Shown here: piece after piece, positions 1 through 64,000 of the stretch
How positions within the stretch are numbered: the first letter of the stretch is position 1
Layout of the letters: each line of letters starts with the position of its first letter
Source: Verrucomicrobiaceae bacterium
GTDB taxonomy: Bacteria > Verrucomicrobiota > Verrucomicrobiia > Verrucomicrobiales > Akkermansiaceae
Direction of reading: 5' to 3'
Length of the DNA: 64,000 nt
Assembly: GCA_027487435.1 (NCBI GenBank)
Contig: JAIYDP010000355.1
Coordinates: 1-64,000, forward strand
Notes under the pieces: generated by a model
The model's input: the letters and a program-made list of their open reading frames with translations, nothing else
The model's database searches: none
Told to the model about the DNA's origin: nothing
Program-made: the position numbers and the translations under genes

Positions 1-136
1 GCGCAAGGAAGGCCTGACGACTGTCTGTTTCATCGCGGATCCCGTCGTCGCGGATCTTTGTAACATGATGTGCTCGCGGCTGCGGGAGGAGATGGAGATC
101 AAGGCTGCTGCGATGGCGTTCGATCCCAAAATCTAA
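1..136 (+). CDS. C-terminal end of an unidentified protein (truncated by window edge)
   Basis: An open frame enters from the left edge (codons starting at base 2) and stops with TAA at 134-136, giving 44 residues ending in AFDPKI. Two Cys residues occur close together (CNMMC). I do not recognise the family. It lies about 200 bp upstream of the phosphoketolase gene on the same strand, so it could belong to the same metabolic cluster, but the gap and a palindrome between them suggest separate transcription. Confidence 0.5.
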   Translation, partial: RKEGLTTVCFIADPVVADLCNMMCSRLREEMEIKAAAMAFDPKI

Positions 137-191
137 GCGTTGGTTCTCTCGAAATTTCATTGAAATGATTCATTACCTCCAAGCGCGGTAT

Positions 192-211
192 GAATTGTTA
201 CGAAACAATTC
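192..211. promoter_or_regulatory. Perfect 8-bp inverted repeat upstream of xfp (possible operator)
   Basis: GAATTGTT-ACGA-AACAATTC is a perfect dyad with a 4-bp centre, about 130 bp upstream of the xfp start. It has no T-tract and sits in the promoter region, so a regulator site is more likely than a terminator. The regulator is unknown. Confidence 0.35.
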
Positions 212-340
212 CTGTCGGCTTGGGTGGCCAGTGGTATTTTCCACCGACATGAATGAATTGGTATGGGTTGTTTCCCCACCTTGGGGTGAAGACCCACTGG
301 AGGATGATGGTTTGCTGCGGCAAGATGGTCGGCAACTCCA

Positions 341-2716
341 ATGAAAAGCAACACACTCACACCCGATTCACTTCACAAGATAGACGCCTATTGGCGTGCC
401 GCTAACTATCTGTCTGTGGGTCAGATTTATCTCTACGATAATCCATTGCTGAAGCGACCGCTTAGTCTGGAAGACGTGAAGCACATGCTGCTGGGCCACT
501 GGGGGACGACACCGGGACAGAACTTCATCTACGCGCACCTCAACCGAGTCATCAAAAAATACGACCTCAACATGATCTATGTTTCCGGCCCCGGCCATGG
601 TGGTCCCGCCGTGGTGGCAAACACGTACCTCGAAGGAACCTACAGCGAGATTTATCCAAATATCAGCAGGGATGAGGACGGGCTGCGGAAACTCTTCCGG
701 CAGTTCTCCTTTCCCGGTGGCATCCCCAGTCATGCTTCCCCGGAGTGTCCCGGCTCGATCCACGAGGGCGGCGAGCTAGGCTATTCGCTCAGTCATTCGT
801 TCGGCGCGGTATTCGATAATCCCGATCTGCTCGTCGCCTGTGTCATTGGCGACGGCGAGGCGGAGACAGGCCCCTTAGCCACCGCTTGGCATTCCAATAA
901 GTTCCTCAATCCTGTGTCCGACGGCGCGGTTCTGCCGATCCTCCATCTCAACGGCTACAAGATTGCCAACCCTTCCGTTCTCGCTCGCATCACGCGTGAG
1001 GAGTTGGATCAATTGTTCCGCGGATACGGATGGAAGCCCTATTTCGTCGAGGAGGAACCCACTGACCTCATGCATGAAGCGATGGCTACAACGCTCGATC
1101 AAGCGGTGGAAGAAATCAAACGTATCCAACACGAAGCGCGCATCTCAGGTAGCCTGCTCCGTCCTCGCTGGCCGATGATCGTGCTGAATTCCCTAAAGGG
1201 ATGGACGGGGCCGAAATGGGTCGATGGCGCGCAAAATGAGGGCACCTTCCATGCGCACCAGGTGCCGATCTCAGATCCATCCAGCCACCCAGGGCATCTG
1301 CGTTTGTTGGAATACTGGTTGAAGAGTTATTGTCCGAACGATCTCTTCGATGAGGAGGGGAAATTGAAGCCCGAGTTGGCAGAACTCGCTCCTGTAGGCG
1401 AACGGCGGATGGGAGCGAATTCACATGCCAATGGTGGATTGCTGCTTCGTGATTTGCGAATGCCGGATTTCCGCGACTACGCGGCGGATGTGCCAGAGCC
1501 AGGTTCACACGGCGGCGGCGATACCCGAGTGCTCGGGCCGTTTCTGCGTGACATCGCAAAGCTCAACAGCCAGCAGCGGAACTTCCGTGTTTTCAGCCCC
1601 GATGAGACGATTTCCAACGGCTTGGGTGCGCTCTTCGAGGTCACAAATCGGCAATGGACGGCCGCGACGGTAGCAAACGACGAATTTTTATCGCCCTCTG
1701 GACGAGTCCTAGAAATGCTCAGCGAACATCAATGCGAGGGCTGGCTAGAGGGCTACCTGCTCACCGGAAGGCATGGAATTTACAATTGCTACGAGGCATT
1801 CATTCACATCGTTGATTCGATGTTTAACCAGCACGCGAAATGGTTGAAGGTGACCTCTCATCTGGCATGGCGACCAAAAATCGCATCCCTGAACTATCTC
1901 CTGACATCGCATGTCTGGCGGCAGGATCACAATGGTTTCACGCATCAAGACCCCGGTTTCATCGACCACGTCATGAATAAAAAAGCCGAGATCGTGCGTG
2001 TCTATCTCCCGCCAGATGCGAACTGCCTGCTCTCCGTCATGGATCATTGCCTGCGTAGCCGCCACTACGTGAACGTGGTGATCGCCGGGAAGCACCCAGC
2101 TCCCCAGTGGCTGACCATGGACGCGGCGGTGAAGCACTGCATCAAGGGCATCGGCATCTGGGAATGGGCTAGCAATGATGGCGATGGCTCACCGGATGTG
2201 GTCATGGCCTGCTGTGGTGATGTGCCGACCTTGGAGACACTCGCCGCCGTTTCCCTTTTACGCCAGCATTTGCCCGACCTGAAAATCCGCGTGATCAACG
2301 TGGTCGATCTCATGAAACTACAACCCCAGCTCGAACATCCGCACGGTTTGAGCGACGTTGATTTCGATGAGCTCTTCACCAACGACAAACCGGTCATCTT
2401 CGCCTTTCACGCCTACCCATGGCAGATACATAAGTTGACGTATCGGCGCACCAATCACGACAACTTCCACGTCCGCGGCTACAAGGAGGAGGGGACGATT
2501 ACCACGCCATTCGACATGACGGTGCTCAACGAAATCGACCGCTATCATCTGGTGATGGATACCATCGACCGTCTGCCGCAAACCGCTGACAAGGGCATCT
2601 ATCTGAAGCAGCAACTTAAGGAGAAGCTGATCGAGCACAAGCAATACATCGACAAGCACGGCCAAGACATGCCTGAGATCCGCAACTGGAAATGGGGCGC
2701 TTCACCCCCGCAGTAA
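341..2716 (+). CDS. xfp: Xylulose-5-phosphate/fructose-6-phosphate phosphoketolase
   Basis: Thiamine-diphosphate enzyme that cleaves xylulose 5-phosphate or fructose 6-phosphate with phosphate to acetyl phosphate plus glyceraldehyde 3-phosphate or erythrose 4-phosphate. The 791-residue length is typical of the family. Near the N-terminus are the substrate-site pattern [10 protein letters not shown] and GPGHGG. The cofactor pattern GDGEAETGP, followed by [10 protein letters not shown], lies around residue 170. The protein ends [11 protein letters not shown]. An aldolase and a sugar-phosphate-type histidine phosphatase follow on the same strand, which fits a bifid-shunt-like module. An oddity is that the last 25 codons recur in diverged form at 6581-6655, on the far side of an accessory insertion. 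Substrate preference (X5P versus F6P) cannot be told from sequence alone. Confidence 0.96.
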
Positions 2717-2786
2717 CCCGAACGACAATCCCCCCATCGCAGAGCATCACACGCTCCCACGCTCACAGGAGACTGGAAACATCCGA

Positions 2787-3305
2787 TCAACCAGCGCTGC
2801 ACCCACATTTTCCGCAAAACATGTTTCCCCGCCCCTCGTATGAGAATTCACAGAGCTTCATAGCCGGTAAGATCGCACCATCGGCCCCCATGATGTGTGA
2901 TTGAATTCCTCTTCTGCAGCCCGCAGCCACAGAACTGTTCCTAGTAGCCACATAACTGTTCTTAGCAGCAACATAACTGTTCTTAGCAGCCAGAGAACTG
3001 TTCTTAGCAGCCAGAGAACTGTTCTTAGCAGCCACAGAACTGTTCTTAGCAGCCGCAGAACTGTTCTTAGCAGCCGCAGAACTGTTCCTAGCAGCCATAG
3101 AACTGTTCCTAGCAGTCAAAGAACTGTTCCTAGCAGCCAGAGAACTGTTCCTAGCAGTCAAAGAACTATTCCTAGCAGTCACAGAACTGTTCCTAGCATC
3201 CACAAAACGATTCTTAGCAAAACCAAAAAACCTTTGATTTTTCAGTAAATCTCCCAAATCACCGAACAACTCAAAACATGATTCAAACAACTGCTTAAAA
3301 ATCAA
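2787..3305 (-). CDS. Possible heptapeptide-repeat protein (doubtful coding)
   Basis: A 172-codon open frame runs through the 21-bp array and reads as about 14 copies of A-[RK]-N-S-S-[VLAM]-[AT]. Before the repeat it reads FFGFAKNRFVD, similar to the GFAK leader of the array at 38.5 kb. In this frame the differences between copies are mostly conservative (R/K, V/L/A/M), whereas the opposite frame would swap Pro and Leu, so this strand is the better coding candidate. Against it: the frame opens with TTG, I see no ribosome site, and a 21-bp repeat lacking stops is automatically open for its whole length. It may be non-coding DNA. Confidence 0.3.
   Translation of the reverse strand: MIFKQLFESCFELFGDLGDLLKNQRFFGFAKNRFVDARNSSVTARNSSLTARNSSLAARNSSLTARNSSMAARNSSAAAKNSSAAAKNSSVAAKNSSLAAKNSSLAAKNSYVAAKNSYVATRNSSVAAGCRRGIQSHIMGADGAILPAMKLCEFSYEGRGNMFCGKCGCSAG
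2925..3218. repeat. 21-bp tandem array, 14 units, each with an AGAAC-T-GTTCY dyad
   Basis: Fourteen head-to-tail units of exactly 21 bp. The core AGAACTGTTCYTAGC is nearly invariant, and the 5' six bases (AGYCRN type) vary. AGAAC-T-GTTCT within the core is a perfect palindrome; the Y=C variants break it by one base. Units are contiguous with no spacers. The last unit (3198-3218) is the most degenerate. The array lies about 210 bp after the xfp stop, inside the block bounded by the two xfp tails. Confidence 0.95.
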
Positions 3306-3330
3306 AAATCACAACCCAAGTCTTGCTCTT

Positions 3331-3426
3331 ATCCGTGTCCATCCCTGTCCATCTGTGGTGAAAAACTCTTCCGTATATCCAGAGCCCAAGAATCGCCACC
3401 ACAGATAAACGGTGATGAACACAGAT
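3331..3426. repeat. 30-bp imperfect inverted repeat
   Basis: Arms at 3331-3360 and 3397-3426 match as reverse complements at 24 of 30 positions, with a 36-bp centre. The arms have the ATCCGTGTCCATC / ATCTGTGGTG character that I recall as a widespread intergenic repeat in verrucomicrobia and some other bacteria. No protein is encoded. It could be a non-autonomous mobile repeat. Confidence 0.65.
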
Positions 3427-3444
3427 CAAACAATCGCAGCAATA

Positions 3445-3471
3445 GTGGCGGCACTTGGAAAGTGCCGCCAC
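3445..3471. repeat. REP-like hairpin
   Basis: GTGGCGGCACT-TGGAA-AGTGCCGCCAC is a perfect 11-bp stem with a 5-base loop. It has no following T-run, so it resembles a REP-type palindrome rather than a terminator. Its sequence differs from the GCCGGC REPs near 42.9 and 43.6 kb. The rest of 3472-3666 shows nothing I can name. Confidence 0.6.
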
Positions 3472-3666
3472 CTACGTTGCGAGATTCCTTTCATTTCCCA
3501 TCTGTCAAACAAGTTTCCTTCCCATCGGCCATCAGATCAATACCCGCGTCATCAAGCGCCCTTCAGCCGCAAACCTTCATTCAGGAAGAAAAATGCCAGC
3601 CGTCCCTTGAAAGCTTGCCAGCCTGCGCATGATCCGCTAGGAAGTCATCCGTAACCTGCAAACACC

Positions 3667-5553
3667 ATGAGAGCCCCCAGATCTATCCACCGAAACGATC
3701 CCCCGCAGAAGCACCACTTTTCCCCGCGCTTGTGCTTACGACGTACATGGTCGGCGATGTGGGCAGTCGGAACAACCTTTCTCGTGTCCGCTCTGCACGC
3801 AGGAATCGGCGTGATGGACTGGGAAGGCGGCGCAAACTGCAGCTCCTCGTTTAGCGCATCTGGCTTGGTATTCACCAACGCTCGGGGCACCATTTGCTCC
3901 ACCAGCAACCCCGGCAGCAATTCCGTCTCAAACGGATCGACTCACACCAACGATGTCACAGGCCTGCGGGTGGTTCATCAATACGGACTCACCTTTACTC
4001 CCGTCCAAATGGACGTGGGGGAATATTCTCGAACAGTGAAAACCGCAGACCTTGGGTTTATCGGTCACAAGGCGGACGGCTCGGTCGTGACCGTTCGGGC
4101 TCCACTCGACGGGATCGCTGACGGGCCCGGCGGAGTGCCAGACTTCCAGACTTTCGTATTCCCCGCGTCCTTCGAAAACATTGTCCGCCTCGAGGTGCCC
4201 TCCGTTTCGTGGAGCTTCGACAATTTTTTCTTCTCAACTGTCATTCCTCCTCCTCTACCTGTGGAGCAGGGTCTCGGGGCAAGTTATCGTTCGATTCAAT
4301 CCGTTTACTCAAAAACGGTTCTTTCGAACGAAATGATTGTGGGGCCGGACTACGTGGTGAACTCCGGCTTCTATTCGCCCGAAAGCACAAAGTTCCTCCT
4401 GCCAGAGAACCGGCTTTGGTTGACGGATACCCGCACGCCGTACTACTCGCGCGAGACATCCACGCTCTACTATGCCGACTTCACACGCAACGCGCTCTTC
4501 AGTTACAGCAACGGCGTGATGAGCACCGTAGCCACCACAGCCGATACCTTGGCCGCCGGCTTGCAGATGCAGACACTGGTCTTTCCCCGACCGATCGGCA
4601 ACACGCTGGTGTTCATGGGTTATCGTACGCGAGACAATGACCAGTATGCGCTGTTTGCTAAGACCTCTGGCGTGACCCGCACCCTGATTACGCCGCAAAC
4701 AGTATTGCCCGGACCGCCTGGCACGCCGCCTTCGACTCCCGCCTGGTTTCCAGACGACATCGCAGTCCATGCCACGGGTTTCGCGTTCGATACCTCGCTA
4801 GCCAGAGAGAGTCGCATTCATCGGCTCTATCGCGCTACATTAAGCGGTGAAATCCGCTACGTCGTGGGGGAAAACGACGTGATCCCGATCGCAGGTGGAA
4901 GCGCTACTGTGACCGACCTCCAAACCTATGCATTCAACGCGGCTGGCGAACTCGAGGTGAATGTCACGCTACATACCGGTGCAGCCCTGCTCGTTTACGA
5001 TTCGGCTGGTATTCGCCAGGTCATCCAAACAGCGGGGCGCACCGTGGCTCCGGTCAACGCTGGGAAAACGGTCTCCGTCAAGCCTTTTCCCAGTAGTCCG
5101 GCTCTGCTCACCGCTGCGTCCACGGGCGAACTCTTCCGCGAGAGTGACGGACGTTTTTTCCACGTGCTCGGCGTCGGCGACAAGATCGAGGACGAGACTA
5201 TCGCGCACCTCGAGTTGAAGGCGGTGCCTTCATCACCTCCAGCTCGCGTGGTGGTCGAGGTGCGCTATGACTCCAGTCCGTCCATAGCTCACCTTCTGGA
5301 GGTCGAGTTAGCGACCCCCATCATCCACCCGCCCCGCTTGGGTGCGATCAAAGTGCATCCTGAATCAGGTGACTGGTTTGTGCCGCTCAGCCACACCACG
5401 GCGGGCAAAACCCAGTGGCTCTCCCGCTCCAACGATTTGAAAACATGGCAACGGCTTTGGACGGTGCCGTTGATCAGCCCACTACAGCACGTGATCATCC
5501 CGCGCAACCAGACACTAACACCCTCCGCGTTTTTCCGCATTGAGGAGGAGTAA
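3667..5553 (+). CDS. Secreted protein of unknown function with C-terminal FFR-type domain
   Basis: A 628-residue protein. The N-terminus carries two Arg (LRRTW) followed by a hydrophobic stretch ending around SALHAG, which looks like a long signal peptide; Met-31 (position 3757) is an alternative start. Residues about 45-200 form a region beginning GVMDWEGG, reminiscent of secreted PVC domains built around 'SFDNF' patterns. The middle resembles a beta-propeller-like repeat region. The last about 70 residues contain 'WLSRSNDLKTWQRLW' and end FFRIEEE, a tail type shared with the other giant secreted proteins here. It is the only large gene in the block between the two xfp tails, so it may be cargo. 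Function unknown. Confidence 0.75.
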   Translation: MRAPRSIHRNDPPQKHHFSPRLCLRRTWSAMWAVGTTFLVSALHAGIGVMDWEGGANCSSSFSASGLVFTNARGTICSTSNPGSNSVSNGSTHTNDVTGLRVVHQYGLTFTPVQMDVGEYSRTVKTADLGFIGHKADGSVVTVRAPLDGIADGPGGVPDFQTFVFPASFENIVRLEVPSVSWSFDNFFFSTVIPPPLPVEQGLGASYRSIQSVYSKTVLSNEMIVGPDYVVNSGFYSPESTKFLLPENRLWLTDTRTPYYSRETSTLYYADFTRNALFSYSNGVMSTVATTADTLAAGLQMQTLVFPRPIGNTLVFMGYRTRDNDQYALFAKTSGVTRTLITPQTVLPGPPGTPPSTPAWFPDDIAVHATGFAFDTSLARESRIHRLYRATLSGEIRYVVGENDVIPIAGGSATVTDLQTYAFNAAGELEVNVTLHTGAALLVYDSAGIRQVIQTAGRTVAPVNAGKTVSVKPFPSSPALLTAASTGELFRESDGRFFHVLGVGDKIEDETIAHLELKAVPSSPPARVVVEVRYDSSPSIAHLLEVELATPIIHPPRLGAIKVHPESGDWFVPLSHTTAGKTQWLSRSNDLKTWQRLWTVPLISPLQHVIIPRNQTLTPSAFFRIEEE

Positions 5554-5717
5554 TCACCGATTGATGAAATCTCATGCGAGTCCCAAATAAAAGACATTTG
5601 CACCCCTAACCTTTCTCATAGCAGATCAATCCATCAGCTTCACCAACTCCGCGCTCCCGAGATGCAGATACGATTGCGACTGCTGGAAGCCGCCTTTTCT
5701 GCGGCGGGGGGGCATTG

Positions 5718-5751
5718 AGCGCAGTGGATGTGAATCCATTGCGGTAGCGCT
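5718..5751. other. Stem-loop of unknown role
   Basis: AGCGCAGTGGAT / ATCCATTGCG can pair, with an outer AGCGC/GCGCT match, and a run of A follows. It lies between the secreted protein and the convergent toxin gene. It could act as a terminator on the minus strand, where the A-run reads as T. Weak. Confidence 0.3.
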
Positions 5752-5800
5752 GCAAAAAAACAAATCGCCGCTGGGCGCGAAGCTGGGAAGGACGTGAATG

Positions 5801-6220
5801 TTACGCCAGCGGATTTACCACCACCAAACCAAGCGGGCGGAGCAATTCAAAGTGTTTGGCATTGTCTGTCACCAGCGTATGCCCTTTGGCAAGACATTGC
5901 GCCGCAAGTAAGGTGTCTTCACAGGGCAAAGTCCGGCGGATGGATTTCAGGAACGAGAAAACCCGCTTCCACTCCAGCAGCCAATCGGTGTCCACTGGCT
6001 CGATCGCTTCGGCAAAATCCACTTCGGTTTGAGTGATGCGTTGCGTCAATAGCGGCTGGTGTGTGGCATCAGCCAGTTCCACGCCGTAGCGCATTTCCGC
6101 AATCGTCACTGAACTAATGAAGCTGTTCGCCTCGTTTTTCCGCAGCCACGCCTTGAATTTGGCGGGGAGGTGTTTCTTGTGGCACAGCGAAATCAGGTTG
6201 GTATCGATCAGGAAGCTCAT
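5801..6220 (-). CDS. vapC: VapC-type PIN-domain toxin ribonuclease
   Basis: A 139-residue PIN domain. Acidic residues expected for the metal site are present: D in FLIDTNLIS near the N-terminus, E in TIAEMRYG, D in CEDTLLAA and D in VTDNAKHF. VapC toxins cut specific RNAs (often tRNA or rRNA) and are held inactive by a cognate antitoxin. The start overlaps the antitoxin stop by 4 bp (ATGA), the usual translational coupling. The pair sits next to the second xfp tail, consistent with cargo of an accessory block. Confidence 0.9.
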   Translation of the reverse strand: MSFLIDTNLISLCHKKHLPAKFKAWLRKNEANSFISSVTIAEMRYGVELADATHQPLLTQRITQTEVDFAEAIEPVDTDWLLEWKRVFSFLKSIRRTLPCEDTLLAAQCLAKGHTLVTDNAKHFELLRPLGLVVVNPLA

Positions 6221-6465
6221 TTGAACGGCATGGTGTGACGTTTCACCTTGGGAAATGCAACGGTCTGGCCTTCCAGATGCGCGAGCAAACCGACCGCGCC
6301 CCGCCGTTTTTGTGGACGCGGGGTAATCAGCAGGCTTTGCCGCCCGTCATCCAATACGCGAACATCACAAGGCCCACCGTTGATCAATCCCGCCTGTTTG
6401 CGCCAACTGGCCGGGAATTGAGCCTGTCCTTTTTCGGTGATGGTCAAGGTTTTTAGTGTTTTCAT
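6217..6465 (-). CDS. vapB: AbrB/SpoVT-type antitoxin partner of the PIN toxin
   Basis: An 82-residue protein reading MKTLKTLTITEKGQAQFP, the swapped-hairpin AbrB-like N-terminus seen in VapB/AbrB antitoxins, followed by a short basic tail. The frame is open further upstream to 6624, but the AbrB fold begins at this Met, so I chose 6465. Met five codons upstream is also possible. It probably represses its own promoter and neutralises the toxin encoded directly downstream. Confidence 0.85.
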   Translation of the reverse strand: MKTLKTLTITEKGQAQFPASWRKQAGLINGGPCDVRVLDDGRQSLLITPRPQKRRGAVGLLAHLEGQTVAFPKVKRHTMPFK

Positions 6466-6580
6466 GCGGCAATCGTTCATTACATCGTTCCGGAAGTCAA
6501 ACGGTTTCATCAAATGCAATACACAAGACTTATCATCAGAAGCCAACTTGTGCGGCTTGAATGGGGTATTTCCGAATTCC

Positions 6581-6655
6581 CAACGCGTCGGCAAATACAG
6601 CCAAGACATGCCCGAGATCCGCAACGGGAAATGGCGCGCGAGGCGTCTTCAGTAG
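6581..6655 (+). pseudogene. Orphan copy of the xfp 3' end
   Basis: Aligned without gaps to 2642-2716 at a fixed offset of 3939 bp. The first 59 bases match at 49 positions, the same reading frame is kept (QDMPEIRN-x-KW) and both copies stop at the same distance (TAA versus TAG). The most likely reading is a remnant of xfp left at the right edge of an inserted block. It is not a gene on its own. Confidence 0.85.
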
Positions 6656-6661
6656 GGATAC

Positions 6662-6693
6662 ACCCCATAGCTTAGAACCTGTTGTAGGCATAG
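6662..6693 (+). promoter_or_regulatory. Recurrent ACCCCATAGC / GGCATAG element upstream of the aldolase
   Basis: ACCCCATAGC, 15 bases, then GGCATAG. The same two boxes occur 17 bases apart at 10140-10173 upstream of the PRC-barrel gene. Partial matches lie at 8514-8542 upstream of the NAD(P)HX repair gene and at 10375-10383. The spacing resembles two promoter boxes for an alternative sigma factor, but this is an inference from few copies. Confidence 0.35.
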
Positions 6694-6777
6694 TTTCTAT
6701 CGCAAGTCTGCAACCTCTGCATACCTAGCGATTTCTACATCTTACTTTGTATCGTAGAAAGAGAATCCCATTTTTAC

Positions 6778-7821
6778 ATGGAACCAATGGAAATGAATGC
6801 GAAACAACTCATGGAAACCGCTAGGGCGTTGATGGCCGATGGCAAGGGACTGCTGGCGATGGATGAAAGTGATCCCACCTGCAACAAGCGCTTTGAGAAG
6901 CTGGGAATTCCCCAAACGCTGGAGGCAAGGCGCGCCTATCGGGAACTGATCGTGACCACTCCGCGACTGGGCGAGTCGATCAGCGGGGCGATTCTCTACG
7001 ATGCTACGATCCACCAGAAAACGAAGGACGGAGTTTCTCTCGTTGAAGTCCTCTCCAAGGCGGGAATCATACCTAGCATCAAGGTTGACAGTGGGGCTGA
7101 TGCATTGGCAGGTCATCCCGGAGAAAAAATAACCGGAGGCTTGGATCGACTGCGCGAGCGGCTCGCTGAGTATGCTAAACTGGGTGCCCGTTTCGCCAAG
7201 TGGCGTGCCGTCATTACCATCGGCGAAGGTCTTCCGACCTGTGCGTGTGTCCATGCAAACGCTCATGCCTTAGCTCGGTATGTGGCATTGTGCCAGGAGG
7301 CCGGGATAGTCCCAATCGTCGAACCAGAAGTGCTGATGGATGGCAGTCATTCGCTGAAGCGGTGTTGTGAGGTGACGGAGAAAATCATCCGCGCGATGTT
7401 TCATGAGTTTTATGATCAGCGAGTGATGATCGAAGGGATCATTCTAAAAACCAACATGATTCTTCCTGGTTTGAAGTGCCCGAAACAGGAGTCGGTCGAG
7501 GAAGTGGCCGATGCGACGGTCATGTGCCTGATGCGTGTGGTTCCCGCAGCGGTTCCAGGGATCGCATTTCTATCGGGCGGTCAGTCTGGGGAATTGGCTT
7601 CCGCTCGGTTGAACGCGATGAATGTTCGCTTTCGTTCGCGTCTTCCTTGGCCGCTTTCGTTCTCATTTGCCCGCGCCATCCAACAACCGGCTATGGAGAT
7701 TTGGCGGGGGGATGACGGCAACATCAAGGCCGCGCAAGAGGCTCTGTTGCATCGTGCCAACTGCAATCGTGCCGCACGGCGCGGAGAATACTCCAGCGCG
7801 ATGGAGAAGCCACAGATCTAG
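6778..7821 (+). CDS. Class I fructose-bisphosphate aldolase
   Basis: A 347-residue Schiff-base aldolase interconverting fructose 1,6-bisphosphate with dihydroxyacetone phosphate and glyceraldehyde 3-phosphate. Family signatures: GLLAMDESDPTCNKRF near the N-terminus, KWRAVI mid-protein, the Schiff-base lysine in ILKTNMILPG, and GIAFLSGGQS. ATG codons at 6778, 6787 and 6793 are all possible starts. It follows the orphan xfp tail, so xfp and this gene were probably adjacent before the 3.9-kb block arose. The histidine phosphatase begins 14 bp after its stop. Confidence 0.95.
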   Translation: MEPMEMNAKQLMETARALMADGKGLLAMDESDPTCNKRFEKLGIPQTLEARRAYRELIVTTPRLGESISGAILYDATIHQKTKDGVSLVEVLSKAGIIPSIKVDSGADALAGHPGEKITGGLDRLRERLAEYAKLGARFAKWRAVITIGEGLPTCACVHANAHALARYVALCQEAGIVPIVEPEVLMDGSHSLKRCCEVTEKIIRAMFHEFYDQRVMIEGIILKTNMILPGLKCPKQESVEEVADATVMCLMRVVPAAVPGIAFLSGGQSGELASARLNAMNVRFRSRLPWPLSFSFARAIQQPAMEIWRGDDGNIKAAQEALLHRANCNRAARRGEYSSAMEKPQI

Positions 7822-7835
7822 AACGCTCATTTTTT

Positions 7836-8501
7836 ATGTCATTGCACCTCTATCTCATCCGACACGGTGAAACTGCCTGGGCATTGACGGCTCAGCACAC
7901 CGGAATCAGTGAAATCCCCCTAACGGAAAACGGAGTGGATCAGGCGCTGGCGTTGGGTCCGCACCTCGCGGGCGTTTCTTTTACTCATGTTTTGACCAGT
8001 CCGCGTGAGCGAGCCCGCCATACTTGTCGTCTAGCTGGATTGAACGGAGTCGCGGTGATCGAACCTGATCTTGCCGAGTGGGATTATGGTGACTATGACG
8101 GAAAAACATCAGCAGGCATCCGTGAAGATCGACCAGGGTGGGATGTGTTTCGAGATGGTTGCCCACAAGGGGAAATGCCCGCCCAAATTCAGGCCCGTGC
8201 CGACCGACTCATTGCGCGTCTGCGTTTGTTGGATGGCAATGTCGCGCTCTTTTCGCACGGCCAATTCGGCGGGGTTCTGGGCGCCCGATGGATTGGTTTG
8301 CCGCTTGCCGATGCTCGTCACTTTCCACTCGGCACCGCGTCCCTCAGCATTCTTGGTTACGATCCCAATCACCCAAAGACTTCTGTCATTTCCTTGTGGA
8401 ATTTCATTTCTCATCCGATTCTCCATCCTGTGGCAGCGGATCAAACAATGAAAAAACAAGCGATCTCGCGCTGGGACAACGAAGGCGGTAAGATCCTTTG
8501 A
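7836..8501 (+). CDS. Histidine phosphatase family protein (phosphoglycerate-mutase-like)
   Basis: A 221-residue branch-1 histidine phosphatase. The catalytic motif LIRHGETAW lies at the N-terminus, LTSPRERARHTC supplies the second Arg, and the later His is in ALFSHGQFGG. Substrate is unknown; relatives remove phosphate from sugar phosphates and nucleotides. It starts 14 bp after the aldolase stop and is probably co-transcribed, which suggests a sugar-phosphate substrate. Confidence 0.88.
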   Translation: MSLHLYLIRHGETAWALTAQHTGISEIPLTENGVDQALALGPHLAGVSFTHVLTSPRERARHTCRLAGLNGVAVIEPDLAEWDYGDYDGKTSAGIREDRPGWDVFRDGCPQGEMPAQIQARADRLIARLRLLDGNVALFSHGQFGGVLGARWIGLPLADARHFPLGTASLSILGYDPNHPKTSVISLWNFISHPILHPVAADQTMKKQAISRWDNEGGKIL

Positions 8502-8513
8502 GGGAAGGGTTTT

Positions 8514-8542
8514 ACCCTATATCGCTTGTGAAGCCGGCAAAG
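8514..8542 (+). promoter_or_regulatory. Partial copy of the ACCC[CT]ATA / GGCA-A-G element
   Basis: ACCCTATA then GGCAAAG, lying between the histidine phosphatase stop and the NAD(P)HX repair start. It is a weaker match to the elements at 6662 and 10140. Confidence 0.2.
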
Positions 8543-8676
8543 ATATGTTTGTCTAACTCAGGTGCTGTCCTTCGATGCGACATCTGGGAGCAGGTATCGC
8601 GTGGTGCCGATTTTCCGAAAGAGTCTCATGCCCCCGTGGACGGAAGTCCCATGGAACCACTCCTTACAGCAAGCCG

Positions 8677-10131
8677 ATGAATCTGCGAACCGCATTACTT
8701 AACGTCCGCCAAATGGATGAGGCCGACCGCCTGACAACCATGTCTGGTGCATCGATCCACGAACTCATGGATCGGGCTGGCAGGGCAGTGAGTTGTGAAA
8801 TCGAGCGTCGTTGGTCAAAGCGTAGCGTCACGGTTTTATGCGGGCCAGGGAACAACGGTGGGGATGGATTTGTCACCGCCCGTTTGCTTGCCAAGGCCGG
8901 CTGGGTGGTTCAGGTCAGTCTGCTAGGCTCGCGTGACGATCTGAAAGGAGCCGCGCGCCAGCATTCGGACTTGTGGCAGGGAGAAATCACGCCCATCACC
9001 ATCGCATCGCTCGACGGCGCAGAACTGGTCGTCGATGCGATCTTCGGAGCGGGGCTGAGCCGGGCGTTTTCGGGGCCAGCTCAAGAAACGTTGACGGCGG
9101 CCGTGGTAAGGAAATTGCCGATCATCGCCATCGACGTTCCCAGTGGCTTGATGGGGGATACCGGAGCTTCGCTCGGGGCTGTGGCGGCTGATCTAACGGT
9201 AACATTTTTTCGGAAGAAGCCTGGACACCTGTTATTGCCGGGGCGCTCACTTTGTGGCGAGGTCGTCGTCGCCGACATCGGCAGCCCTGCCTCCGTTCTC
9301 GAGGAAATATCGCCTCGCACATTCGAGAATGATCCAGACCTCTGGTTGGCCGAGTTGCCCCGCCCCGGAGCGGAAGCAAACAAATACACCCGCGGCCATG
9401 CGCTGGTCTGCGGAGGCTATCCGATGACCGGTGCTGCTCGGCTTGCTGCATCTGCGGCGGCTCGCGCAGGTTCTGGGCTAACCACTGTCGCTGTTCCGGA
9501 AATCGCTCTGCCCATCTACGCGGCGGCGTTGACGAGCATCATGGTTCACGCCATTTCCACTCCCGATGACTTCCAACGGCTGCTCGATGATCGCCGTCTC
9601 ACCGCGTTTCTCATCGGGCCGGGCGCTGGCATAGGCGATGAAACTCGTTCCCGTGTGTTTGCCATGCTAAAAACTGGGTGCTCCACGGTGCTCGATGCCG
9701 ATGCACTCAGTTCGTTTCAAGATGATCCCGATACGCTTTTCCGCGCAATCGTCGGCCCCTGTGTTATGACTCCACATGATGGCGAATTCCAACGACTCTT
9801 TGACCCCAGTGGCGACAAACTCACTCGGGCGCGGGCGGCTGCGCAACGCAGTGGAGCCATTGTTGTCCTGAAAGGCTTCGACACAGTCATCGCTGCACCG
9901 GATGGGCGAGTCATCATCAATAGCAACGCACCACCGACCTTGGCTACGGGAGGTGCGGGCGACGTTCTCAGCGGCATCATCCTCGGGCTGCTGGCGCAAG
10001 GCATGGAGCCATTTCTCGCGGCTAGTGCTGGGGTATGGTTGCATGGCGCGGCCGCCACCGCCTTCGGGCCCGGACTCATCGCGGAGGATCTGCCGGATCT
10101 GCTGCCCAGTGTTTTCCGTCGCCTCGAATAG
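8677..10131 (+). CDS. nnr: Bifunctional NAD(P)H-hydrate epimerase / ADP- or ATP-dependent dehydratase
   Basis: Metabolite-repair enzyme that epimerises and dehydrates hydrated NADH/NADPH. The N-terminal YjeF_N epimerase domain (about 1-215) contains GPGNNGGDGF. The C-terminal ribokinase-like dehydratase domain (about 225-484) contains FLIGPGAG, MTPHDGEF and ATGGAGDVLSG. The frame is open 34 codons upstream, but homology starts at MNLRTALLN, so I use ATG 8677 (484 aa). It is in the same orientation as xfp, aldolase and phosphatase. Hydrated cofactor arises as a side reaction of glycolytic dehydrogenases, so the neighbourhood fits. Confidence 0.93.
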   Translation: MNLRTALLNVRQMDEADRLTTMSGASIHELMDRAGRAVSCEIERRWSKRSVTVLCGPGNNGGDGFVTARLLAKAGWVVQVSLLGSRDDLKGAARQHSDLWQGEITPITIASLDGAELVVDAIFGAGLSRAFSGPAQETLTAAVVRKLPIIAIDVPSGLMGDTGASLGAVAADLTVTFFRKKPGHLLLPGRSLCGEVVVADIGSPASVLEEISPRTFENDPDLWLAELPRPGAEANKYTRGHALVCGGYPMTGAARLAASAAARAGSGLTTVAVPEIALPIYAAALTSIMVHAISTPDDFQRLLDDRRLTAFLIGPGAGIGDETRSRVFAMLKTGCSTVLDADALSSFQDDPDTLFRAIVGPCVMTPHDGEFQRLFDPSGDKLTRARAAAQRSGAIVVLKGFDTVIAAPDGRVIINSNAPPTLATGGAGDVLSGIILGLLAQGMEPFLAASAGVWLHGAAATAFGPGLIAEDLPDLLPSVFRRLE

Positions 10132-10139
10132 GGTATTTG

Positions 10140-10173
10140 ACCCCATAGCACGATCTGATTACGGATGGCATAG
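10140..10173 (+). promoter_or_regulatory. Second strong ACCCCATAGC / GGCATAG element
   Basis: ACCCCATAGC, 17 bases, GGCATAG, starting 9 bp after the nnr stop and about 300 bp before the PRC-barrel gene. A half-match, ACCCCATAG, recurs at 10375-10383. Two CCCGAAATCCG-type motifs (near 10240 and 10275) related to the dispersed repeat at 11.3 and 48.3 kb fill the rest of this gap. Confidence 0.3.
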
Positions 10174-10301
10174 TCACGAGATAAGGATTGGCACGAAGCC
10201 AGTCCGACTACCAAGCAAACTACGAAAATGAAAAAATTAACCCGAAATCCGAAGTTGAGTGACTTTGGGTGAATCCCGAAATCCGATCTTCCCCTAATGC
10301 G

Positions 10302-10336
10302 ATACGCCCGTAGGAATCCTGCGGGCGTATTTTTTT
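10302..10336 (+). terminator. Rho-independent terminator
   Basis: Stem ATACGCCCG / CGGGCGTAT with an inner AGGA-A-TCCT stem, followed directly by seven T. It is strong and well formed. It lies after nnr and before the PRC-barrel gene, which therefore needs its own promoter in 10337-10477. Confidence 0.88.
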
Positions 10337-10477
10337 AGCATAGGGCTTTAGGGCATCACAGAAAGTAGGCGTCGACCCCATAGAATCTTTGGGCTTCTCC
10401 CGCTACGTTTAGGGTGTTTGGCCAAGGTCAACTTCGCACATTCAAACCGATAACACACAATCAAATCAAACAATACT

Positions 10478-11176
10478 ATGTTACAAAACATCAAAAAACT
10501 ATACGGCAATAAGATCAACGCCACCGATGGCAACATTGGTAAAATCGAGGATCTCTACTTCGATGACCAATTCTGGAACGTCCGCTACCTTGTGGCAGAA
10601 ACGGGATCTTGGCTCACCGAGAGGCAAGTTCTGATATCTCCCTTCAGCGTACAACGCTTGGATATGAAAGACAAAATGGTCATGGTCAGCCTCACGAAAA
10701 AGCAGATCGAGGACAGCCCCTCGATCGAAACCCACCGCCCTGTGTCGCGCCAACACGAAATGGAATACTACACCTACTACGGCTGGCCCTACTACTGGAG
10801 TGGCGATACCACCCTCGGCCTTGGCGGCGATCCGATAGCTTACACACTTTCGTCAGAACAACGAATCGCCAATCAAGCGCGACATTTCCGCGACGACACC
10901 CATCTCCGCAGCACTCTCGAAGTAGCGGGCTACGAAATCAAAGTAAGCAATGAAGTGATCGGCAAAGTCGTTGACTTTCTTGTTGATCCAAAGACCTGGT
11001 CCATCCAAGACTTGGTCGTAGAAGCGGGTCACTGGTATTCCGGCAAGGAAATCCTGATCCCCATCAGCAAAGTGACTTGGATCAGCTACGATGATTCCAA
11101 TATCCACATCTCCCTGAGCAAGGAAGATATTGAAAAAACTGGCGAGCACCACATTGCTCACGCCCATTCTTATTGA
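10478..11176 (+). CDS. Protein with two PRC-barrel domains
   Basis: A 232-residue protein with two PRC-barrel-like halves: residues about 1-75 (begins LYGNKINATDGNIGKIEDLYFD) and about 150-225 (VIGKVVDFLVDPKTWSIQDLV). They are joined by an aromatic linker rich in Tyr and Trp. PRC barrels are small beta folds found in the photosynthetic reaction-centre H subunit and in RimM. Stand-alone forms are often stress-related, with unknown biochemistry. There is no signal peptide, so it is cytoplasmic. Likely terminators flank it on both sides, so it appears monocistronic. Confidence 0.85.
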   Translation: MLQNIKKLYGNKINATDGNIGKIEDLYFDDQFWNVRYLVAETGSWLTERQVLISPFSVQRLDMKDKMVMVSLTKKQIEDSPSIETHRPVSRQHEMEYYTYYGWPYYWSGDTTLGLGGDPIAYTLSSEQRIANQARHFRDDTHLRSTLEVAGYEIKVSNEVIGKVVDFLVDPKTWSIQDLVVEAGHWYSGKEILIPISKVTWISYDDSNIHISLSKEDIEKTGEHHIAHAHSY

Positions 11177-11187
11177 TTGGCAGACCC

Positions 11188-11236
11188 CGGCCGTTCAACT
11201 CCTCCTGCTGGGGGAATTGGACGGTCATTTTTTTGG
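11188..11236 (+). terminator. Probable rho-independent terminator after the PRC-barrel gene
   Basis: An imperfect hairpin of GGCCGTTCAACTCC with GGGGAATTGGACGGTC around a short loop, followed by a run of seven T, starting about 12 bp after the stop codon. Confidence 0.7.
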
Positions 11237-11296
11237 AAAAATTAAAAGGATGCACCCTCACGCAGTGGACGCGCCGCAGCAGCAAAAGAAGTCTTC

Positions 11297-11386
11297 AACC
11301 CGAAATCCTAAGTATAACGCCGCCATTCGCTGCCATCATTTGCTGCGCAAGGCATTTCAGACTTTGGGGCAGCATCTTTGGAGCAG
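11297..11386. repeat. Left-hand copy of a dispersed CCCGARATCC-ended repeat
   Basis: About 90 bp beginning TTCAACCCGAAATCC and including GCGCAAGGCATTTCAGACT is nearly identical to 48281-48370. The similarity stops where the right half of the 48-kb copy begins, so this copy is truncated. No ORF is supported here. The rest of 11237-11499 shows nothing else. Confidence 0.85.
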
Positions 11387-11499
11387 AGTGAAACAAGCAG
11401 GTCGTGATCATGCCGATCTCGAAAAAATCCTCATCCCTTACAATGAGTTTGCCTTGGTGAGTTGTTAGATTTTCTTCGAAGCAAGAAACGGGGTTTTTG

Positions 11500-14400
11500 T
11501 TATGGTTCTTTGATGGTAAAGCGGAAAAATTGTTTTCCCTCCGGGATCGGCGCAAAGGGCAGTTCGATCCATTCCTCCTGAGTCGCGTAGCCATCGGGCA
11601 TCAGCGGGGGCTTCCAGTTCGTCCATGTGTCAAGATCTACGCTACTTTGGATTTCGTATAAGCGATAGGGTTTGCGTAAGAAGCTCAGTTTTGGTGAGGT
11701 TCCTATCTCAATTTTGGCTTGCCAATCCTCAGCACTTGTCAAAGGCGAACTTCCCAGAAGGTATTCACTGTAGTTGTCCCTCGAGTCGCCGTCAGGATCG
11801 GCACTTCGATCCCCCCTAGGATCGAGAGCGGAAAAGAATCCATTTCGCCATTGCTCATACAGTGGTCTTGCGGGCAACGCGCTATTGATCCATTCTGTAA
11901 GTAGTGCAATGCCCGCCTGATCAGTAACGTTGCTACCCAATGGAGGCATTCGTGTGTAACCATTTGACGCAGCAGTCCTGCTCAAAATCACAGAATGTGC
12001 TGCATCACCGGGAACCAAGAGATTATCGAGGGGGTGCATAGCTCCGGATACTTGTCCCATCATCAGACCTGTTTGATCTAACGATAAATGAAGGCTGCCG
12101 TCCCAACCTTTACCGGAACCACCCTTTTGATGGCAGTAGGCGCAATTGACATCGAGATACGACCGCACGCGTGCTTCGAGCGGTTGTGATGTGTCTGTGG
12201 TTGCGGTGTGACGTGGCAATGATGCTGGCGCGTCCATCGGGTTGGTAAGATAGCCTGCAAGGCTTAGAGCATCGAGTTGATTCCCCGTAAATGAATGGAT
12301 TGTGTGATGTAGATTCAGTTGCCGCGTGTTAAACGAGAGTGCGTGGCCTGCTAGCATTGTGTGGCAAGTTTGACATTGGCTTCTGCTGGGAATCGACCAG
12401 CGCTGAGGGGAGGTAACCCCATTGAAGTTGATGTCGATATTGAACTCTTGCCCGCCATCCTCTACTAAATGGGCTTCCGTGCCTGCTTCATTCCAACGGT
12501 AACTCACGCCATAGCTACCGGTATCGGTTTTCACCAGCACGCGGGTTTCGATGCGTTTTTGCGTAGCTGGGATGCCGTTGACCGTTTCTAAGTCGAAATG
12601 CTTCACCCAGATTTGTCCGGCAGGAAAAGTCCAAGCGCCGTTACGTGACCATGTCATACGACTGCTAGGATCGGGTATGCTAAACCAGCGGCGTTTGATC
12701 GCATGGTCGCTCCAGAAGCTGATGAGGGGCTTGTAGGGCAAGAGACTTGGCGATGGCGATAAGTCGGTGAGATCGGCAAACAAGCCTGTTTCACTCAGCG
12801 TCAGAGGAAAGCTGGAACTCGGAGTCACAGAGACAAGCCTCATGATGCGTCCTGCGAAGTAGTCAGATACGAGTAAGTCACCGTTAGAGGGATCGGTGCC
12901 GAAGGCTGCGAGATTCGCAAGTCCTGCGATCCGCTCTACCGTAACATTTCCTCCCGATACGTTGCCATCGCGTCGCAATGACCAAATCAAGCCAGAAGAA
13001 TGATCGCCGAAAATATAGGCTCCTTGAAGCGAAGGTACATTGCCACCACGGTAAACGAGTCCGCCGATCACCGAGTTACCTTTGAGAGTCGAATCCCCTG
13101 GTGTGCCAATGTGTTGATATTCATAAACGGGATCGATGGAAGTGAATTCAGCCGGCTTGGGAGGTGGGGCAGGTGAGGTGAAGTTGGTGTCGTGTTTCCC
13201 TTCACGATAGACCCATCCGTAATTGCCCCCCTTGGTAATAAGGTTGACTTCCTCATAGCTGTATTGCCCTACATCTCCTAACCAGAGATCTCCTGTCGGC
13301 GCATCGATAGAAAATCTCCACGGACTGCGAATTCCCGTAGCGAAGAATTCTGTGCGCACCGCATCGGGGGAAACAGGTAAACCATTAAAACTCGTTGCAC
13401 CGACGTAAGGGTTATCTGCTGGCACTGCATAACGAGCGAGACCAGCGTCGCGCGGGACTGAGGCATGGAAATTTGGTTCGAGATTGCCGACTTTCTTATC
13501 GACATCGATTCGTATCATCGCCGCAAAAAAATCCTTGTCGATGCGCTGACTGTTGGCGCGGTGGTCAAATGGATCGCCCTCGTCGCCTACGCCCCAGTAG
13601 AGATAACCATCAGCCCCGAAATGCAGATCGCCTCCATTGTGATTATGATCGCGGTCAGCTTGTTCGATGATGATCAATTCAGAATTTGGGTCAGCCACAG
13701 GGGAGGGGAGATTGATTTGATGAGAGGGGATGGTGAAGCGAGATAAACGTTGGAAGCATCCAGAAACGCCATTTTTCACCACGGTATAGGCTAGGTAAAT
13801 GTAGCCGTTGGAAGAAAATTGAGGATGGAACGCAAGACCAAGAAGACCATTTTCGCCAAACGCTCCTTGATTGATGGATTCAGCTGGAATTCTCGCGGGT
13901 GTGGCAATAGCAGCAGGCAGATTCAGCACGATAGAACTCGTAGGACTTGCTGATGTCACATCGGGAATGACTTTGACCAATCCAGCGATTTCACAGATAA
14001 ACAATCTCTTGCTTTCACCGGGTGGTGAAGCAAAGCACAGTGCCTTATTTACGGTAAGACCCGGGAAAGCCGGTGCTAAGCTGTAGGTTGTTTCTGGGGG
14101 GGGGGTTGGTATGTTGATGGTCGAGCCTGGTACCCTCAATTCGTTGCTAATTGATAGCTCGACATTAGCGGGCTCGGAAAACCCACCTGTTCCTGCAACA
14201 CGATATCGAAAGCTAACAATTTCGCTCGCTCCGCCGGGATGCGAATAGAGAACATTGCCATTCGGTTTCACTGAGATCGTGCCAACCGCAGGCGGCGTAA
14301 CAATTTCAACGCTGGAAGGATCGATAGTTCCCACATCGTTTTTCAGAACCTGCAGCTGAATTTTTTGACCCGTTTGTAGGGTAGCCGAGTCATTCATTGC

Positions 14401-15234
14401 GATGGGAGCCGGGAATATAGCGTTTGCCCCCGCCGTTCGACTTTCCATAATCTCGGATGGTGTCATCGCGTGATTGTAGATGCGAAGCTCATCAAGGGCG
14501 ATATGAGCGAGCATTTCGCTCGACCACTGAGAACGTCCGATCCAATTGTTGACATCGGAGAGTTGTGAAAGCTTGAAGGTCAGATCGAGTGAGCTGCGCA
14601 GGATTCCGTCGCGGTACCATTTCATCATACAGCCTGTTGACCCGAAGGATCCAGCGCCCTCTTCTACTGTAACCACATAATGATAGGTCGAGCCGATGGC
14701 AGTAGAGCTAGAAAGATTGGTATCCGTGTAATTCAGTGGTCCGTTATTCAATTTCACAGCAAACGTACTGAAACCTAATGCATTCTCCCGGTTGAGAGTG
14801 AGCAACATCGCATCTACCCCGGTGAAAGAACCGGGCGCAGAAGGACCATCGAGAATTTCTCCATTTGCGGCTCCTACACCTACTCGGGCAGAGGAGCGGC
14901 CAAAATCAAACAACCTTTGCCACGGACTAGCGGATATAGTCTTGACCCAGAACTCCATCGTTACGTTTTTCTTTGAAGAGAGCAGCCCATTGGGTAGATC
15001 AAGATACGCCGCGATCGTAGCAGCACTCTGGTTTCCGTTAGTGCCGCCAGGAAGAGTCAGGAAATTGCCATCAAGTGTCGCACCGTTTCCTCTCACTACC
15101 GCTTGCAATCCTTGTTTCGCATCGGCGAAAGCGCTGCCCGGAGTGACTGTGCTTGCCGGATCATTGAATGACCATCGATGCAGAAGCTCCGCGAACGAGG
15201 AGAACGAGAAAAGAACATAAAGCAGAAAGCCCAT
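11500..15234 (-). CDS. Secreted chimeric protein: LamG-like, PQQ-type sugar dehydrogenase, cytochrome-c-like domain
   Basis: A 1244-residue secreted protein. Start chosen at MGFLLYVLFSFSSFA, a clear signal peptide; the frame is open 77 codons further upstream, with Met at 15288 as the alternative. Order: LamG/concanavalin-like domain (about 20-260), short Ig-like linker (about 270-360), glucose/sorbosone-dehydrogenase-type beta-propeller (about 390-790; DRDHNHNGGDLHFGADGYLY, GDEGDPFDHR, GNYGWVYREG), then a domain with haem-binding CQTCH and CAYCHQK motifs (about 950-1150). It ends with the 'IQSSVDLDTWTNW ... FFRFTIKEP' tail. It is probably a periplasmic or extracellular sugar oxidase passing electrons to its own haem domain; the substrate is unknown. 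It is monocistronic. Confidence 0.85.
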   Translation of the reverse strand: MGFLLYVLFSFSSFAELLHRWSFNDPASTVTPGSAFADAKQGLQAVVRGNGATLDGNFLTLPGGTNGNQSAATIAAYLDLPNGLLSSKKNVTMEFWVKTISASPWQRLFDFGRSSARVGVGAANGEILDGPSAPGSFTGVDAMLLTLNRENALGFSTFAVKLNNGPLNYTDTNLSSSTAIGSTYHYVVTVEEGAGSFGSTGCMMKWYRDGILRSSLDLTFKLSQLSDVNNWIGRSQWSSEMLAHIALDELRIYNHAMTPSEIMESRTAGANAIFPAPIAMNDSATLQTGQKIQLQVLKNDVGTIDPSSVEIVTPPAVGTISVKPNGNVLYSHPGGASEIVSFRYRVAGTGGFSEPANVELSISNELRVPGSTINIPTPPPETTYSLAPAFPGLTVNKALCFASPPGESKRLFICEIAGLVKVIPDVTSASPTSSIVLNLPAAIATPARIPAESINQGAFGENGLLGLAFHPQFSSNGYIYLAYTVVKNGVSGCFQRLSRFTIPSHQINLPSPVADPNSELIIIEQADRDHNHNGGDLHFGADGYLYWGVGDEGDPFDHRANSQRIDKDFFAAMIRIDVDKKVGNLEPNFHASVPRDAGLARYAVPADNPYVGATSFNGLPVSPDAVRTEFFATGIRSPWRFSIDAPTGDLWLGDVGQYSYEEVNLITKGGNYGWVYREGKHDTNFTSPAPPPKPAEFTSIDPVYEYQHIGTPGDSTLKGNSVIGGLVYRGGNVPSLQGAYIFGDHSSGLIWSLRRDGNVSGGNVTVERIAGLANLAAFGTDPSNGDLLVSDYFAGRIMRLVSVTPSSSFPLTLSETGLFADLTDLSPSPSLLPYKPLISFWSDHAIKRRWFSIPDPSSRMTWSRNGAWTFPAGQIWVKHFDLETVNGIPATQKRIETRVLVKTDTGSYGVSYRWNEAGTEAHLVEDGGQEFNIDINFNGVTSPQRWSIPSRSQCQTCHTMLAGHALSFNTRQLNLHHTIHSFTGNQLDALSLAGYLTNPMDAPASLPRHTATTDTSQPLEARVRSYLDVNCAYCHQKGGSGKGWDGSLHLSLDQTGLMMGQVSGAMHPLDNLLVPGDAAHSVILSRTAASNGYTRMPPLGSNVTDQAGIALLTEWINSALPARPLYEQWRNGFFSALDPRGDRSADPDGDSRDNYSEYLLGSSPLTSAEDWQAKIEIGTSPKLSFLRKPYRLYEIQSSVDLDTWTNWKPPLMPDGYATQEEWIELPFAPIPEGKQFFRFTIKEP

Positions 15235-15704
15235 CACTCGTTCCGATGGAAAACGTATCGAGTTGTTTTGATTGCGAGATGAACACATTCGAAAATCATT
15301 TCTAATCTGCAAATGGTAATGGAACCTTGGGAACTTCATCGCATTGCAACGATTTTGCCTGTTATTTCCTTCGTAGATGGATGTGTTCATATTTTTCCCG
15401 TGATTGATTACGCGACTTACGCATCGATCTTGCCCCATTCGTTTCCGTTCGACAATACTGATCATACTAGCAGTTTGCTTTCAGGGTTAGCACGCTGCTC
15501 TTAATCCATTGAAAAGAATTGACATTTTATAGCCCATCGTGCGGCAGCTATACAATTTGCATCGTCAGGAGAACATCAATCAGCCTCTGATCGAGCAAAC
15601 CGTTCATCAGCAAAAAGGCCGTTGCTTTTCTGGACACGCTATTGCATTGACCTGAGGGGAAATGCCCCGTAAAGTCGCTCTGCAACGTCGAATCAAAACT
15701 CATC
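15235..15704. other. 470-bp divergent intergenic region
   Basis: It separates the dehydrogenase (minus) from the DUF1080 gene (plus) and must hold both promoters. A TTGACA near 15513 has no -10 box at normal spacing; TATACAAT lies 24 bases away. There is no repeat or RNA that I can name. Confidence 0.5.
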
Positions 15705-16397
15705 ATGTCACTAAGAACTCTCATCGCCGCGCTTGTCTTGCCACTACTCACGATCTTTTCATCAACCTCTGTAGCAGCAGAAGCTGCTGCTATCCCGCTC
15801 TTCAATGGGAAAGATTTGAGCGGTTGGAAAGTTGTTAATGGCACGGGGCAATACGCCGTAGCAGATGGTTGCATTGTAGGAACGGGGAAAAACATCAAAA
15901 ACAACACCTTCTTACGCACGGAAAAAACTTACAAAAATTTCGATTTTAGTTTCGAGATGAAATTCGATGATCTCTCGGGCAATTCAGGCGTGATGTTTCG
16001 TGGCTTGCAAAGAGAAGGCAACGATGGTCGCGTCTTCGGCTATCAATGCGAGCACGACAACCGCAAAGATCGTGCTTGGACAGCAGGTCTCTATGATGAA
16101 GCGCGCCGCGGTTGGCTGTATCCGTCTCCGCTTGGGAAATCAAGCACGCCTGAGCAGAAGTCGTTGCAAGAAGCCTTCACTGCTCAAGGCAATAAAATCT
16201 TCAAATGGAATGATTGGAATACCATCCGCATTCGTTGCGAAGATCGCCACATTCAAATCTGGCTCAACGGTGAAGTTCGCGTGGATTATCAAGATAACGA
16301 CAAAGACTTCACGGCAGAGGGCTTTTTGGGATTACAAATCCACGGCGGAAAATCCTGTAATGTGCGCTGGCGTAATCTGCTTCTGACTCCTCTCTAA
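15705..16397 (+). CDS. Secreted DUF1080 (3-keto-disaccharide hydrolase fold) protein
   Basis: A 230-residue protein with a signal peptide of about 25 residues (cleaved near VAAEAAA) and one DUF1080 concanavalin-like domain: LFNGKDLSGWKV at the start, NSGVMFRG in the middle, and GFLGLQIHGG near the end. The family is greatly expanded in PVC bacteria; some members hydrolyse 3-keto-glycosides. It may pair functionally with the oxidising sugar dehydrogenase encoded divergently upstream, although that one is not a known 3-keto former. ftsY begins 11 bp after its stop. Confidence 0.9.
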   Translation: MSLRTLIAALVLPLLTIFSSTSVAAEAAAIPLFNGKDLSGWKVVNGTGQYAVADGCIVGTGKNIKNNTFLRTEKTYKNFDFSFEMKFDDLSGNSGVMFRGLQREGNDGRVFGYQCEHDNRKDRAWTAGLYDEARRGWLYPSPLGKSSTPEQKSLQEAFTAQGNKIFKWNDWNTIRIRCEDRHIQIWLNGEVRVDYQDNDKDFTAEGFLGLQIHGGKSCNVRWRNLLLTPL

Positions 16398-16408
16398 CAT
16401 TTTCCATC

Positions 16409-17263
16409 ATGGGTTTCTTTAAATCCCTTTTTCATAAAATCACCAATCGCGCAGAAATCGATTGGGATGACCTCGAAGCAGAACTCATCGCAGCCGACCT
16501 TGGAGTCAAAGGTAGCATGTCGATCGTTGCTGGTTTGCAGAAATTAGGGCGAAAAATTTCCGCTGAAGATGTCATTGATGCGGCACGAAAGCACGTGAAG
16601 CAACTCCTCGTTTCCGGGCCTGTAATTCCTGCACCACCTGAGCCAGGAAAAACTCGCGTGATCATGGTCGTGGGGGTCAATGGCGTGGGCAAAACGACAT
16701 CCTGCGCGAAGTTGGCATTCCATTTGAAGAAGCAAGGCTACCGTTGCCTCTTAGCCGCTGCCGATACGTTTCGCGCCGCCGCGGTCGAGCAACTTGAGCG
16801 CTGGGGGCAAAGGCTCGATATCCCCGTGGTCAGAGGCAACCCCAATGCGGATCCTTCATCGGTTTGCTTCACGGCTCATCAAAAGGCTCTCGCGCAAAAC
16901 TTCGATTACCTCATTTGTGATACTGCGGGGCGCCTCCATACGCGTCACAACTTGATGGAGGAATTAGCCAAAATCCGACGCGTGATCGCCAAGAACGACG
17001 ATACTGCACCTCACGTCTCACTGCTCGTCGTGGATGCCACAACCGGATCGAATGCCTTGCAGCAGGCGAAAGAATTCCACAAAGCTTGTCCGCTCGATGG
17101 CTTGATACTAACGAAAATGGATGGCTCAGGACGAGGAGGAGTCGCCGTCATGATCCAGGAGCAGCTTCAGATCCCCACGTGCTTCATCGGCACAGGCGAA
17201 GAGCCTGATGCCTTTGCTCCCTTTGATCATGAAAGTTTCGTCAACGAAATGATTATTTCCTAG
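16409..17263 (+). CDS. ftsY: Signal recognition particle receptor FtsY
   Basis: A 284-residue SRP GTPase that docks ribosome-SRP complexes at the membrane for co-translational insertion. It has a short N domain (about 1-75), then the G domain with P-loop GVNGVGKTTSCAKL, DTFRAAAVEQLERW, DTAGRLHTRHNLMEEL and TKMDGSGRGG. It lacks the long acidic A domain of the E. coli protein, as in many phyla. The start MGFFKSLFHKI gives an amphipathic membrane-targeting helix. Confidence 0.96.
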   Translation: MGFFKSLFHKITNRAEIDWDDLEAELIAADLGVKGSMSIVAGLQKLGRKISAEDVIDAARKHVKQLLVSGPVIPAPPEPGKTRVIMVVGVNGVGKTTSCAKLAFHLKKQGYRCLLAAADTFRAAAVEQLERWGQRLDIPVVRGNPNADPSSVCFTAHQKALAQNFDYLICDTAGRLHTRHNLMEELAKIRRVIAKNDDTAPHVSLLVVDATTGSNALQQAKEFHKACPLDGLILTKMDGSGRGGVAVMIQEQLQIPTCFIGTGEEPDAFAPFDHESFVNEMIIS

Positions 17264-17305
17264 ATCAAGCTTGATCGCACGGAATTTTCCTCACACTCTC
17301 GGCCT

Positions 17306-18691
17306 GTGGCTGACGACGAGGAAGAGGAAAAATACAGCATCCTAGATGAGGCCATAGCCGCTCGCGATGGCAGCGCATTGCTTGCGCAAGCTCAGGATTT
17401 CCATTACGCCGACCTTGCGCATCATTACGAGAATCTCGACGATGAAGATCGAGATTTTTTTCTCAAAACCATTGGTCCGGAACTTGCCACTGATGTGATT
17501 GGCGAATTGCCTTCCTCACTGATCGAAGAAGCTCTGATGCACTTCAAACCAGCGCAGCTTCGCATCATTCTCGGCAATCTGTCCGACGATGACCGCGTTG
17601 ACGTTTTCCAAGTCGTTTCCGAGGAAAACCAGCGGAGATTTTTTTCCCTGCTGGGGCCTCACGACGAGCAATTGACTCGCAATTTGCTGAAGTATGCGGA
17701 AGACAGTGCTGGCGGGCGCATGACCACATTCATCGGTAGGATCACCGCAGATATGACGGTGAAACAGGCTATCACCGTGTTGCGCCGCGATAAAGACTCC
17801 GCAGAAACGCTGGCACGCATTTTCGTGGTCGATGAACAAGGTCGTCTCGTCGGCAAAGTTCGCCTGCGCGATCTCGCTTTCCACCCATGGCCAACTCCTG
17901 TGGCGGACATCATGGAAGATGCGGATGAGCGAGTGCTTGCTACTGTGGACCAAGAAGAAGCTGCCCACATGCTTTCGAAGTATGACTTGATCGTGCTTCC
18001 CGTCGTCGATGAGTTTGATCACCTGTTAGGAGTGATCACCTACGACGATGCGATGGAAATCCTCCAAGAAGAATCCACCGAGGACATTGAGAAGCTCGCT
18101 GCGATCGGCGGTGAGCAATCGGAATTGAGCTATCTTAACACCACCGTGGCGAGTCATTTTCAGCGGCGTGTCTTTTGGCTCGTCGCCCTAGCTTTTGTCT
18201 CACTCGCATCCGGCTATGTGATGTATCGTTTCAATGAAGTGTTGCGGGGAGCCTACGCGCTTAGTTTGTTTTTGCCTATGGTCGTGGCGGCGGGTGGAAA
18301 TTCTGGTGGTCAAGCTGCTACCATGGTCATCCGCGCGATGGCCTTAGGGGAGGTGAATACTGGTACAGCACTGCGAATCGCATGGAAGGAGCTCCGCACT
18401 GGGCTGCTTTTGGGCTTTTGCCTCGCGGCATGCATGGCTTGTTTTATTGCGTTTTTGCTTCCTCTCTTGATGAACCAAATGGATGTCTCGCCGAGCCACC
18501 TTGCACTCGCCGTCGGACTTTCCCTTGCGGCCCAAGTGATTTCTTCCACGCTTCTTGGAGCTTTGCTACCCATTGGCGCTAGATCCATTCGCTTGGATCC
18601 TGCTGTGGTTTCCTCGCCATCGTTGGCATCTACCGTCGATGTCACAGGTATGTTGATTTATTTTTCTGTTGCAGGGCTAATTTTACGCTAG
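17306..18691 (+). CDS. mgtE: MgtE-family magnesium transporter
   Basis: A 461-residue inner-membrane Mg2+ channel. It has a cytoplasmic superhelical N domain (about 1-130), a CBS pair (about 135-260) that senses Mg2+, and five C-terminal membrane helices (about 285-461) with the conserved PMVVAAGGNSGGQAATMVIR segment lining the pore. I use the GTG start at 17306; 42 bp separate it from ftsY, so read-through is possible. Confidence 0.95.
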   Translation: MADDEEEEKYSILDEAIAARDGSALLAQAQDFHYADLAHHYENLDDEDRDFFLKTIGPELATDVIGELPSSLIEEALMHFKPAQLRIILGNLSDDDRVDVFQVVSEENQRRFFSLLGPHDEQLTRNLLKYAEDSAGGRMTTFIGRITADMTVKQAITVLRRDKDSAETLARIFVVDEQGRLVGKVRLRDLAFHPWPTPVADIMEDADERVLATVDQEEAAHMLSKYDLIVLPVVDEFDHLLGVITYDDAMEILQEESTEDIEKLAAIGGEQSELSYLNTTVASHFQRRVFWLVALAFVSLASGYVMYRFNEVLRGAYALSLFLPMVVAAGGNSGGQAATMVIRAMALGEVNTGTALRIAWKELRTGLLLGFCLAACMACFIAFLLPLLMNQMDVSPSHLALAVGLSLAAQVISSTLLGALLPIGARSIRLDPAVVSSPSLASTVDVTGMLIYFSVAGLILR

Positions 18692-18701
18692 TGTCTGAGG
18701 C

Positions 18702-19091
18702 ATGAGAGACTTGAAAGACGGCATTAGGGCATTGGTAAGGATCGACTGGAACGGCCATGTTCATAAACGTTTCCGTGGCACGGATGCCGACAAGCGCTAC
18801 GCGAATGAAGTAGCGGTATTAAAAATTCTGGAGCAACGAAACTGCCCTTACGTTCCTCGTCTGTTGGCTGAACACCCCGAGGAGCTCTACTTTGTCTCTT
18901 CCAATTGTGGCAGCCCGGCACAAAATCTGCCGCAGCAAAAAGTAGCGAGCATTTTTGCCGAGTTGGAACGTGATTTTGGTGTTCGCCATGGCGATGCCGA
19001 GGCAAGAAACATCACGTATTCTTCGGCTTTAGGTCGATTTTGTGTGATTGACTTTGAGCTATCCGAAATCCTCGAATGGCCCTCGCTTTGA
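18702..19091 (+). CDS. Minimal protein-kinase-fold protein
   Basis: A 129-residue protein with a reduced kinase fold: VHKRFRG (candidate ATP-binding Lys), NEVAVLKIL (alpha-C Glu), RHGDAEARNI in place of the HRD...N catalytic loop, and VIDFELSEI in place of DFG. The layout recalls Bud32/RIO-type and LPS-core kinases. Whether it phosphorylates protein or a small molecule is unknown. It starts 10 bp after mgtE, so it is probably in the same transcript. Confidence 0.7.
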   Translation: MRDLKDGIRALVRIDWNGHVHKRFRGTDADKRYANEVAVLKILEQRNCPYVPRLLAEHPEELYFVSSNCGSPAQNLPQQKVASIFAELERDFGVRHGDAEARNITYSSALGRFCVIDFELSEILEWPSL

Positions 19092-19130
19092 GTTTGCCCA
19101 GCAGAAGAAAATCCTCTACCATGCGCCGTA

Positions 19131-20546
19131 ATGAAAGACGAAATTGCTAAGGAAAACCGTAAGGGATTGAATCGCAAACGTAGCTCTTCACGTGCATGGC
19201 CATGGATCGCGGTGTCCGTCATGGTGCTTTGCCTTCTGGTTGTCTTGTTTTCTCCTCTCGCTGGCAAGATCAAGCGCGCCTTCGTGGAAATGAAACGCGG
19301 TGAGGCTGTGATCGGAGTTGACGAAACTGATCTCGAACGAAAGATCGAGCATCGTTTACGTAGTGAAATCGAGCAGGATTGGCAAAATAAGATCCGCAAC
19401 CTTGAAAAAAAACTGGCAGAATATGAGTCTGATCAACGCCCCGAGCCACCTTTGGAGACAAGCACTGCGGTCAGCGGCGTGGACGTAAGGAAGCTTCGCA
19501 GCGGTATCCCTTTTGTGTCGAATGTCGAGGTTGTCGAAGGGGTTTTGGCATCAAGTGAGCGAATCGCAGAAAAAAGCTATACCGCCAACTACTCCGTCAA
19601 AATCAATCTACCAAAACCGGCAGAATCTCTGGCGGAGCTTAAGAAAAATAGTCCCGAACTCGATAAAATTCTTTTGGGGTTACCCACTCTTCTGGAAAAA
19701 GCGGTTGTTTCCCCGCGTTTCAAAGAGTTATATAACAACAAGATCAAGCGCTTGCGGCAAGATGCGACGAATCTCAATGAACTGTTGAGCAAACACAATC
19801 TTTATGACCTTGAAACCATGCTGCACCTACAGAGCCCGACTACCAAGCGTCGTGCCTTTCTGATGCAGTCGGAAATGGACGTCGTCTCGGACGGTTCGGA
19901 CGGGGATCGTCTCCCGTCCATGCCTGACGAGATTGTCAATTCTACCAACTACCAACCCTTCACCAGCTATGGGTGGAAGAAACAAACAACTACTCCCAAC
20001 CCGATGGTTGTGGGCTGGGAAAAGCGCGTTGCAAATGCTACCGAGGAACTTGCCGTTGCCACAACAACCAGCGAACGAAAAACGTGGCTACGTGATCGTA
20101 TTGCCTACCTTAAGCGCGGTATCGCTGATTTGAAAGCACGTAGCTTTCTCATCGCGGATCATGACCCCTTCATTGTGATGCCAGTTCATCTGCTCTCGGC
20201 AAATGATCCTTTTGCACCAAAAATCGGCGATTATGCGGTGGTCATCTATCAAGGGAAACTTTATCCCTGCATTGTTGGCGATGGCGGACCAACGTATAAA
20301 GTTGGCGAAGGCTCACTTCGACTCGCGAAAGAGCTCAACCCACGAACCACGCCCTACAGTCGCCCCGAGTCTGATTTAAAAATCACCTACCTCGTATTCC
20401 CTGGTAGCCGCGAGGAGCAGCGCAGTGCTCCAGATTATGCGGCATGGGCACGTCGTTGCGGTGAATTGCTCGAAGAAATTGGTGGCATTGGTAGCGACTA
20501 CAAGCTTCATGAATGGAGCAATACCCTGCCACCTCCTGCGCCTTAG
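19131..20546 (+). CDS. Membrane-anchored protein with GH75 chitosanase-like domain
   Basis: A 471-residue protein. A single N-terminal membrane helix (about 22-44, WPWIAVSVMVLCLLVVLF) follows a basic cytosolic stretch, then a charged coiled coil (about 60-105), then a soluble domain. The C-terminal region reads SEMDVVSDGSDGD, RSFLIADHDPFIVMP, GDYAVVIYQGKLYPCIVGD and KVGEGSLRLAKEL, which matches the GH75 (fungal-type chitosanase) pattern; the Asp of VGD and the Glu of GEGS are the candidate catalytic pair. Enzyme activity is an inference. It meets scpA tail to tail with a 4-bp overlap. Confidence 0.65.
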   Translation: MKDEIAKENRKGLNRKRSSSRAWPWIAVSVMVLCLLVVLFSPLAGKIKRAFVEMKRGEAVIGVDETDLERKIEHRLRSEIEQDWQNKIRNLEKKLAEYESDQRPEPPLETSTAVSGVDVRKLRSGIPFVSNVEVVEGVLASSERIAEKSYTANYSVKINLPKPAESLAELKKNSPELDKILLGLPTLLEKAVVSPRFKELYNNKIKRLRQDATNLNELLSKHNLYDLETMLHLQSPTTKRRAFLMQSEMDVVSDGSDGDRLPSMPDEIVNSTNYQPFTSYGWKKQTTTPNPMVVGWEKRVANATEELAVATTTSERKTWLRDRIAYLKRGIADLKARSFLIADHDPFIVMPVHLLSANDPFAPKIGDYAVVIYQGKLYPCIVGDGGPTYKVGEGSLRLAKELNPRTTPYSRPESDLKITYLVFPGSREEQRSAPDYAAWARRCGELLEEIGGIGSDYKLHEWSNTLPPPAP

Positions 20547-21313
20547 CTGTAGCTCTCGTCAGCATCCTCGCCGCGCAAGTCTCCTCCCCCCACGAGGCGA
20601 CGCTCCACTTCGATCTCGCCTAAAATATGATTCTGCAGAATCACAAACTGGTTCAGTTTCATCAACTCCAGGACCGCCAGAAAGGTAACAATCATCTCAG
20701 GCTTGGTCGTTGCGACTTCAAAAAGATCCTCGAAACGTCGCTTCTGGCCGGGTTGAAATAGCTCTAAGAGATGCTCAATTTTGTCCGCAACGGTAAATCG
20801 ATCATCGGTAATCGAGCCGAAATCATTGGTTTCTTCAAGCCGCTTGACGACATTTTGAAATGCTCGGATGAGGTCAAAAATGGACACCTCGGCCAAAACG
20901 GGAGGCTCCTCATCCCGAAGTGCTTCGGTTTGGTAAGCATAGCTGCCTTCCATTTCCACTTCTCTACGTAGCAAAAATCCAGCGGCATCCTTGAATTTCT
21001 TATATTCAATCAATTGCCGGATCAAATCCCAGCGAGGGTCGTCCTCTTCCGCTCCCTCATCGGGTGGTTGCTCGGCCTTAGGCAATAAAGTCCGGCTTTT
21101 GATGTACATCAAATTTGCCGCCATCAATACGAATTCAGCCGCTAGGTCAATGTTTAGCATCTTAAATGTATTGATATACGCCAGATACTGCCGAGTGATT
21201 TTCTCCAAACTGACTTCGTGGATATCGACCTCTTCTTTTTTGATCAAATACAACAGAAGATCGAGAGGACCTTCGAATATTTCCAATTTTACTTTGTAGT
21301 CCTGATCTTCCAC
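20543..21313 (-). CDS. scpA: Segregation and condensation protein A
   Basis: A 256-residue kleisin of the bacterial SMC-ScpAB condensin. The signature FEGPLDLLLYLIKKEEVDI is at the N-terminus, with LMYIKSRTLLP about 70 residues later, and a winged-helix C-terminus with VTFLAVLELMKLNQ. No scpB is visible here. It is transcribed divergently from the AsmA-like gene. Confidence 0.95.
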   Translation of the reverse strand: MEDQDYKVKLEIFEGPLDLLLYLIKKEEVDIHEVSLEKITRQYLAYINTFKMLNIDLAAEFVLMAANLMYIKSRTLLPKAEQPPDEGAEEDDPRWDLIRQLIEYKKFKDAAGFLLRREVEMEGSYAYQTEALRDEEPPVLAEVSIFDLIRAFQNVVKRLEETNDFGSITDDRFTVADKIEHLLELFQPGQKRRFEDLFEVATTKPEMIVTFLAVLELMKLNQFVILQNHILGEIEVERRLVGGGDLRGEDADESYS

Positions 21314-21436
21314 GCCTAGGCAGTTCTATCATTTTTCGACAAAATTACGAGGTTTATTTCATCGATCAGCGTTTTTGGGCTGGTCATCATCGAAATTCGA
21401 GCATTAACTTCTTCGCCTCTGGTAGGCAACATCACG

Positions 21437-23107
21437 ATGGAACTTAACGAAAAAGAACAATTTAACAACCGGTTGTCTGACTGGGTCGCCCGGCAGGGGA
21501 TCTTTTTCCAATTACGCTACTCCATGGCTGGTGGAGGGGTCAATATGCTCACCCACCATCTCTTGATTATTTTGCTGAAATTGATCCTTTTTTTGGGCGT
21601 TTGTGCTCTTGGGGTGTTTTTTTACCTCGTTCAACGCCCAAGCACGAAGGGCTTTCAGGAAAATTTGCGCGATACCATCATCCGCAACCTTGATTGCTCT
21701 TCGGGTAGCATGGAGGGATTCAGTCATAGCCAGAGCAAATGTAGCATGCGTTATCTCACACTCAATGGCGGTGAGAATGCATTTTTTTCAAGAGCAGAGG
21801 CCTCTGGAATCAACTTCAACATGAGTCTCATCGAGGGATTTAAGCGCGTCTGGGATGCTCAAAACATCAGCATTGATCGACTTTCTATCACTGTAAAAGC
21901 TGGTGCGGAATCCGCAGAATCCGCAGCACTCCTTGGTAACTCCTTGCTGAAAGCTCGTCCTGAACTTCAGTTTGACTCCATCACGGTCAAAAACGCTCGT
22001 GTCAATTGGGGTTATTCTGAAAACACGAAAGGCTCGATCGCCGGAAGCAACGCGATCATCAAAAAGACCGAAAAAGGATGGCTCATCGAGTTCACGAACG
22101 GGACGTTTGAGCAAAATTGGGTGCGGGAGCTGATGATCAAATCCCTTACCCTTCGTATCGAACCTGGCTTATTAACGGTAGAAAAAGCCGAATTTCTTCC
22201 ACAAATTGATTCCATTAGCAGCGATTCCGATACGAAAAAGGGAGAAATCACATTTCATAAACTCAAAATCATCGGCAGTGAACGGCCCTCCTTTTCTGGC
22301 TCTATCCGCTTCAAGCACATTCCATTAGATTGCTTACTTTTGGAAACCTACAGTCCCTACATTGGTGGGCGAGTTTCCGGTGAATTGAAAATCAGCGGTT
22401 CTACCAACTCAACGGCCGGTGTAGAGCTCGCTGGCCGAATCGCGCTGCAAGAAAGCGATTACATCAACCTGAAAAACCGACTGCCTTTACTAAGTTGTCT
22501 GTCTATCATCAATCCTTCCGGCGAATATAGTAAAATGAAATTTACCGAGGGTTACTTTCAGGTGAAAACCAGCAACCGTAATCTTACGATCTCAGACCTA
22601 TTTTTGACTGATAAATCCTCCTCCGAATTACGAGCAGAAATCAATGTGCGACCTCCGAGTGTGCAAGAGATCGAGAAAATGCTTAGTGATAAAGTCATCG
22701 ACGCAGAAATCGCCAATCACCTTAGTCCCGTGTCGCTCGACTCAACAAAGACGCAACTGAGCCACTTATTGACGATGAAGGGTTCACAAGAAAATAAAGG
22801 AATTCTCTTAGGCTCGATTGATGACCAAAAAATCAAAAGTATCGCCCCGTTCTCTTTGGAAAATCAAGAATTGGATGAACAAGCCATCCGAGAAGAGCGA
22901 ATTGCTCAAGCGGTTATTTTTTCAGGAAAATCGACTTTCGCCTTTCCCTCCTCAAAATTTCCCGCCGATAATGTGCTATTCCAAAAAGGTACATTGACCA
23001 CGGACAAGACCAAACTAGAGATCGAGATTCCACTCAATGGCCGCCTCAACGATCTCACTCTCAAGCTAGCTGAGGAATTACTGCAGCTCACGGACACGAT
23101 CAAGTAG
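21437..23107 (+). CDS. Inner-membrane-anchored AsmA-like protein
   Basis: A 556-residue protein with one N-terminal membrane helix (about 43-65, LIILLKLILFLGVCALGVFF) and a long periplasmic part made of alternating beta-strand-like segments. The later part (IGGRVSGELKISGS, FTEGYFQVKTSNRNLTISDLFL) resembles the AsmA/DUF3971 lipid-bridge family, and this is the only basis for the call. A role in envelope lipid transport is plausible but unproven. A Met at residue 30 is an alternative start. Confidence 0.6.
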   Translation: MELNEKEQFNNRLSDWVARQGIFFQLRYSMAGGGVNMLTHHLLIILLKLILFLGVCALGVFFYLVQRPSTKGFQENLRDTIIRNLDCSSGSMEGFSHSQSKCSMRYLTLNGGENAFFSRAEASGINFNMSLIEGFKRVWDAQNISIDRLSITVKAGAESAESAALLGNSLLKARPELQFDSITVKNARVNWGYSENTKGSIAGSNAIIKKTEKGWLIEFTNGTFEQNWVRELMIKSLTLRIEPGLLTVEKAEFLPQIDSISSDSDTKKGEITFHKLKIIGSERPSFSGSIRFKHIPLDCLLLETYSPYIGGRVSGELKISGSTNSTAGVELAGRIALQESDYINLKNRLPLLSCLSIINPSGEYSKMKFTEGYFQVKTSNRNLTISDLFLTDKSSSELRAEINVRPPSVQEIEKMLSDKVIDAEIANHLSPVSLDSTKTQLSHLLTMKGSQENKGILLGSIDDQKIKSIAPFSLENQELDEQAIREERIAQAVIFSGKSTFAFPSSKFPADNVLFQKGTLTTDKTKLEIEIPLNGRLNDLTLKLAEELLQLTDTIK

Positions 23108-23127
23108 TCCGAAGTCGATGCGAATCG

Positions 23128-24024
23128 TTAGACTTTCAGGCCAAGACTCATGTAGATATCGCGGGTAGCTTTGCTTTTGTTGAGTGTATAAAAATGCAGG
23201 CCATCAACGCCGCCATCTAATAATTCCGCGCACTGCTGTGCTGCGTAATGAATTCCTACACGCTCCACCGCATCTGCGTCATTTTGAGCTCTTGCAAGGG
23301 CTCGCAGCAACTTGCCTGGATATCTCGCCCCTGCTGCCAGCTCGGCCATGCGTTTCATCGACGACAATGAGGTCACTGGCATAATGCCAGCAATGATCGG
23401 CACGTTGATGCCTGCTATCGAACAGCGATCACGAAAATCAAAGAAATCATGATTGTCAAAAAACAACTGCGTGCAGATGTAATCTGCTCCCGCATCAACT
23501 TTCGCCTTGAAATAGTCCATTTCTTTCAGCCGATTGGGTGTAGCTGGATGTCCTTCAGGAAAGCCTGCAACTCCAATACCAAATCCCCCCTCGGGTAACC
23601 CGCGTTCGCGAGAAAAGCCACGTATGCATTTCACCAAATCGCTCGCTTGGCGAAAATCGCCAGCACTCCAATTGTAGTCCGCTGCTTGCCCTGGTGGATC
23701 GCCTCGCAATGCCAAAAGATTGCAAACCCCCAAGTCGGCATAACGACCGAGAATTTCCTCGATCTCAAGTTTCGTGTGACCCACGCAAGTCAAATGGGGA
23801 ACGGGCGGGATGGAGGTATTCGTTTTGATTCGCTCGACAAGCTGATGCGTTAATTCTCGGGTGCCACCGCCTGCTCCATAAGTAATCGACACAAACGATG
23901 GTTGCAACGGCTCCAGTTCTCGAATGGTCTGATACAATTCTTCCGCGCTCGCTTGTGTACGAGCAGGAAAAAACTCAAACGAAAACGAGGGTTTTTGCAA
24001 CTTCAGGATTTCACAAATGTGCAT
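23128..24024 (-). CDS. metF: 5,10-methylenetetrahydrofolate reductase
   Basis: Flavoprotein reducing methylene-THF to 5-methyl-THF for methionine synthesis. A 298-residue TIM barrel with SFEFFPARTQ at the start, FVSITYGAGG, LTCVGHTKLEIEEIL, LLALRGDPPG and ADYICTQLFFD. The frame is open to 24102, but the family starts near MHICEILKLQKPSF, so I use ATG 24024. It is divergent from the EF-hand gene, with about 150 bp between them. Confidence 0.95.
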   Translation of the reverse strand: MHICEILKLQKPSFSFEFFPARTQASAEELYQTIRELEPLQPSFVSITYGAGGGTRELTHQLVERIKTNTSIPPVPHLTCVGHTKLEIEEILGRYADLGVCNLLALRGDPPGQAADYNWSAGDFRQASDLVKCIRGFSRERGLPEGGFGIGVAGFPEGHPATPNRLKEMDYFKAKVDAGADYICTQLFFDNHDFFDFRDRCSIAGINVPIIAGIMPVTSLSSMKRMAELAAGARYPGKLLRALARAQNDADAVERVGIHYAAQQCAELLDGGVDGLHFYTLNKSKATRDIYMSLGLKV

Positions 24025-24176
24025 GGGCGACAAACTGTGCCACATCACTGCGCAACAGAAAAGCAGCAAATTTTCAAAATTTTCACGATTTTTTCTCGCC
24101 AACCCGAAAGAAAAAAAAAGAGACTGTAAAAAATTCTACAACTCTTTGCCGAATCCGCTGTTACAAATGCAGAAAC

Positions 24177-25043
24177 ATGAAAGCATCACCTTACAAAACT
24201 GTGTCCTTTTGCCTAGCACTCCAGGTTGTTGCCCAATGTGGAGCACATGCCGAAGGGGAAAGGCCGAAGAAGCGTGATGCTGAAACAGGCGATAAGGTAG
24301 AACGTAGTTCTCACCCTATGCTCAAGCATTGGAATGACGCCGACCAGAACAAAGATGGCAAACTCAGCTTCGAAGAATTTCAGAAACTGGAGCGTATTGC
24401 CCAACTCCCTGCCGACAAACAAGTATTGCTCTTTGATCGCTTGGACAAAAATTCTAACAAAAGCATCGAACTCGAAGAACTTCGCCCCCCTCATCAAGGT
24501 GAGGCTAAGGATCGATTCATCCCGAATCTTCGGCAAATCGATACCAACAAGGACAAACAAATCAGCTTCGCGGAGTTTACGGAGTCACCCGTGATCAAGC
24601 GCCTTCCTGCGGAGCGACAACGCCAAATGTTTGACCGAATGGATCGGAATGGTGATGGATTTCTCTCACCAAAGGATCAACCAGAGGGCGAACGCCCATT
24701 CAAGCCTGGCATGAAGCGAGGTGACTTTATGCCTCCGCCTGCCAATGGTGATAAACCGCAGCATCCTGAAAATCGCATGCGTATCGGCTTTCCCCAGCTT
24801 GACGCCAATCAAGACGGACGACTGAATTTTTCGGAATTTCAAGCGTCTCCCTTCATCAAGGATTTAGGTGAAGATGCACAAGAAGATCGCTTCGAGTCGA
24901 TGGATGCCAACAAAGACCTTCAGGTCACTCCTGAGGAGTGGCAAAAAAACATGATGCGCAATGCACCGCCAAAAGATTCTGAGCCACCTCGCAGACCTAT
25001 GCCGAAAGAGGAAGCGTCTGATTCTGAAATGATGGAAGATTGA
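24177..25043 (+). CDS. Secreted EF-hand calcium-binding protein
   Basis: A 288-residue protein. Start at MKASPYKTVSFCLALQ, giving a signal peptide ending near AHAEG; upstream codons in frame lie inside metF and are ignored. It contains about six EF-hand loops: DADQNKDGKLSFEEF, DKNSNKSIELEEL, DTNKDKQISFAEF, DRNGDGFLSPKD, DANQDGRLNFSEF and DANKDLQVTPEEW. Linkers are rich in Pro, Lys and Glu. Many PVC bacteria export such proteins; the role (calcium buffering or adhesion) is unknown. Confidence 0.88.
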   Translation: MKASPYKTVSFCLALQVVAQCGAHAEGERPKKRDAETGDKVERSSHPMLKHWNDADQNKDGKLSFEEFQKLERIAQLPADKQVLLFDRLDKNSNKSIELEELRPPHQGEAKDRFIPNLRQIDTNKDKQISFAEFTESPVIKRLPAERQRQMFDRMDRNGDGFLSPKDQPEGERPFKPGMKRGDFMPPPANGDKPQHPENRMRIGFPQLDANQDGRLNFSEFQASPFIKDLGEDAQEDRFESMDANKDLQVTPEEWQKNMMRNAPPKDSEPPRRPMPKEEASDSEMMED

Positions 25044-25126
25044 TGGGGTGGGGGGCGATTCCTCTTAGGCGTAGATAAGCAGAAAATCTCCTTTCCAAAA
25101 CCCGCTGTTCAGGCTTCATTCCAAAC

Positions 25127-26290
25127 GTGTTCCTTGCCTATTGCACCAACATCCATCCCGCAGAAAGCTGGGAAGAAACTTTTGCAGCGCTACGCACCAC
25201 GGCTTTGCAGGTGCGTGACATGCTTTACATCACTTGCCCACAAGCAGAATCGCTACTACGCCCATTTCCTATCGCTCCGCGGCTTTCGGCCCGTGCCGCA
25301 GTTGAACTTCGCAATGGCGATCATCTTTCTCAATTCCGCGATTGGCTGCAAGCAGAGGAATGCGAGGTTTTCACGATCAATGGATTCCCCTTCGGGGCAT
25401 TTCACGGCACTCGCGTTAAGGAAATGGTGTATCGGCCCGATTGGACAGATCCCGCTCGCTATGCTTATACGCTAGATTTATTTCACATCCTCGCAGAACT
25501 CTTGCCCACTGGAAAAGAAGGCTCTGTCTCCACTCTACCCGGTTCATTTAAGGCATTCGCAGCAGATGACGCTCTGATTGTTCAGAACCTCATCAACATC
25601 GCTCACGAAATCGAGCATCTCTCGATCAAATCCGGTCACGATCTGCATCTCGGGCTTGAGCCAGAACCTCTCGGGCACTTTGAAAATACCATCGAGACTC
25701 TTGCGTTTTTTGAGCGTTTGTTCTCGGCTGCGGGCGAAAGTGCCGAACTCGTTCGCCGGAGAATCGGAGTGAATTATGATACGTGTCACTTCGCCTTGGA
25801 ATTTGATGATTGCCTCGAAAGTCTGAGCTTGCTGCGCGCAGCTGGCATACGCATTTCCAAAGTCCACCTCTCCGCAGCTATCGAAATTGATCCGCACGAT
25901 GAGTCAGCAATCGCCGCGCTTCAGTCCTTTGCAGAACCTACCTACTTGCACCAAGTGCTATTGCTCTCAGCGAATGGCTCCATTCGCCGTTTTGCCGATC
26001 TTCCCGATTTTTTCGCTGCGCAGCCCGCAAGCGCCGAGGAAAACGTTGCGCGTGTTCATTTTCATATTCCGCTCGACACTCGCCCTGCTCCGCCGCTGCA
26101 CACGACGCAAGATCACGCACGCGACTTGCTTGCCTACTGGGTGATGAATCCAGATTTCTGCCAACATTTCGAAATTGAAACCTATACGTGGGGCGTTTTG
26201 CCTGATCAAATGCAGCGCCCGCTCGCTGAACACATCGCAGCAGAATATCGTTGGGTATTTCAGCACATTCTTCCTACCGTTCATGCGTAA
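25127..26290 (+). CDS. eboE: EboE-like metabolite traffic protein
   Basis: A 387-residue TIM-barrel protein related to xylose-isomerase-like enzymes. The opening YCTNIHPAESWEETF, FTINGFPFGAFHG, LGLEPEPLGHFE and GVNYDTCHFALEFDD match EboE of the ebo gene set, linked to moving isoprenoid or indole precursors to the periplasm. The other ebo genes are not present in this window, so this is a solitary copy. The next gene overlaps its 3' end by 8 bp. Confidence 0.75.
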   Translation: MFLAYCTNIHPAESWEETFAALRTTALQVRDMLYITCPQAESLLRPFPIAPRLSARAAVELRNGDHLSQFRDWLQAEECEVFTINGFPFGAFHGTRVKEMVYRPDWTDPARYAYTLDLFHILAELLPTGKEGSVSTLPGSFKAFAADDALIVQNLINIAHEIEHLSIKSGHDLHLGLEPEPLGHFENTIETLAFFERLFSAAGESAELVRRRIGVNYDTCHFALEFDDCLESLSLLRAAGIRISKVHLSAAIEIDPHDESAIAALQSFAEPTYLHQVLLLSANGSIRRFADLPDFFAAQPASAEENVARVHFHIPLDTRPAPPLHTTQDHARDLLAYWVMNPDFCQHFEIETYTWGVLPDQMQRPLAEHIAAEYRWVFQHILPTVHA

Positions 26291-26996
26291 TTTTTGGCTA
26301 CTTCTCGGCTTACTGACGATTTTACTCTATTCGTCCTGTCTCGATGGTCGCGAGGAGTATTGGATCAATCGTGACGGCAGCGGCAGCATGGAAGCCCGAT
26401 ACATGTTGCCATCTGTAGCAATATCCAGCTTGGGAGGAGAAGCCGCCATGCGTGCGAAAATCGAAGCCTATTTTGCGAACCAGCCGAACGTCAAGATGAC
26501 GCATCTTGCGATCAATCGAAAAAGTGGCAGCGTATTTCTCGAAATTAACGTCGCGTTTTCGCGCGCTTCAGATTTTGTGGCCTTATTGAACGGCGGAGAA
26601 ACCGATGGCACAAATCAGAAGCCTGATGCTCTCGACATGTTGCTAGGCAAGATGAATGCCGAGCGGAGCGGGCTCGATGTCGCGCTGAAACGCAATGTGG
26701 ACATTCGCGAGTTGTTTGCTGACAGCCCTTTCCCCCTTAACGAAAAGCAAACAAAAAATCACAATTTGGAGTATATCATCCACCTGCCCGTCAAAGGTAA
26801 GGCCTCCAACGCCCACGAAGTCACCAATGATGGAAAAACCCTGCGCTGGAGTTTTCCTCTAGGGCAAGCGCTAAATGAGCCACTGCATATCGATCTGCTT
26901 GCCCCCATTCCGATTCCCTACTGGTTGTATGGTGTGGTCGTTACGATTGTTCTTTGTCTGATCGCTTGGATTTGGAAGAAGCGGAAAAAATCGTAG
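26283..26996 (+). CDS. Membrane protein of unknown function (possible lipoprotein)
   Basis: A 237-residue protein. Start at MRNFWLLLGLLTILLYSSC, a hydrophobic signal with a Cys that could be a non-canonical lipobox. The body is mixed alpha/beta, beginning EEYWINRDGSGSMEARYMLP. The C-terminus is a membrane helix (about 208-230, YWLYGVVVTIVLCLIAW) ending in basic WKKRKKS, so it is anchored at both ends with the bulk outside the cytoplasm. It overlaps eboE by 8 bp, implying co-translation. The family is not recognised. Confidence 0.7.
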   Translation: MRNFWLLLGLLTILLYSSCLDGREEYWINRDGSGSMEARYMLPSVAISSLGGEAAMRAKIEAYFANQPNVKMTHLAINRKSGSVFLEINVAFSRASDFVALLNGGETDGTNQKPDALDMLLGKMNAERSGLDVALKRNVDIRELFADSPFPLNEKQTKNHNLEYIIHLPVKGKASNAHEVTNDGKTLRWSFPLGQALNEPLHIDLLAPIPIPYWLYGVVVTIVLCLIAWIWKKRKKS

Positions 26997-27060
26997 GTAA
27001 GAAATTACCTTGCTTTCCGCTTGCAGCGCGCTCACGCCTGCCTGTAGAGTATCGCTCGCC

Positions 27061-27945
27061 GTGGCAGTTCCGCAAAATACCATCGCGTTGGTGTATGATT
27101 ACGACCAAACGCTCAGTCCCAAATACATGCAAGATGATGTATTGTTTCCTCAATTTGGCATCGATCCCGCCCAATTTTGGAGAAGATGCAATTCGCTCGT
27201 CACCGACCAAAAATGGGACGGCGAGCTGGCCTACATGAAGTGTTTGCTCGATTACCTAGGTATGGATAACGTCACCAATGCCCGTCTATCCGAACTCGGC
27301 GCGGGGTTGTCTTTTTTTCCGGGATTGCCAGAAATTTTCGACGATCTTCCCAAGGCTAGCTTGACTCCCGAGCATGAACTCGCTGGCATCAAAGTAGAAC
27401 ATTATATCGTTTCTTCGGGGCTTAAAGCTTTACTCGATGGATCGCGCCTCGTATCTCATGTCAAGGCGATCTTCGGCTGTGAATTCGGCGAAGATAGCGA
27501 CGGCTGCATCAGCTTTCCTAAGCGCACCATTTCCCACACCACCAAAACGCAATTTCTTTTCCGTATCAACAAAGGCATGCTGCGTTATGATCAGGATGTC
27601 AATGATCACATGCCCGCCGAGCTGCGCCCCATTCCTTTCGAAAACATGGTTTACGTGGGCGACGGGCCTACGGATGTCCCGTGCTTCACGGTAATCAATC
27701 GCAACGGCGGCCAAGCCATCGCGGTATATAATCCAGAAGATGCATCGGGGCGAAGTTTCCGCAAATGCTTTCAGCTCAGCACTCACGCAGGCCGTGTGAA
27801 GCACATCGCTCCAGCTGACTACCGCAAAGGAAGCCACTTGTGGTTACTCCTGAGTGAAATGGTTCGCGAAACGGCGGATCGTATCTTGCGCAACCGCGAA
27901 ATCGAAAGCGAAAACGGTCGAGTCGCCGCACCTACGTTTCAATAA
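27061..27945 (+). CDS. HAD-superfamily phosphatase
   Basis: A 294-residue HAD hydrolase: motif [11 protein letters not shown] near the N-terminus, motif [12 protein letters not shown], and motif [15 protein letters not shown]. Layout resembles phosphoserine-phosphatase-like HADs, but the substrate is unknown. Starts: GTG 27061 keeps the normal HAD N-terminus; TTG 27010 adds 17 unsupported residues. It lies 20 bp before mpl. Confidence 0.82.
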
Positions 27946-27965
27946 AAAAAGATTTCATCTCGATC

Positions 27966-29351
27966 ATGGCAGACAAGCAACATTTTCATTTTATTGGCAT
28001 TTGCGGAACAGCCATGGGAGCGGTGGCCGCAGGAATGAAAGCCCAAGGATTTCCTGTTTCCGGCAGCGATGCTCAGGTTTTCCCTCCCATGTCCACATTT
28101 TTGGAATCGCAAGGAATCCACATCAGTCATGGCTATCGCGCCGAAAACATTCCCGCCGCTGCGGATGTGATTGTCATTGGCAATGCCATCAGTCGTGGCA
28201 ATGAAGAAGCAGAAGCCGCACTCGAACGCAAGTTGCTCTACGTTTCTTTGCCTGAAGTTCTCAAAGAGCATTTTCTCCGGGGAAAACGAAATTTCATCGT
28301 CTCGGGAACCCACGGGAAAACGACCACCTCCTCCATGCTCGCATGGCTGATGAAGTTTGCGCAGCGCAATCCTTCTTGGATGATCGGCGGTCTGCCAAAA
28401 AATCTCGGTTGTGGCGCGTATTTTAGTAACTCGGATTTCACCGTGATGGAAGGTGATGAGTACGACACTGCCTTTTTTGACAAGCGCTCGAAGTTTTTGC
28501 ATTACTTACCAGAATGCGTGATCATCAATAACATCGAATATGACCACGCAGACATCTACCAAAATCTTGAGGAAATCAAAACCACATTTCGCCGATTGCT
28601 GAATATCGTTCCGCGCAACGGTGTGGCTTTCATCAATGGCGACGACAAGAACTCGTGCGACGTGGCACTAGGTGCTCACTGCCCCATCGTCAAAGTCGGT
28701 ATGACAGCGGAAAATGATCTCCGCATCATCGATGTTTGCTATCGTCCCGACGGCACTTCGTTTACGTTGCAAGGCCAAGAGTATGATCTCCCCATGGTCG
28801 GTGAATTCAATGTGCGCAATGCCGCCATGGCGATCAGTGCAGCACGTCACGCCGGCCTCACCGCAGAGGAATGCCGCGCTGGACTAACCGAATTTGATGG
28901 TGTCGCTCGTCGCCAAGAATTGCGCGGTGAGGTGCGGGGAATCAAAGTGATCGATGATTTTGCCCACCATCCTACTGCGATCCGCCTTGCTGTGCAGGCC
29001 ATGCGGCAGCGCTACAAAGACCACCGCCTATGGCTGCTTTTTGAGCCTCGCTCGAACACCACCAAGCGCAATGTTTTCCAAGCTGAACTTGCATCAGCGC
29101 TAGCGACAGCAGATATTTCCGTGGTTGCCGCCTTAACTGATATCCACAAAGTGCCAGAGGCTGAGCGCCTTGACCCCACGCGTCTTGCTCATGACATTGC
29201 TGCCGCTGGCGGCAAGGCTTGGTATCTTGCCAACGTCGAGGAAATTGTCGCTCACGTCGCACGCGAAGCCCTACCCGGCGACGTCGTTGCGGTTCTCAGC
29301 AATGGTGGCTTTGGTGGCATTCACCAAAAACTGCTCACCGCTCTGGCCTAG
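27966..29351 (+). CDS. mpl: UDP-MurNAc:L-alanyl-gamma-D-glutamyl-meso-DAP ligase (murein recycling)
   Basis: A 461-residue Mur ligase that reattaches recycled murein tripeptide to UDP-MurNAc. It has the N-terminal Rossmann motif FIGICGTAMGAVA, the ATP loop GTHGKTTTSSML, VMEGDEYDTAFFDKRSKF (which distinguishes Mpl from MurC), and DDFAHHPTAI. Its presence implies a DAP-type peptidoglycan. Confidence 0.94.
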   Translation: MADKQHFHFIGICGTAMGAVAAGMKAQGFPVSGSDAQVFPPMSTFLESQGIHISHGYRAENIPAAADVIVIGNAISRGNEEAEAALERKLLYVSLPEVLKEHFLRGKRNFIVSGTHGKTTTSSMLAWLMKFAQRNPSWMIGGLPKNLGCGAYFSNSDFTVMEGDEYDTAFFDKRSKFLHYLPECVIINNIEYDHADIYQNLEEIKTTFRRLLNIVPRNGVAFINGDDKNSCDVALGAHCPIVKVGMTAENDLRIIDVCYRPDGTSFTLQGQEYDLPMVGEFNVRNAAMAISAARHAGLTAEECRAGLTEFDGVARRQELRGEVRGIKVIDDFAHHPTAIRLAVQAMRQRYKDHRLWLLFEPRSNTTKRNVFQAELASALATADISVVAALTDIHKVPEAERLDPTRLAHDIAAAGGKAWYLANVEEIVAHVAREALPGDVVAVLSNGGFGGIHQKLLTALA

Positions 29352-29386
29352 CCCACGACCTGATCAATTTCATACTTTTTTCCTAA

Positions 29387-31603
29387 ATGCCCAGCGCACG
29401 CGTTCTTATCGATGGACCATCCGAGTTGGTCTTCGACTACGCCTACCCGCAAGACCTGCCCGTCTTACCAGGCTGCCGTGTCCGCGTGCCTTTGAGAAAT
29501 CGCGCTGCTAGCGGCACTGTGCTTTCCATCGGTTCAGACCAAGACCTCGGATTCGCCCTGCGTGAACTGAATGCCCTCATCGACCCTGAGCCGCTCATCA
29601 CTTCACAACTTCTTGAACTTGCTCAATGGATCGCTCATTACTACGGCTCCAGCCTCGAATCTGTCATCCGCTCGCTTCTTCCTGAGGCTGTTCGCAATGA
29701 AGAAAACTCGGCAAAAACTCGCAAGTCTGTTTTCTTGCTCAAGCCGCCTAGCAACGACGAGATTTCTGCGATCCAACGTCGCGCCCCTCGCCAAGCCGAT
29801 ATTTTGCAAGCTCTATCCCATGAGGAAAATGGGCGCCTTTTTTTGACAGACCTGCCCCAAGGATCATCCGCAACAGTCAAGACCTTAGTCAAACTTGGCT
29901 GGGTTACCATCGAGGACGAGGAAGTGCGTCGCGAGCCTGATGCTGACTCCCAAGAGGAACTCATCGAGAGCCAGCCCCTCACCTTAAATGCTGAACAACA
30001 ACTCGCCTGGCAAGCAACCTGCGAGGCTATCGATTCGCCAGATAAACCACTTCTCCTGCTGGGTGTCACGGGATCTGGGAAAACGGAAGTCTATTTGCAA
30101 GCTGCCCGCTACGCCTTGGATCAAGGAAAATCGGTGCTCATCCTCGTGCCGGAAATTTCCCTCACACCACAAACGGTTCGACATTTCAAATCGCGCTTCG
30201 CCGCTTGCAAGGAGCAAATCGCCGTGCTCCACTCGCACCTTTCCCAGGGCGAGCGCTTCGATGAATGGCATCGCATCCGCCGAGGCCAAGCTCGCATCGT
30301 GATCGGTGCTCGCTCTGCGATCTTTGCTCCCTTGCTAAACTTGGGATTCATCGTCGTCGATGAAGAGCACGAGAACTCATACAAACAAGATACTTCCCCT
30401 CGCTATCATGCCCGCGACATTGCTGTCCTGCGCGCCAAAAAAGAATCTTGCGCGATTCTATTAGGTTCCGCCACACCTTCACTTGAGTCGTTTCACAATG
30501 CTCGCCAAGGCAAATACCAACTCCTGCGCCTGCCGCACCGCGCCGATGGTCAATCCATGCCGATTGTCCGCGTTGTCGATATGCGCCTAGAGCAGCAAAA
30601 GCAAAAAAACACCAATACGATTTTTTCCGATAAACTGCGCCAAGCCATGGAGCAACGCCTCGAACGCGGCGAGCAATCCATCCTTTTTCTCAATCGCCGT
30701 GGCTTCGCTCGCTCTCTCCAGTGTCATTCTTGCGGTCATGTCATCCAATGCCCGCATTGTTCTTTTGCGCTCACCTATCACCGCACGGACGAACGACTCA
30801 TGTGCCATGTTTGTGGCTACCAAGCCATCGTCCCCCGCAAGTGCCCCAGTTGCCAAGACCCCGGCATCGCTCTCCAAGGCTACGGAACCCAAAAAGTCGA
30901 AGAAGTCCTCACCAAGCTCCTGCCGAAGGCGCGTTTCGCCCGAATCGATGCCGACATCATGCGTAAAAAAAACACCTTGCGCGATACCTTGCTCGCCTTC
31001 AAAGCGAAAAAAATCGACATCCTCATCGGCACCCAAATGATTGCCAAAGGATTGCATTTTCCCAACGTCACCTTGGTGGGCATTCTCAATGCCGACATCG
31101 GCCTGCACATCCCCGATTTCCGTGCTTCCGAGCGAACCTTTCAGCTGCTCACCCAAGTTGCCGGACGTGCAGGCCGCGGCGAGCTGGAAGGCGAAGTCTT
31201 TGTGCAAACCTGCACCCCTCACGCACCGTGCATCCAATACGCTCGCCGCCACGACTTCGATGGCTTTAGCGAGCAAGAACTCGAATTTCGCCGCGAATTC
31301 CACTTCCCTCCCTACGAGCGATGTTCCGTGCTCACCGTGCGTTCCACGCACGAACGCCGTGCCGAATTCACCCTGCAAACCTTGCATCGTCGCCTCGCGG
31401 AAACACCACCGCCACACATGCAGATCAGCGATCCCTTGCCCAGCCCGCTGATCAAATCCCATGGTCAATTCCGCTTCCAAATCACCCTTCGCCATCCCAA
31501 TGCCCGCGCCCTCACTCGTCATGTCCAAGAGGTCTTAAAAAAAACCTCCCTCCCGGAAGACGTTATTGCTACATTTGACATGGATGCGCTCAGTTTCTCC
31601 TAA
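29387..31603 (+). CDS. priA: Primosomal protein N' (replication restart helicase PriA)
   Basis: A 738-residue superfamily-2 helicase that reloads the replisome at stalled forks. It has an N-terminal DNA-binding domain (about 1-110), Walker A GVTGSGKTEVY, DEEHENSYKQ, and a zinc module with four CxxC-type pairs (CHSCGHVIQCPHC, CHVCG, CPSC), followed by GTQMIAKGLHFP and VAGRAGRGE. It ends FDMDALSFS. The stop codon TAA forms part of a CTAA duplication flanking an IS remnant, and the last 34 codons recur at 41753-41854. Confidence 0.96.
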   Translation: MPSARVLIDGPSELVFDYAYPQDLPVLPGCRVRVPLRNRAASGTVLSIGSDQDLGFALRELNALIDPEPLITSQLLELAQWIAHYYGSSLESVIRSLLPEAVRNEENSAKTRKSVFLLKPPSNDEISAIQRRAPRQADILQALSHEENGRLFLTDLPQGSSATVKTLVKLGWVTIEDEEVRREPDADSQEELIESQPLTLNAEQQLAWQATCEAIDSPDKPLLLLGVTGSGKTEVYLQAARYALDQGKSVLILVPEISLTPQTVRHFKSRFAACKEQIAVLHSHLSQGERFDEWHRIRRGQARIVIGARSAIFAPLLNLGFIVVDEEHENSYKQDTSPRYHARDIAVLRAKKESCAILLGSATPSLESFHNARQGKYQLLRLPHRADGQSMPIVRVVDMRLEQQKQKNTNTIFSDKLRQAMEQRLERGEQSILFLNRRGFARSLQCHSCGHVIQCPHCSFALTYHRTDERLMCHVCGYQAIVPRKCPSCQDPGIALQGYGTQKVEEVLTKLLPKARFARIDADIMRKKNTLRDTLLAFKAKKIDILIGTQMIAKGLHFPNVTLVGILNADIGLHIPDFRASERTFQLLTQVAGRAGRGELEGEVFVQTCTPHAPCIQYARRHDFDGFSEQELEFRREFHFPPYERCSVLTVRSTHERRAEFTLQTLHRRLAETPPPHMQISDPLPSPLIKSHGQFRFQITLRHPNARALTRHVQEVLKKTSLPEDVIATFDMDALSFS

Positions 31604-32295
31604 CCCGACTTTCGCGATTCACAGCCATTTTTGCCTATTTTCCCCTTTTTTTCCGATGGACCCCTTGATTGATCAGCATCGGACTTTGAAAAACCCGCAA
31701 GTGGAGATCTACCCCGCAGAAGTCATCAACGCCGACACCGCCCGCATCACACTTGACCGCAAAAAACTCAAACACAGCCGCCAACACGAAGGCCAATACC
31801 TCCTACGCAGCAACCTCACATGCGAAGACCCCGCAGAACTCTGGCGAAACTACATCAACTTTGTCCTCATCGAAGAAAGCTATCGCAACCTCAAAGGCGA
31901 CCTCGGCCTACGTCCGGTCTATCACCAACTCGACGACAGAATCGAAGCACACATCTTTGTAAGTTTTGTAGCCTACTGCCTGCACGTGACCCTAGAGCAA
32001 TACAACAAGAAAGCCGCCACCGGCTTGAGTTTCCGCAGTGTTTTGGAAAGGATGAGCGAGATCCAGATGATTTATGCAAACATACCGAGCACGGAGGGGC
32101 ATTCCATAAAAATGGGACGCTACACCAAGTCCGAGAACGTGCATCAGCTTCTGGTAGATCAATTAGGCTTCACCCTGCCACCCCAACCCCAGCCCGAAAT
32201 AAAAAATGACACAGCCTGTGGTGGAGACTTTTTGAACGAATCATCGCAAAATCAACAATCCTGATAATCAAAACCCACGAATAGCGAAAGTCGGG
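31604..32295. mobile_element. Internally deleted IS (MITE-like) with intact ends and CTAA target duplication
   Basis: Left end CCCGACTTTCGCGATTC (31604-31620) and right end GAATAGCGAAAGTCGGG (32279-32295) are inverted repeats differing at one of 17 positions. CTAA lies directly outside both ends (31600-31603 and 32296-32299), as expected for a 4-bp target duplication. At 692 bp it holds only the C-terminal part of a transposase, so it cannot move itself but could be mobilised by a full relative. Confidence 0.85.
31656..32264 (+). pseudogene. C-terminal remnant of an IS4-superfamily (IS1634-like) transposase
   Basis: About 200 codons. EGQYLLRSNL, then IEESYRNLKGDLGLRPVYHQ (the conserved last-catalytic-Glu region, Y/F-R-x-L-K type) and EAHIFVSFVAYCLHVTL match the end of IS1634-like transposases. 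The two catalytic Asp regions and all of the N-terminus are missing. It lies wholly within the terminal inverted repeats. Confidence 0.82.
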
Positions 32296-32305
32296 CTAAG
32301 TTCGC

Positions 32306-32446
32306 TGCGGTATAGAGCGCGAGGAGCTTGAGGCCATGCTCGATGCCGCATTGCTCACCGACGAAGAATTCGCTATGCCGCGCGAAAAGTGGGCTAAAGC
32401 CTTTTCTGATCCCTTCAAAAAATGGGAATTCCCAGATCTCGAGTGA
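32306..32446 (+). pseudogene. Orphan C-terminal tail of a COG0523 (CobW/ZigA-type) GTPase
   Basis: Reads GIEREELEAMLDAALLTDEE, then MPREKWAKAFSDPFKKW, with a normal stop at 32444. This matches the family's C-terminal 'LDACLLTDEE ... DPFPAW' ending. No GTPase domain precedes it; the IS right end is only 10 bp upstream. It is a third isolated gene 3' end in the window. Confidence 0.7.
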
Positions 32447-32554
32447 GCCACACCGCCATGATGCCGATGCGACCGTAGAGGGAGAAGAAGAACTCTAGAC
32501 ATTCAACTATATGATGACGCAGGCCAAGCGGCTGTCGGGGGCTTGATCGGTGGC

Positions 32555-32765
32555 TCATTTGAGCCAGAAGGCGACGTGGCCCTGCGTGGTGTCCTTCCGG
32601 TCGCGGAAGAAGGTGGTGATCCGCTCTGCAAAGCTGGGATGCGCCAAAGGGTAGCCGGAGTTCGCCGGGATTCAGATCCAGACCGAACCGGGCAAGCCAC
32701 TCATGGCAATCCCGCAGCGCCACCGCCCCGGTAACTTCATGGAAGTTTTTCCAGAGATACAAACT
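32555..32765 (-). pseudogene. Degenerate unidentified gene fragment
   Basis: On the minus strand a readable stretch WLARFGLDLNPGELRLP shifts frame and continues AHPSFAERITTFFRDRKD to a stop after HVAFWLK. The join of two frames suggests a decayed coding fragment. The family is not recognised. The flanks 32447-32554 and 32766-32869 show nothing I can name. Confidence 0.35.
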
Positions 32766-32869
32766 CGTCCTCCTGAGTGGAGAAGTCTTCTGCGCAGCAC
32801 AAACTACAGTCTATTCGGTGTAATACAATCCGCAACCAGCGAGATAGTTTTATGCTTCAGCATCTTATA

Positions 32870-35800
32870 TTAATTGGCGAAAATCCTATAAAATGCGGCA
32901 CTGTCTGGAGATGTGAAATCAAATTCAAACTTGCCATCATCGGTTATCCTGGTCTGTGGTGCAGTTAGCGGGAAGGGTGTGAAGTTTCGCAAATCCGTGG
33001 ACTTCTGAATTCCGATTCTCAAGGTGAATAGGCCCGTGGATGCATTCTTGGTGAGTTTTGGAGCATCAAGGTTTAGGCCGTTTCCATTACCAAGTCCACC
33101 GATCTCCGCATTGGTGAAATAGATGCCGACCATGGCTGGTTGTGCCACCTGCCAGTCAAAGCCAAGTGCTTCCATCTGAAACTCGGCTGCGTCATTCAGT
33201 CCATCGCCATCTGTGTCGGCAGTGGACGACAAGCTGGTTCCGGTGAGTTCGATATCGTAAGGATTCTCGTCGGTATCATTGCTGGCGATGTGCAGGACGG
33301 CAGACTTCAGACCGCCACCGACGGGGGTGAATGTTACGGCGAAGGTAGTGCTACCCGTAGGGCCGGTCACTGGGGCTGTGGGCAAGGTCGTCACAGTGAA
33401 TTGGGACGCGTCCGGTCCATCAATGGTCATTCCAAGCCCCGTTAGGTTAGAATTGCCTGTGTTTGTGATGACAAAAGTCAGAACCGCAGGACGTCCAACT
33501 GTCGCTGGTCCGAAGTTCCGGCTTCCACCATCGCTGATGGCGCTACCCGAATGGCTCACGCCAATCTCGGGTGCGGGAGATAATCTGGTCACTGAGACGG
33601 TATAGGTTCGGCTTGCATTCCCGTTGTCTGCCGTCACAACAATGGTCAGCGTGTTGTTACCGGGGAAAAGGAATAGGGGAGTACTGGCCATTCCGGATAT
33701 AACAGGAACTCCATTGACCGTGACTGTGGAGCCCGGTGATGCGACAGTCGGTGTGACTGCAATGCTGGAGGTTGTGCTAGGAACGCTCGCTGCGTAGCTG
33801 GTTGTCGTACTGATAAAAGCTGGAGTGAGAGAGCCCGCACTCAGAGCTAGGTTGGATAGATTGGCATTAAATCCCGCTGTCGTGAATACCACCTCAGCAC
33901 TCCGCACCGTGCCGCCGGAGCTGATCCCATGAAGGCGGAATCGATAGGTCGTGCCCGGACTCAATCCGGTGATCGACGCACTAACGGGGATTGTGTCGAT
34001 CCCGGAAACTTGCGAAGGGCTACCGGTCAAAGTAAATCCATATGCGCTGGTCTGCCCATAATCGAAGCCCGCCGTCGTGGTGCTGCCGTTGGGGTTGATG
34101 CTTCCGTTCAAAACGGCGGAGGTCGAGGTGATTGATGTCGCCGCGAGGGCTGTTACCACGGCAGGCGGAGGCGATGCGACAATGCCGACACTATGCAAAG
34201 CCGTGGCCCCACTGCGACCGACCGCGAAGAATTCCCCGACCCTCAGCCCAGATGCATTGACCACCATAGGGACATTGCTCGAACCTGGCATACCGGTTCC
34301 GAGTTCACCTTCACCATTGTAGCCCCAGGAACAGATTGTCCCATCTGAGCATGAAACCAGGCTATGGACTGCTCCCGCCGAGAGATCGACGACCGTTTTT
34401 CCCGTAAGAGCGCCACTGGAAACCACAACGACCGGAGTGATTCTTTGAAGATTTGTTCCATCGCCTAACTCTCCATTTGCGTTGTTGCCCCACGCCACCA
34501 AACTACCATCCGAGTTCAGAGCAATGCTGTGGTAGTAGCCGGCGCTGACCTTCGTGATTTGTTTGGCAGAGAGAACCCCAGACCGATCGACGAGAACAGG
34601 AATGCGACGCGACTGCGTGGAATTGTCACCGAGCTGCCCGTTGCCATTGTAGCCCCAACTAGCCAGGGTGCCATCGCTGCAGAGGGCAAAACTGTGGAAT
34701 GAACCGGCACAAACGGAGGTAATGGATTTTCCGGCCAACACACCAGAGGTGTCAACGGCAACCGGCAGCGGGCTAAATCCTGTGCCACCGTTTCCTAATT
34801 CTCCGTTGCCATTGTAACCCCATGCGGCCAGCGTCCCATCGGAACATAGCGCGAAACTGTGATAGCTGCCCGCTGCGATGGAGATGATGGTTTTTCCGGA
34901 GAGAACACCGGTCCTGCTCACAGCCACTGGGATGTTACTGTTGGACGTTGTTCCATTGCCGAGTTGCCCATAGAAATTGTATCCCCAGGCCACAAGGGTT
35001 CCATCAGAACAAAGCGCGAGGTTGTGAAATTGGCCTGCAGCGATCGCGATCACCGTCTTGCCAGAGAGTGCGGTTCCGCTTACGGAAATAGGAATGTTGC
35101 TATCATTAAAAGTTCCGTTTCCTAGTTGTCCGAAGGCATTGTATCCCCATGAGGCAACACGACCATCCGAGGTCAAGGCGATGCTATGGTTGCTACCGCT
35201 CGCCGTATCGAAGACGGTCTTGCCCACCAGTGGCGATTCCTCATTCACGGGCGCAGGAATCGGGCTATCAGTGATGGAATTATTCCCCAGTTGCCCGCTT
35301 CCATTCGAGCCCCATGCGAACAAGCGGGTATTCGCCCAGTGTAGCACCAAATCATTGCCGGTGCCCCCATAATAGTTAGCCACAAATTGGTGTGATACTC
35401 CGCCATGAAACAAACTCACTAGTTGACCATGGGTTAGATTGCTGAAAGACCCGCTAATCAGCCCCTGGCTGGTGTTGTTGATGAGCGTCAAATTCGTTCC
35501 GGGTTGAGGCGCGAAACCCAGTCCCAGCACGGCCGTGTTGCCCGTAGCGTTTAATCCATTGACCGTGACTGGTATGATCCCAGACGAAGAAAATGTGGTA
35601 ACCAGTGGCTGACGCGTTACCACGAGCGTGTAGGTCTTGGTGGAAGAATTCTGCGCAGTAACGAGAATCGTAATGGTGTTGGTTCCCACATTGAGGTTGA
35701 TGGAATTACTGGCCAAGCCAGATGTCACAATTGTTCCATTAACACGAACGATTGCTGTGACATCCACTACCGACGGACTGACCGTGATGCTTGTGGCAGA

Positions 35801-38011
35801 GTAGGAAACCGCAGCCGTGTAAGCCGTAGTGGCGGCATCAAAAGTCGGAGAAAGCGACCCTGCGCTGGGCACCAGCGAGGAGAGATCCGCATTCGCGCTC
35901 AAGCGGGTGACTGTGATGTTAGTGGTTCTAGTCGTGATATTGTCCTGCGCTGTGACAACTACCGTGATGATATTCGCACCAACGGCCAGATTGATGGACC
36001 CGCTGTTGCTACCGGAGGTCACGACGTTCCCGTTCACCCTAACCGTGGCTGTCGTAGCCGCTAGTGTGGGTCTGACGGTGATTGACTCTGTCGTGTTGGA
36101 TACGCTGGCAGAATATTCTGTGACGGTGGATGAAAAGCTCGGCGATAACGAACCTGTACTAAGCGAAAGTGAGGAAAGGTTGGCGTTGTTACTCGCTGCG
36201 ATGAAGGTCATGTTTGCCCCTGGAGTGGTCCCAAGTGCATTTGTGGCGACCACCCGGTATTGGTAGGTTGTGCCCGCCACCAGCCCCGTGATATTTGCAC
36301 TGACAGCGGTATCGGCGCTGTCTGAAATAGGAGAGGGTGTGGCCGCTACTGAGGTACCATAAGAAGTAGTGAGCCCGTATTCGAAAGAAATGCTCGTGCT
36401 GTTGAAGTTCGCGTTCACGAGACCATTCAGAGTCGCGCTGCTGCTGCTGAGGGCTGTAGCAGCGAGTGTTTCCGCTGACGGACGAGCCTGACTGGCGACG
36501 ATAGCGAGAGAATGCTGCCCTCCGGCGTCGAATCCAGGCGACGAGACCATAAATTTATCTCCTGAAGGCAGGAACGAAGAATCCACGGCGACACCAGCGA
36601 AGGCACTCGTCGAGCTATTGTTTCCCAGTTCGCCGTCATTATTGCCTCCCCAGGCGGCCAAACTGCCATCGGAGAACTGGGCAAGGCTAAAGGAGCTACC
36701 AGCATCGATGCCAATCACGGTTTTTCCAGTAAACACCGCGGATGGGAAGACACCTACGGGACTAGTTCTGCTCACGGAGCTATTGTCGCCTAATGTACCA
36801 GAACTATTGCTACCCCATGTTGCGACCGTACCATCAGAACATAAAGCCATGCTATGAGAATTACCTGCGGCGACTGAAGTCACGATTTTTCCAGATAAAA
36901 TGCCGGTGCTCACAACGGCGACGGGCACAAGAGAGCCGCTAGTTTGAGTGCCTATTCCCAGCCTTCCTGCATAGCCATCACTACCCCAAGACACCGCCTG
37001 TCCACTGGCAATGGCCAGGCTATGAGCATCACCTGCGGAAATCCCCGAAATAACCTTCCCCGCTAAAGCTCCGGCCAATGGAATGATCACAGGAACCGGA
37101 CTGCCCGCCGTGCTGTTGTTGCCAAATCGCCCTTCACTGTTGTTTCCCCAAGCGACCAGAGTCCCATCGGCGCACAGCGCCAGGCTGTGCGAGCCTCCGG
37201 CCGATATCTTAACAACCGTCTTTCCTGAAAGCGCTCCGCTGGTACTAACGAGAACCGGAACCGAACTGTTTGCTGTGATGTTGTTTCCCAACTGCCCGTT
37301 CGCCCCCGCTCCCCAAGCCGCAACGGTCCCGTCCGAACAGAGCGCGAGACTGAATGAAGTACCCGCTGAAATGGCGACCACGGTCTTTCCCGCTAGTACA
37401 CCCGATTGGATGACCGGTACCGGAACAATACTGTCTGTCGTGCTGTTGTTTCCTAACTGCCCAGATCCGTTCTCACCCCAGGCTGCCAAGGTCCCGTCCG
37501 AGCAAAGTGCGAGACTGTGATCACCTCCTACTGCAACAGTAAGAATGGTCTTTCCTTTGAGCACACCATTAGAAAGGACGTTGGTCGCAACGCGTCGGTC
37601 GGTTGTGGTTCCGTCCCCTAAATTGCCATCCCAATTATCACCCCAGGCCACCACCCGATTGTTGGCCCATTGCAGCACCAGGTCATTTCCATCCCCTCCG
37701 TAATAATTCGCCGTGTAATTGTAGCCAATGCCGCCGAAAACAAGAGCGACCTTTTGTCCCTGTGCAAGATTGCTAAACCTCCCTTGGATGAATGGCAAAC
37801 CAGTATGGCTTACGACGGTGAGATTCGTCCCGACCTCTGGCGCAAACCCGAGGCTCAGATTCACCGTATTTCCCGTTGCGATGTAATTAGACGAGGTGAC
37901 AGGGATATGTGTGGCGGATTCCCAGTTCGCATTCAAAACCTGAGCCTGCGCGGAAATCGAGAGAATCGACAGAGAGAACAAATGATAGAGGAAAAATTTT
38001 AGTTTAAACAT
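32870..38011 (-). CDS. Giant secreted RCC1-repeat protein with duplicated halves
   Basis: A 1713-residue secreted protein with signal peptide ending SAQAQ. It is built as two similar halves. Each has an autotransporter-like domain ending YYGGxGNDLVLxWA, seven RCC1-type repeats (pattern AWG-x-N-x-x-GQLGN ... SLALCSDGT), a fibronectin-III-like domain, and cadherin-like beta-sandwich modules (NANLSSLSLSTGSLSP). After the second half come an ASH-like domain (ITNTGNSNLTGL, NDTDENPYDIELTGT) and the 'QKSTDLRNFTPF ... FYRIFAN' tail. Seven repeats make one closed RCC1 propeller, so two propellers are predicted. It lies in the block between the priA tails. Probable surface or adhesion role, by analogy only. 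Confidence 0.88.
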   Translation of the reverse strand: MFKLKFFLYHLFSLSILSISAQAQVLNANWESATHIPVTSSNYIATGNTVNLSLGFAPEVGTNLTVVSHTGLPFIQGRFSNLAQGQKVALVFGGIGYNYTANYYGGDGNDLVLQWANNRVVAWGDNWDGNLGDGTTTDRRVATNVLSNGVLKGKTILTVAVGGDHSLALCSDGTLAAWGENGSGQLGNNSTTDSIVPVPVIQSGVLAGKTVVAISAGTSFSLALCSDGTVAAWGAGANGQLGNNITANSSVPVLVSTSGALSGKTVVKISAGGSHSLALCADGTLVAWGNNSEGRFGNNSTAGSPVPVIIPLAGALAGKVISGISAGDAHSLAIASGQAVSWGSDGYAGRLGIGTQTSGSLVPVAVVSTGILSGKIVTSVAAGNSHSMALCSDGTVATWGSNSSGTLGDNSSVSRTSPVGVFPSAVFTGKTVIGIDAGSSFSLAQFSDGSLAAWGGNNDGELGNNSSTSAFAGVAVDSSFLPSGDKFMVSSPGFDAGGQHSLAIVASQARPSAETLAATALSSSSATLNGLVNANFNSTSISFEYGLTTSYGTSVAATPSPISDSADTAVSANITGLVAGTTYQYRVVATNALGTTPGANMTFIAASNNANLSSLSLSTGSLSPSFSSTVTEYSASVSNTTESITVRPTLAATTATVRVNGNVVTSGSNSGSINLAVGANIITVVVTAQDNITTRTTNITVTRLSANADLSSLVPSAGSLSPTFDAATTAYTAAVSYSATSITVSPSVVDVTAIVRVNGTIVTSGLASNSINLNVGTNTITILVTAQNSSTKTYTLVVTRQPLVTTFSSSGIIPVTVNGLNATGNTAVLGLGFAPQPGTNLTLINNTSQGLISGSFSNLTHGQLVSLFHGGVSHQFVANYYGGTGNDLVLHWANTRLFAWGSNGSGQLGNNSITDSPIPAPVNEESPLVGKTVFDTASGSNHSIALTSDGRVASWGYNAFGQLGNGTFNDSNIPISVSGTALSGKTVIAIAAGQFHNLALCSDGTLVAWGYNFYGQLGNGTTSNSNIPVAVSRTGVLSGKTIISIAAGSYHSFALCSDGTLAAWGYNGNGELGNGGTGFSPLPVAVDTSGVLAGKSITSVCAGSFHSFALCSDGTLASWGYNGNGQLGDNSTQSRRIPVLVDRSGVLSAKQITKVSAGYYHSIALNSDGSLVAWGNNANGELGDGTNLQRITPVVVVSSGALTGKTVVDLSAGAVHSLVSCSDGTICSWGYNGEGELGTGMPGSSNVPMVVNASGLRVGEFFAVGRSGATALHSVGIVASPPPAVVTALAATSITSTSAVLNGSINPNGSTTTAGFDYGQTSAYGFTLTGSPSQVSGIDTIPVSASITGLSPGTTYRFRLHGISSGGTVRSAEVVFTTAGFNANLSNLALSAGSLTPAFISTTTSYAASVPSTTSSIAVTPTVASPGSTVTVNGVPVISGMASTPLFLFPGNNTLTIVVTADNGNASRTYTVSVTRLSPAPEIGVSHSGSAISDGGSRNFGPATVGRPAVLTFVITNTGNSNLTGLGMTIDGPDASQFTVTTLPTAPVTGPTGSTTFAVTFTPVGGGLKSAVLHIASNDTDENPYDIELTGTSLSSTADTDGDGLNDAAEFQMEALGFDWQVAQPAMVGIYFTNAEIGGLGNGNGLNLDAPKLTKNASTGLFTLRIGIQKSTDLRNFTPFPLTAPQTRITDDGKFEFDFTSPDSAAFYRIFAN

Positions 38012-38172
38012 GGTAGCAAGTGGTATGATAGGATGGATTTAGAGAGCCATTTGGATAGCTGACGGTTGAGTTTGATGTTTCCTCTGAATTCGTAAAGCCA
38101 ATGATTTTTGTTAGCGCATGTTGATCTCACTTCTTAAGCGGAATGCTGTCAGCCAGGAGGGGCTCGTTTTCA

Positions 38173-38433
38173 TTAACCTGCGTATGGCTGGGTGATGGGG
38201 AGTTGGAACTCGCGGCGGATTGGGGTGTTCGCCGGATTGGTGTGGAGCCATTCGGCGTTGGCGGCGAATTGGAGCCATAGGCGACTCTCGGTTGCTAGCT
38301 CGACGAGGGCAGTGCGACAGATTTCCTTCGTCTTGGTTAGGGAGGCGAGTTGGGTATGGTTGATGAGTGAACGGCTGGCGGCGGATTCTGTGGCTTCAGC
38401 GGCTGGCTGAGTGGTGGGGGCTGCGGGTGTCAT
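38173..38433 (-). CDS. Small hypothetical protein beside the 21-bp array
   Basis: An 86-residue open frame with an ATG start: Ala/Pro/Thr-rich N-terminus, then a helical stretch LTKTKEICRTALVELATESR followed by LWLQFAANAEWLHTNP. No signal peptide. The composition looks protein-like, but I do not recognise it. It lies on the other strand from the GFAK frame, 93 bp from the first repeat unit. Confidence 0.45.
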   Translation of the reverse strand: MTPAAPTTQPAAEATESAASRSLINHTQLASLTKTKEICRTALVELATESRLWLQFAANAEWLHTNPANTPIRREFQLPITQPYAG

Positions 38434-38463
38434 AGGATTGAAGTTTGGTACTTTTTTTGGTTT

Positions 38464-38763
38464 TTGTTGGTTGATCAGAGTTGGGAAAGCATTGATTTTC
38501 AGGGTTTTGCCAAGGAAATGGGACGTTCAGAAGGGAAAATCGGTAGCGCAGAAGGGATGGCTAGCATCGCAGTAAGGGCGGTCAGGATCGCAGAAAGAAA
38601 AATCGAGACCGCAGCGAGAAAAATCGGGATCGCAGCGAGCGATTTCGTGCCAAGTGCGAATGAAATCGTCATCGCAGTGAGTGTTTTTGGGATCGCAGAA
38701 GGGAAAATCGGAGCCGCAGAAAGGAAAATCGGAGCCGCAGAAAGGTTATTCCCGATAGGTTGA
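38464..38763 (+). CDS. Possible heptapeptide-repeat protein with GFAK leader (doubtful coding)
   Basis: A 99-codon frame reading a leader DFQGFAKEMGRSEG then about ten heptads of the type A-E-R-K-I-G-[AI]. The hydrophobic position (I/V/F) is kept across units even where DNA differs, which favours this frame. The start would be TTG and no ribosome site is visible. An opposite frame (38822-38499) starts with ATG and is equally open, so coding is uncertain. Confidence 0.3.
   Translation: MLVDQSWESIDFQGFAKEMGRSEGKIGSAEGMASIAVRAVRIAERKIETAARKIGIAASDFVPSANEIVIAVSVFGIAEGKIGAAERKIGAAERLFPIG
38527..38757. repeat. Degenerate 21-bp tandem array, 11 units
   Basis: Eleven contiguous 21-bp units of consensus GCAGAAAGGAAAATCGGAGCC. 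Units 9 and 10 are nearly identical; the middle units (38632-38694) are strongly diverged but keep the period. The consensus is unrelated to the array at 2925, but the period is the same and the leader GGTTTTGCCAAGGAA resembles GGTTTTGCTAAGAAT beside that array. Confidence 0.9.
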
Positions 38764-38846
38764 TTGCACGGGGCAAATGCCAGCCATTTGCAATGGTGGG
38801 GGAGTGGATCAGCGGGATACATAATCAGTTGCTAACTGTCGCGAAG

Positions 38847-39077
38847 CTAGTGAAATAGCAGTTCGTTGGCGAGAAAAAAATGGCAAGAAAATGCCCCGCA
38901 GTAAAGAGCGCTTTCGTGGTAGTTCAACGCGGTGGCATGTTGGCGGTAGTATGAATCGGGTGCGAACTTGGGATCGACGGGAGTGGGCGGCTGGTGGGTG
39001 AAGTCGGAGAGCAGTTTTTCCGTATATTCATCGGCGCTGAGGAAGGATTGGGCTTGGTTGATTTGTCGGCGGTCCAT
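38847..39077 (-). CDS. Small hypothetical protein beside the 21-bp array
   Basis: A 76-residue open frame with an ATG start: MDRRQINQAQSFLSADEYTE, then KLLSDFTHQPPTPVDPKF and YYRQHATALNYHESALYCGA. The ordered, charged N-terminus looks like a real protein. There is no known domain. It is on the same strand as the 86-residue ORF on the other side of the array. Nothing recognisable lies in 39078-39351. Confidence 0.45.
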   Translation of the reverse strand: MDRRQINQAQSFLSADEYTEKLLSDFTHQPPTPVDPKFAPDSYYRQHATALNYHESALYCGAFSCHFFLANELLFH

Positions 39078-39351
39078 GATGTTTTTTGGTTGGAACTAGA
39101 AAAAATCAAAAATCAGGCGGTGGCTTCACAATGCAAGGTGACAGACAAAATATAACAATCCCATTCAAGTATGGCAACGCGACAAGGCAACATTGACCGG
39201 AAAACACCCCCAGATGCTAGCAATCCACATGTTACGGTTGCGACTTTTTCTGCATATTCTGCGTGAACTTATACCAACTAGATTGGTCGGAGTATCAGTT
39301 GTCTTTTGAATATTGACTTATTCGCTGAACCTGCAAACAAAAGACTCTGTT

Positions 39352-41421
39352 ATGCAGCAGCATGTATCAACCTCAGCACCGATCCAAGATACGATTTCTA
39401 TCTGTCCAGCACCACCATGGGTGAACCGCTCAAGAGTGGTAAACGCGGGTCGGCAGGCGGATGCTCCTCTTACATGCTTGTTGCAGGAGCGGCGCATGCA
39501 CATACCGTTGAAAACAGATTATTTCCGTTATGTGCATCGTCTAGAATCTCCTCAGGCGGTTCAGCAACTCTCTAAGGTGCAGTTCCGATTCGATCCCCAA
39601 GTGGATGATCTGCACATCCATAATGTGTCGATTTTCAGAAATGGGAATTTGACGCAACATGAGAATCTCGATTCGGTGGAATTGCTGAGACGGGAGGAAA
39701 ATCTAGGCAACAACATCATGGACGGCAGCATTTGCGCACTGCTGGTGTTAAAAGATGTCCGGACGGGTGATGTGCTGGACGTGGAGTATTCTATCGTCAG
39801 GAGGGTGGATTTGTTTGATGGCAAAGCGTGTTTGATACACGACGGGCAATATGCGTTTCCCGTGGCTCGCGTCCTTCTTTCTTGGACAGATGAGGAGGAT
39901 CGTCCGTATTTCCAGAAAGGAGAACTTGAGGGTTATCTGTATGCAGAACGCAGCGAATCCGGCATGTTGATCCGTGAGTGGACATGTTCTAATACGCAGG
40001 CATTAGAACCGGAGGATAATGTTCCCGCCGATGTCATTCCCGAGCCATTTCTCCAGTGTTGTAATTTTCCATCATGGGACGCGATTCGTGACGATCTGCT
40101 GAAAAAATGGAACTTCCAACCCGCAGAACGGACATCACTGGATTCCGAAGTGCGAGCCATTCAGGACGAGTGTGGAGCGGAACCTGAAAAGCTACTCGAT
40201 GCGGTATTGATGCGAGTAAGAGACATGGTGCGCTATCAGGCGCGCACCCCTGGATTGCTGGCTATGGTTCCAGAGAATCTTTCCATCGTATGGGAAAGGA
40301 AATACGGTGACTGCAAGGAGAAGACCTTGTTGTTTTGCTGGTTCATGCGCGAGCTTGGGTTCCGCTGTGATCCGGTGCTGGTGCATACACAATTGTGCGG
40401 GCGGATCGAACACATGTTGCCGTTTGCCGGAGCCTTCAATCATGTGGTGGCTCGCTTGAGCTTTGAAAAATCGGAACTATGGATCGATTTGACTGATATT
40501 TATCGAGGGGGCAAACCGAAGGAATGGTGTTCCATGCCGTATCGTGTGGGACTGCCACTCATCGAAGGCAACACTGGCTTACTCTCCATTCCTTACGATA
40601 AAGCCGAGTTAAATGAACTAGAAGTCACTGAAACAGTGCATCTCGACAGCAAGTCACGCAAGGGCAGCATCGTTATGAAACTGAAGGCTGAAGGGCGACG
40701 ATCTGAGTGGCTGAGGGCACTCGTAGATAGCGAAGGATTGCCAGGGATCATGAGATTCATAAAGTCGCTTTGCGAAGTGGGGCGGAAAGGATTTGAGTTC
40801 GACGAAGATCCTAATTGGCAGGATCATCGTGAACTCAATTTGATGACGATTGAGGTCAAAGGCCATGTAGCCGACATGATCAAACCTGATCCCGAATACG
40901 CTCGGGATTTTGTCAATCTGACACCATTTGCGTTCAATGGAGTGCTCGGATTCGTGCCAAAAACCTCGCGCAAGCTACCTTTCGCCCTCTGGCACCCGTG
41001 CGGTGTTTCGCACGAAATCACCGTTGTTCATCCGTCACTCAACAAGGCGGACTGGCCGCGAAAGTCGGCAAAGGATGAGCACGTGATTTTCGATTGCGGC
41101 AGCCGCCTCGCGGGAAGCAATCCGGTGTATTGGTTCAAATATAAAACGCTAACCGACAGGATCGAACCCAAGCAATTACCACTCTATAAAAACAAATTGG
41201 AATCGATATTGAAAGGGCTCGATATCATGTTGCAACTGCCAAGCCATGGGAGAAGAACGATCAAGTCCGATGATCCCGAGCATGTCTGGGGCGGCGGGAT
41301 TAGCTCACCCACTCATGAACGAGCTTGGAAGAAAAATGAATCCGTCAACATTGTCCATTTCGTTTGGATCGCACTTTTCGTGGCTTTCATCATCATTCGC
41401 ATTTTTATGGCAATCTTATGA
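39352..41421 (+). CDS. DUF3857/transglutaminase-like protein with C-terminal membrane anchor
   Basis: A 689-residue protein. The N-terminal about 220 residues fit the DUF3857 beta domain (VQFRFDPQVDDLHIHNVSIF, VLDVEYSIVRR). A transglutaminase-like core follows, with candidate catalytic Cys in ERKYGDCKEKTLL, His in FNHVVARL and Asp in WIDLTD. After a long beta-rich part comes a membrane helix near the C-terminus (FVWIALFVAFIIIRIFMAIL). I see no signal peptide, so topology is uncertain. Start ATG 39352; an in-frame TTG at 39313 is possible. It is the last gene in the block before the orphan priA tail. Confidence 0.8.
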   Translation: MQQHVSTSAPIQDTISICPAPPWVNRSRVVNAGRQADAPLTCLLQERRMHIPLKTDYFRYVHRLESPQAVQQLSKVQFRFDPQVDDLHIHNVSIFRNGNLTQHENLDSVELLRREENLGNNIMDGSICALLVLKDVRTGDVLDVEYSIVRRVDLFDGKACLIHDGQYAFPVARVLLSWTDEEDRPYFQKGELEGYLYAERSESGMLIREWTCSNTQALEPEDNVPADVIPEPFLQCCNFPSWDAIRDDLLKKWNFQPAERTSLDSEVRAIQDECGAEPEKLLDAVLMRVRDMVRYQARTPGLLAMVPENLSIVWERKYGDCKEKTLLFCWFMRELGFRCDPVLVHTQLCGRIEHMLPFAGAFNHVVARLSFEKSELWIDLTDIYRGGKPKEWCSMPYRVGLPLIEGNTGLLSIPYDKAELNELEVTETVHLDSKSRKGSIVMKLKAEGRRSEWLRALVDSEGLPGIMRFIKSLCEVGRKGFEFDEDPNWQDHRELNLMTIEVKGHVADMIKPDPEYARDFVNLTPFAFNGVLGFVPKTSRKLPFALWHPCGVSHEITVVHPSLNKADWPRKSAKDEHVIFDCGSRLAGSNPVYWFKYKTLTDRIEPKQLPLYKNKLESILKGLDIMLQLPSHGRRTIKSDDPEHVWGGGISSPTHERAWKKNESVNIVHFVWIALFVAFIIIRIFMAIL

Positions 41422-41611
41422 TTCTGTCGCATGAGAAAAGCTTTATCTGAATCTGGATTCATTTTGCCTAATTCTTCGCCACTGAAGAGCAACTGATTTT
41501 TGAACCAAAAAATCGGCTGCATCTCAGGGCAAAAAAACTCTAGCATCAGCTGGTAGTGCGCAGGCCGGAGGCGATGGCATTATGCAAAGTGACTGTCCCT
41601 TAGCAGAGTTC

Positions 41612-41639
41612 TCGACATTTTTTCTGATTCGCCTATAAT
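41612..41639 (+). promoter_or_regulatory. Sigma-70-type promoter upstream of the protease gene
   Basis: TCGACA, 16 bases, TATAAT. It is the best consensus-like promoter I found in the window. The transcript would run through the orphan priA tail as a leader of about 230 bases before the protease ATG. The rest of 41422-41752 shows nothing else. Confidence 0.55.
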
Positions 41640-41752
41640 CTGGGAATGCGTAGAGCGAGATGGATAGCACCTTTTGCGAAATTCGGGAAGATGTATTCCT
41701 TGGACAACTGGATGCTTTTCCTTACAATCTCGGCAAGAATTCAATCGAAGTG

Positions 41753-41854
41753 TCCCAATGCCTGTGCCCTCACTCGTCATGTCCAAGAGGTCTTAAAAAA
41801 ACCCTCCCTCTCGGAAGACGTTATTGTTACGTTTGACATGGACGCGCTCAGTTT
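41753..41854 (+). pseudogene. Orphan copy of the priA 3' end
   Basis: Gapless match to 31495-31596 at offset 10258, with 95 of 102 bases identical by my count. It reads CALTRHVQEVLKKPSLSEDV then FDMDALSFS. The priA stop is not retained and the frame runs on to 41879. Upstream similarity stops abruptly. It marks the right edge of the accessory block that follows priA. Confidence 0.92.
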
Positions 41855-41875
41855 TAGTTACAATAACACTCCATT

Positions 41876-42955
41876 ATGAAAATTCCTGTTCTCTGCTTTC
41901 TTCTCGTTGCTTGTTGCCCTGCCTTTCTACTCGCTCAGACCGACGATACCCTGATTTATGAGCAAGGTCAGGCTGCGCGGATGATACAAGAAAAGGAAGT
42001 CGCCGATAAAATGCAGCAACTGCGAAAAGAAGTGGCGTTGCTCGATGGGAAAGAATTGCGTAAGCATTTGCAAAATCCACAGCCTCGCGCCATCGATTTG
42101 CCGACACCTAGCAGTACCCAAATGGACGTCGAGAGCATTGCTGCGCACGCCGTCAGATCCCAATTGCGCGTTGGCTACTGCTACTTGTGCCCTCATTGCG
42201 ATAAATGGCACCTCAACCTCGCAGGAGGTTACGCCATCGCGCCCGATGTCATCGTTACCTGCCATCATGTTGTCGATAGTAAAAGCGAAATGCGTGAAGC
42301 CTATCTTCTGGTTATCGACCACAAAGGCAATGTCGCAGGTGTCACGAACATCCTTGCTAGCAGTAAAGCGATGGATGCCTGCATTCTCCAAGTCGAAGGT
42401 GCCAAATTCACGCCGACATCCTTAAACAACAAGGTCCGCGTCGGAGCCTCCTCCTACCTTTACAGCACACCGCTCAAGCAAAATGGCTATTTCAGTGATG
42501 GCATCGTCAATCGCTTTTACTGGCATAGCAGCGCGAAACCTGGGAGCGACAAGCACAAACTCGATGATGCTCGCCATTTGAGAGTTCACTTCAGTAATGA
42601 TTGGGCTCCCGGCAGCAGTGGCTCGCCTCTCTTTGATCATTCAGGTAACGTCATCGGCCACGTCTCTACGATTTCTCCACTCTCTTCAGAACCAAGCAAA
42701 GCAGCTCAGATCACCTTGCACGAGGGAGTGCCCGCACATGCGGTGATGAAATTGGTCGAAGCCATGAAAACACCAGAAGAAATCACCCGCATCGCCACTA
42801 TGGAAGCAAAGGAACAAAAAGCCGACACCACTGATCAAAAAACTCAGCCAAAGAAGCCGACACCCCGCGGCAATCGCAAGGATGGAGCGCCGGCTTCAGC
42901 CGGCTTTCAAAATTCCAAAGAAAAAAAGATGCCGGCTGAAGCCGGCGCTCCATAA
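41876..42955 (+). CDS. Secreted trypsin-like serine protease
   Basis: A 359-residue protein with signal peptide (cleaved near FLLAQ), a charged helical region (about 25-75) and a chymotrypsin-fold domain. The triad candidates are His in VTCHHVVDS, Asp in AMDACILQ and Ser in APGSSGSPLFDHSG. A CYLCPHCDKWH motif before the domain could bind metal or form a disulfide. The C-terminal 24 residues (GAPASAGF ... PAEAGAP) are encoded by a REP pair, so the natural tail has been replaced or extended by the repeat. Confidence 0.87.
   Translation: MKIPVLCFLLVACCPAFLLAQTDDTLIYEQGQAARMIQEKEVADKMQQLRKEVALLDGKELRKHLQNPQPRAIDLPTPSSTQMDVESIAAHAVRSQLRVGYCYLCPHCDKWHLNLAGGYAIAPDVIVTCHHVVDSKSEMREAYLLVIDHKGNVAGVTNILASSKAMDACILQVEGAKFTPTSLNNKVRVGASSYLYSTPLKQNGYFSDGIVNRFYWHSSAKPGSDKHKLDDARHLRVHFSNDWAPGSSGSPLFDHSGNVIGHVSTISPLSSEPSKAAQITLHEGVPAHAVMKLVEAMKTPEEITRIATMEAKEQKADTTDQKTQPKKPTPRGNRKDGAPASAGFQNSKEKKMPAEAGAP
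42884..42951. repeat. REP pair (BIME-like) upstream of the RAYT
   Basis: GGAGCGCCGGCTTCAGCCGGC (starting 42884) and its inverted partner GCCGGCTGAAGCCGGCGCTCC (ending 42951) form a long hairpin around a 20-odd-base centre. Each half is itself palindromic (GCCGGC-TTCA-GCCGGC). It lies inside the 3' end of the protease frame. Confidence 0.9.
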
Positions 42956-42967
42956 GATAGGAATTGC

Positions 42968-43582
42968 ATGGGAAAAGGAATTTATAGCCGAGGTTACTTG
43001 CCTCACTGGGATTTCTCCGGGTCCGTGCAGGCCGTTACGTTCCGCTTGGCCGATTCAGTACCTGGGAAAGTGATTCAGGCTTGGAAGAAGGAATGCGAGG
43101 CTGAGCCAGATGATCTGACCCGGCAGAATGAACTCCACCGCAGGATAGCAAAATACGAGGATGCCGGACACGGCGAGTCACTTTTGAAAAGACACGATTG
43201 CGCAACCATTGTCCAAACAAAGATCATCTCAGGGCACGCCTCTCGTTATCGGTTGATTGACTGGTGCATTATGCCTAATCATGTGCATGTATTGTTTCGT
43301 TTGAATGGGGAAACCCTCTTTTCTGACACCCTCCATGCGTGGAAAGGATCAAGCGGGTTCGAAATCAACCGACTGCTTGGTCGGACAGGATCATTGTGGC
43401 AGCGCGAATACTATGATCGCTACGTGCGCGACATGGATCACTTTCAAGACTGCCGGATCTAAATACGAAACAATCCGGTGAAAGCAGGACTCTGCAACAA
43501 TCCCGAAGAGTGGCCATTCTCATCCGCTGGCTGCGGGTGGCATCCGGATAAAGGTGCGCAGGCTTCAGCCGACTTGGAATGA
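42968..43582 (+). pseudogene. REP-associated tyrosine transposase (RAYT) with an in-frame nonsense codon
   Basis: A Y1/HUH transposase of the RAYT group, which nicks and moves REP hairpins. It starts 12 bp after the protease stop. Family features: PHWDFSGSVQAVTFRLADS near the N-terminus, the HUH motif in MPNHVHVLFRL, and LWQREYYDRYVRDMDHF. TAA at 43460-43462 interrupts the frame exactly where homologues read R-Y-I-x-x-N-P-V-K-A-G-L; the same frame continues IRNNPVKAGLCNNPEEWPFS to a stop at 43580. A single base change at that Tyr codon would explain it. REP pairs flank it on both sides. Confidence 0.9.
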
Positions 43583-43639
43583 TACTCAAGCGAGGATGGT
43601 GCTGATAGAAAAGATGATGCCGGCTAAAGCCGGCGCTCC
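43554..43639. repeat. REP pair downstream of the RAYT
   Basis: A degenerate left half (GCAGGCTTCAGCCGAC near 43557) and a good right half GCCGGCTAAAGCCGGCGCTCC (43619-43639) mirror the pair at 42884-42951. The left half encodes the last residues of the RAYT frame. Confidence 0.85.
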
Positions 43640-43675
43640 GCACGGAGGCTTGGCGAACAGGAACTCAATTCTAGA

Positions 43676-46600
43676 TCATGGTAGCCTCACTTCCACCATG
43701 GCAAAGGACTTGGGCAAGGTTGCTGGATTCGCGGATTCTTGGACGACGACACGCTCCCAATTGGCGTCGATGGAACTCACTACGGGAGTTGCGCTCATTG
43801 CAACCAAGGAACCAGGCGCCAAGGTGCTTGATCGCATGGGAGTGTAAATCAGTCCACTACCTTTGCGGCGGAGGAATTCGACGCGGATCATCGTGGACGC
43901 ACCTGATCCCGTGAGCCCGATGGCGGGGAGTCCAGCGTTGCCCGTGCCGCTTACGAGTGTGCGGCTATCAGGGCCGGACAAATTCATGTTGAAGGCATAT
44001 TTCAGCAGATTCTGCACGCCATCGTTGTGGGGAGTGGCCGAGGGCAGCGCGTTGGTGCCAGTCAGGCTAGAGTTGGCTGAAATCGAGTTATCGAAAGCGG
44101 TCAGTGCCGTGACACCACTTCCACTGAGATTGATGATAAATGGGTTCTCATCGGTGTCGTTGTTCGGAATGGATAACACTGCGTTTTTCACGCCGAGGCT
44201 TGAGGGCGAAAAACGAACGGTGAATGTCGTGCTGCCGCTCGGACTGGGGATGGAGCTTGCGGGCTGGCTGGTGACAGTGAAGTCCGTGTTGCCCGACACC
44301 ATGACTCGCGGCACACCAGTGAGGGCGAGTTCGCCGGTGCCGGTGTTGAAGATTGTAAAAGTGAGATCTAAGCTAGCTCCAACGACTAGAGGTCCGAAGG
44401 CTTGTGTCGAATTACTGACGACATTGGTTCCCGCCAGTTGGATCGCGATCTCAGATGGTTCGATCACAGGTCCCAAACCTGAGAAAATATACGCTGCGCC
44501 GGAGCTGCTAGCTAAGCCGTCGGGCATGCTATTCACCCCAGACGCGCTACTGTCATCACCATTTGCCCCGACGACTGCCGTATCCCCCGACACTTCAACA
44601 GAGCGGCCGAAATAGTCACCAGGCTTGGTATGCGTCGGTTTCAAATACGCCAGTTGAGTCCACGTCGCTCCGCTGCGTGTGAAGACATAGGCAGCTCCAG
44701 AAGAGCTAGCTGTTTCGTTTGGCAAGCTGTTCACGCCAGTTGTGCTGCTGTCCTCATTGTGAGCTCCGACGACTATCGTATCCCCCGACACCGCCACCGA
44801 AGCGCCGAACTCGTCATCCATGCCAGTGTTAGAAGCTTTGAGATACGCCTGCTGAGTCCATATCGTCCCGCTACGGGTAAAAACGTACGCCGCGCCGGAA
44901 TTTCGCGTAATTTCGTTGGGAACGCTGTTCACTCCTGTCGTACTACTGTCCTCTTCTCTAGCTCCGACAACCACAGTGTCTCCCGAAATTGCGACGGAAG
45001 AGCCAAATAAGTCGCCCGCCCCCGTATTGGATGCCTTGAGATACGCCTGCTGGCTCCACGTCGTTCCGCTACGGGTGAAGACGTAGGCCGCACCAGAAAA
45101 CTCTGCGCTATTGTTCGTTTGTGAGCCGTTCACTCCCGTTGCATTACTGCCCTCGCCAGATGCCCCGATGATCAGCGTATCTCCTGAAACGCTCGCCGAG
45201 CTACCGAATAGGTGCCACGCCCCAGTGTTGGACGCCTTGAGATACGCCTGCTGGCTCCACGTTGTCCCGCTGCGGGTGAACACGTAGGCCGCGCCAGAGC
45301 GTTCTGCGTTATTGTTCGTTTGTGAGCCGTTTACTCCCGTTGCATTACTGGCTTCGTTATTAGCTCCGACCACCACCGTGTTCCCGGATATTGCCACCTT
45401 ACTGCCGAAAGCATCTTCAGCGCCTGTGTTGCTAGCCTTGAGATACGCCTGCTGGCTCCAGGTCGTCCCGCTGCGGGTGAAGACGTAGGCAGCGCCAGCA
45501 AAAGACGTGCTTTTGTTGGGCGTGCTGTTCACCCCTGTCGTGCTGCTGGTCTCACCATAAGCCCCGACGACCACCGTATCCCCCGACACAGCAACCGAAG
45601 CACCAAAATACTCGACCGCCCCAGTATTGCTGGCTTTCAGATAGGCTTGCTGGCTCCACGTCGTCCCGCTGCGGATGAAGATGTAGGCAGCACCGGATCT
45701 CCTGCTATTCTCGTTGGGAGCACTATTTACTCCAGTCGTGCTGCTATCTTCGTAGGGAGCGCCGACGACTACCGTATTCCCCGACACCGCCACCGAGTAA
45801 CCGAACTCGTCTTCATCCCCTGGGCTGGATGGGGTATTCGATGCTTTGACATATGCCTGCTGGCTCCAAGTTGTCCCGCTGCGGGAGAAAACGTAGGCTG
45901 CACCGGCCCTTTCGGCATTATCGTTCGTTTGTGAACCGTTCACTCCCGTCGTGCTACTGGACTCACCATAAGCGCCGACGACCACGAGATCCCCCGACGC
46001 CGCCACCGAGATGCCAAACTGGTCACCTATACCAGTGTTGGAAGACTTGAGATAGGCCTGCTGACTCCAGGTCGTCCCGCTGCGGGTAAAGACGTAGGCA
46101 GCACCAGCAGAAGACATGCTTGCGTTGGGCGTGCTGTTTACCCCTGTCGTGTTGCTGGCTTCACCGTAAGCTCCGACGACTACCGTATTTCCCGAAACCG
46201 CCACCGAGTAGCCGAAATAGTGAAAGGTCCCAGTGTTGGAAGCCTTGAGATACGCTTGTTGGCTCCACGTCGTGCCGTTACGGACGAAGACGTAGGCCGC
46301 GCCAGAGCGATCTACGTTATTGTTCGTTTGTATTCCATTCACACCCCTAGCACTGCTGTCCTCTTCACTAGCCCCTATGACCACCGTATTTCCCGATATC
46401 GCTACCGAAGTACCGAAATAGTCACTCGGCTCAGGGTTGCTGGCTTTCAGATACGCTTGCTGGCTCCAAGTCGTCCCGCTACGGACGAAGACGTAAGCTG
46501 CCCCTGAATCGTAGGCACTCTCGTTCGGCGTGCTATTAACACCCGTCGTGCTGCTGCCCTCCCTGTAAGCACCGACGACTATCGTATCCCCCTCCACCGC

Positions 46601-47980
46601 CAACGAGTAGCCAAATTGGTCAAACCACGAGATGTTGCTGGCTTTGAGAAACGCCTGCTGACTCCACGTCGTCCCGTTACGAGTGAAGACGTATGCAGCG
46701 CCGGAAGCAGGAGCGTTTTCGTTGGAGGCGCCATTCACCCCCGGCGAGTTACTGCTCTCGGCTTTGGCTGCCACGACCACTGTGTCACTGGATGCCGCTA
46801 CCGACCAGCCGAACGAGTCATCCGCACCTGTGTTGCTGGCTTTGAGAAATGCCTGCTGGCTCCATGTTGTTCCGCTACGGAAGAACACGTAGGCCGCACC
46901 AGAATTGCGAGCACTCTCGTTGGGAACACTGTTGACACCCGTCGTGCTACTGTCCTCATACCATGCACCCACGACCACCGTGTCACCGGAGACTGCTACT
47001 GACCAGCCGAAACGATCATCCTCCCCAGGGTTGGACGCCTTAAGATACGCCTGCTGGCTCCACGTCGTGCCACTACGGGTAAAGACGTAGGCAGCCCCAG
47101 AATTGGGGGTGCTCTCGTTAGGCGTGCTGTTTACCCCTGTCGAGCTGCTGTCCTCGCCTGTAGCGCCAACGACCACTGTATCGCCAGAAATCGCCACTGA
47201 CACGCCGAAAAAGTCTCCGGTTTCCCCGCCATTGTTTCCGGCCTTCAGGTAGGCCTGCTGGGCGATGGGATCGATCGTGAGCGGGTAGCGGGCTGTGGAT
47301 TCCTCCACCAGTAGGCGCACCTCGCTCCCCACCACCTGGAAGCGAGACGGCAGCACTTTGCCATCGGCATCCCAGACTTTGAGGCCACAATAATTGACGA
47401 GCGGGGCACCGCCCGCATCGCGGAAGTACACCGTAAGGCCGTCCTCCGTGAGACTCGGTCGTAATGGCCCCCGGGTAGCGAGGGTAAGAGTCAGCGCTTC
47501 GTTTGGCCCATTCTCCATCGGGCGTGTCGCAAGGGTGAAGCCGTGTTCCAGCCCGCGCGAGTCGTTGACGAACCATTCTTCAATGCCATCGCCCCACTCA
47601 TAGCTGAGCCGCTGGCCTGCCGCACGAGCTACTGGCGTGCCATCGATACGAGTCTGCCGCTCGCCGAAGCCGTAGCTTTGGAAGGCTAGTCCCCATGTCC
47701 ACTCCGCGTCCTTGGGTTTTGCTAGGAAACCCCGCCCGTCGAAGGTGGTAGTCCACTGCTGGCGGGAATTGACCGCCTGCCAGCCGCCCTCGACGGCGCG
47801 GATCTGATGGGTCCATCCTTCATGAGCGTCACGGATGCTCGACCAATCCGATTTTTCTAGTCCTGTAGGAACTTGCTCGGGCGAGGTAAGTTGTTGCGGC
47901 TTACCGACAGGTAAGGCGGATGGCGTGGCCGCGAGGGCGAGACTTGAGATGCCTGCGAGGAGGAGTGGAATCATTTTCAT
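43676..47980 (-). CDS. Giant secreted FG-GAP repeat protein
   Basis: A 1434-residue protein with signal peptide (ISSLALAATP). The N-terminal domain (about 25-240) reads WTTTFDGRGFLA and is found before propellers in PVC proteins. Then come 14 tandem repeats of about 65 residues: QQAYLKASNTG-x-x-D-x-FG-x-SVAVSGDTVVVGA ... SGAAYVFTRSGTTWS, an FG-GAP/integrin-alpha pattern. An ASH-like domain (FTIFNTGTGELAL, NDTDENPFIINLSG) and a C-terminal domain ending FAMVEVRLP follow. Seven repeats form one integrin propeller, so two are predicted. DNA of the repeats (about 44630-47270) is itself highly similar, so copy number may vary. Role unknown, probably surface. Confidence 0.9.
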   Translation of the reverse strand: MKMIPLLLAGISSLALAATPSALPVGKPQQLTSPEQVPTGLEKSDWSSIRDAHEGWTHQIRAVEGGWQAVNSRQQWTTTFDGRGFLAKPKDAEWTWGLAFQSYGFGERQTRIDGTPVARAAGQRLSYEWGDGIEEWFVNDSRGLEHGFTLATRPMENGPNEALTLTLATRGPLRPSLTEDGLTVYFRDAGGAPLVNYCGLKVWDADGKVLPSRFQVVGSEVRLLVEESTARYPLTIDPIAQQAYLKAGNNGGETGDFFGVSVAISGDTVVVGATGEDSSSTGVNSTPNESTPNSGAAYVFTRSGTTWSQQAYLKASNPGEDDRFGWSVAVSGDTVVVGAWYEDSSTTGVNSVPNESARNSGAAYVFFRSGTTWSQQAFLKASNTGADDSFGWSVAASSDTVVVAAKAESSNSPGVNGASNENAPASGAAYVFTRNGTTWSQQAFLKASNISWFDQFGYSLAVEGDTIVVGAYREGSSTTGVNSTPNESAYDSGAAYVFVRSGTTWSQQAYLKASNPEPSDYFGTSVAISGNTVVIGASEEDSSARGVNGIQTNNNVDRSGAAYVFVRNGTTWSQQAYLKASNTGTFHYFGYSVAVSGNTVVVGAYGEASNTTGVNSTPNASMSSAGAAYVFTRSGTTWSQQAYLKSSNTGIGDQFGISVAASGDLVVVGAYGESSSTTGVNGSQTNDNAERAGAAYVFSRSGTTWSQQAYVKASNTPSSPGDEDEFGYSVAVSGNTVVVGAPYEDSSTTGVNSAPNENSRRSGAAYIFIRSGTTWSQQAYLKASNTGAVEYFGASVAVSGDTVVVGAYGETSSTTGVNSTPNKSTSFAGAAYVFTRSGTTWSQQAYLKASNTGAEDAFGSKVAISGNTVVVGANNEASNATGVNGSQTNNNAERSGAAYVFTRSGTTWSQQAYLKASNTGAWHLFGSSASVSGDTLIIGASGEGSNATGVNGSQTNNSAEFSGAAYVFTRSGTTWSQQAYLKASNTGAGDLFGSSVAISGDTVVVGAREEDSSTTGVNSVPNEITRNSGAAYVFTRSGTIWTQQAYLKASNTGMDDEFGASVAVSGDTIVVGAHNEDSSTTGVNSLPNETASSSGAAYVFTRSGATWTQLAYLKPTHTKPGDYFGRSVEVSGDTAVVGANGDDSSASGVNSMPDGLASSSGAAYIFSGLGPVIEPSEIAIQLAGTNVVSNSTQAFGPLVVGASLDLTFTIFNTGTGELALTGVPRVMVSGNTDFTVTSQPASSIPSPSGSTTFTVRFSPSSLGVKNAVLSIPNNDTDENPFIINLSGSGVTALTAFDNSISANSSLTGTNALPSATPHNDGVQNLLKYAFNMNLSGPDSRTLVSGTGNAGLPAIGLTGSGASTMIRVEFLRRKGSGLIYTPMRSSTLAPGSLVAMSATPVVSSIDANWERVVVQESANPATLPKSFAMVEVRLP

Positions 47981-48280
47981 TTTGCTTAAGAGTTGAATGG
48001 CGATCCATCGCTAAAGATGCGCGTCTTTGGCGGCGGTGCCGACAATATTGCGCGAGTGAGGTGGTGAGGCACGATGACCTGTCAGGCTCTTGCCCGTTTT
48101 TGGTGGGAAACAAGACTGATGCGGCGCACATCATGCGGATGGAGCAAAACTTTCCGGGGTTGCTGGGTCAAGGTTTTTTCGCAGCGTTAGAATTTTTTGG
48201 AGCCGCAGATCGGGAGGTGTTTCATTGGTGGATTCTGCACATGGTCACGAACTCGTTTTCTAGGAAATCTCGTACATTGA
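47981..48280. other. Intergenic stretch upstream of the FG-GAP gene
   Basis: It presumably contains the promoter of the FG-GAP gene on the minus strand. An open frame crosses it on the plus strand, but it has no protein-like composition. No repeat, RNA or promoter that I can defend. Confidence 0.4.
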
Positions 48281-48455
48281 TTCAACCCGAGATCCAAAGT
48301 ATAACGCCGCCATTCGCCTCCACCATTTGCTGCGCAAGGCATTTCAGACTTTGGGGCAGCATCTTTGGATGCAGCCCACTGCAGCCATGAAATGCCTTGC
48401 ACATCAAAGCCTAGTAGCGACTGTCTAACGCTCTACTTCGGATCTCGGATTCAAG
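48281..48455. repeat. MITE-like element with CCCGARATCC terminal inverted repeats
   Basis: The left end (TTCAACCCGAGATCCAAAGT) and the right end (reverse complement TGAATCCGAGATCCGAAGT, ending near 48452) are imperfect inverted repeats of over 20 bp. Inside, TGCGCAAGGCATTTCA and TGAAATGCCTTGCACA also pair with one mismatch. The left half recurs at 11297-11386. No ORF. It looks like a folded, non-autonomous dispersed element. Confidence 0.75.
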
Positions 48456-48490
48456 TCGCAGCAACTGCGCATTGACTCCCGAAAAATCTG

Positions 48491-49174
48491 ATGCGTAAAA
48501 TCGATTCCGTGGTCGTTGGAGCGCCGAAAACTCCATCAATCGATCCTCTAACTCCTATGTCCCACGTCCCATCGACTCCGACCAAAGAACAAATTGCCGC
48601 TATGGAGGCATGGCCAGGGCTATCGCGAGAAAATATCACGCTCATCACCTCGGGTTGTCAGGCAGAGGCTGCATTTCTGGAACTCGAAACAGCAGGAGAA
48701 GTCGGCTTCGATACCGAATCAAAGCCAACGTTTCAGAAGGGTGAAGTATCGAATGGCCCACACATCTTGCAGTTTTCCACGACGCGTCACGCCTTCATTT
48801 TTCAGTCGCAACGTAGCGAATCATTCGACGTAGTTTCGCGACTTTTACTCTCACCATCCATTCAGAAAATTGGCTTCGGCTTGCGTGGCGATGTTCACCA
48901 GATTTGGCAACGCTTTGGCATCCGGCCCGAGGCTCTTTTTGACCTCGATCAATCATTCAAAAAACTCGGCTACCGCAACGCTGTTGGAGCGAAATCTGCC
49001 ATTGCCATGCTTTTCCAACGTCGATTGCAGAAATCGAAGCGCATCACGACCAGCAATTGGGCCAGCAGAACTTTGACCACGGATCAAATCCTCTACGCGG
49101 CCAACGATGCCTACGCAGCTATCGTTGTTCATCACGCACTACAACAGGCAGGAGTCGTTATATCGAACGGGTAA
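48491..49174 (+). CDS. 3'-5' exonuclease, DEDDy (RNase D-like) family
   Basis: A 227-residue protein with a single exonuclease domain. The four acidic residues and Tyr fit: D and E in VGFDTESKP, D in GFGLRGDVHQI, and Y with final D in YAANDAYAA. There is no HRDC domain, unlike RNase D itself. The start could be the Met at 48491 or later in the Pro-rich N-terminus (MSHVPSTP). The 3' end overlaps folB on the opposite strand by 17 bp. Confidence 0.87.
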   Translation: MRKIDSVVVGAPKTPSIDPLTPMSHVPSTPTKEQIAAMEAWPGLSRENITLITSGCQAEAAFLELETAGEVGFDTESKPTFQKGEVSNGPHILQFSTTRHAFIFQSQRSESFDVVSRLLLSPSIQKIGFGLRGDVHQIWQRFGIRPEALFDLDQSFKKLGYRNAVGAKSAIAMLFQRRLQKSKRITTSNWASRTLTTDQILYAANDAYAAIVVHHALQQAGVVISNG

Positions 49175-49505
49175 GCACCACGGCGACAGAGCGCGTTTGT
49201 GGCAGAATGTACTTTTGGATGCGAATGCGACATTGGTTGATGGGAAATGTTTTTAACAGCATTTCCGCAATTTCTTCGGCCATCGTCTCGATCAATCTAC
49301 GTGGACGAGATTGCACGAGTACTTCTACCGCCTGCACCACGGCGACATAATCGATCGTATTGCGTATGTTGTCGTTGAGTTTCGACCAAGATTGCAAAGG
49401 CCGAATTGAAATATCGAACAACAAAACTTGTGGACGCAATAGTTCTTCATCCGTGACACCCACGAAGCACTGAATTTTCAGTTCATTGATTTCAATTAAA
49501 TTCAT
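49158..49505 (-). CDS. folB: Dihydroneopterin aldolase
   Basis: A 115-residue enzyme of folate synthesis, converting dihydroneopterin to 6-hydroxymethyl-dihydropterin and glycolaldehyde. It begins IEINELKIQCFVGVTDEE (the family's 'xxxG(v/i)xxxE' opening), has NTIDYVAV, and RRLIETMAEEIAEML supplies the conserved Glu of the active site. It is the last gene of a four-gene minus-strand operon and overlaps the HAD gene by one base. Confidence 0.88.
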   Translation of the reverse strand: MNLIEINELKIQCFVGVTDEELLRPQVLLFDISIRPLQSWSKLNDNIRNTIDYVAVVQAVEVLVQSRPRRLIETMAEEIAEMLLKTFPINQCRIRIQKYILPQTRSVAVVLTRSI

Positions 49506-50143
49506 TAGCTCAGATTGGTTGAAGTTTGCAGGGAAATGTTGCGGAATGCGGCCAAGTCATCTACCAGCCAATCAGGCTGTGCTTCATGAAGGGCATGGTG
49601 GTGCGTGTAGCCAGTGAGCACAGCCACGCTCCTTACGCCACCGTGTTTGGCGGTCTCAATGTCGTGAACCATGTCGCCAAAGTAAAGAGTTTTGGTCGGA
49701 TCGAGTCCATGCCGATCCAAAATGTGGCCGATCATTTCTCGTTTATCGATGACGCCCGAGTAGGTCGATTCAAAAAAATGCCGCAGAGAAAGATCGTCAA
49801 GTTGAGCCTCAAAGGTAGCAGAATCCATGCTGGTAAGTATGAAGCATCGTATGCCTTGAGCTTGGGTCCACTCTAGTGTTTCACGCGCATGAGGCAATAC
49901 CGTAACTGGCACCTCGGAGTTCGCAAAAGCTGTACGAAAATCTGTTTCCAGATGAGCAAGTGGCACGTGGGGAATGTGTTCTTCGTAAAATTCCGAATAG
50001 GGTAAGCGGAAATTTGTGCGAAACGCTTCGCGATCCATGGCAGGGCAACCATGGATCGCGAAAACAGCATTGGTCGCCTCAAGGGTTGGTCCCATGTCAT
50101 CGACGAGAGTGCCAGACCAGTCAAAAATATAATTAACGAACAT
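49505..50143 (-). CDS. HAD hydrolase with a DWSGT active-site motif
   Basis: A 212-residue HAD of the phosphoglycolate-phosphatase-like group. Motif I is FDWSGTLVDD: the nucleophile Asp is kept, but the second Asp of DxD is Ser, as in variants such as phosphonatase (DxA). Motif II is LTSMD and motif IV YFGDMVHDIETAK. The changed motif could mean a non-phosphate-ester substrate. It lies between the DciA-like gene and folB. Confidence 0.8.
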   Translation of the reverse strand: MFVNYIFDWSGTLVDDMGPTLEATNAVFAIHGCPAMDREAFRTNFRLPYSEFYEEHIPHVPLAHLETDFRTAFANSEVPVTVLPHARETLEWTQAQGIRCFILTSMDSATFEAQLDDLSLRHFFESTYSGVIDKREMIGHILDRHGLDPTKTLYFGDMVHDIETAKHGGVRSVAVLTGYTHHHALHEAQPDWLVDDLAAFRNISLQTSTNLS

Positions 50144-50157
50144 AGGACTAAGATGGA

Positions 50158-50529
50158 TTAACCGAAAGAAAACCGCAAGGCTTGGATTTTTTCACCGCCT
50201 GGACTGGCACGCAATTTTTGCAGCAATCCCGTTTTCATTTGCTCTAGGTGAAAACGCATCGCCGATTGTGTAACTCGAATCGTTAGCATACCCTTTTTTA
50301 AAGAATCAGGAAAACTGCCCTTGGCGATGTAATCGCCGACAAGCTCAACCCACATGCTGCGCAACATTTCTTCGTGGATTCCCTCATCAAGGCCAACGCG
50401 GCGGATGATCTCTGCAATGAATTCGCTAGGGCGATGAAGGCATGAATTCAAATCAGGATCGCCGTCTTCTCTCCACCAATCTCTTGCGGGTGCTTTTCTG
50501 CGAGAATGGTTTGAGGGAGTGAATTCCAT
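50158..50529 (-). CDS. DUF721/DciA-like protein
   Basis: A 123-residue protein. The core VELVGDYIAKGSFPDSLKKG then LTIRVTQSAMRFHLEQMKTG matches DUF721; some members (DciA) assist loading of the replicative helicase DnaB. It starts 6 bp after the ferredoxin stop and ends 14 bp before the HAD start. Confidence 0.8.
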   Translation of the reverse strand: MEFTPSNHSRRKAPARDWWREDGDPDLNSCLHRPSEFIAEIIRRVGLDEGIHEEMLRSMWVELVGDYIAKGSFPDSLKKGMLTIRVTQSAMRFHLEQMKTGLLQKLRASPGGEKIQALRFSFG

Positions 50530-50535
50530 ATTTGA

Positions 50536-50772
50536 TCAGTCATCGCCATCTTGTCCGATAGCTTCAACCGGGCAACCTTCCATGGCCTCGCGGCATTGCT
50601 CGATCTCTTCGTCGGATTCTGGCTGCTTGTAAACGTAGGAATAGCCTTCGTCGTCGGAGCGGGTGAAATTTTTTGGCGCGGTCTCACGGCACAAATCACA
50701 ATCGATGCATTGACTATCAACGTAAAACTTACCGTTTACATTTTCTTTATTTTTGTCGTCTCTGTCTGCCAT
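50536..50772 (-). CDS. Small ferredoxin
   Basis: A 78-residue electron carrier. CIDCDLC followed by APKNF, and later C-x-x-A-x-x-GCPVEAI, provide the Cys ligands of one [4Fe-4S] cluster; the usual second set is incomplete. The acidic surface is typical. It is the first gene of the operon ferredoxin-DUF721-HAD-folB. The redox partner is unknown. Confidence 0.88.
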   Translation of the reverse strand: MADRDDKNKENVNGKFYVDSQCIDCDLCRETAPKNFTRSDDEGYSYVYKQPESDEEIEQCREAMEGCPVEAIGQDGDD

Positions 50773-50885
50773 AACTTCTTTTCGGGGAGAATTTGGCGTG
50801 AAATGACGGGTTAAGCAAACAGTTTTTTTTGAATTTACTTCCCCTTAGGGAATTCCACGAATACAATCACCATCGTTCGCCAACT

Positions 50886-52256
50886 ATGTCTGAAACTAAC
50901 GATGTTCCAGTTCCAGAGAGAAAAAAACCTCTCAGGAACCCGAAAAAACCAACGATGCAAAAAAAAATCAAATTTGCATCCGAGATGGATTTATGGAATT
51001 TGGAGGAGGATGCCGAACCTCTTCAATTGGAAACTGCGAGAATGGACACTCGTCGTGCCACTTTCTTGCCCCCTGCTCCAGAAATCACCGCAGAACTTAG
51101 AGAAGTTGATGAATCGGATGCAGAAGAAGTTGAAATTACCGCAGTAGAAGAGCCGGAACCGGAAGAAATTCCTGCACCGACAATCCCTACAACCCGCCAC
51201 GTTATAGATACGCCTGTAAAATCTTCCAAAGCTCGCTTAACCGAAAGCAAAAAACCTGATGCGCCGCAAGCGCAACAAAAAAGCCCAACGGACAACAACG
51301 ATCTGTGGGATGATCTTGATCCCAACGATACCAATGATGCAAACGAGGATGAAGTCGATCCAACGCCAATCCTTCGTGTGATCGATGAAGTAGCGCCAGA
51401 ACAATCCTCGGCTGTGGCACCAGAGCCTGTTGTTGAGCAGAAGCCTGTTGTTGAGCAGAAGCCTGTTATTGAGCAGAAGCCTGTTGTCGAGCAGAAGCCT
51501 GTTGTTGAGCAAAAGCCTGTTGTTGAGCAAAAGCCTGTTGTTGAGCAAAAGGTTGAATCACACTCGGCGACAAAAGAAGATCTATCTCATCCTATTCAGC
51601 CAGAATCTGCTGGAGTTTCTCCCGTTTTGGCAAAAGTCGAAGAAGCTAAGGTAGAGAAGCCAGAGGTTACAGATCACAAAACTAAAACTCCCTCTTTTGT
51701 TGCCTCGCTTACAAAGTTGGAAAAAATTGCGATTTTGGTTTTTTTCAGTTTATTTTTAACACTCGTTATCGCGGCGAAAATCTATTTTGATAGCAATGTC
51801 AAAGAAGAAAAAAATCTCTACGCGCGGCCAGACTTCCCCGTAAAAGGTAGTTATGTGACAGTAGAGAATATGGAGTCCTACTGGAGAGAGCCGATCCGAA
51901 GTGGCAAAGAGGCTGATCCTGTGCAACTCAAAGTCATTTCCATAGCCGAAGTTACGATCAAATTACCGAAAGCATCTTCTCATTCAGGAGCCTTGAGAGT
52001 GAAGTTTTATGACGGGCAAGGTAGTGCCGTGGGTGATACTGTGACCAAGTCCCTGAACAGTGGATCATTCCAAACCGATCAAGAAGGTAAATTTGCCTGT
52101 ACCGCAGGTTTTACCACCCCTGAGGAAATCGACAATTATCTGGCAAATGTCAACAAGCCCTGGCGCGTCGAGGTTTATGAGGCGAGTCGCTACGATGCAC
52201 CCTTAAGTGAATACACCCTTCTATTCTCGGCACCCATTTCCACAATTCAAAAGTAA
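50886..52256 (+). CDS. Membrane protein with long low-complexity N-terminal region
   Basis: A 456-residue protein. Start at MSETNDVPVPERKK (ATG 50886); upstream codons in frame are unsupported. Residues 1-285 are charged, Pro/Glu-rich and disordered, with seven KPVVEQ repeats (about 180-222). One membrane helix follows (IAILVFFSLFLTLVIAAKIYF, about 290-312), then an extracytoplasmic domain of about 145 residues. Topology suggests a cytoplasmic N-terminal tail. It lies 12 bp before chdC and is probably in the same operon. Function unknown. Confidence 0.8.
   Translation: MSETNDVPVPERKKPLRNPKKPTMQKKIKFASEMDLWNLEEDAEPLQLETARMDTRRATFLPPAPEITAELREVDESDAEEVEITAVEEPEPEEIPAPTIPTTRHVIDTPVKSSKARLTESKKPDAPQAQQKSPTDNNDLWDDLDPNDTNDANEDEVDPTPILRVIDEVAPEQSSAVAPEPVVEQKPVVEQKPVIEQKPVVEQKPVVEQKPVVEQKPVVEQKVESHSATKEDLSHPIQPESAGVSPVLAKVEEAKVEKPEVTDHKTKTPSFVASLTKLEKIAILVFFSLFLTLVIAAKIYFDSNVKEEKNLYARPDFPVKGSYVTVENMESYWREPIRSGKEADPVQLKVISIAEVTIKLPKASSHSGALRVKFYDGQGSAVGDTVTKSLNSGSFQTDQEGKFACTAGFTTPEEIDNYLANVNKPWRVEVYEASRYDAPLSEYTLLFSAPISTIQK
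51426..51551 (+). repeat. 18-bp in-frame tandem repeat (7 x KPVVEQ)
   Basis: Seven units of CCTGTTGTTGAGCAGAAG with few differences, all in frame within the preceding gene. Copy number could change by slippage without breaking the protein. Confidence 0.95.
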
Positions 52257-52268
52257 TACCTCGCAACA

Positions 52269-53099
52269 ATGAATGAAACTTACAGTCCCTTAGTGCCGCG
52301 TGAAGGATGGCACGTTATGCATTTATTTTACCGCGTCGATCACAGCCTCTGGCAGATGTTTTCTAACGAGCAACAGCGGGCCGCGATGACGAAATTGACA
52401 GAATTGGTCGCAGAAATTCGCGCTACACCAGATACCCATCTACTGACATTCGCCATCGCCACGCCGAAAGCAGATGTCGGCTTCATGCTGCTCACTCCCG
52501 ATCTTCAGGTGGCGACGGCTTTTGAAAAACGTCTAACACTTTCCTTAGGAGCGGACGTTCTGCAACCTTGCTACTCGTATTTATCGCAAACTGAAAGGTC
52601 TGAATATACGACTACTACCGCGCAGCACGCAGCAGAGCTGATTCGAGACAAAAACATGACGGAAGGCAGCGAAGAGTATCTTCAAGCGATTTCCGAGTTT
52701 GAACAAAGAATGGAGCATTACCTCCAACACCGCCTCTATCCAGTTTTGCCTAACTGGCCAGCAATATGCTTCTATCCTATGTCGAAAAAGCGGAGTGGTG
52801 CCGACAACTGGTATGCTTTGGACTACGAGACACGACGCACTCTTATGGCTGGGCATGCTCGCACCGGCCGAAATTTCTCGGGAAGAATCCTACAGCTCAT
52901 CTCAGGATCTACGGGTTTGGACGAATATGAATGGGGTGTAACCCTTTTGGCCAAGGACACCATCGACATCAAATCAATCGTTTATGAAATGCGTTTCGAC
53001 GAGGTTTCCGTACGCTACGGGGAGTTTGGCGACTTCTACATCGGCATGCAACTTCCTCTCGACGAGCTGTTTCGTCGTGTTTGTTTGGTAAACGACTGA
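52269..53099 (+). CDS. chdC: Coproheme decarboxylase (HemQ, chlorite-dismutase fold)
   Basis: A 276-residue enzyme that oxidatively decarboxylates coproheme to protoheme in the coproporphyrin-dependent pathway. The conserved YPMSKKR carries the reactive Tyr, LMAGHARTGR the haem-ligand His, and ISGSTGLDEYEWGVTL and YEMRFDEVSVRYGEFGDFY follow. It lies 12 bp after the KPVVEQ protein gene. Confidence 0.92.
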   Translation: MNETYSPLVPREGWHVMHLFYRVDHSLWQMFSNEQQRAAMTKLTELVAEIRATPDTHLLTFAIATPKADVGFMLLTPDLQVATAFEKRLTLSLGADVLQPCYSYLSQTERSEYTTTTAQHAAELIRDKNMTEGSEEYLQAISEFEQRMEHYLQHRLYPVLPNWPAICFYPMSKKRSGADNWYALDYETRRTLMAGHARTGRNFSGRILQLISGSTGLDEYEWGVTLLAKDTIDIKSIVYEMRFDEVSVRYGEFGDFYIGMQLPLDELFRRVCLVND

Positions 53100-53149
53100 T
53101 AGGAACATTTGACTTCTGCGTATTTTTGACTACCTTTCGATCATCGAGT

Positions 53150-54136
53150 ATGAAACGCCTGTATTACGGAATTTTAACAATTTTCTTGCTCGCCAAGAGC
53201 GGTGCCCAAAATTTGCCGCAGCGTCAAAGCGATGTAATTTCCGCGCAGGTAGAACAAATGTATGAAAAAGGCCTCCGCTTTCTGTCGTCAAAGCAGAACA
53301 AAGAAGGTTGCTGGGACGATTCCCAAGGAAACGAGCCCGGTGTCGTAGGATTAGCGACGATCGCGTTTCTTGCCCATGGCGAAGATCCGAATCACGGTCC
53401 GTATGCAAAAAATATCCGTCTTGGAATCGATTACATCATTGCAAATCAAAGCTCGACGAACGGCTACATCGGCAGTAGCATGTACAATCACGGGTTTGCC
53501 ACCTTAGCCTTGGCAGAAGCTTATGGAGCAATTGAGCACCCAAAAATTGCCCTAAGTTTAAAGAAAGCAGTGGAACTCATTCTATCTTCACAGAAGCGCA
53601 ATTCGAAAAAAGCTTGGCGCTATACTCCCGATGCCAATGATGCCGATACAACCGTATCAGGTTGCCAAATTGTGGCATTACTCGCAGCACGTAACGCAGG
53701 AATCGCGGTGCCGGATGAAGCGATTCAAGGCGCTTTAGCTTACATGGATAAATGCCGCGGAAGCGACGGCGGCTATGGTTATACATCAGCTGGCGGAAGT
53801 CGCCCTACCTTGACCGCAATCGGCTCGCTTTGCCTATCACTCGCCAAGAAGAAGGACAGCAAAGGATTCTTAGCCAGCACGAAATATTTGCAGAATCAGA
53901 TCAACTATCGCGATCCTCATTATCCGTATTACTTAGAATACTACATGTCACAGGCTTTATTCCATGCCGATGAAAAATTGTGGGACGAATGGAATGCAAA
54001 GAATATCAAGCTACTTTCAACGACTCAATCACCTGACGGCTCTTGGCCTGGCCGTATGGGATATGCCTTCAATACTTCTGGGGCACTCCTCTCTTTGGCT
54101 CTCAATTATCGATTTTTGCCAATCTATGAAAAATAA
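53150..54136 (+). CDS. Secreted prenyltransferase/squalene-cyclase-like alpha-barrel protein
   Basis: A 328-residue protein with signal peptide (ILTIFLLAKSGAQ). Repeats of the squalene-hopene-cyclase type: GLRFLSSKQNKEGCWDD, GIDYIIANQSSTNGYIG, LAYMDKCRGSDGGYGYTS and LSTTQSPDGSWPGRMG. DADTTVSGCQIVALLAARNAG is typical of the PVC family. The DxDD catalytic motif of true cyclases is not seen, so catalysis is doubtful. Start at ATG 53150. The next gene overlaps its end by 11 bp. Confidence 0.82.
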   Translation: MKRLYYGILTIFLLAKSGAQNLPQRQSDVISAQVEQMYEKGLRFLSSKQNKEGCWDDSQGNEPGVVGLATIAFLAHGEDPNHGPYAKNIRLGIDYIIANQSSTNGYIGSSMYNHGFATLALAEAYGAIEHPKIALSLKKAVELILSSQKRNSKKAWRYTPDANDADTTVSGCQIVALLAARNAGIAVPDEAIQGALAYMDKCRGSDGGYGYTSAGGSRPTLTAIGSLCLSLAKKKDSKGFLASTKYLQNQINYRDPHYPYYLEYYMSQALFHADEKLWDEWNAKNIKLLSTTQSPDGSWPGRMGYAFNTSGALLSLALNYRFLPIYEK

Positions 54137-55811
54137 CATGCTCCTTTTTCTTTCTCGTTCGCAATTGGCAAAGCCATCTGCATGTTGGATAGTTGTTGCA
54201 TCATGTCTATCCTTAGCATCTTCCAAGGCTGAGGATGTGTTGCGCTTCTCCAATGCGGATCAACTCCACGGAAGTTTTCAAGGGATTGATGAGAAAGGAG
54301 AAATCTCATGGAAAAGATCGTCCACAGATTCAGTTTACCAATCGAAAGAAGTGCGGTCTGTTATTTTCGGTTCCAACAAAAAAATCAATTCCGCAGAATA
54401 CTCTTACATACGCCTCAAAAATGGCGATATCATTCCGGGCAATGTCGTGCAGCTCACCGACAAAACATTAAAAATCAAAGGTGATGTTGTAGGGGATTTA
54501 GAGATTCCTCGCGAACATGTTCGAGAGATTTGCCCAGAGCCTTTCGGGGGACGTATTCACTATGTGGGTCCCTTTACCACTGAGGGCTGGAGCGTCCTTC
54601 ATCCAAAGGAAAAAGGAAAAGATCAAGCTTCTTCAGCTGAGGCGGCAAAGGATGCTCCCGATCAGAAAGACGATGCAAATAAAGGTGAAAAAGAGGTCGA
54701 TGCCGCAACTGAAACACCGAAAAAGGCGATGGAAGCGGAAAAAAAAGATGATGATAAGCATTGGAAACACATCGGATCTGCTTGGTATCGCAAGGACAGC
54801 TCGCTTACGTTAATCCGCAAAGACTGCCTTCCTTCCTCTTCTCTATTACGCTTCCGCGCACAATGGAGAAGCAGGATCAACTTAAATATCGTGATGAATG
54901 CCGATTTTATGCCACCTCCTGCAAAAAAAGAAAATAAAGAGGATGCAGGCGAAGCCAAAAAAAATGCAGCTATTGCTATGGCTGGAGGTATGATGTTCCA
55001 AAACAGCAGTCAACAGATGCACTTGCCCAGTTTGGGAAATGCCATTGTGCTGAATATCTATCAAAGCTACCTCTCGCTGTCCCGTGTCGGCTACAGAAAA
55101 AATGGTGAATTTTTCGTTAACCGTATCACGCAAGCTCCTTCAGCGCTCCAGCTCGAAGAGTCAGGCGATTCGGTTTTTGAAATTCGTAGCGATAAAGCAG
55201 CTGGCATGCTGATGCTTTTTGTCGATGGAAAATATGCGGCCCAGTGGGAAGATATCAAGGAATCCGCAGACGTGGAAGGAGATGATGGTGATCAAATGCT
55301 TCCTCTTGGTAATGGGATAGGCTTTCAAGTAGCAGGAAACAAATTACCGATCCGAATTAACGACATTGTGATCGCGGAATGGAACGGGGTTCGCGATCCA
55401 GCACGTAGCTTTGCTCATGACAAGCGTGATATTCTGCTACTTACCAATGGCATGGATCGTTATTCTGGCACACTTGAGAGCATTAGCAACGGCACAGCGG
55501 TTTTCCAAAGTAGCCTAGGAAAATTATCGATTCCTCTAACGGAGCTCTCAGAAATACACTTTGCAGGATTAGACGATAATGCATCGAATGTCCAAACCGC
55601 ATCTTCGATAGGAATTTCGTTCTTCCCCATTGGGAAAGTTTCTGGACAGATTGTTGGTGCAGACTCAAACCAAATTCAAATCAAGCACCCGTTGGCAGGT
55701 GACCTGAAATTACAGATGAATCAAGCTCTCATGATTCATTTTTCCGACGAAAATAGTTTTATCGATGATCTTTTAGTCGATGATAAACCACTAGAAATCC
55801 CTGAAGAATGA
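54126..55811 (+). CDS. Secreted NGD/GDL-module protein 1 of 3
   Basis: A 561-residue protein with signal peptide (VVASCLSLASSKAED). It has two N-terminal modules: VLRFSNADQLHGSFQGI, and RLKNGDIIPGNVVQLTD ... VVGDLEIPREHV. A charged Lys/Glu-rich linker (about 160-225), a LamG-like core and C-terminal modules (RYSGTLESISNGTAVF ... GKLSIPLTEL, and LAGDLKLQ) follow. The same architecture occurs in the next two genes, so the three are tandem paralogues. Start ATG 54126, with ATG 54138 as alternative. No enzyme motif is seen. Confidence 0.78.
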   Translation: MKNNMLLFLSRSQLAKPSACWIVVASCLSLASSKAEDVLRFSNADQLHGSFQGIDEKGEISWKRSSTDSVYQSKEVRSVIFGSNKKINSAEYSYIRLKNGDIIPGNVVQLTDKTLKIKGDVVGDLEIPREHVREICPEPFGGRIHYVGPFTTEGWSVLHPKEKGKDQASSAEAAKDAPDQKDDANKGEKEVDAATETPKKAMEAEKKDDDKHWKHIGSAWYRKDSSLTLIRKDCLPSSSLLRFRAQWRSRINLNIVMNADFMPPPAKKENKEDAGEAKKNAAIAMAGGMMFQNSSQQMHLPSLGNAIVLNIYQSYLSLSRVGYRKNGEFFVNRITQAPSALQLEESGDSVFEIRSDKAAGMLMLFVDGKYAAQWEDIKESADVEGDDGDQMLPLGNGIGFQVAGNKLPIRINDIVIAEWNGVRDPARSFAHDKRDILLLTNGMDRYSGTLESISNGTAVFQSSLGKLSIPLTELSEIHFAGLDDNASNVQTASSIGISFFPIGKVSGQIVGADSNQIQIKHPLAGDLKLQMNQALMIHFSDENSFIDDLLVDDKPLEIPEE

Positions 55812-57103
55812 GCCTGAAGTGTTTCCAACTTTTCTACGTCATCCCTCTAGCATTTGGATTGATGCACTGCGCATCTGCGGACAATATTTCGCTTGGAGTT
55901 CATGGGCAATTGCAGGGCACCATTGAACCATCCGCATCAGAGGGTATGATTCAATTGCGGTCACCTCTAGCCGCCGATCCCTTACTTGTCAAAAAAGACA
56001 CAATATCTTCTTTGAAGTTCTCAAACCCAAAACAAGTGGCGAAACTTCCTCAAGTCATTCGGTTGAAAAACGGCGATCAATTGCCGATTGAAATCGAGTC
56101 ATTTTCTAACAATGTCCTTCGCTTCATCAGTCCATGGAACACGACCCATGACTTGGAAAAAAACCGCATCGATTCGCTATCACTTGGTACGAGCGATAGT
56201 AAGATTCTCTATTCTGGACCAAAGCAGAAAGAATGGAATCTGAGTGACGGATGCAAATTCAATGATGGTGTCGTTCAATTTGGCAGCTCTGGTCAGGCTT
56301 CTTGGCAAGTGCCCAAGCTCCCATCGCGTCACATCATTACGTGTAATTTAGACTTTAAATCAGATGGCAATATCAAAATCATAATCGCCAGCGATTCGGC
56401 TCAACCGTATAGTTCGGAAATGAGCGGTTATACCATTACGATGAATCAAGAGACCCTGCAGATGACTCGAAACCTAAAGGCAGGAAAAAAAATCTACTTG
56501 CTGAACGACCAAAAATTTCTTTCCCAAGAAAAAATCAGTCAACCCTTGTCCTTAGAATTGCGCGTGGATCAAGACAATCGCATGCTGCAACTCTTCATCA
56601 ACGGCAAGAGCGTTCGTAATTCCATCATGGATCCTGAACAAACCGGGGAAATGCCGAAAGGGGTCAATTATCACCTGATGTGCAATGGCAGACAGCAAGA
56701 AACGCAATTGAATCAATTTACCATCTCTGATTGGAACAGCAATCTCGCCACTTCAATAGCAGAAAAACGTCTCTCGACGAAAACCGACATGCTATACGAC
56801 ATTGAATCCAATCATTGTTCTGGAGAGCTGGTTGCCATCACTAAGGGCGCAGAAAAAAAGATTACTTTCAGCAATCCTCATTCGCCTGCCCCTATTGAGT
56901 TACCATTTCAAAGTGCCGCTATATTGTATTTCTCGGGTGAAACGACGAAGCCCGATGGGTCATTCATCATCCGCACCTCTGGGGCTGGCACTTTGCATGT
57001 AACGGAATACCAACTCAACGATGGCATGGTAAAGACCAAGCATTCGATCATAGGAGACTTGGCAATTCCTCTCTCTCACATAGAAGAAATCTCACGCTCA
57101 TGA
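55808..57103 (+). CDS. Secreted NGD/GDL-module protein 2 of 3
   Basis: A 431-residue paralogue of its neighbours. The signal sequence ends near LMHCASA, so it could be a lipoprotein. Modules: IRLKNGDQLPIEIESF at about 75-115, a LamG-like core (SDGNIKIIIASDS, LSLELRVDQDNRMLQLFING), and a C-terminal module VTEYQLNDGMVKTKHSIIGD with LAIPLSHIEEI. It overlaps both neighbours by 4 bp (ATGA), indicating translational coupling. Confidence 0.78.
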   Translation: MSLKCFQLFYVIPLAFGLMHCASADNISLGVHGQLQGTIEPSASEGMIQLRSPLAADPLLVKKDTISSLKFSNPKQVAKLPQVIRLKNGDQLPIEIESFSNNVLRFISPWNTTHDLEKNRIDSLSLGTSDSKILYSGPKQKEWNLSDGCKFNDGVVQFGSSGQASWQVPKLPSRHIITCNLDFKSDGNIKIIIASDSAQPYSSEMSGYTITMNQETLQMTRNLKAGKKIYLLNDQKFLSQEKISQPLSLELRVDQDNRMLQLFINGKSVRNSIMDPEQTGEMPKGVNYHLMCNGRQQETQLNQFTISDWNSNLATSIAEKRLSTKTDMLYDIESNHCSGELVAITKGAEKKITFSNPHSPAPIELPFQSAAILYFSGETTKPDGSFIIRTSGAGTLHVTEYQLNDGMVKTKHSIIGDLAIPLSHIEEISRS

Positions 57104-58482
57104 AGAAGTATTTTTCTATTTTTTCCCTCGTTACTCTCACATCATCATTTTCTGAAGTAGCGAAATTGCCTTTATTGACGTTTGTCAATGGTGACAAACT
57201 CCAAGGTGTAGCTGTAGCGGTTGAAGATCAGAAGTTGGCTTGGAAATCGGAAATCCTTGGTGCTACGAGTCTCTTGTTTGTAGATAAAATCAAAGAACTC
57301 AGTTTCCCATCCGCTGTCGCCGCCAAGTCGGATGCCAGTCACATTGCCCACGTGCGCTTCAATCCTGATCTTCGTCAGCAGAACCAAAAATTAGCGGGAG
57401 ATTCGCTATACGGTTCCTTAGTCGATGTTACCGATACAAGTATCATTCTTGATACTTGGTATGCAGGAAGACTTACCATTGATCGCAACATGGTGAGCCA
57501 ACTGGAAATTCAAGAGATGCGACCGCCTTTGTACACAGGCCCGAATCTAACTTCAGATTGGAAAGCCGTGCCAACAGGCTCTTGGGTGCAAGAAGATGGG
57601 AAACTTCTTATGAAAAGAGAGTCGGGTCACATAGGACGTGAATTCAAAGAAATGCCCGAAAGCTATTGTTTTTCCTTTTTGGCTGAATGGAGCGGGCAAC
57701 TCTCCATGCAATTAACCTTTTGTGCCGATCAAATGGACAGTAATAGACCTGAAGATGGCTACATTCTCTACATCGATGCTAGTTATTGTCATCTAAGAAG
57801 AAGTGTGAAAGGCGCTCAACCTCAAATGTTTGGAGCCATGAGAGGGGAGGAAGGGCCAGATACTAGCACCATAAGAGAAAAAGAAAAATCTGTTTTCAAA
57901 CTTTATGTTGATCGCTCGACGGGGAAGATCGTTCTGTTTAGCGATGAAACAAAGATTCACGAATGGCAAGATCCATCCCCCAAATGCAAAGGGAAAATCA
58001 TTCATTTTCAGCCATCGAATACGCGAAACCAAAAGACCCGCATCAGCCAGATTGCCATGAACCATTGGGACGGTTTTCTGTCTCAAGACTTAGAAGATAA
58101 AGCGAACCCTATTACCAATCCTGAACCAGCAAAAGGCGAACAACGCATCCGACTTCGCAACGGCGATATTGCTCTCGGCTCCGTTCAAAAAATTTCTGAT
58201 GGCGCTGTGCAGCTCAAGACACGCTTTGGCGATTTATCTTTACCTATCGAGCGCATCACGGATCTTAAATTAACTCCGCCTGAGTATAACGAGCGATTGC
58301 TACAAAATGGCGATGTTCGCTGTTGGTTTCCTGATGGCAATCACATCACTTTCCGACTCGAGTCGATTACCGCGGAAGGGAAATGGAAAGGTTATGCGCA
58401 AAACTTCGGCGAAACAGAGTTTGATACAAGTGCATTTTCTAAAATCGAGTTCAATCTCTATCCTCCTTTAGTAAAAGATTGA
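57100..58482 (+). CDS. Secreted NGD/GDL-module protein 3 of 3
   Basis: A 460-residue paralogue. Signal peptide MKKYFSIFSLVTLTSSF, then LTFVNGDKLQGVAVAVED, GDSLYGSLVDVTDTSIIL, a LamG-like core (SYCFSFLAEWSGQLSMQLTF, FKLYVDRSTGKIVLF) and a C-terminal module RIRLRNGDIALGSVQKISDG ... GDLSLPIERITDL. Start overlaps the previous stop by 4 bp. The operon order suggests the three proteins form one assembly, but this is an inference. Confidence 0.78.
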   Translation: MKKYFSIFSLVTLTSSFSEVAKLPLLTFVNGDKLQGVAVAVEDQKLAWKSEILGATSLLFVDKIKELSFPSAVAAKSDASHIAHVRFNPDLRQQNQKLAGDSLYGSLVDVTDTSIILDTWYAGRLTIDRNMVSQLEIQEMRPPLYTGPNLTSDWKAVPTGSWVQEDGKLLMKRESGHIGREFKEMPESYCFSFLAEWSGQLSMQLTFCADQMDSNRPEDGYILYIDASYCHLRRSVKGAQPQMFGAMRGEEGPDTSTIREKEKSVFKLYVDRSTGKIVLFSDETKIHEWQDPSPKCKGKIIHFQPSNTRNQKTRISQIAMNHWDGFLSQDLEDKANPITNPEPAKGEQRIRLRNGDIALGSVQKISDGAVQLKTRFGDLSLPIERITDLKLTPPEYNERLLQNGDVRCWFPDGNHITFRLESITAEGKWKGYAQNFGETEFDTSAFSKIEFNLYPPLVKD

Positions 58483-58521
58483 GCAATCTTTCCCGTAAGA
58501 TAAATCAAAGACGTTCTACGT

Positions 58522-58830
58522 ATGAATGTGACGCACATCAGCTCATCTATCGCCATCATGTCGTTTGCGGTAAGCCTGTCATCTTGTGGCATCAGTTCCA
58601 AGCTCAGAACCATCAAGCCAGCGAGCGTTTCTCGTTTCTCTATTCGTGATCTCCTTCCCGCAACCATCCCCGTGATTTCGGTTGATGAATCAAAATGGAT
58701 ATCTAACGAAAGTTACGAGGAAAAACTAGTAGCAGGTTCTGCGGATGTCTATCCCTCTCAAGATCTTGATCTGCCCACAGAGTTGCCTCTCGAAGTCGAG
58801 CAGGGTCTGCTGCCGCCGAAACCTCAGTAG
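58522..58830 (+). CDS. Small lipoprotein
   Basis: A 102-residue protein with a signal ending in lipobox LSSCG (Cys about residue 22). The remainder is Pro-rich and without a known domain. It lies 39 bp after the third paralogue and 13 bp before aat, so it probably belongs to the same transcript. Confidence 0.75.
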   Translation: MNVTHISSSIAIMSFAVSLSSCGISSKLRTIKPASVSRFSIRDLLPATIPVISVDESKWISNESYEEKLVAGSADVYPSQDLDLPTELPLEVEQGLLPPKPQ

Positions 58831-58843
58831 CGACTTTTCTCGC

Positions 58844-59509
58844 ATGGCGCGTGTTGTTTATCTGCCGCAAATCGGTAACGAGCTAATCTTTCCGCCAATT
58901 TCCATGGCGCGGGAAGATGGCATGCTGTGCTTTGGTGGCGATCTTTCCCTAGAGCGCCTTCTTCTCGCCTACCGAAGTGGAATTTTCCCTTGGTATGGCT
59001 CAGACCAGCCAATCATCTGGTGGTCTCCTGACCCTCGTGCCGTAATGATTCCGGATAACATTCGCATCAGCCACAACGTGCGTAAGCTGCTGCGCCAAAA
59101 TAAATTTGACCTCACCAAAAACACCGCTTTTGACAAGGTGATTGCTCATTGTCGAAATATCCCGCGCCATGGCCAAGATGGAAGCTGGATCACCGCCGAG
59201 ATGGAACATGCCTACATTTCCCTGCATCGCGCAGGCTACGCCAACTCGTATGAAGCATGGATCGATGGCGAATTGGTGGGAGGGCTTTACGGTGTCAACA
59301 TCGGTCGCGCATTCTTTGGCGAAAGCATGTTCTCACTTACTGCGAATGCCAGCAAAGTCGCTTTCGCATGGATGATCGATGATCTCATTCGATCTGGCAT
59401 TACGTTATGCGATTGCCAAGTCGCCAATCAACACACCCTATTTCTTGGTGCAAAAGAAATCCCCCGAGAAGAATATTTGCAACTTCTTGACCAAGCCTTG
59501 GTGACGTAA
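58844..59509 (+). CDS. aat: Leucyl/phenylalanyl-tRNA-protein transferase
   Basis: A 221-residue enzyme adding Leu or Phe to N-terminal Lys/Arg for ClpS-ClpAP degradation. Family motifs: DGMLCFGGDLSLERLLLAYR, GIFPWY, WWSPDPRAV, HSYEAW-like YANSYEAW, GGLYGVNIGRAFFGESMFS and CQVANQHTLFLGA. ATG 58844 was chosen over the longer frame because homology starts near VVYLPQIGNEL. Confidence 0.94.
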   Translation: MARVVYLPQIGNELIFPPISMAREDGMLCFGGDLSLERLLLAYRSGIFPWYGSDQPIIWWSPDPRAVMIPDNIRISHNVRKLLRQNKFDLTKNTAFDKVIAHCRNIPRHGQDGSWITAEMEHAYISLHRAGYANSYEAWIDGELVGGLYGVNIGRAFFGESMFSLTANASKVAFAWMIDDLIRSGITLCDCQVANQHTLFLGAKEIPREEYLQLLDQALVT

Positions 59510-59593
59510 GTCCACTAGTCCACCATTGAGTTTTTTGCTACATCTTGCTTTTATCGCTTTGCCACTGGCGAATTCCGCATTACCATACTCCTC

Positions 59594-59851
59594 ATGCCCA
59601 CCGAGCCAAAACCAGATCCTCGCTTTGACGATTTCCTATTCCTGCAAGCACAAAACGCCGGTCTATTTCTTGGGCAACTTCCCCATCCAGCCACTGGTCA
59701 AACCAGCCTCAATCTCCGCGCCGCTCGCTCCGTTCTTGATTCTCTGGAGATGCTCGCCGCCAAAACTGCCGGCAACCTCACCATTCACGAGCAAAAACTT
59801 CTCGATGCCGCCTTGGCCAACATTCGCAGCTTGTACCAAAAAAACGCGTAA
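59594..59851 (+). CDS. DUF1844 protein
   Basis: An 85-residue protein. LFLGQLPHPATGQTSLNLRA, then LDSLEMLAAKTAGNLT and EQKLLDAALANIRSLY match DUF1844, a small helical family of unknown function found in many phyla. It lies 6 bp before kdsA and is probably co-transcribed with the LPS genes. Confidence 0.85.
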   Translation: MPTEPKPDPRFDDFLFLQAQNAGLFLGQLPHPATGQTSLNLRAARSVLDSLEMLAAKTAGNLTIHEQKLLDAALANIRSLYQKNA

Positions 59852-59857
59852 TACCTC

Positions 59858-60670
59858 ATGTCATTCCTTATCAAAAATATCACCGCCTGCAATGGCCAGC
59901 CATTCTTTATCCTAGGTCCTTGCGCCTTAGAAACCGAGGATTTTGCATGGGAAATGGCGCGTGCTTTAAAAGACATCACTACCCGCACAGGCTCGCCATT
60001 CGTTTTCAAAGCGTCATTCGATAAGGCCAACCGCACTTCCGTTTCTTCATTTCGTGGTCCTGGCCCGCAGGAAGGATGCCGCATCCTTGGTCAGATCGCT
60101 AAAGACCTGGATGTCCCAGTCACCACGGATATTCACACGGCCGAACAAGCAGAAATTGCCGCGCCTCATGTGGACATTTTGCAAATCCCAGCCTTTCTCT
60201 GCCGCCAGACCGACCTCCTCGAAGCTGCCGCGAAAACAGGGCGTATCATTAACGTTAAAAAAGGTCAGTTCCTTGCTCCTTGGGATACCATCAACATCGC
60301 AGAGAAACTTCGCTCCTTTGGATGCGAAAGATTTTTCCTCACTGAACGCGGCACCACATTTGGATACAACAATCTCGTGACCGACATGCGCTCCCTCTAC
60401 TGGATGCGCAAAGAAGGCATTCCCGTGATTTTTGATGCCACTCACTCCGTGCAGCGCCCCGGTGGTCTAGGTGGTGCCACAGGTGGCGATGGCGAGTTAG
60501 CTCCTGTTCTTGCTCGTGCTGCTATCGCGACGGGCATCGATGGACTATTCATGGAAACTCATACCAACCCGGCAATCGCGCTCTCCGATGGCCCAAACCA
60601 AATTCCGCTCACGGACATCGAAGCACTACTCCTCAAGCTCCAAGCCATTCACCAAGCGGCGCATGCCTGA
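59858..60670 (+). CDS. kdsA: 3-deoxy-D-manno-octulosonate 8-phosphate synthase
   Basis: A 270-residue enzyme condensing phosphoenolpyruvate and arabinose 5-phosphate to Kdo-8-phosphate for LPS. Motifs: FILGPCALET, FKASFDKANRTS, SFRGPG, TDIHTAEQ, LQIPAFLCRQTDLL, FDATHSVQRPGG and ETHTNP. The Cys of GPC is the residue that marks the metal-dependent class (Asn in the E. coli metal-free enzyme). The next gene overlaps its end by 8 bp. Confidence 0.95.
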   Translation: MSFLIKNITACNGQPFFILGPCALETEDFAWEMARALKDITTRTGSPFVFKASFDKANRTSVSSFRGPGPQEGCRILGQIAKDLDVPVTTDIHTAEQAEIAAPHVDILQIPAFLCRQTDLLEAAAKTGRIINVKKGQFLAPWDTINIAEKLRSFGCERFFLTERGTTFGYNNLVTDMRSLYWMRKEGIPVIFDATHSVQRPGGLGGATGGDGELAPVLARAAIATGIDGLFMETHTNPAIALSDGPNQIPLTDIEALLLKLQAIHQAAHA

Positions 60671-62006
60671 TATCGGAACATCATTTCCTTCTCTTACCAA
60701 GCGAATTACGGCGGGAGTTCTTGGCTTCGCGGCTCTGGTTCCGCTTAGCTACGGTCAGAGTTCTTCCTCTTTGTTAGATCGCATGGAACCGGGTTCCATC
60801 ATCAAAGATTTACTCATTCCGCAGTACAATGACAATCGCCTAGCGACCATCGTCTTGCGGATGGATCAGGCCACCGTTCTTCCCTCCTCTCGCATCCAAG
60901 CGAACCAAACAAGCGTTCATCTCATTCGCAATGACGCGGCAAAGAAACTCGGCGCTACGATCATCCGCATTGAGGAATGTTTTTACAACATTGATTCCCA
61001 GTTGCTTGATTCCTCGTCCTCCGTCCGCGCGACATCGGCTCGCTTGGATCTCCAATCCCAGGGGCTCATTTGCAGCTTGATACGTGGTGAAAAGAATCAA
61101 GAATTCTTTCTCCGCCCACCGGTCATCGGATTCATCAATCCCCGAGAAATTCCCTCAGAACCCAGTATGAAAACTCCTCGCACACTCGCATCGGCCCTGC
61201 TGCTCGCCATCGCCGCTCATGGCGAAGAATCGAAAAAAACTTCGCCTCTCGCCACGCCAGATCTCTCACTCCTGACGCTCCAGCCCAAGAACCAAGAGGC
61301 AGAAGATCAACTTCTTGCGTTTGCGAAAAAACACAACATCCCTCTGCAGGCTGTTACTCCACCTCCACTTCCCGCAGCAGCTCTGGCACCCATCGATCCT
61401 GCGCAAGAAATCCCCGTTTTTAAGGCTGCTGCTGATGCCCTCGGCTTCTCATGTGCTGGGGGAGTCTTTTATACCAGTGCTGCAAACACTCTAACGCTAG
61501 TGGAAGAAATCACCATGCGCGATCCAGCCTACGCTATGACGGTCAAAGGGAAAGTCATCTTGACCTTCGTCCCCGATCCCCCTGAAAAGAAGTCTCCAGC
61601 TCCAGAAATCCAGCCTACACCCGGCCCTGAAAATGCAGACGAGGAAGGGGGAAATCCCGACCCCAAAAAGAAAAAATCTAACGACGAGGACAAAAAAAAT
61701 CCCATGGGAAATCTTTCCACCATCGTTGGCGAAGGAGGCGTTGCCTTTGAGGCCACAGACAAAGACGGCGTTAAAAATTACGCATCAGGCGACAATATTC
61801 GCTACGATGAATCATCACAAATCGCCACACTCACTGGACGTCGGCTCATTTTCCAACAAGGCAACACCTCCCGCTTCGAGTCGATGAATCCCGATGCATG
61901 GCTCAAGTTCAACCGTAAAACCAAAGACTTTTCCATGTCTAACGGATGGAAAGCCTTGCTGGACGTCCCTAGAGATGTGAAAACCAAGGACGTTCCTTCG
62001 CCCTGA
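60663..62006 (+). CDS. Apparent LptC-LptA fusion (LPS transport)
   Basis: A 447-residue frame between kdsA and lptB, the place where lptC and lptA usually lie. Residues about 1-160: signal anchor (ITAGVLGFAALVPLSYG) then beta-rich LptC-like material. At residue 169 a second signal-peptide-like segment begins (MKTPRTLASALLLAIAAHGE), followed by a Pro/Lys-rich region and an OstA/LptA-like end (GGVAFEATDKDGVKNYASGD, LTGRRLIFQQG). No stop separates the halves. It may be a true fusion, or the second half may be translated separately from ATG 61167. Homology to LptC/LptA rests mainly on context and is weak. Confidence 0.6.
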   Translation: MPDIGTSFPSLTKRITAGVLGFAALVPLSYGQSSSSLLDRMEPGSIIKDLLIPQYNDNRLATIVLRMDQATVLPSSRIQANQTSVHLIRNDAAKKLGATIIRIEECFYNIDSQLLDSSSSVRATSARLDLQSQGLICSLIRGEKNQEFFLRPPVIGFINPREIPSEPSMKTPRTLASALLLAIAAHGEESKKTSPLATPDLSLLTLQPKNQEAEDQLLAFAKKHNIPLQAVTPPPLPAAALAPIDPAQEIPVFKAAADALGFSCAGGVFYTSAANTLTLVEEITMRDPAYAMTVKGKVILTFVPDPPEKKSPAPEIQPTPGPENADEEGGNPDPKKKKSNDEDKKNPMGNLSTIVGEGGVAFEATDKDGVKNYASGDNIRYDESSQIATLTGRRLIFQQGNTSRFESMNPDAWLKFNRKTKDFSMSNGWKALLDVPRDVKTKDVPSP

Positions 62007-62012
62007 TCCGCT

Positions 62013-62741
62013 ATGCCATTACTTTCCGCCAGCAACCTTAGCAAAAGTTACAATAAGCGCACCGTCGTCAACGATGTCACATTGACTGTTGATGCCGGCG
62101 AAATCGTCGGGCTTCTCGGTCCCAATGGCGCGGGTAAGACCACCAGCTTCTATATGATCGCTGGGCTGGTTCATCCAGACCACGGCACTGTCATTCTCAA
62201 TGGCAACGATGTCACCAAACTCCCGATGCACCGCCGTGCTCGTCTCGGCCTGGGCTACCTCCCTCAAGAGGAGTCCATTTTCCGCACGCTGTCTTGCTAT
62301 GATAACCTCATGGCCGTGCTCGAAAGCCGTAAGGATCTCAACTCAAAACAACGCCGCACCACCGCCGACGAGTTGCTAGAACGCTTCGGCATCACCCGCC
62401 TCGCATCCGCCCAAGCCATCACCCTTTCCGGCGGAGAAAAACGCCGACTTTCCATTGCCCGCTCACTCTGCGCCAATCCACAAATCCTTTTGCTCGATGA
62501 ACCATTCGCTGGTGTCGATCCCCTCGCCGTGGAGGACATTCAGCGCATTGTCCGCGAATTGCGCCAGATCGACAACCTCGCTATTCTTATCACCGACCAC
62601 TCGGTCCGCGAAACTCTCTCCATCGTCGATCGCGCCTACCTGATCCACGATGGCAAAGTCATCCTCCAAGGCACATCCGAGGAAATCGTCAACGACCCCA
62701 TGGCTCGCAAAAACTACCTCGGTGAAAATTTCCGCTACTAA
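62013..62741 (+). CDS. lptB: LPS export ABC transporter ATPase
   Basis: A 242-residue ATPase powering LPS extraction from the inner membrane with LptF/G. Walker A LLGPNGAGKTTSFYMIAG, Q-loop GYLPQEESIFRTLS, signature TLSGGEKRRLSIARSL, Walker B ILLLDEPFAGVDPLAV, H-loop ITDHSVRETL. MARKNYLGENF near the C-terminus is typical of LptB. It starts 6 bp after the LptC/A-like gene. Confidence 0.95.
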   Translation: MPLLSASNLSKSYNKRTVVNDVTLTVDAGEIVGLLGPNGAGKTTSFYMIAGLVHPDHGTVILNGNDVTKLPMHRRARLGLGYLPQEESIFRTLSCYDNLMAVLESRKDLNSKQRRTTADELLERFGITRLASAQAITLSGGEKRRLSIARSLCANPQILLLDEPFAGVDPLAVEDIQRIVRELRQIDNLAILITDHSVRETLSIVDRAYLIHDGKVILQGTSEEIVNDPMARKNYLGENFRY

Positions 62742-62753
62742 CCTACCACACAC

Positions 62754-63884
62754 ATGATCCCTACTGAACATTCCGATCCCATCAACTCACAAATCCTCGC
62801 CGTCAGCGAAGACCTCATCAACGGCTTTCACGCTCAACCCTTCCAGTTGATCGCGGAAAAATCTGGCGTTCCCTTTGAGACGGTGATCAGCCGCATCCAT
62901 GCCATGCTCGAAGCTGGTGTCATCCGCCGCGTGCGCCAAACGCTGCTCTCCACCAAGCTCGCCCACGGCGCACTCGTCGCATGGCGTATTCCCGAAGAGC
63001 ATCTGAATGCGGCATTCGATTTCATGTCCCAACAAGATCCATTCTCCGGCCACGTGGTCATTCGCTCCACCGATAGCGAAGTCTCGGGTAGCGGCTATCG
63101 TCTCTGGACGACACTGAAAGTTCCTGTCGGACAATCGTTAGAAGAACACGGCAATGTCCTCAAGCGATTGCTCAAAGCCGACGAATTCCTGCTCATGCCG
63201 GCCAACGGAGTCTTCGCCCTAGGCGTTGGTCACATCCGCCGCCGTGCCATCGAACCAGGTGATAAATCCGACGAGCCAGCCACCATGATGACCACCACAC
63301 CTGTGGAACTCGACCAAGAAGAGTGGGACGTTTTGCTTGCACTCAAAGAAGAACTCACGCTCGATGAAATCAGCGCATCCCCTTGGGACAAACGCGCGGA
63401 AATTGCCAACGTTAGCCTCGAACGCTTCTGCGAAGTCGCCACGGAACTGAATCGCAAAAAAGTCATTGGCCGTTTCTCTACTTTCCTCGAACACGTCAAA
63501 CCCTCTGCCACTGGCGAACGCGTCACTCGCTTCAATGGTCTTTTCCACTGGGCGGTTCCCAAAGGTCGAGAAATGGAAGGCGGCAGCGAAGTTGGGCGGC
63601 ACTTTTGCATGACCCATTGCTACTGGCGCGAAGGCGGCCCGCAATTTGGCGATGTCAACATCATGGGCGTCGTTCACGGCACCGAAAAATCTCGCGTTCT
63701 TGAGCACAAGGCTGCCATTGATCGGCACCTCGAATCCATCGGCATCCCCGTCAGCTACACCAACGTCTTCTGGGGCGGTCGATCTGAAATCAAGCCGTCA
63801 GAAATTTCGCCCAAAGTCTATCAAGAATGGCACGCCAAATGGGCAAACGTCGAATCGGCACTCGACCTTGAAAAATCTCCCTGA
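62754..63884 (+). CDS. Two-domain Lrp/AsnC-like protein resembling AhbA/AhbB siroheme decarboxylase
   Basis: A 376-residue protein with two Lrp/AsnC-type halves. The first reads PFQLIAEKSGVPFETVISRI, then EAGVIRRVRQTLLSTKLAHG and ALVAWRIPEE, very like AhbB. The second (about 185-376) has LNRKKVIGRFSTFLEH, FHWAVPKG and HFCMTHCYWREG. AhbA/B remove two carboxyls from siroheme in an alternative haem route. Fused halves and the absence of other ahb genes leave the role open; a haem- or siroheme-binding regulator is an alternative. It lies 12 bp after lptB. Confidence 0.55.
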   Translation: MIPTEHSDPINSQILAVSEDLINGFHAQPFQLIAEKSGVPFETVISRIHAMLEAGVIRRVRQTLLSTKLAHGALVAWRIPEEHLNAAFDFMSQQDPFSGHVVIRSTDSEVSGSGYRLWTTLKVPVGQSLEEHGNVLKRLLKADEFLLMPANGVFALGVGHIRRRAIEPGDKSDEPATMMTTTPVELDQEEWDVLLALKEELTLDEISASPWDKRAEIANVSLERFCEVATELNRKKVIGRFSTFLEHVKPSATGERVTRFNGLFHWAVPKGREMEGGSEVGRHFCMTHCYWREGGPQFGDVNIMGVVHGTEKSRVLEHKAAIDRHLESIGIPVSYTNVFWGGRSEIKPSEISPKVYQEWHAKWANVESALDLEKSP

Positions 63885-64000
63885 TCCCATCCACGTAAGC
63901 CATGCCTAAGTCGCTGGCCGTCCGCGTAGAACAAAAGAAAATCGGGGTTATTGGTTAGAAAAGTCGATAGAAAAATTTGGTTCAAAACTCCGCAGTTGCA
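63885..64000. other. Window end, no gene supported
   Basis: A short ATG frame at 63903 stops after 18 codons. Nothing else is recognisable before the edge. Confidence 0.4.

Follow-up and report, generated by a model that had tools for sequence, protein, structure and literature searches.

Diverged copies of gene 3' ends bound two islands in an Akkermansiaceae genome, possible remnants of tail-swap insertion

Why do the blocks of DNA that lie behind two genes, xfp and priA, each end in a second version of the last codons of the gene in front of them? Both blocks are found in the 64,000-nucleotide stretch of a Verrucomicrobiaceae genome analysed here (the window). The earlier note had claimed that each block is closed by a diverged copy of the preceding gene's 3' end, and alignment of both pairs confirmed this. 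The xfp tail (2649-2700) matched its copy (6588-6639) over 52 bp (86.5%, E 6e-10), and the priA tail (31495-31596) matched the copy at 41753-41854 over 102 bp (93.1%, E 4e-37). In a genome-wide search the priA tail was present in two places only, the end of the gene and the distal copy. The reading frame of the xfp copy is open up to its TAG stop; that of the priA copy continues beyond the position equivalent to the priA stop, and its changes at coding positions are R to C, T to P, P to S and A to V. The blocks measure 3.9 kb behind xfp and 10.1 kb behind priA, with one 21-bp array in each (Table 1). We tentatively read them as old insertions at gene 3' ends, which would share their origin with an islet of a related genome described below.

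Table 1. Features of the two tail-bounded islands and their flanks (positions in the window)
Feature	Position	Strand	Evidence
xfp, phosphoketolase, target of island 1	341..2716	+	NCBIfam NF003619, 1440 bits, cut-off 962
xfp 3' tail	2649..2716	+	aligned 2649-2700, in-frame correspondence up to stop
Island 1, 3.87 kb, xfp to tail copy	2717..6587		
21-bp array, 14.1 copies	2923..3219	-	TRF score 405
Leader word GGTTTTGCTAAGAA	3211..3224	-	exact word match
628-aa ORF	3667..5553	+	no Pfam or NCBIfam match
VapC-like PIN-domain gene	5801..6220	-	Pfam PIN 31 bits, cut-off 23.6
Possible VapB-type antitoxin	6217..6624	-	AbrB-like TIGR01439, E 0.003, 17.2 bits, below cut-off 28.3
Diverged xfp tail copy	6588..6655	+	aligned 6588-6639; TAG 6653-6655; pair unique in sampled genome
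Class I fructose-bisphosphate aldolase, downstream flank of island 1	6778..7821	+	Pfam PF00274, 425 bits
priA, target of island 2	29387..31603	+	TIGR00595, 661 bits, cut-off 230
priA 3' tail, aligned stretch	31495..31596	+	
Island 2, 10.15 kb, priA to tail copy	31604..41752		
IS1634-family transposase, C-terminal remnant	31602..32264	+	NF033559 positions 344-481 of 483, 90.3 bits, cut-off 100
1713-aa protein, RCC1 repeats and cadherin-like domains	32870..38011	-	Pfam
Leader word GGTTTTGCCAAGGA	38503..38516	+	exact word match
Weak 21-bp array, two runs, 2.6 and 2.5 copies	38585..38745	+	
DUF3857 protein, 702 aa	39313..41421	+	PF12969, 60.7 bits
Diverged priA tail copy	41753..41854	+	

In island 1, a minus-strand ORF (2787-3305) runs over the array and encodes AARNSSV-like heptads. 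The PIN gene scores 51.5 bits against the NCBIfam VapC model, under its cut-off of 140; the candidate antitoxin ORF has no Pfam match, and its start overlaps the xfp tail copy. No match to integrase, or to other integration and transfer genes, was found among the scanned island ORFs, a set that leaves out small ORFs and a few genes. Across the whole genome there were four tyrosine-recombinase matches (one XerC-like, one XerD-like, an integron integrase on contig C79 and one partial match) and no match to a serine resolvase.

The arrays had been proposed as the islands' own recognition or identity region. In support of this, each window island carries one array, the 14-base leader is identical in both, the two exact matches of the leader in the window each adjoin an array, and no further 21-bp array scoring 40 or more was present in the window. 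Note that the array of island 2 (38585-38639, score 82; 38694-38745, score 97) is much weaker than that at 2923-3219. Further 21-bp arrays occur 9 kb beyond the window on its contig (C151:72926-73056), and the 1.82 Mb sampled, about one fifth of the genome, contained 37 array clusters whose period is a multiple of 21. Just two of the 37, both from the discovery window, are inside tail-bounded islands (expected 0.69), the other 35 lying outside the 8 islands examined; 6 of these 8, one of the 8 being doubtful (C356), have no 21-bp array. The leader is absent within 200 bp of 35 of the 37 arrays, and three of its five exact matches in the genome are free of tandem arrays over the 0.6-1.5 kb on each side. 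In the sample of every 25th contig (20 contigs), the period was a multiple of 21 in 2 of 13 arrays. Thus, the pattern of one array plus leader per block holds for the two window blocks and fails for most islands, and the claims that 21-bp arrays are confined to such blocks, usually lie between duplicated gene 3' ends and are marked by the leader were all contradicted. Since most arrays are outside islands and most islands lack an array, the array is not the recognition region; that each island is a unit with the array as its identity region is accordingly very improbable, the leader standing beside 2 of 37 arrays. We therefore set aside both the leader as a marker and the link between arrays and islands. 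The 21-bp arrays look like members of a distinct class of 21/42-bp tandem arrays found across the genome, present in the islands by chance.

The tail copies recurred. The census covered 1.93 Mb and 1320 ORFs of at least 450 bp, and only unique copies were counted. Its contigs are a non-random sample, in which the window alone was picked for tail copies: the others were chosen for array-type hits (C24, C287, C289, C356, C498, C461, C153, C203), leader hits (C340, C351, C371), mostly repeat hits (C447, C316, C40, C81, C132, C465, C79, C247, C395, C310, C350, C384, C123, C469, C71) or a PIN hit (C505), or are the 20 contigs (0.455 Mb) taken as every 25th. Rows with multiple hits, in repeats, inside ORFs over 600 bp or not touching the end were dropped (18, 5, 9 and 5 for tails; 18, 9, 9 and 4 for heads; 6, 1, 16 and 0 for middles). 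Eight unique tail copies were on the same strand downstream (seven without a REP case discussed below), three on the same strand upstream and one inverted, and the controls gave 4 copies of gene heads in all and 6 of gene middles. Same-strand downstream placement was seen in 7 of 11 tail hits, against an expectation of 1/4 (p 0.008), and in 5 of 9 when the window was excluded (p 0.049). Counting the two in the window, seven tail-bounded islands were thus found in 1.93 Mb of this genome, and two loci in relatives, L149 and L145, bring the tail pairs to nine; a tenth (C356:29788-30457) is doubtful. The copies of the seven islands have their own partner as sole match in the sampled genome, although the uniqueness search, run with a longer word size, missed the C395 pair (81.8%). 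Every island of this genome has a different target gene, and several carry ordinary-looking chromosomal genes as cargo. By eye, one gene inside the C40 island resembles a paralogue of the island's own target gene.

The seven census cases and L149 were aligned again, with 300 bp added beyond the stop codon. This set consists of the 8 end-touching cases, with the REP case and 4 non-touching hits left out. Homology started at -109 to -46 and ended at -16 to +6; since the census filter had already selected for homology coming within 20 bp of the stop, what is informative here is solely the lack of extension past it. A duplication blind to reading frame and stop codon does not fit, homology ending by +6 bp in all eight; among the upstream tail copies, two of three extend 38-41 bp beyond the stop. 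Related, attL/attR-like repeats at the target gene end are present as tail pairs in nine cases. When island ends were compared with each other, the homologous priA tails were the only pair whose similarity exceeded that of shuffled controls.

Loci of relatives were compared as well. In L146 and L153, genes for an SNF2-type helicase and a thioredoxin-like protein are 16 and 3 bp apart, while L149 has a 976-bp islet between them, carrying a PIN-like gene that scores below the Pfam cut-off. The flank of the L149 copy scores 21 and 27 against the L146 and L153 flanks, the gene's own flank 4 and 4, and the distal copy is 10 bp from the native neighbour. Thus, in L149 the distal copy occupies the place of the native tail, and the empty site is seen in L146 and L153. 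Gene and copy differ only at synonymous sites and in the stop codon. In L158 about 3.8 kb separate the helicase gene from the thioredoxin-like one. The 863 genes of the relatives' loci gave one tail copy, or two with L145, which the in-ORF filter had removed, against three head copies, hence no tail excess; one insert measures 0.33 kb and one 0.98 kb. No empty site was found for either of the window's islands, with priA compared in 80 named loci, nor for the 4.2-kb C356 island in 14 loci or for the C80 island in 16 loci, most of these loci reaching less than 10 kb. Gene order around priA and the C356 and C80 target genes is mostly not conserved, and L108 alone has window genes behind priA (homologues of 52269, 50829, 50158 and 49505), in reversed order.

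These data bear on two further explanations. The tail copies could be decayed second gene copies, or chance, with no common insertion process. The small numbers, the relatives' loci and the paralogue-like C40 gene would agree with this, but the consistent orientation, the stop-codon boundary and the L149 empty site make it improbable. Transposition-like insertion, in which an exceptionally long target-site duplication (40-110 bp) diverged later and no foreign tail came in, seems quite unlikely too: it gives no reason for an end at the stop codon, and the L149 differences are synonymous only. In its favour are the decay-like coding changes of the priA copy, the IS1634 remnant at the start of island 2 and an IS91-like match behind the L145 copy, which is weak (24.2 bits, cut-off 125).

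The reading that we favour, still tentatively, is that the islands are tail-swap insertions, fossils of site-specific integration whose integrase has been lost. Incoming DNA would carry its own version of the target gene's last ~50-110 bp; recombination inside the shared stretch would give the gene a new tail, and the old tail, stranded beyond the insert, would then decay. The enzymatic step would be Campbell-type site-specific integration, and loss of the integrases would leave att-flanked remnants. The earlier suggestion that the tails are integration scars is borne out in part: it gains from their recurrence, from the lack of homology past the stop codon and from the L149 empty site in two genomes, and it is limited by the small case numbers and the missing tail excess in relatives. 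Homology-driven insertion is a close rival, somewhat unlikely as we judge it. Here a relative's DNA, arriving by natural transformation or other transfer, would recombine in the conserved tail through RecA or a phage-type short-homology recombinase; the other end would be closed by an illegitimate join or a circular form, so that the native tail would be kept. Homology-facilitated illegitimate recombination is a described process (PMC3240628). This rival accommodates the lack of a phage- or ICE-type integrase among the resident genes found and in the scanned island ORFs, the new target gene each time in this genome, the often chromosomal-looking cargo and the L149 differences, synonymous as between orthologues. 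However, the copies extend only 46-109 bp into the gene, and homologous joins should span broad lengths, to hundreds of bp, none of which occurs among the same-strand downstream copies.

Known systems share parts of this picture. In flanking repeats at the target gene end the islands are like CIMEs and other att-flanked decayed ICEs and IMEs; according to PMC5704250, CIMEs are decayed elements without integration and transfer genes that keep two flanking sites, of which the target gene's end forms part. In contrast, the islands use several different target genes, inserts in relatives are as small as those given above, and no resident integrase of the usual kind was found in this genome. The E. 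coli prophages e14 and phage 21 in icd have a duplicated, diverged gene tail: the prophage supplies a replacement 3' end and the native tail stays downstream. Unlike these, the scanned island ORFs have no phage or integrase match. Chromosomal type II toxin-antitoxin islets resemble island 1, with its VapC-like PIN gene and possible antitoxin, and the L149 islet with its PIN-like gene, but the islands are bounded by gene-tail copies. Integron cassettes often carry toxin-antitoxin genes, and the genome has an integron integrase; the island boundaries, however, are gene tails, different each time, and no sequence common to the island ends exceeded shuffled controls. In the open-access literature available to us, judged by titles and the openings of abstracts, we found no description of these scars, or of 21-bp arrays, in Verrucomicrobia.

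Several candidates were rejected. The pair 48281-48374 and 11294-11386 reflects a partial copy of a ~170-bp palindrome dispersed over about 40 loci, and the pair 42919-42951 and 43607-43639 represents REP hairpins around a REP-associated transposase gene (NF047646, 50.5 bits, below the cut-off of 80). The pair around a YafQ/RelB pair (C356:29788-29828 and 30417-30457), at first a clean 0.5-kb case, is now doubtful: the copy is partly in a dispersed ~80-bp repeat, for which the census dropped it, and the stop of the called gene is not where homology ends. Toxin-antitoxin genes as general cargo were also discarded. The genome's 22 PIN loci were examined with flanks of about 1.5 kb, a span too short to reveal the island of the window itself. 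In 3 of them a repeat pair touches the tail of an ORF: in L260 the PIN gene is not between the repeats, the pair in L252 links two similar neighbouring ORFs, and L257 alone has the PIN gene clearly enclosed, by an exact 22-bp repeat touching an ORF of only 61 codons.

Our results raise the question of how several different tail-bounded inserts arose in a genome where we found only XerC/XerD-like proteins, one integron integrase and one partial tyrosine-recombinase match. Some Akkermansiaceae might have an integrase-independent tail-swap route, acting through brief stretches of homology within a gene's last ~50-110 bp, although we regard this as rather unlikely. If true, foreign cassettes, in the smallest case just one PIN-type toxin gene, would insert while the target gene is restored, at roughly 3-4 detectable scars per Mb here. 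If general, gene-tail copies would be a readable scar by which insertions could be located, along with their direction and former flanks, even where no integrase or phage gene is left, sub-kilobase islets included.

The earlier note had proposed that two blocks of the window each end in a diverged copy of the tail of the preceding gene, and our analysis confirmed this. The 3' ends of xfp (phosphoketolase) and priA, both identified by family-model matches, are repeated downstream on the same strand, in diverged copies of 52 bp (86.5% identity) and 102 bp (93.1%), respectively. Both pairs are unique in the sampled genome, and the priA pair across the whole genome. In island 1 the VapC-like PIN gene adjoins the distal xfp tail copy and its partner is weakly AbrB-like, while island 2 starts with a C-terminal remnant of an IS1634 transposase. 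Two further gene-end repeat pairs in the window are not islands: one is the dispersed palindrome and the other the REP hairpins.

Coordinates of the islands and neighbouring features (window positions unless a contig or locus is named)
Feature	Position	Size	Content or remarks
Island 1, behind xfp	2717-6587	3.87 kb	14-copy 21-bp array, 628-aa ORF, VapC-like PIN gene
Island 2, behind priA	31604-41752	10.15 kb	RCC1-repeat protein, weak 21-bp array, DUF3857 protein
Class I fructose-bisphosphate aldolase gene	6778-7821		
Dispersed palindrome, partial copy	11294-11386		
Dispersed palindrome	48281-48454; C151:64059-64232	~170 bp	Imperfect, MITE-like; ~40 loci genome-wide
REP-associated tyrosine transposase-like gene	42968-43462		Scores under its NCBIfam cut-off; a REP-like hairpin on either side (42919-43639)
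198-bp repeats	44645-47155		Around a minus-strand 1434-aa ORF
Target gene of an island on contig C356	C356:40264-41688		Presumably PilC-like (named from its sequence rather than by a family model)
Phosphodiesterase-TPR genes on contig C40	C40:32450-38869		Two similar genes, one within a tail-bounded island, one at its border; short secreted-type ORF beside each
Homologues behind priA in a relative (L108)	L108 6495-9712		Homologues of window genes 52269, 50829, 50158 and 49505, order reversed
Integron integrase, own genome (contig C79)	L357 679-1947		TIGR02249, 326.6 bits (cut-off 265)

Contig C151 measures 73,159 bp, and its first 64 kb form the window; the genome comprises 9.39 Mb in 506 contigs and is estimated to be 82% complete. 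Among the best matches listed, the closest relatives of its priA are MAGs named Akkermansiaceae or Akkermansia (73-77%). The reversed homologues behind priA in L108 suggest that part of the DNA past island 2 may be an old priA neighbour, since inverted. The aldolase gene was perhaps acquired, since its own genome was the sole match among the 57 searched (E 1e-40 or better). The REP-associated transposase-like gene and its hairpins lie directly 3' of a trypsin-like protease gene.

A census of 1.93 Mb took in 1320 ORFs no shorter than 450 bp and asked whether the last, first or middle 200 bp of each had a single further, unique copy on its contig. Tail copies located downstream on the same strand numbered eight, including one REP case; the other counts were four tails elsewhere, four heads and six middles. 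Seven of 11 tail matches fell in this one of four placements (p 0.008; five of nine, p 0.049, without the window). In these seven cases and in the relative's locus L149, the homologous stretch begins 46-109 bp ahead of the stop and finishes at -16 to +6; since the filter itself required homology within 20 bp of the stop, what carries information is its failure to extend beyond that point. Two of the three upstream tail copies exceed the stop, by 38 and 41 bp. The in-frame stop is kept in several copies (xfp, contigs C447 and C80, L149), and the inserts of the seven cases measure 1.45-10.1 kb. A tenth pair, around YafQ/RelB genes on C356, is doubtful because its copy overlaps a dispersed repeat.

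In relatives, 71 priA loci extend 1 kb or more past the gene; one of these, L145 from another Akkermansiaceae MAG, showed a clear copy of the tail downstream, and there a 0.33-kb insert carries an ORF without Pfam match that we label antitoxin-like. L132 gave a weaker match of 35 bp, and in L128 a match of 20 bp lies upstream. Overall, relatives' loci of up to 22 kb (863 genes) had no tail excess: one tail (two with L145) versus three heads. Between the SNF2-type helicase gene and the thioredoxin-like gene of L149 lies an islet of 976 bp that carries a PIN-like gene (21.3 bits; Pfam cut-off 23.6). The helicase and thioredoxin-like genes are 16 bp apart in L146, 3 bp in L153 and ~3.8 kb in L158. 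Sequence comparison indicates that L146 and L153 represent the empty site and that the distal copy is in its native place, since its flank scored 21 and 27 against them, versus 4 and 4 for the flank behind the helicase gene, and its stop lies 10 bp from the thioredoxin gene. The L149 helicase gene now ends in another version of the tail, which differs from the copy by three synonymous changes and the stop codon.

Such a tail swap would result from integration at a gene 3' end by an element carrying the missing gene end. The narrow range of tail lengths points to an att-like site. Against such a site, no integrase match was found in the island ORFs scanned, and the genome shows XerC-like and XerD-like proteins, the integron integrase and one partial match but no serine resolvase match, so the recombinase would since have been lost, or insertion would have occurred through homology. 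Homology is a close rival, held somewhat less likely. That the islands are fossils of site-specific integration is our tentative reading, held at slightly under an even chance, the doubtful YafQ/RelB case and the missing tail excess among relatives having lowered our confidence.

Tandem arrays outside large ORFs numbered 63 in 1.82 Mb (48 contigs or parts of this genome, not a random sample); for 37 of them, which differ widely in their units, the period was a multiple of 21. The corresponding count in relatives (80 loci, 1.31 Mb) was seven of 30. Two of the 37 lie inside the eight own-genome islands counted (of which one island is now doubtful), where 0.69 would be expected; these two are the window's own, from which the finding started. 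Of the five occurrences of the 14-base leader word in the genome, only those in the window adjoin arrays. Thus, the proposal that arrays are limited to the islands, with the leader as their companion, did not hold up, and the 21-bp arrays are a separate, widespread feature. Unit variation in array 1 alters the would-be peptide (V, L, M or A at one position), so there is no visible sign of selection on the heptapeptide. Note that 21- and 42-bp arrays of many different units occur genome-wide; several of them sit at the ends of contigs and may have interrupted the assembly there.

Elements that integrate at the ends of genes are already known, and so are remnants without an integrase (CIMEs, described in PMC5704250). 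Unlike CIMEs, the present cases combine several different target genes in one genome with sub-kilobase islets in relatives, and for this reason we regard tail-bounded islands not as a new kind of system but as a variant deserving a dedicated scan.
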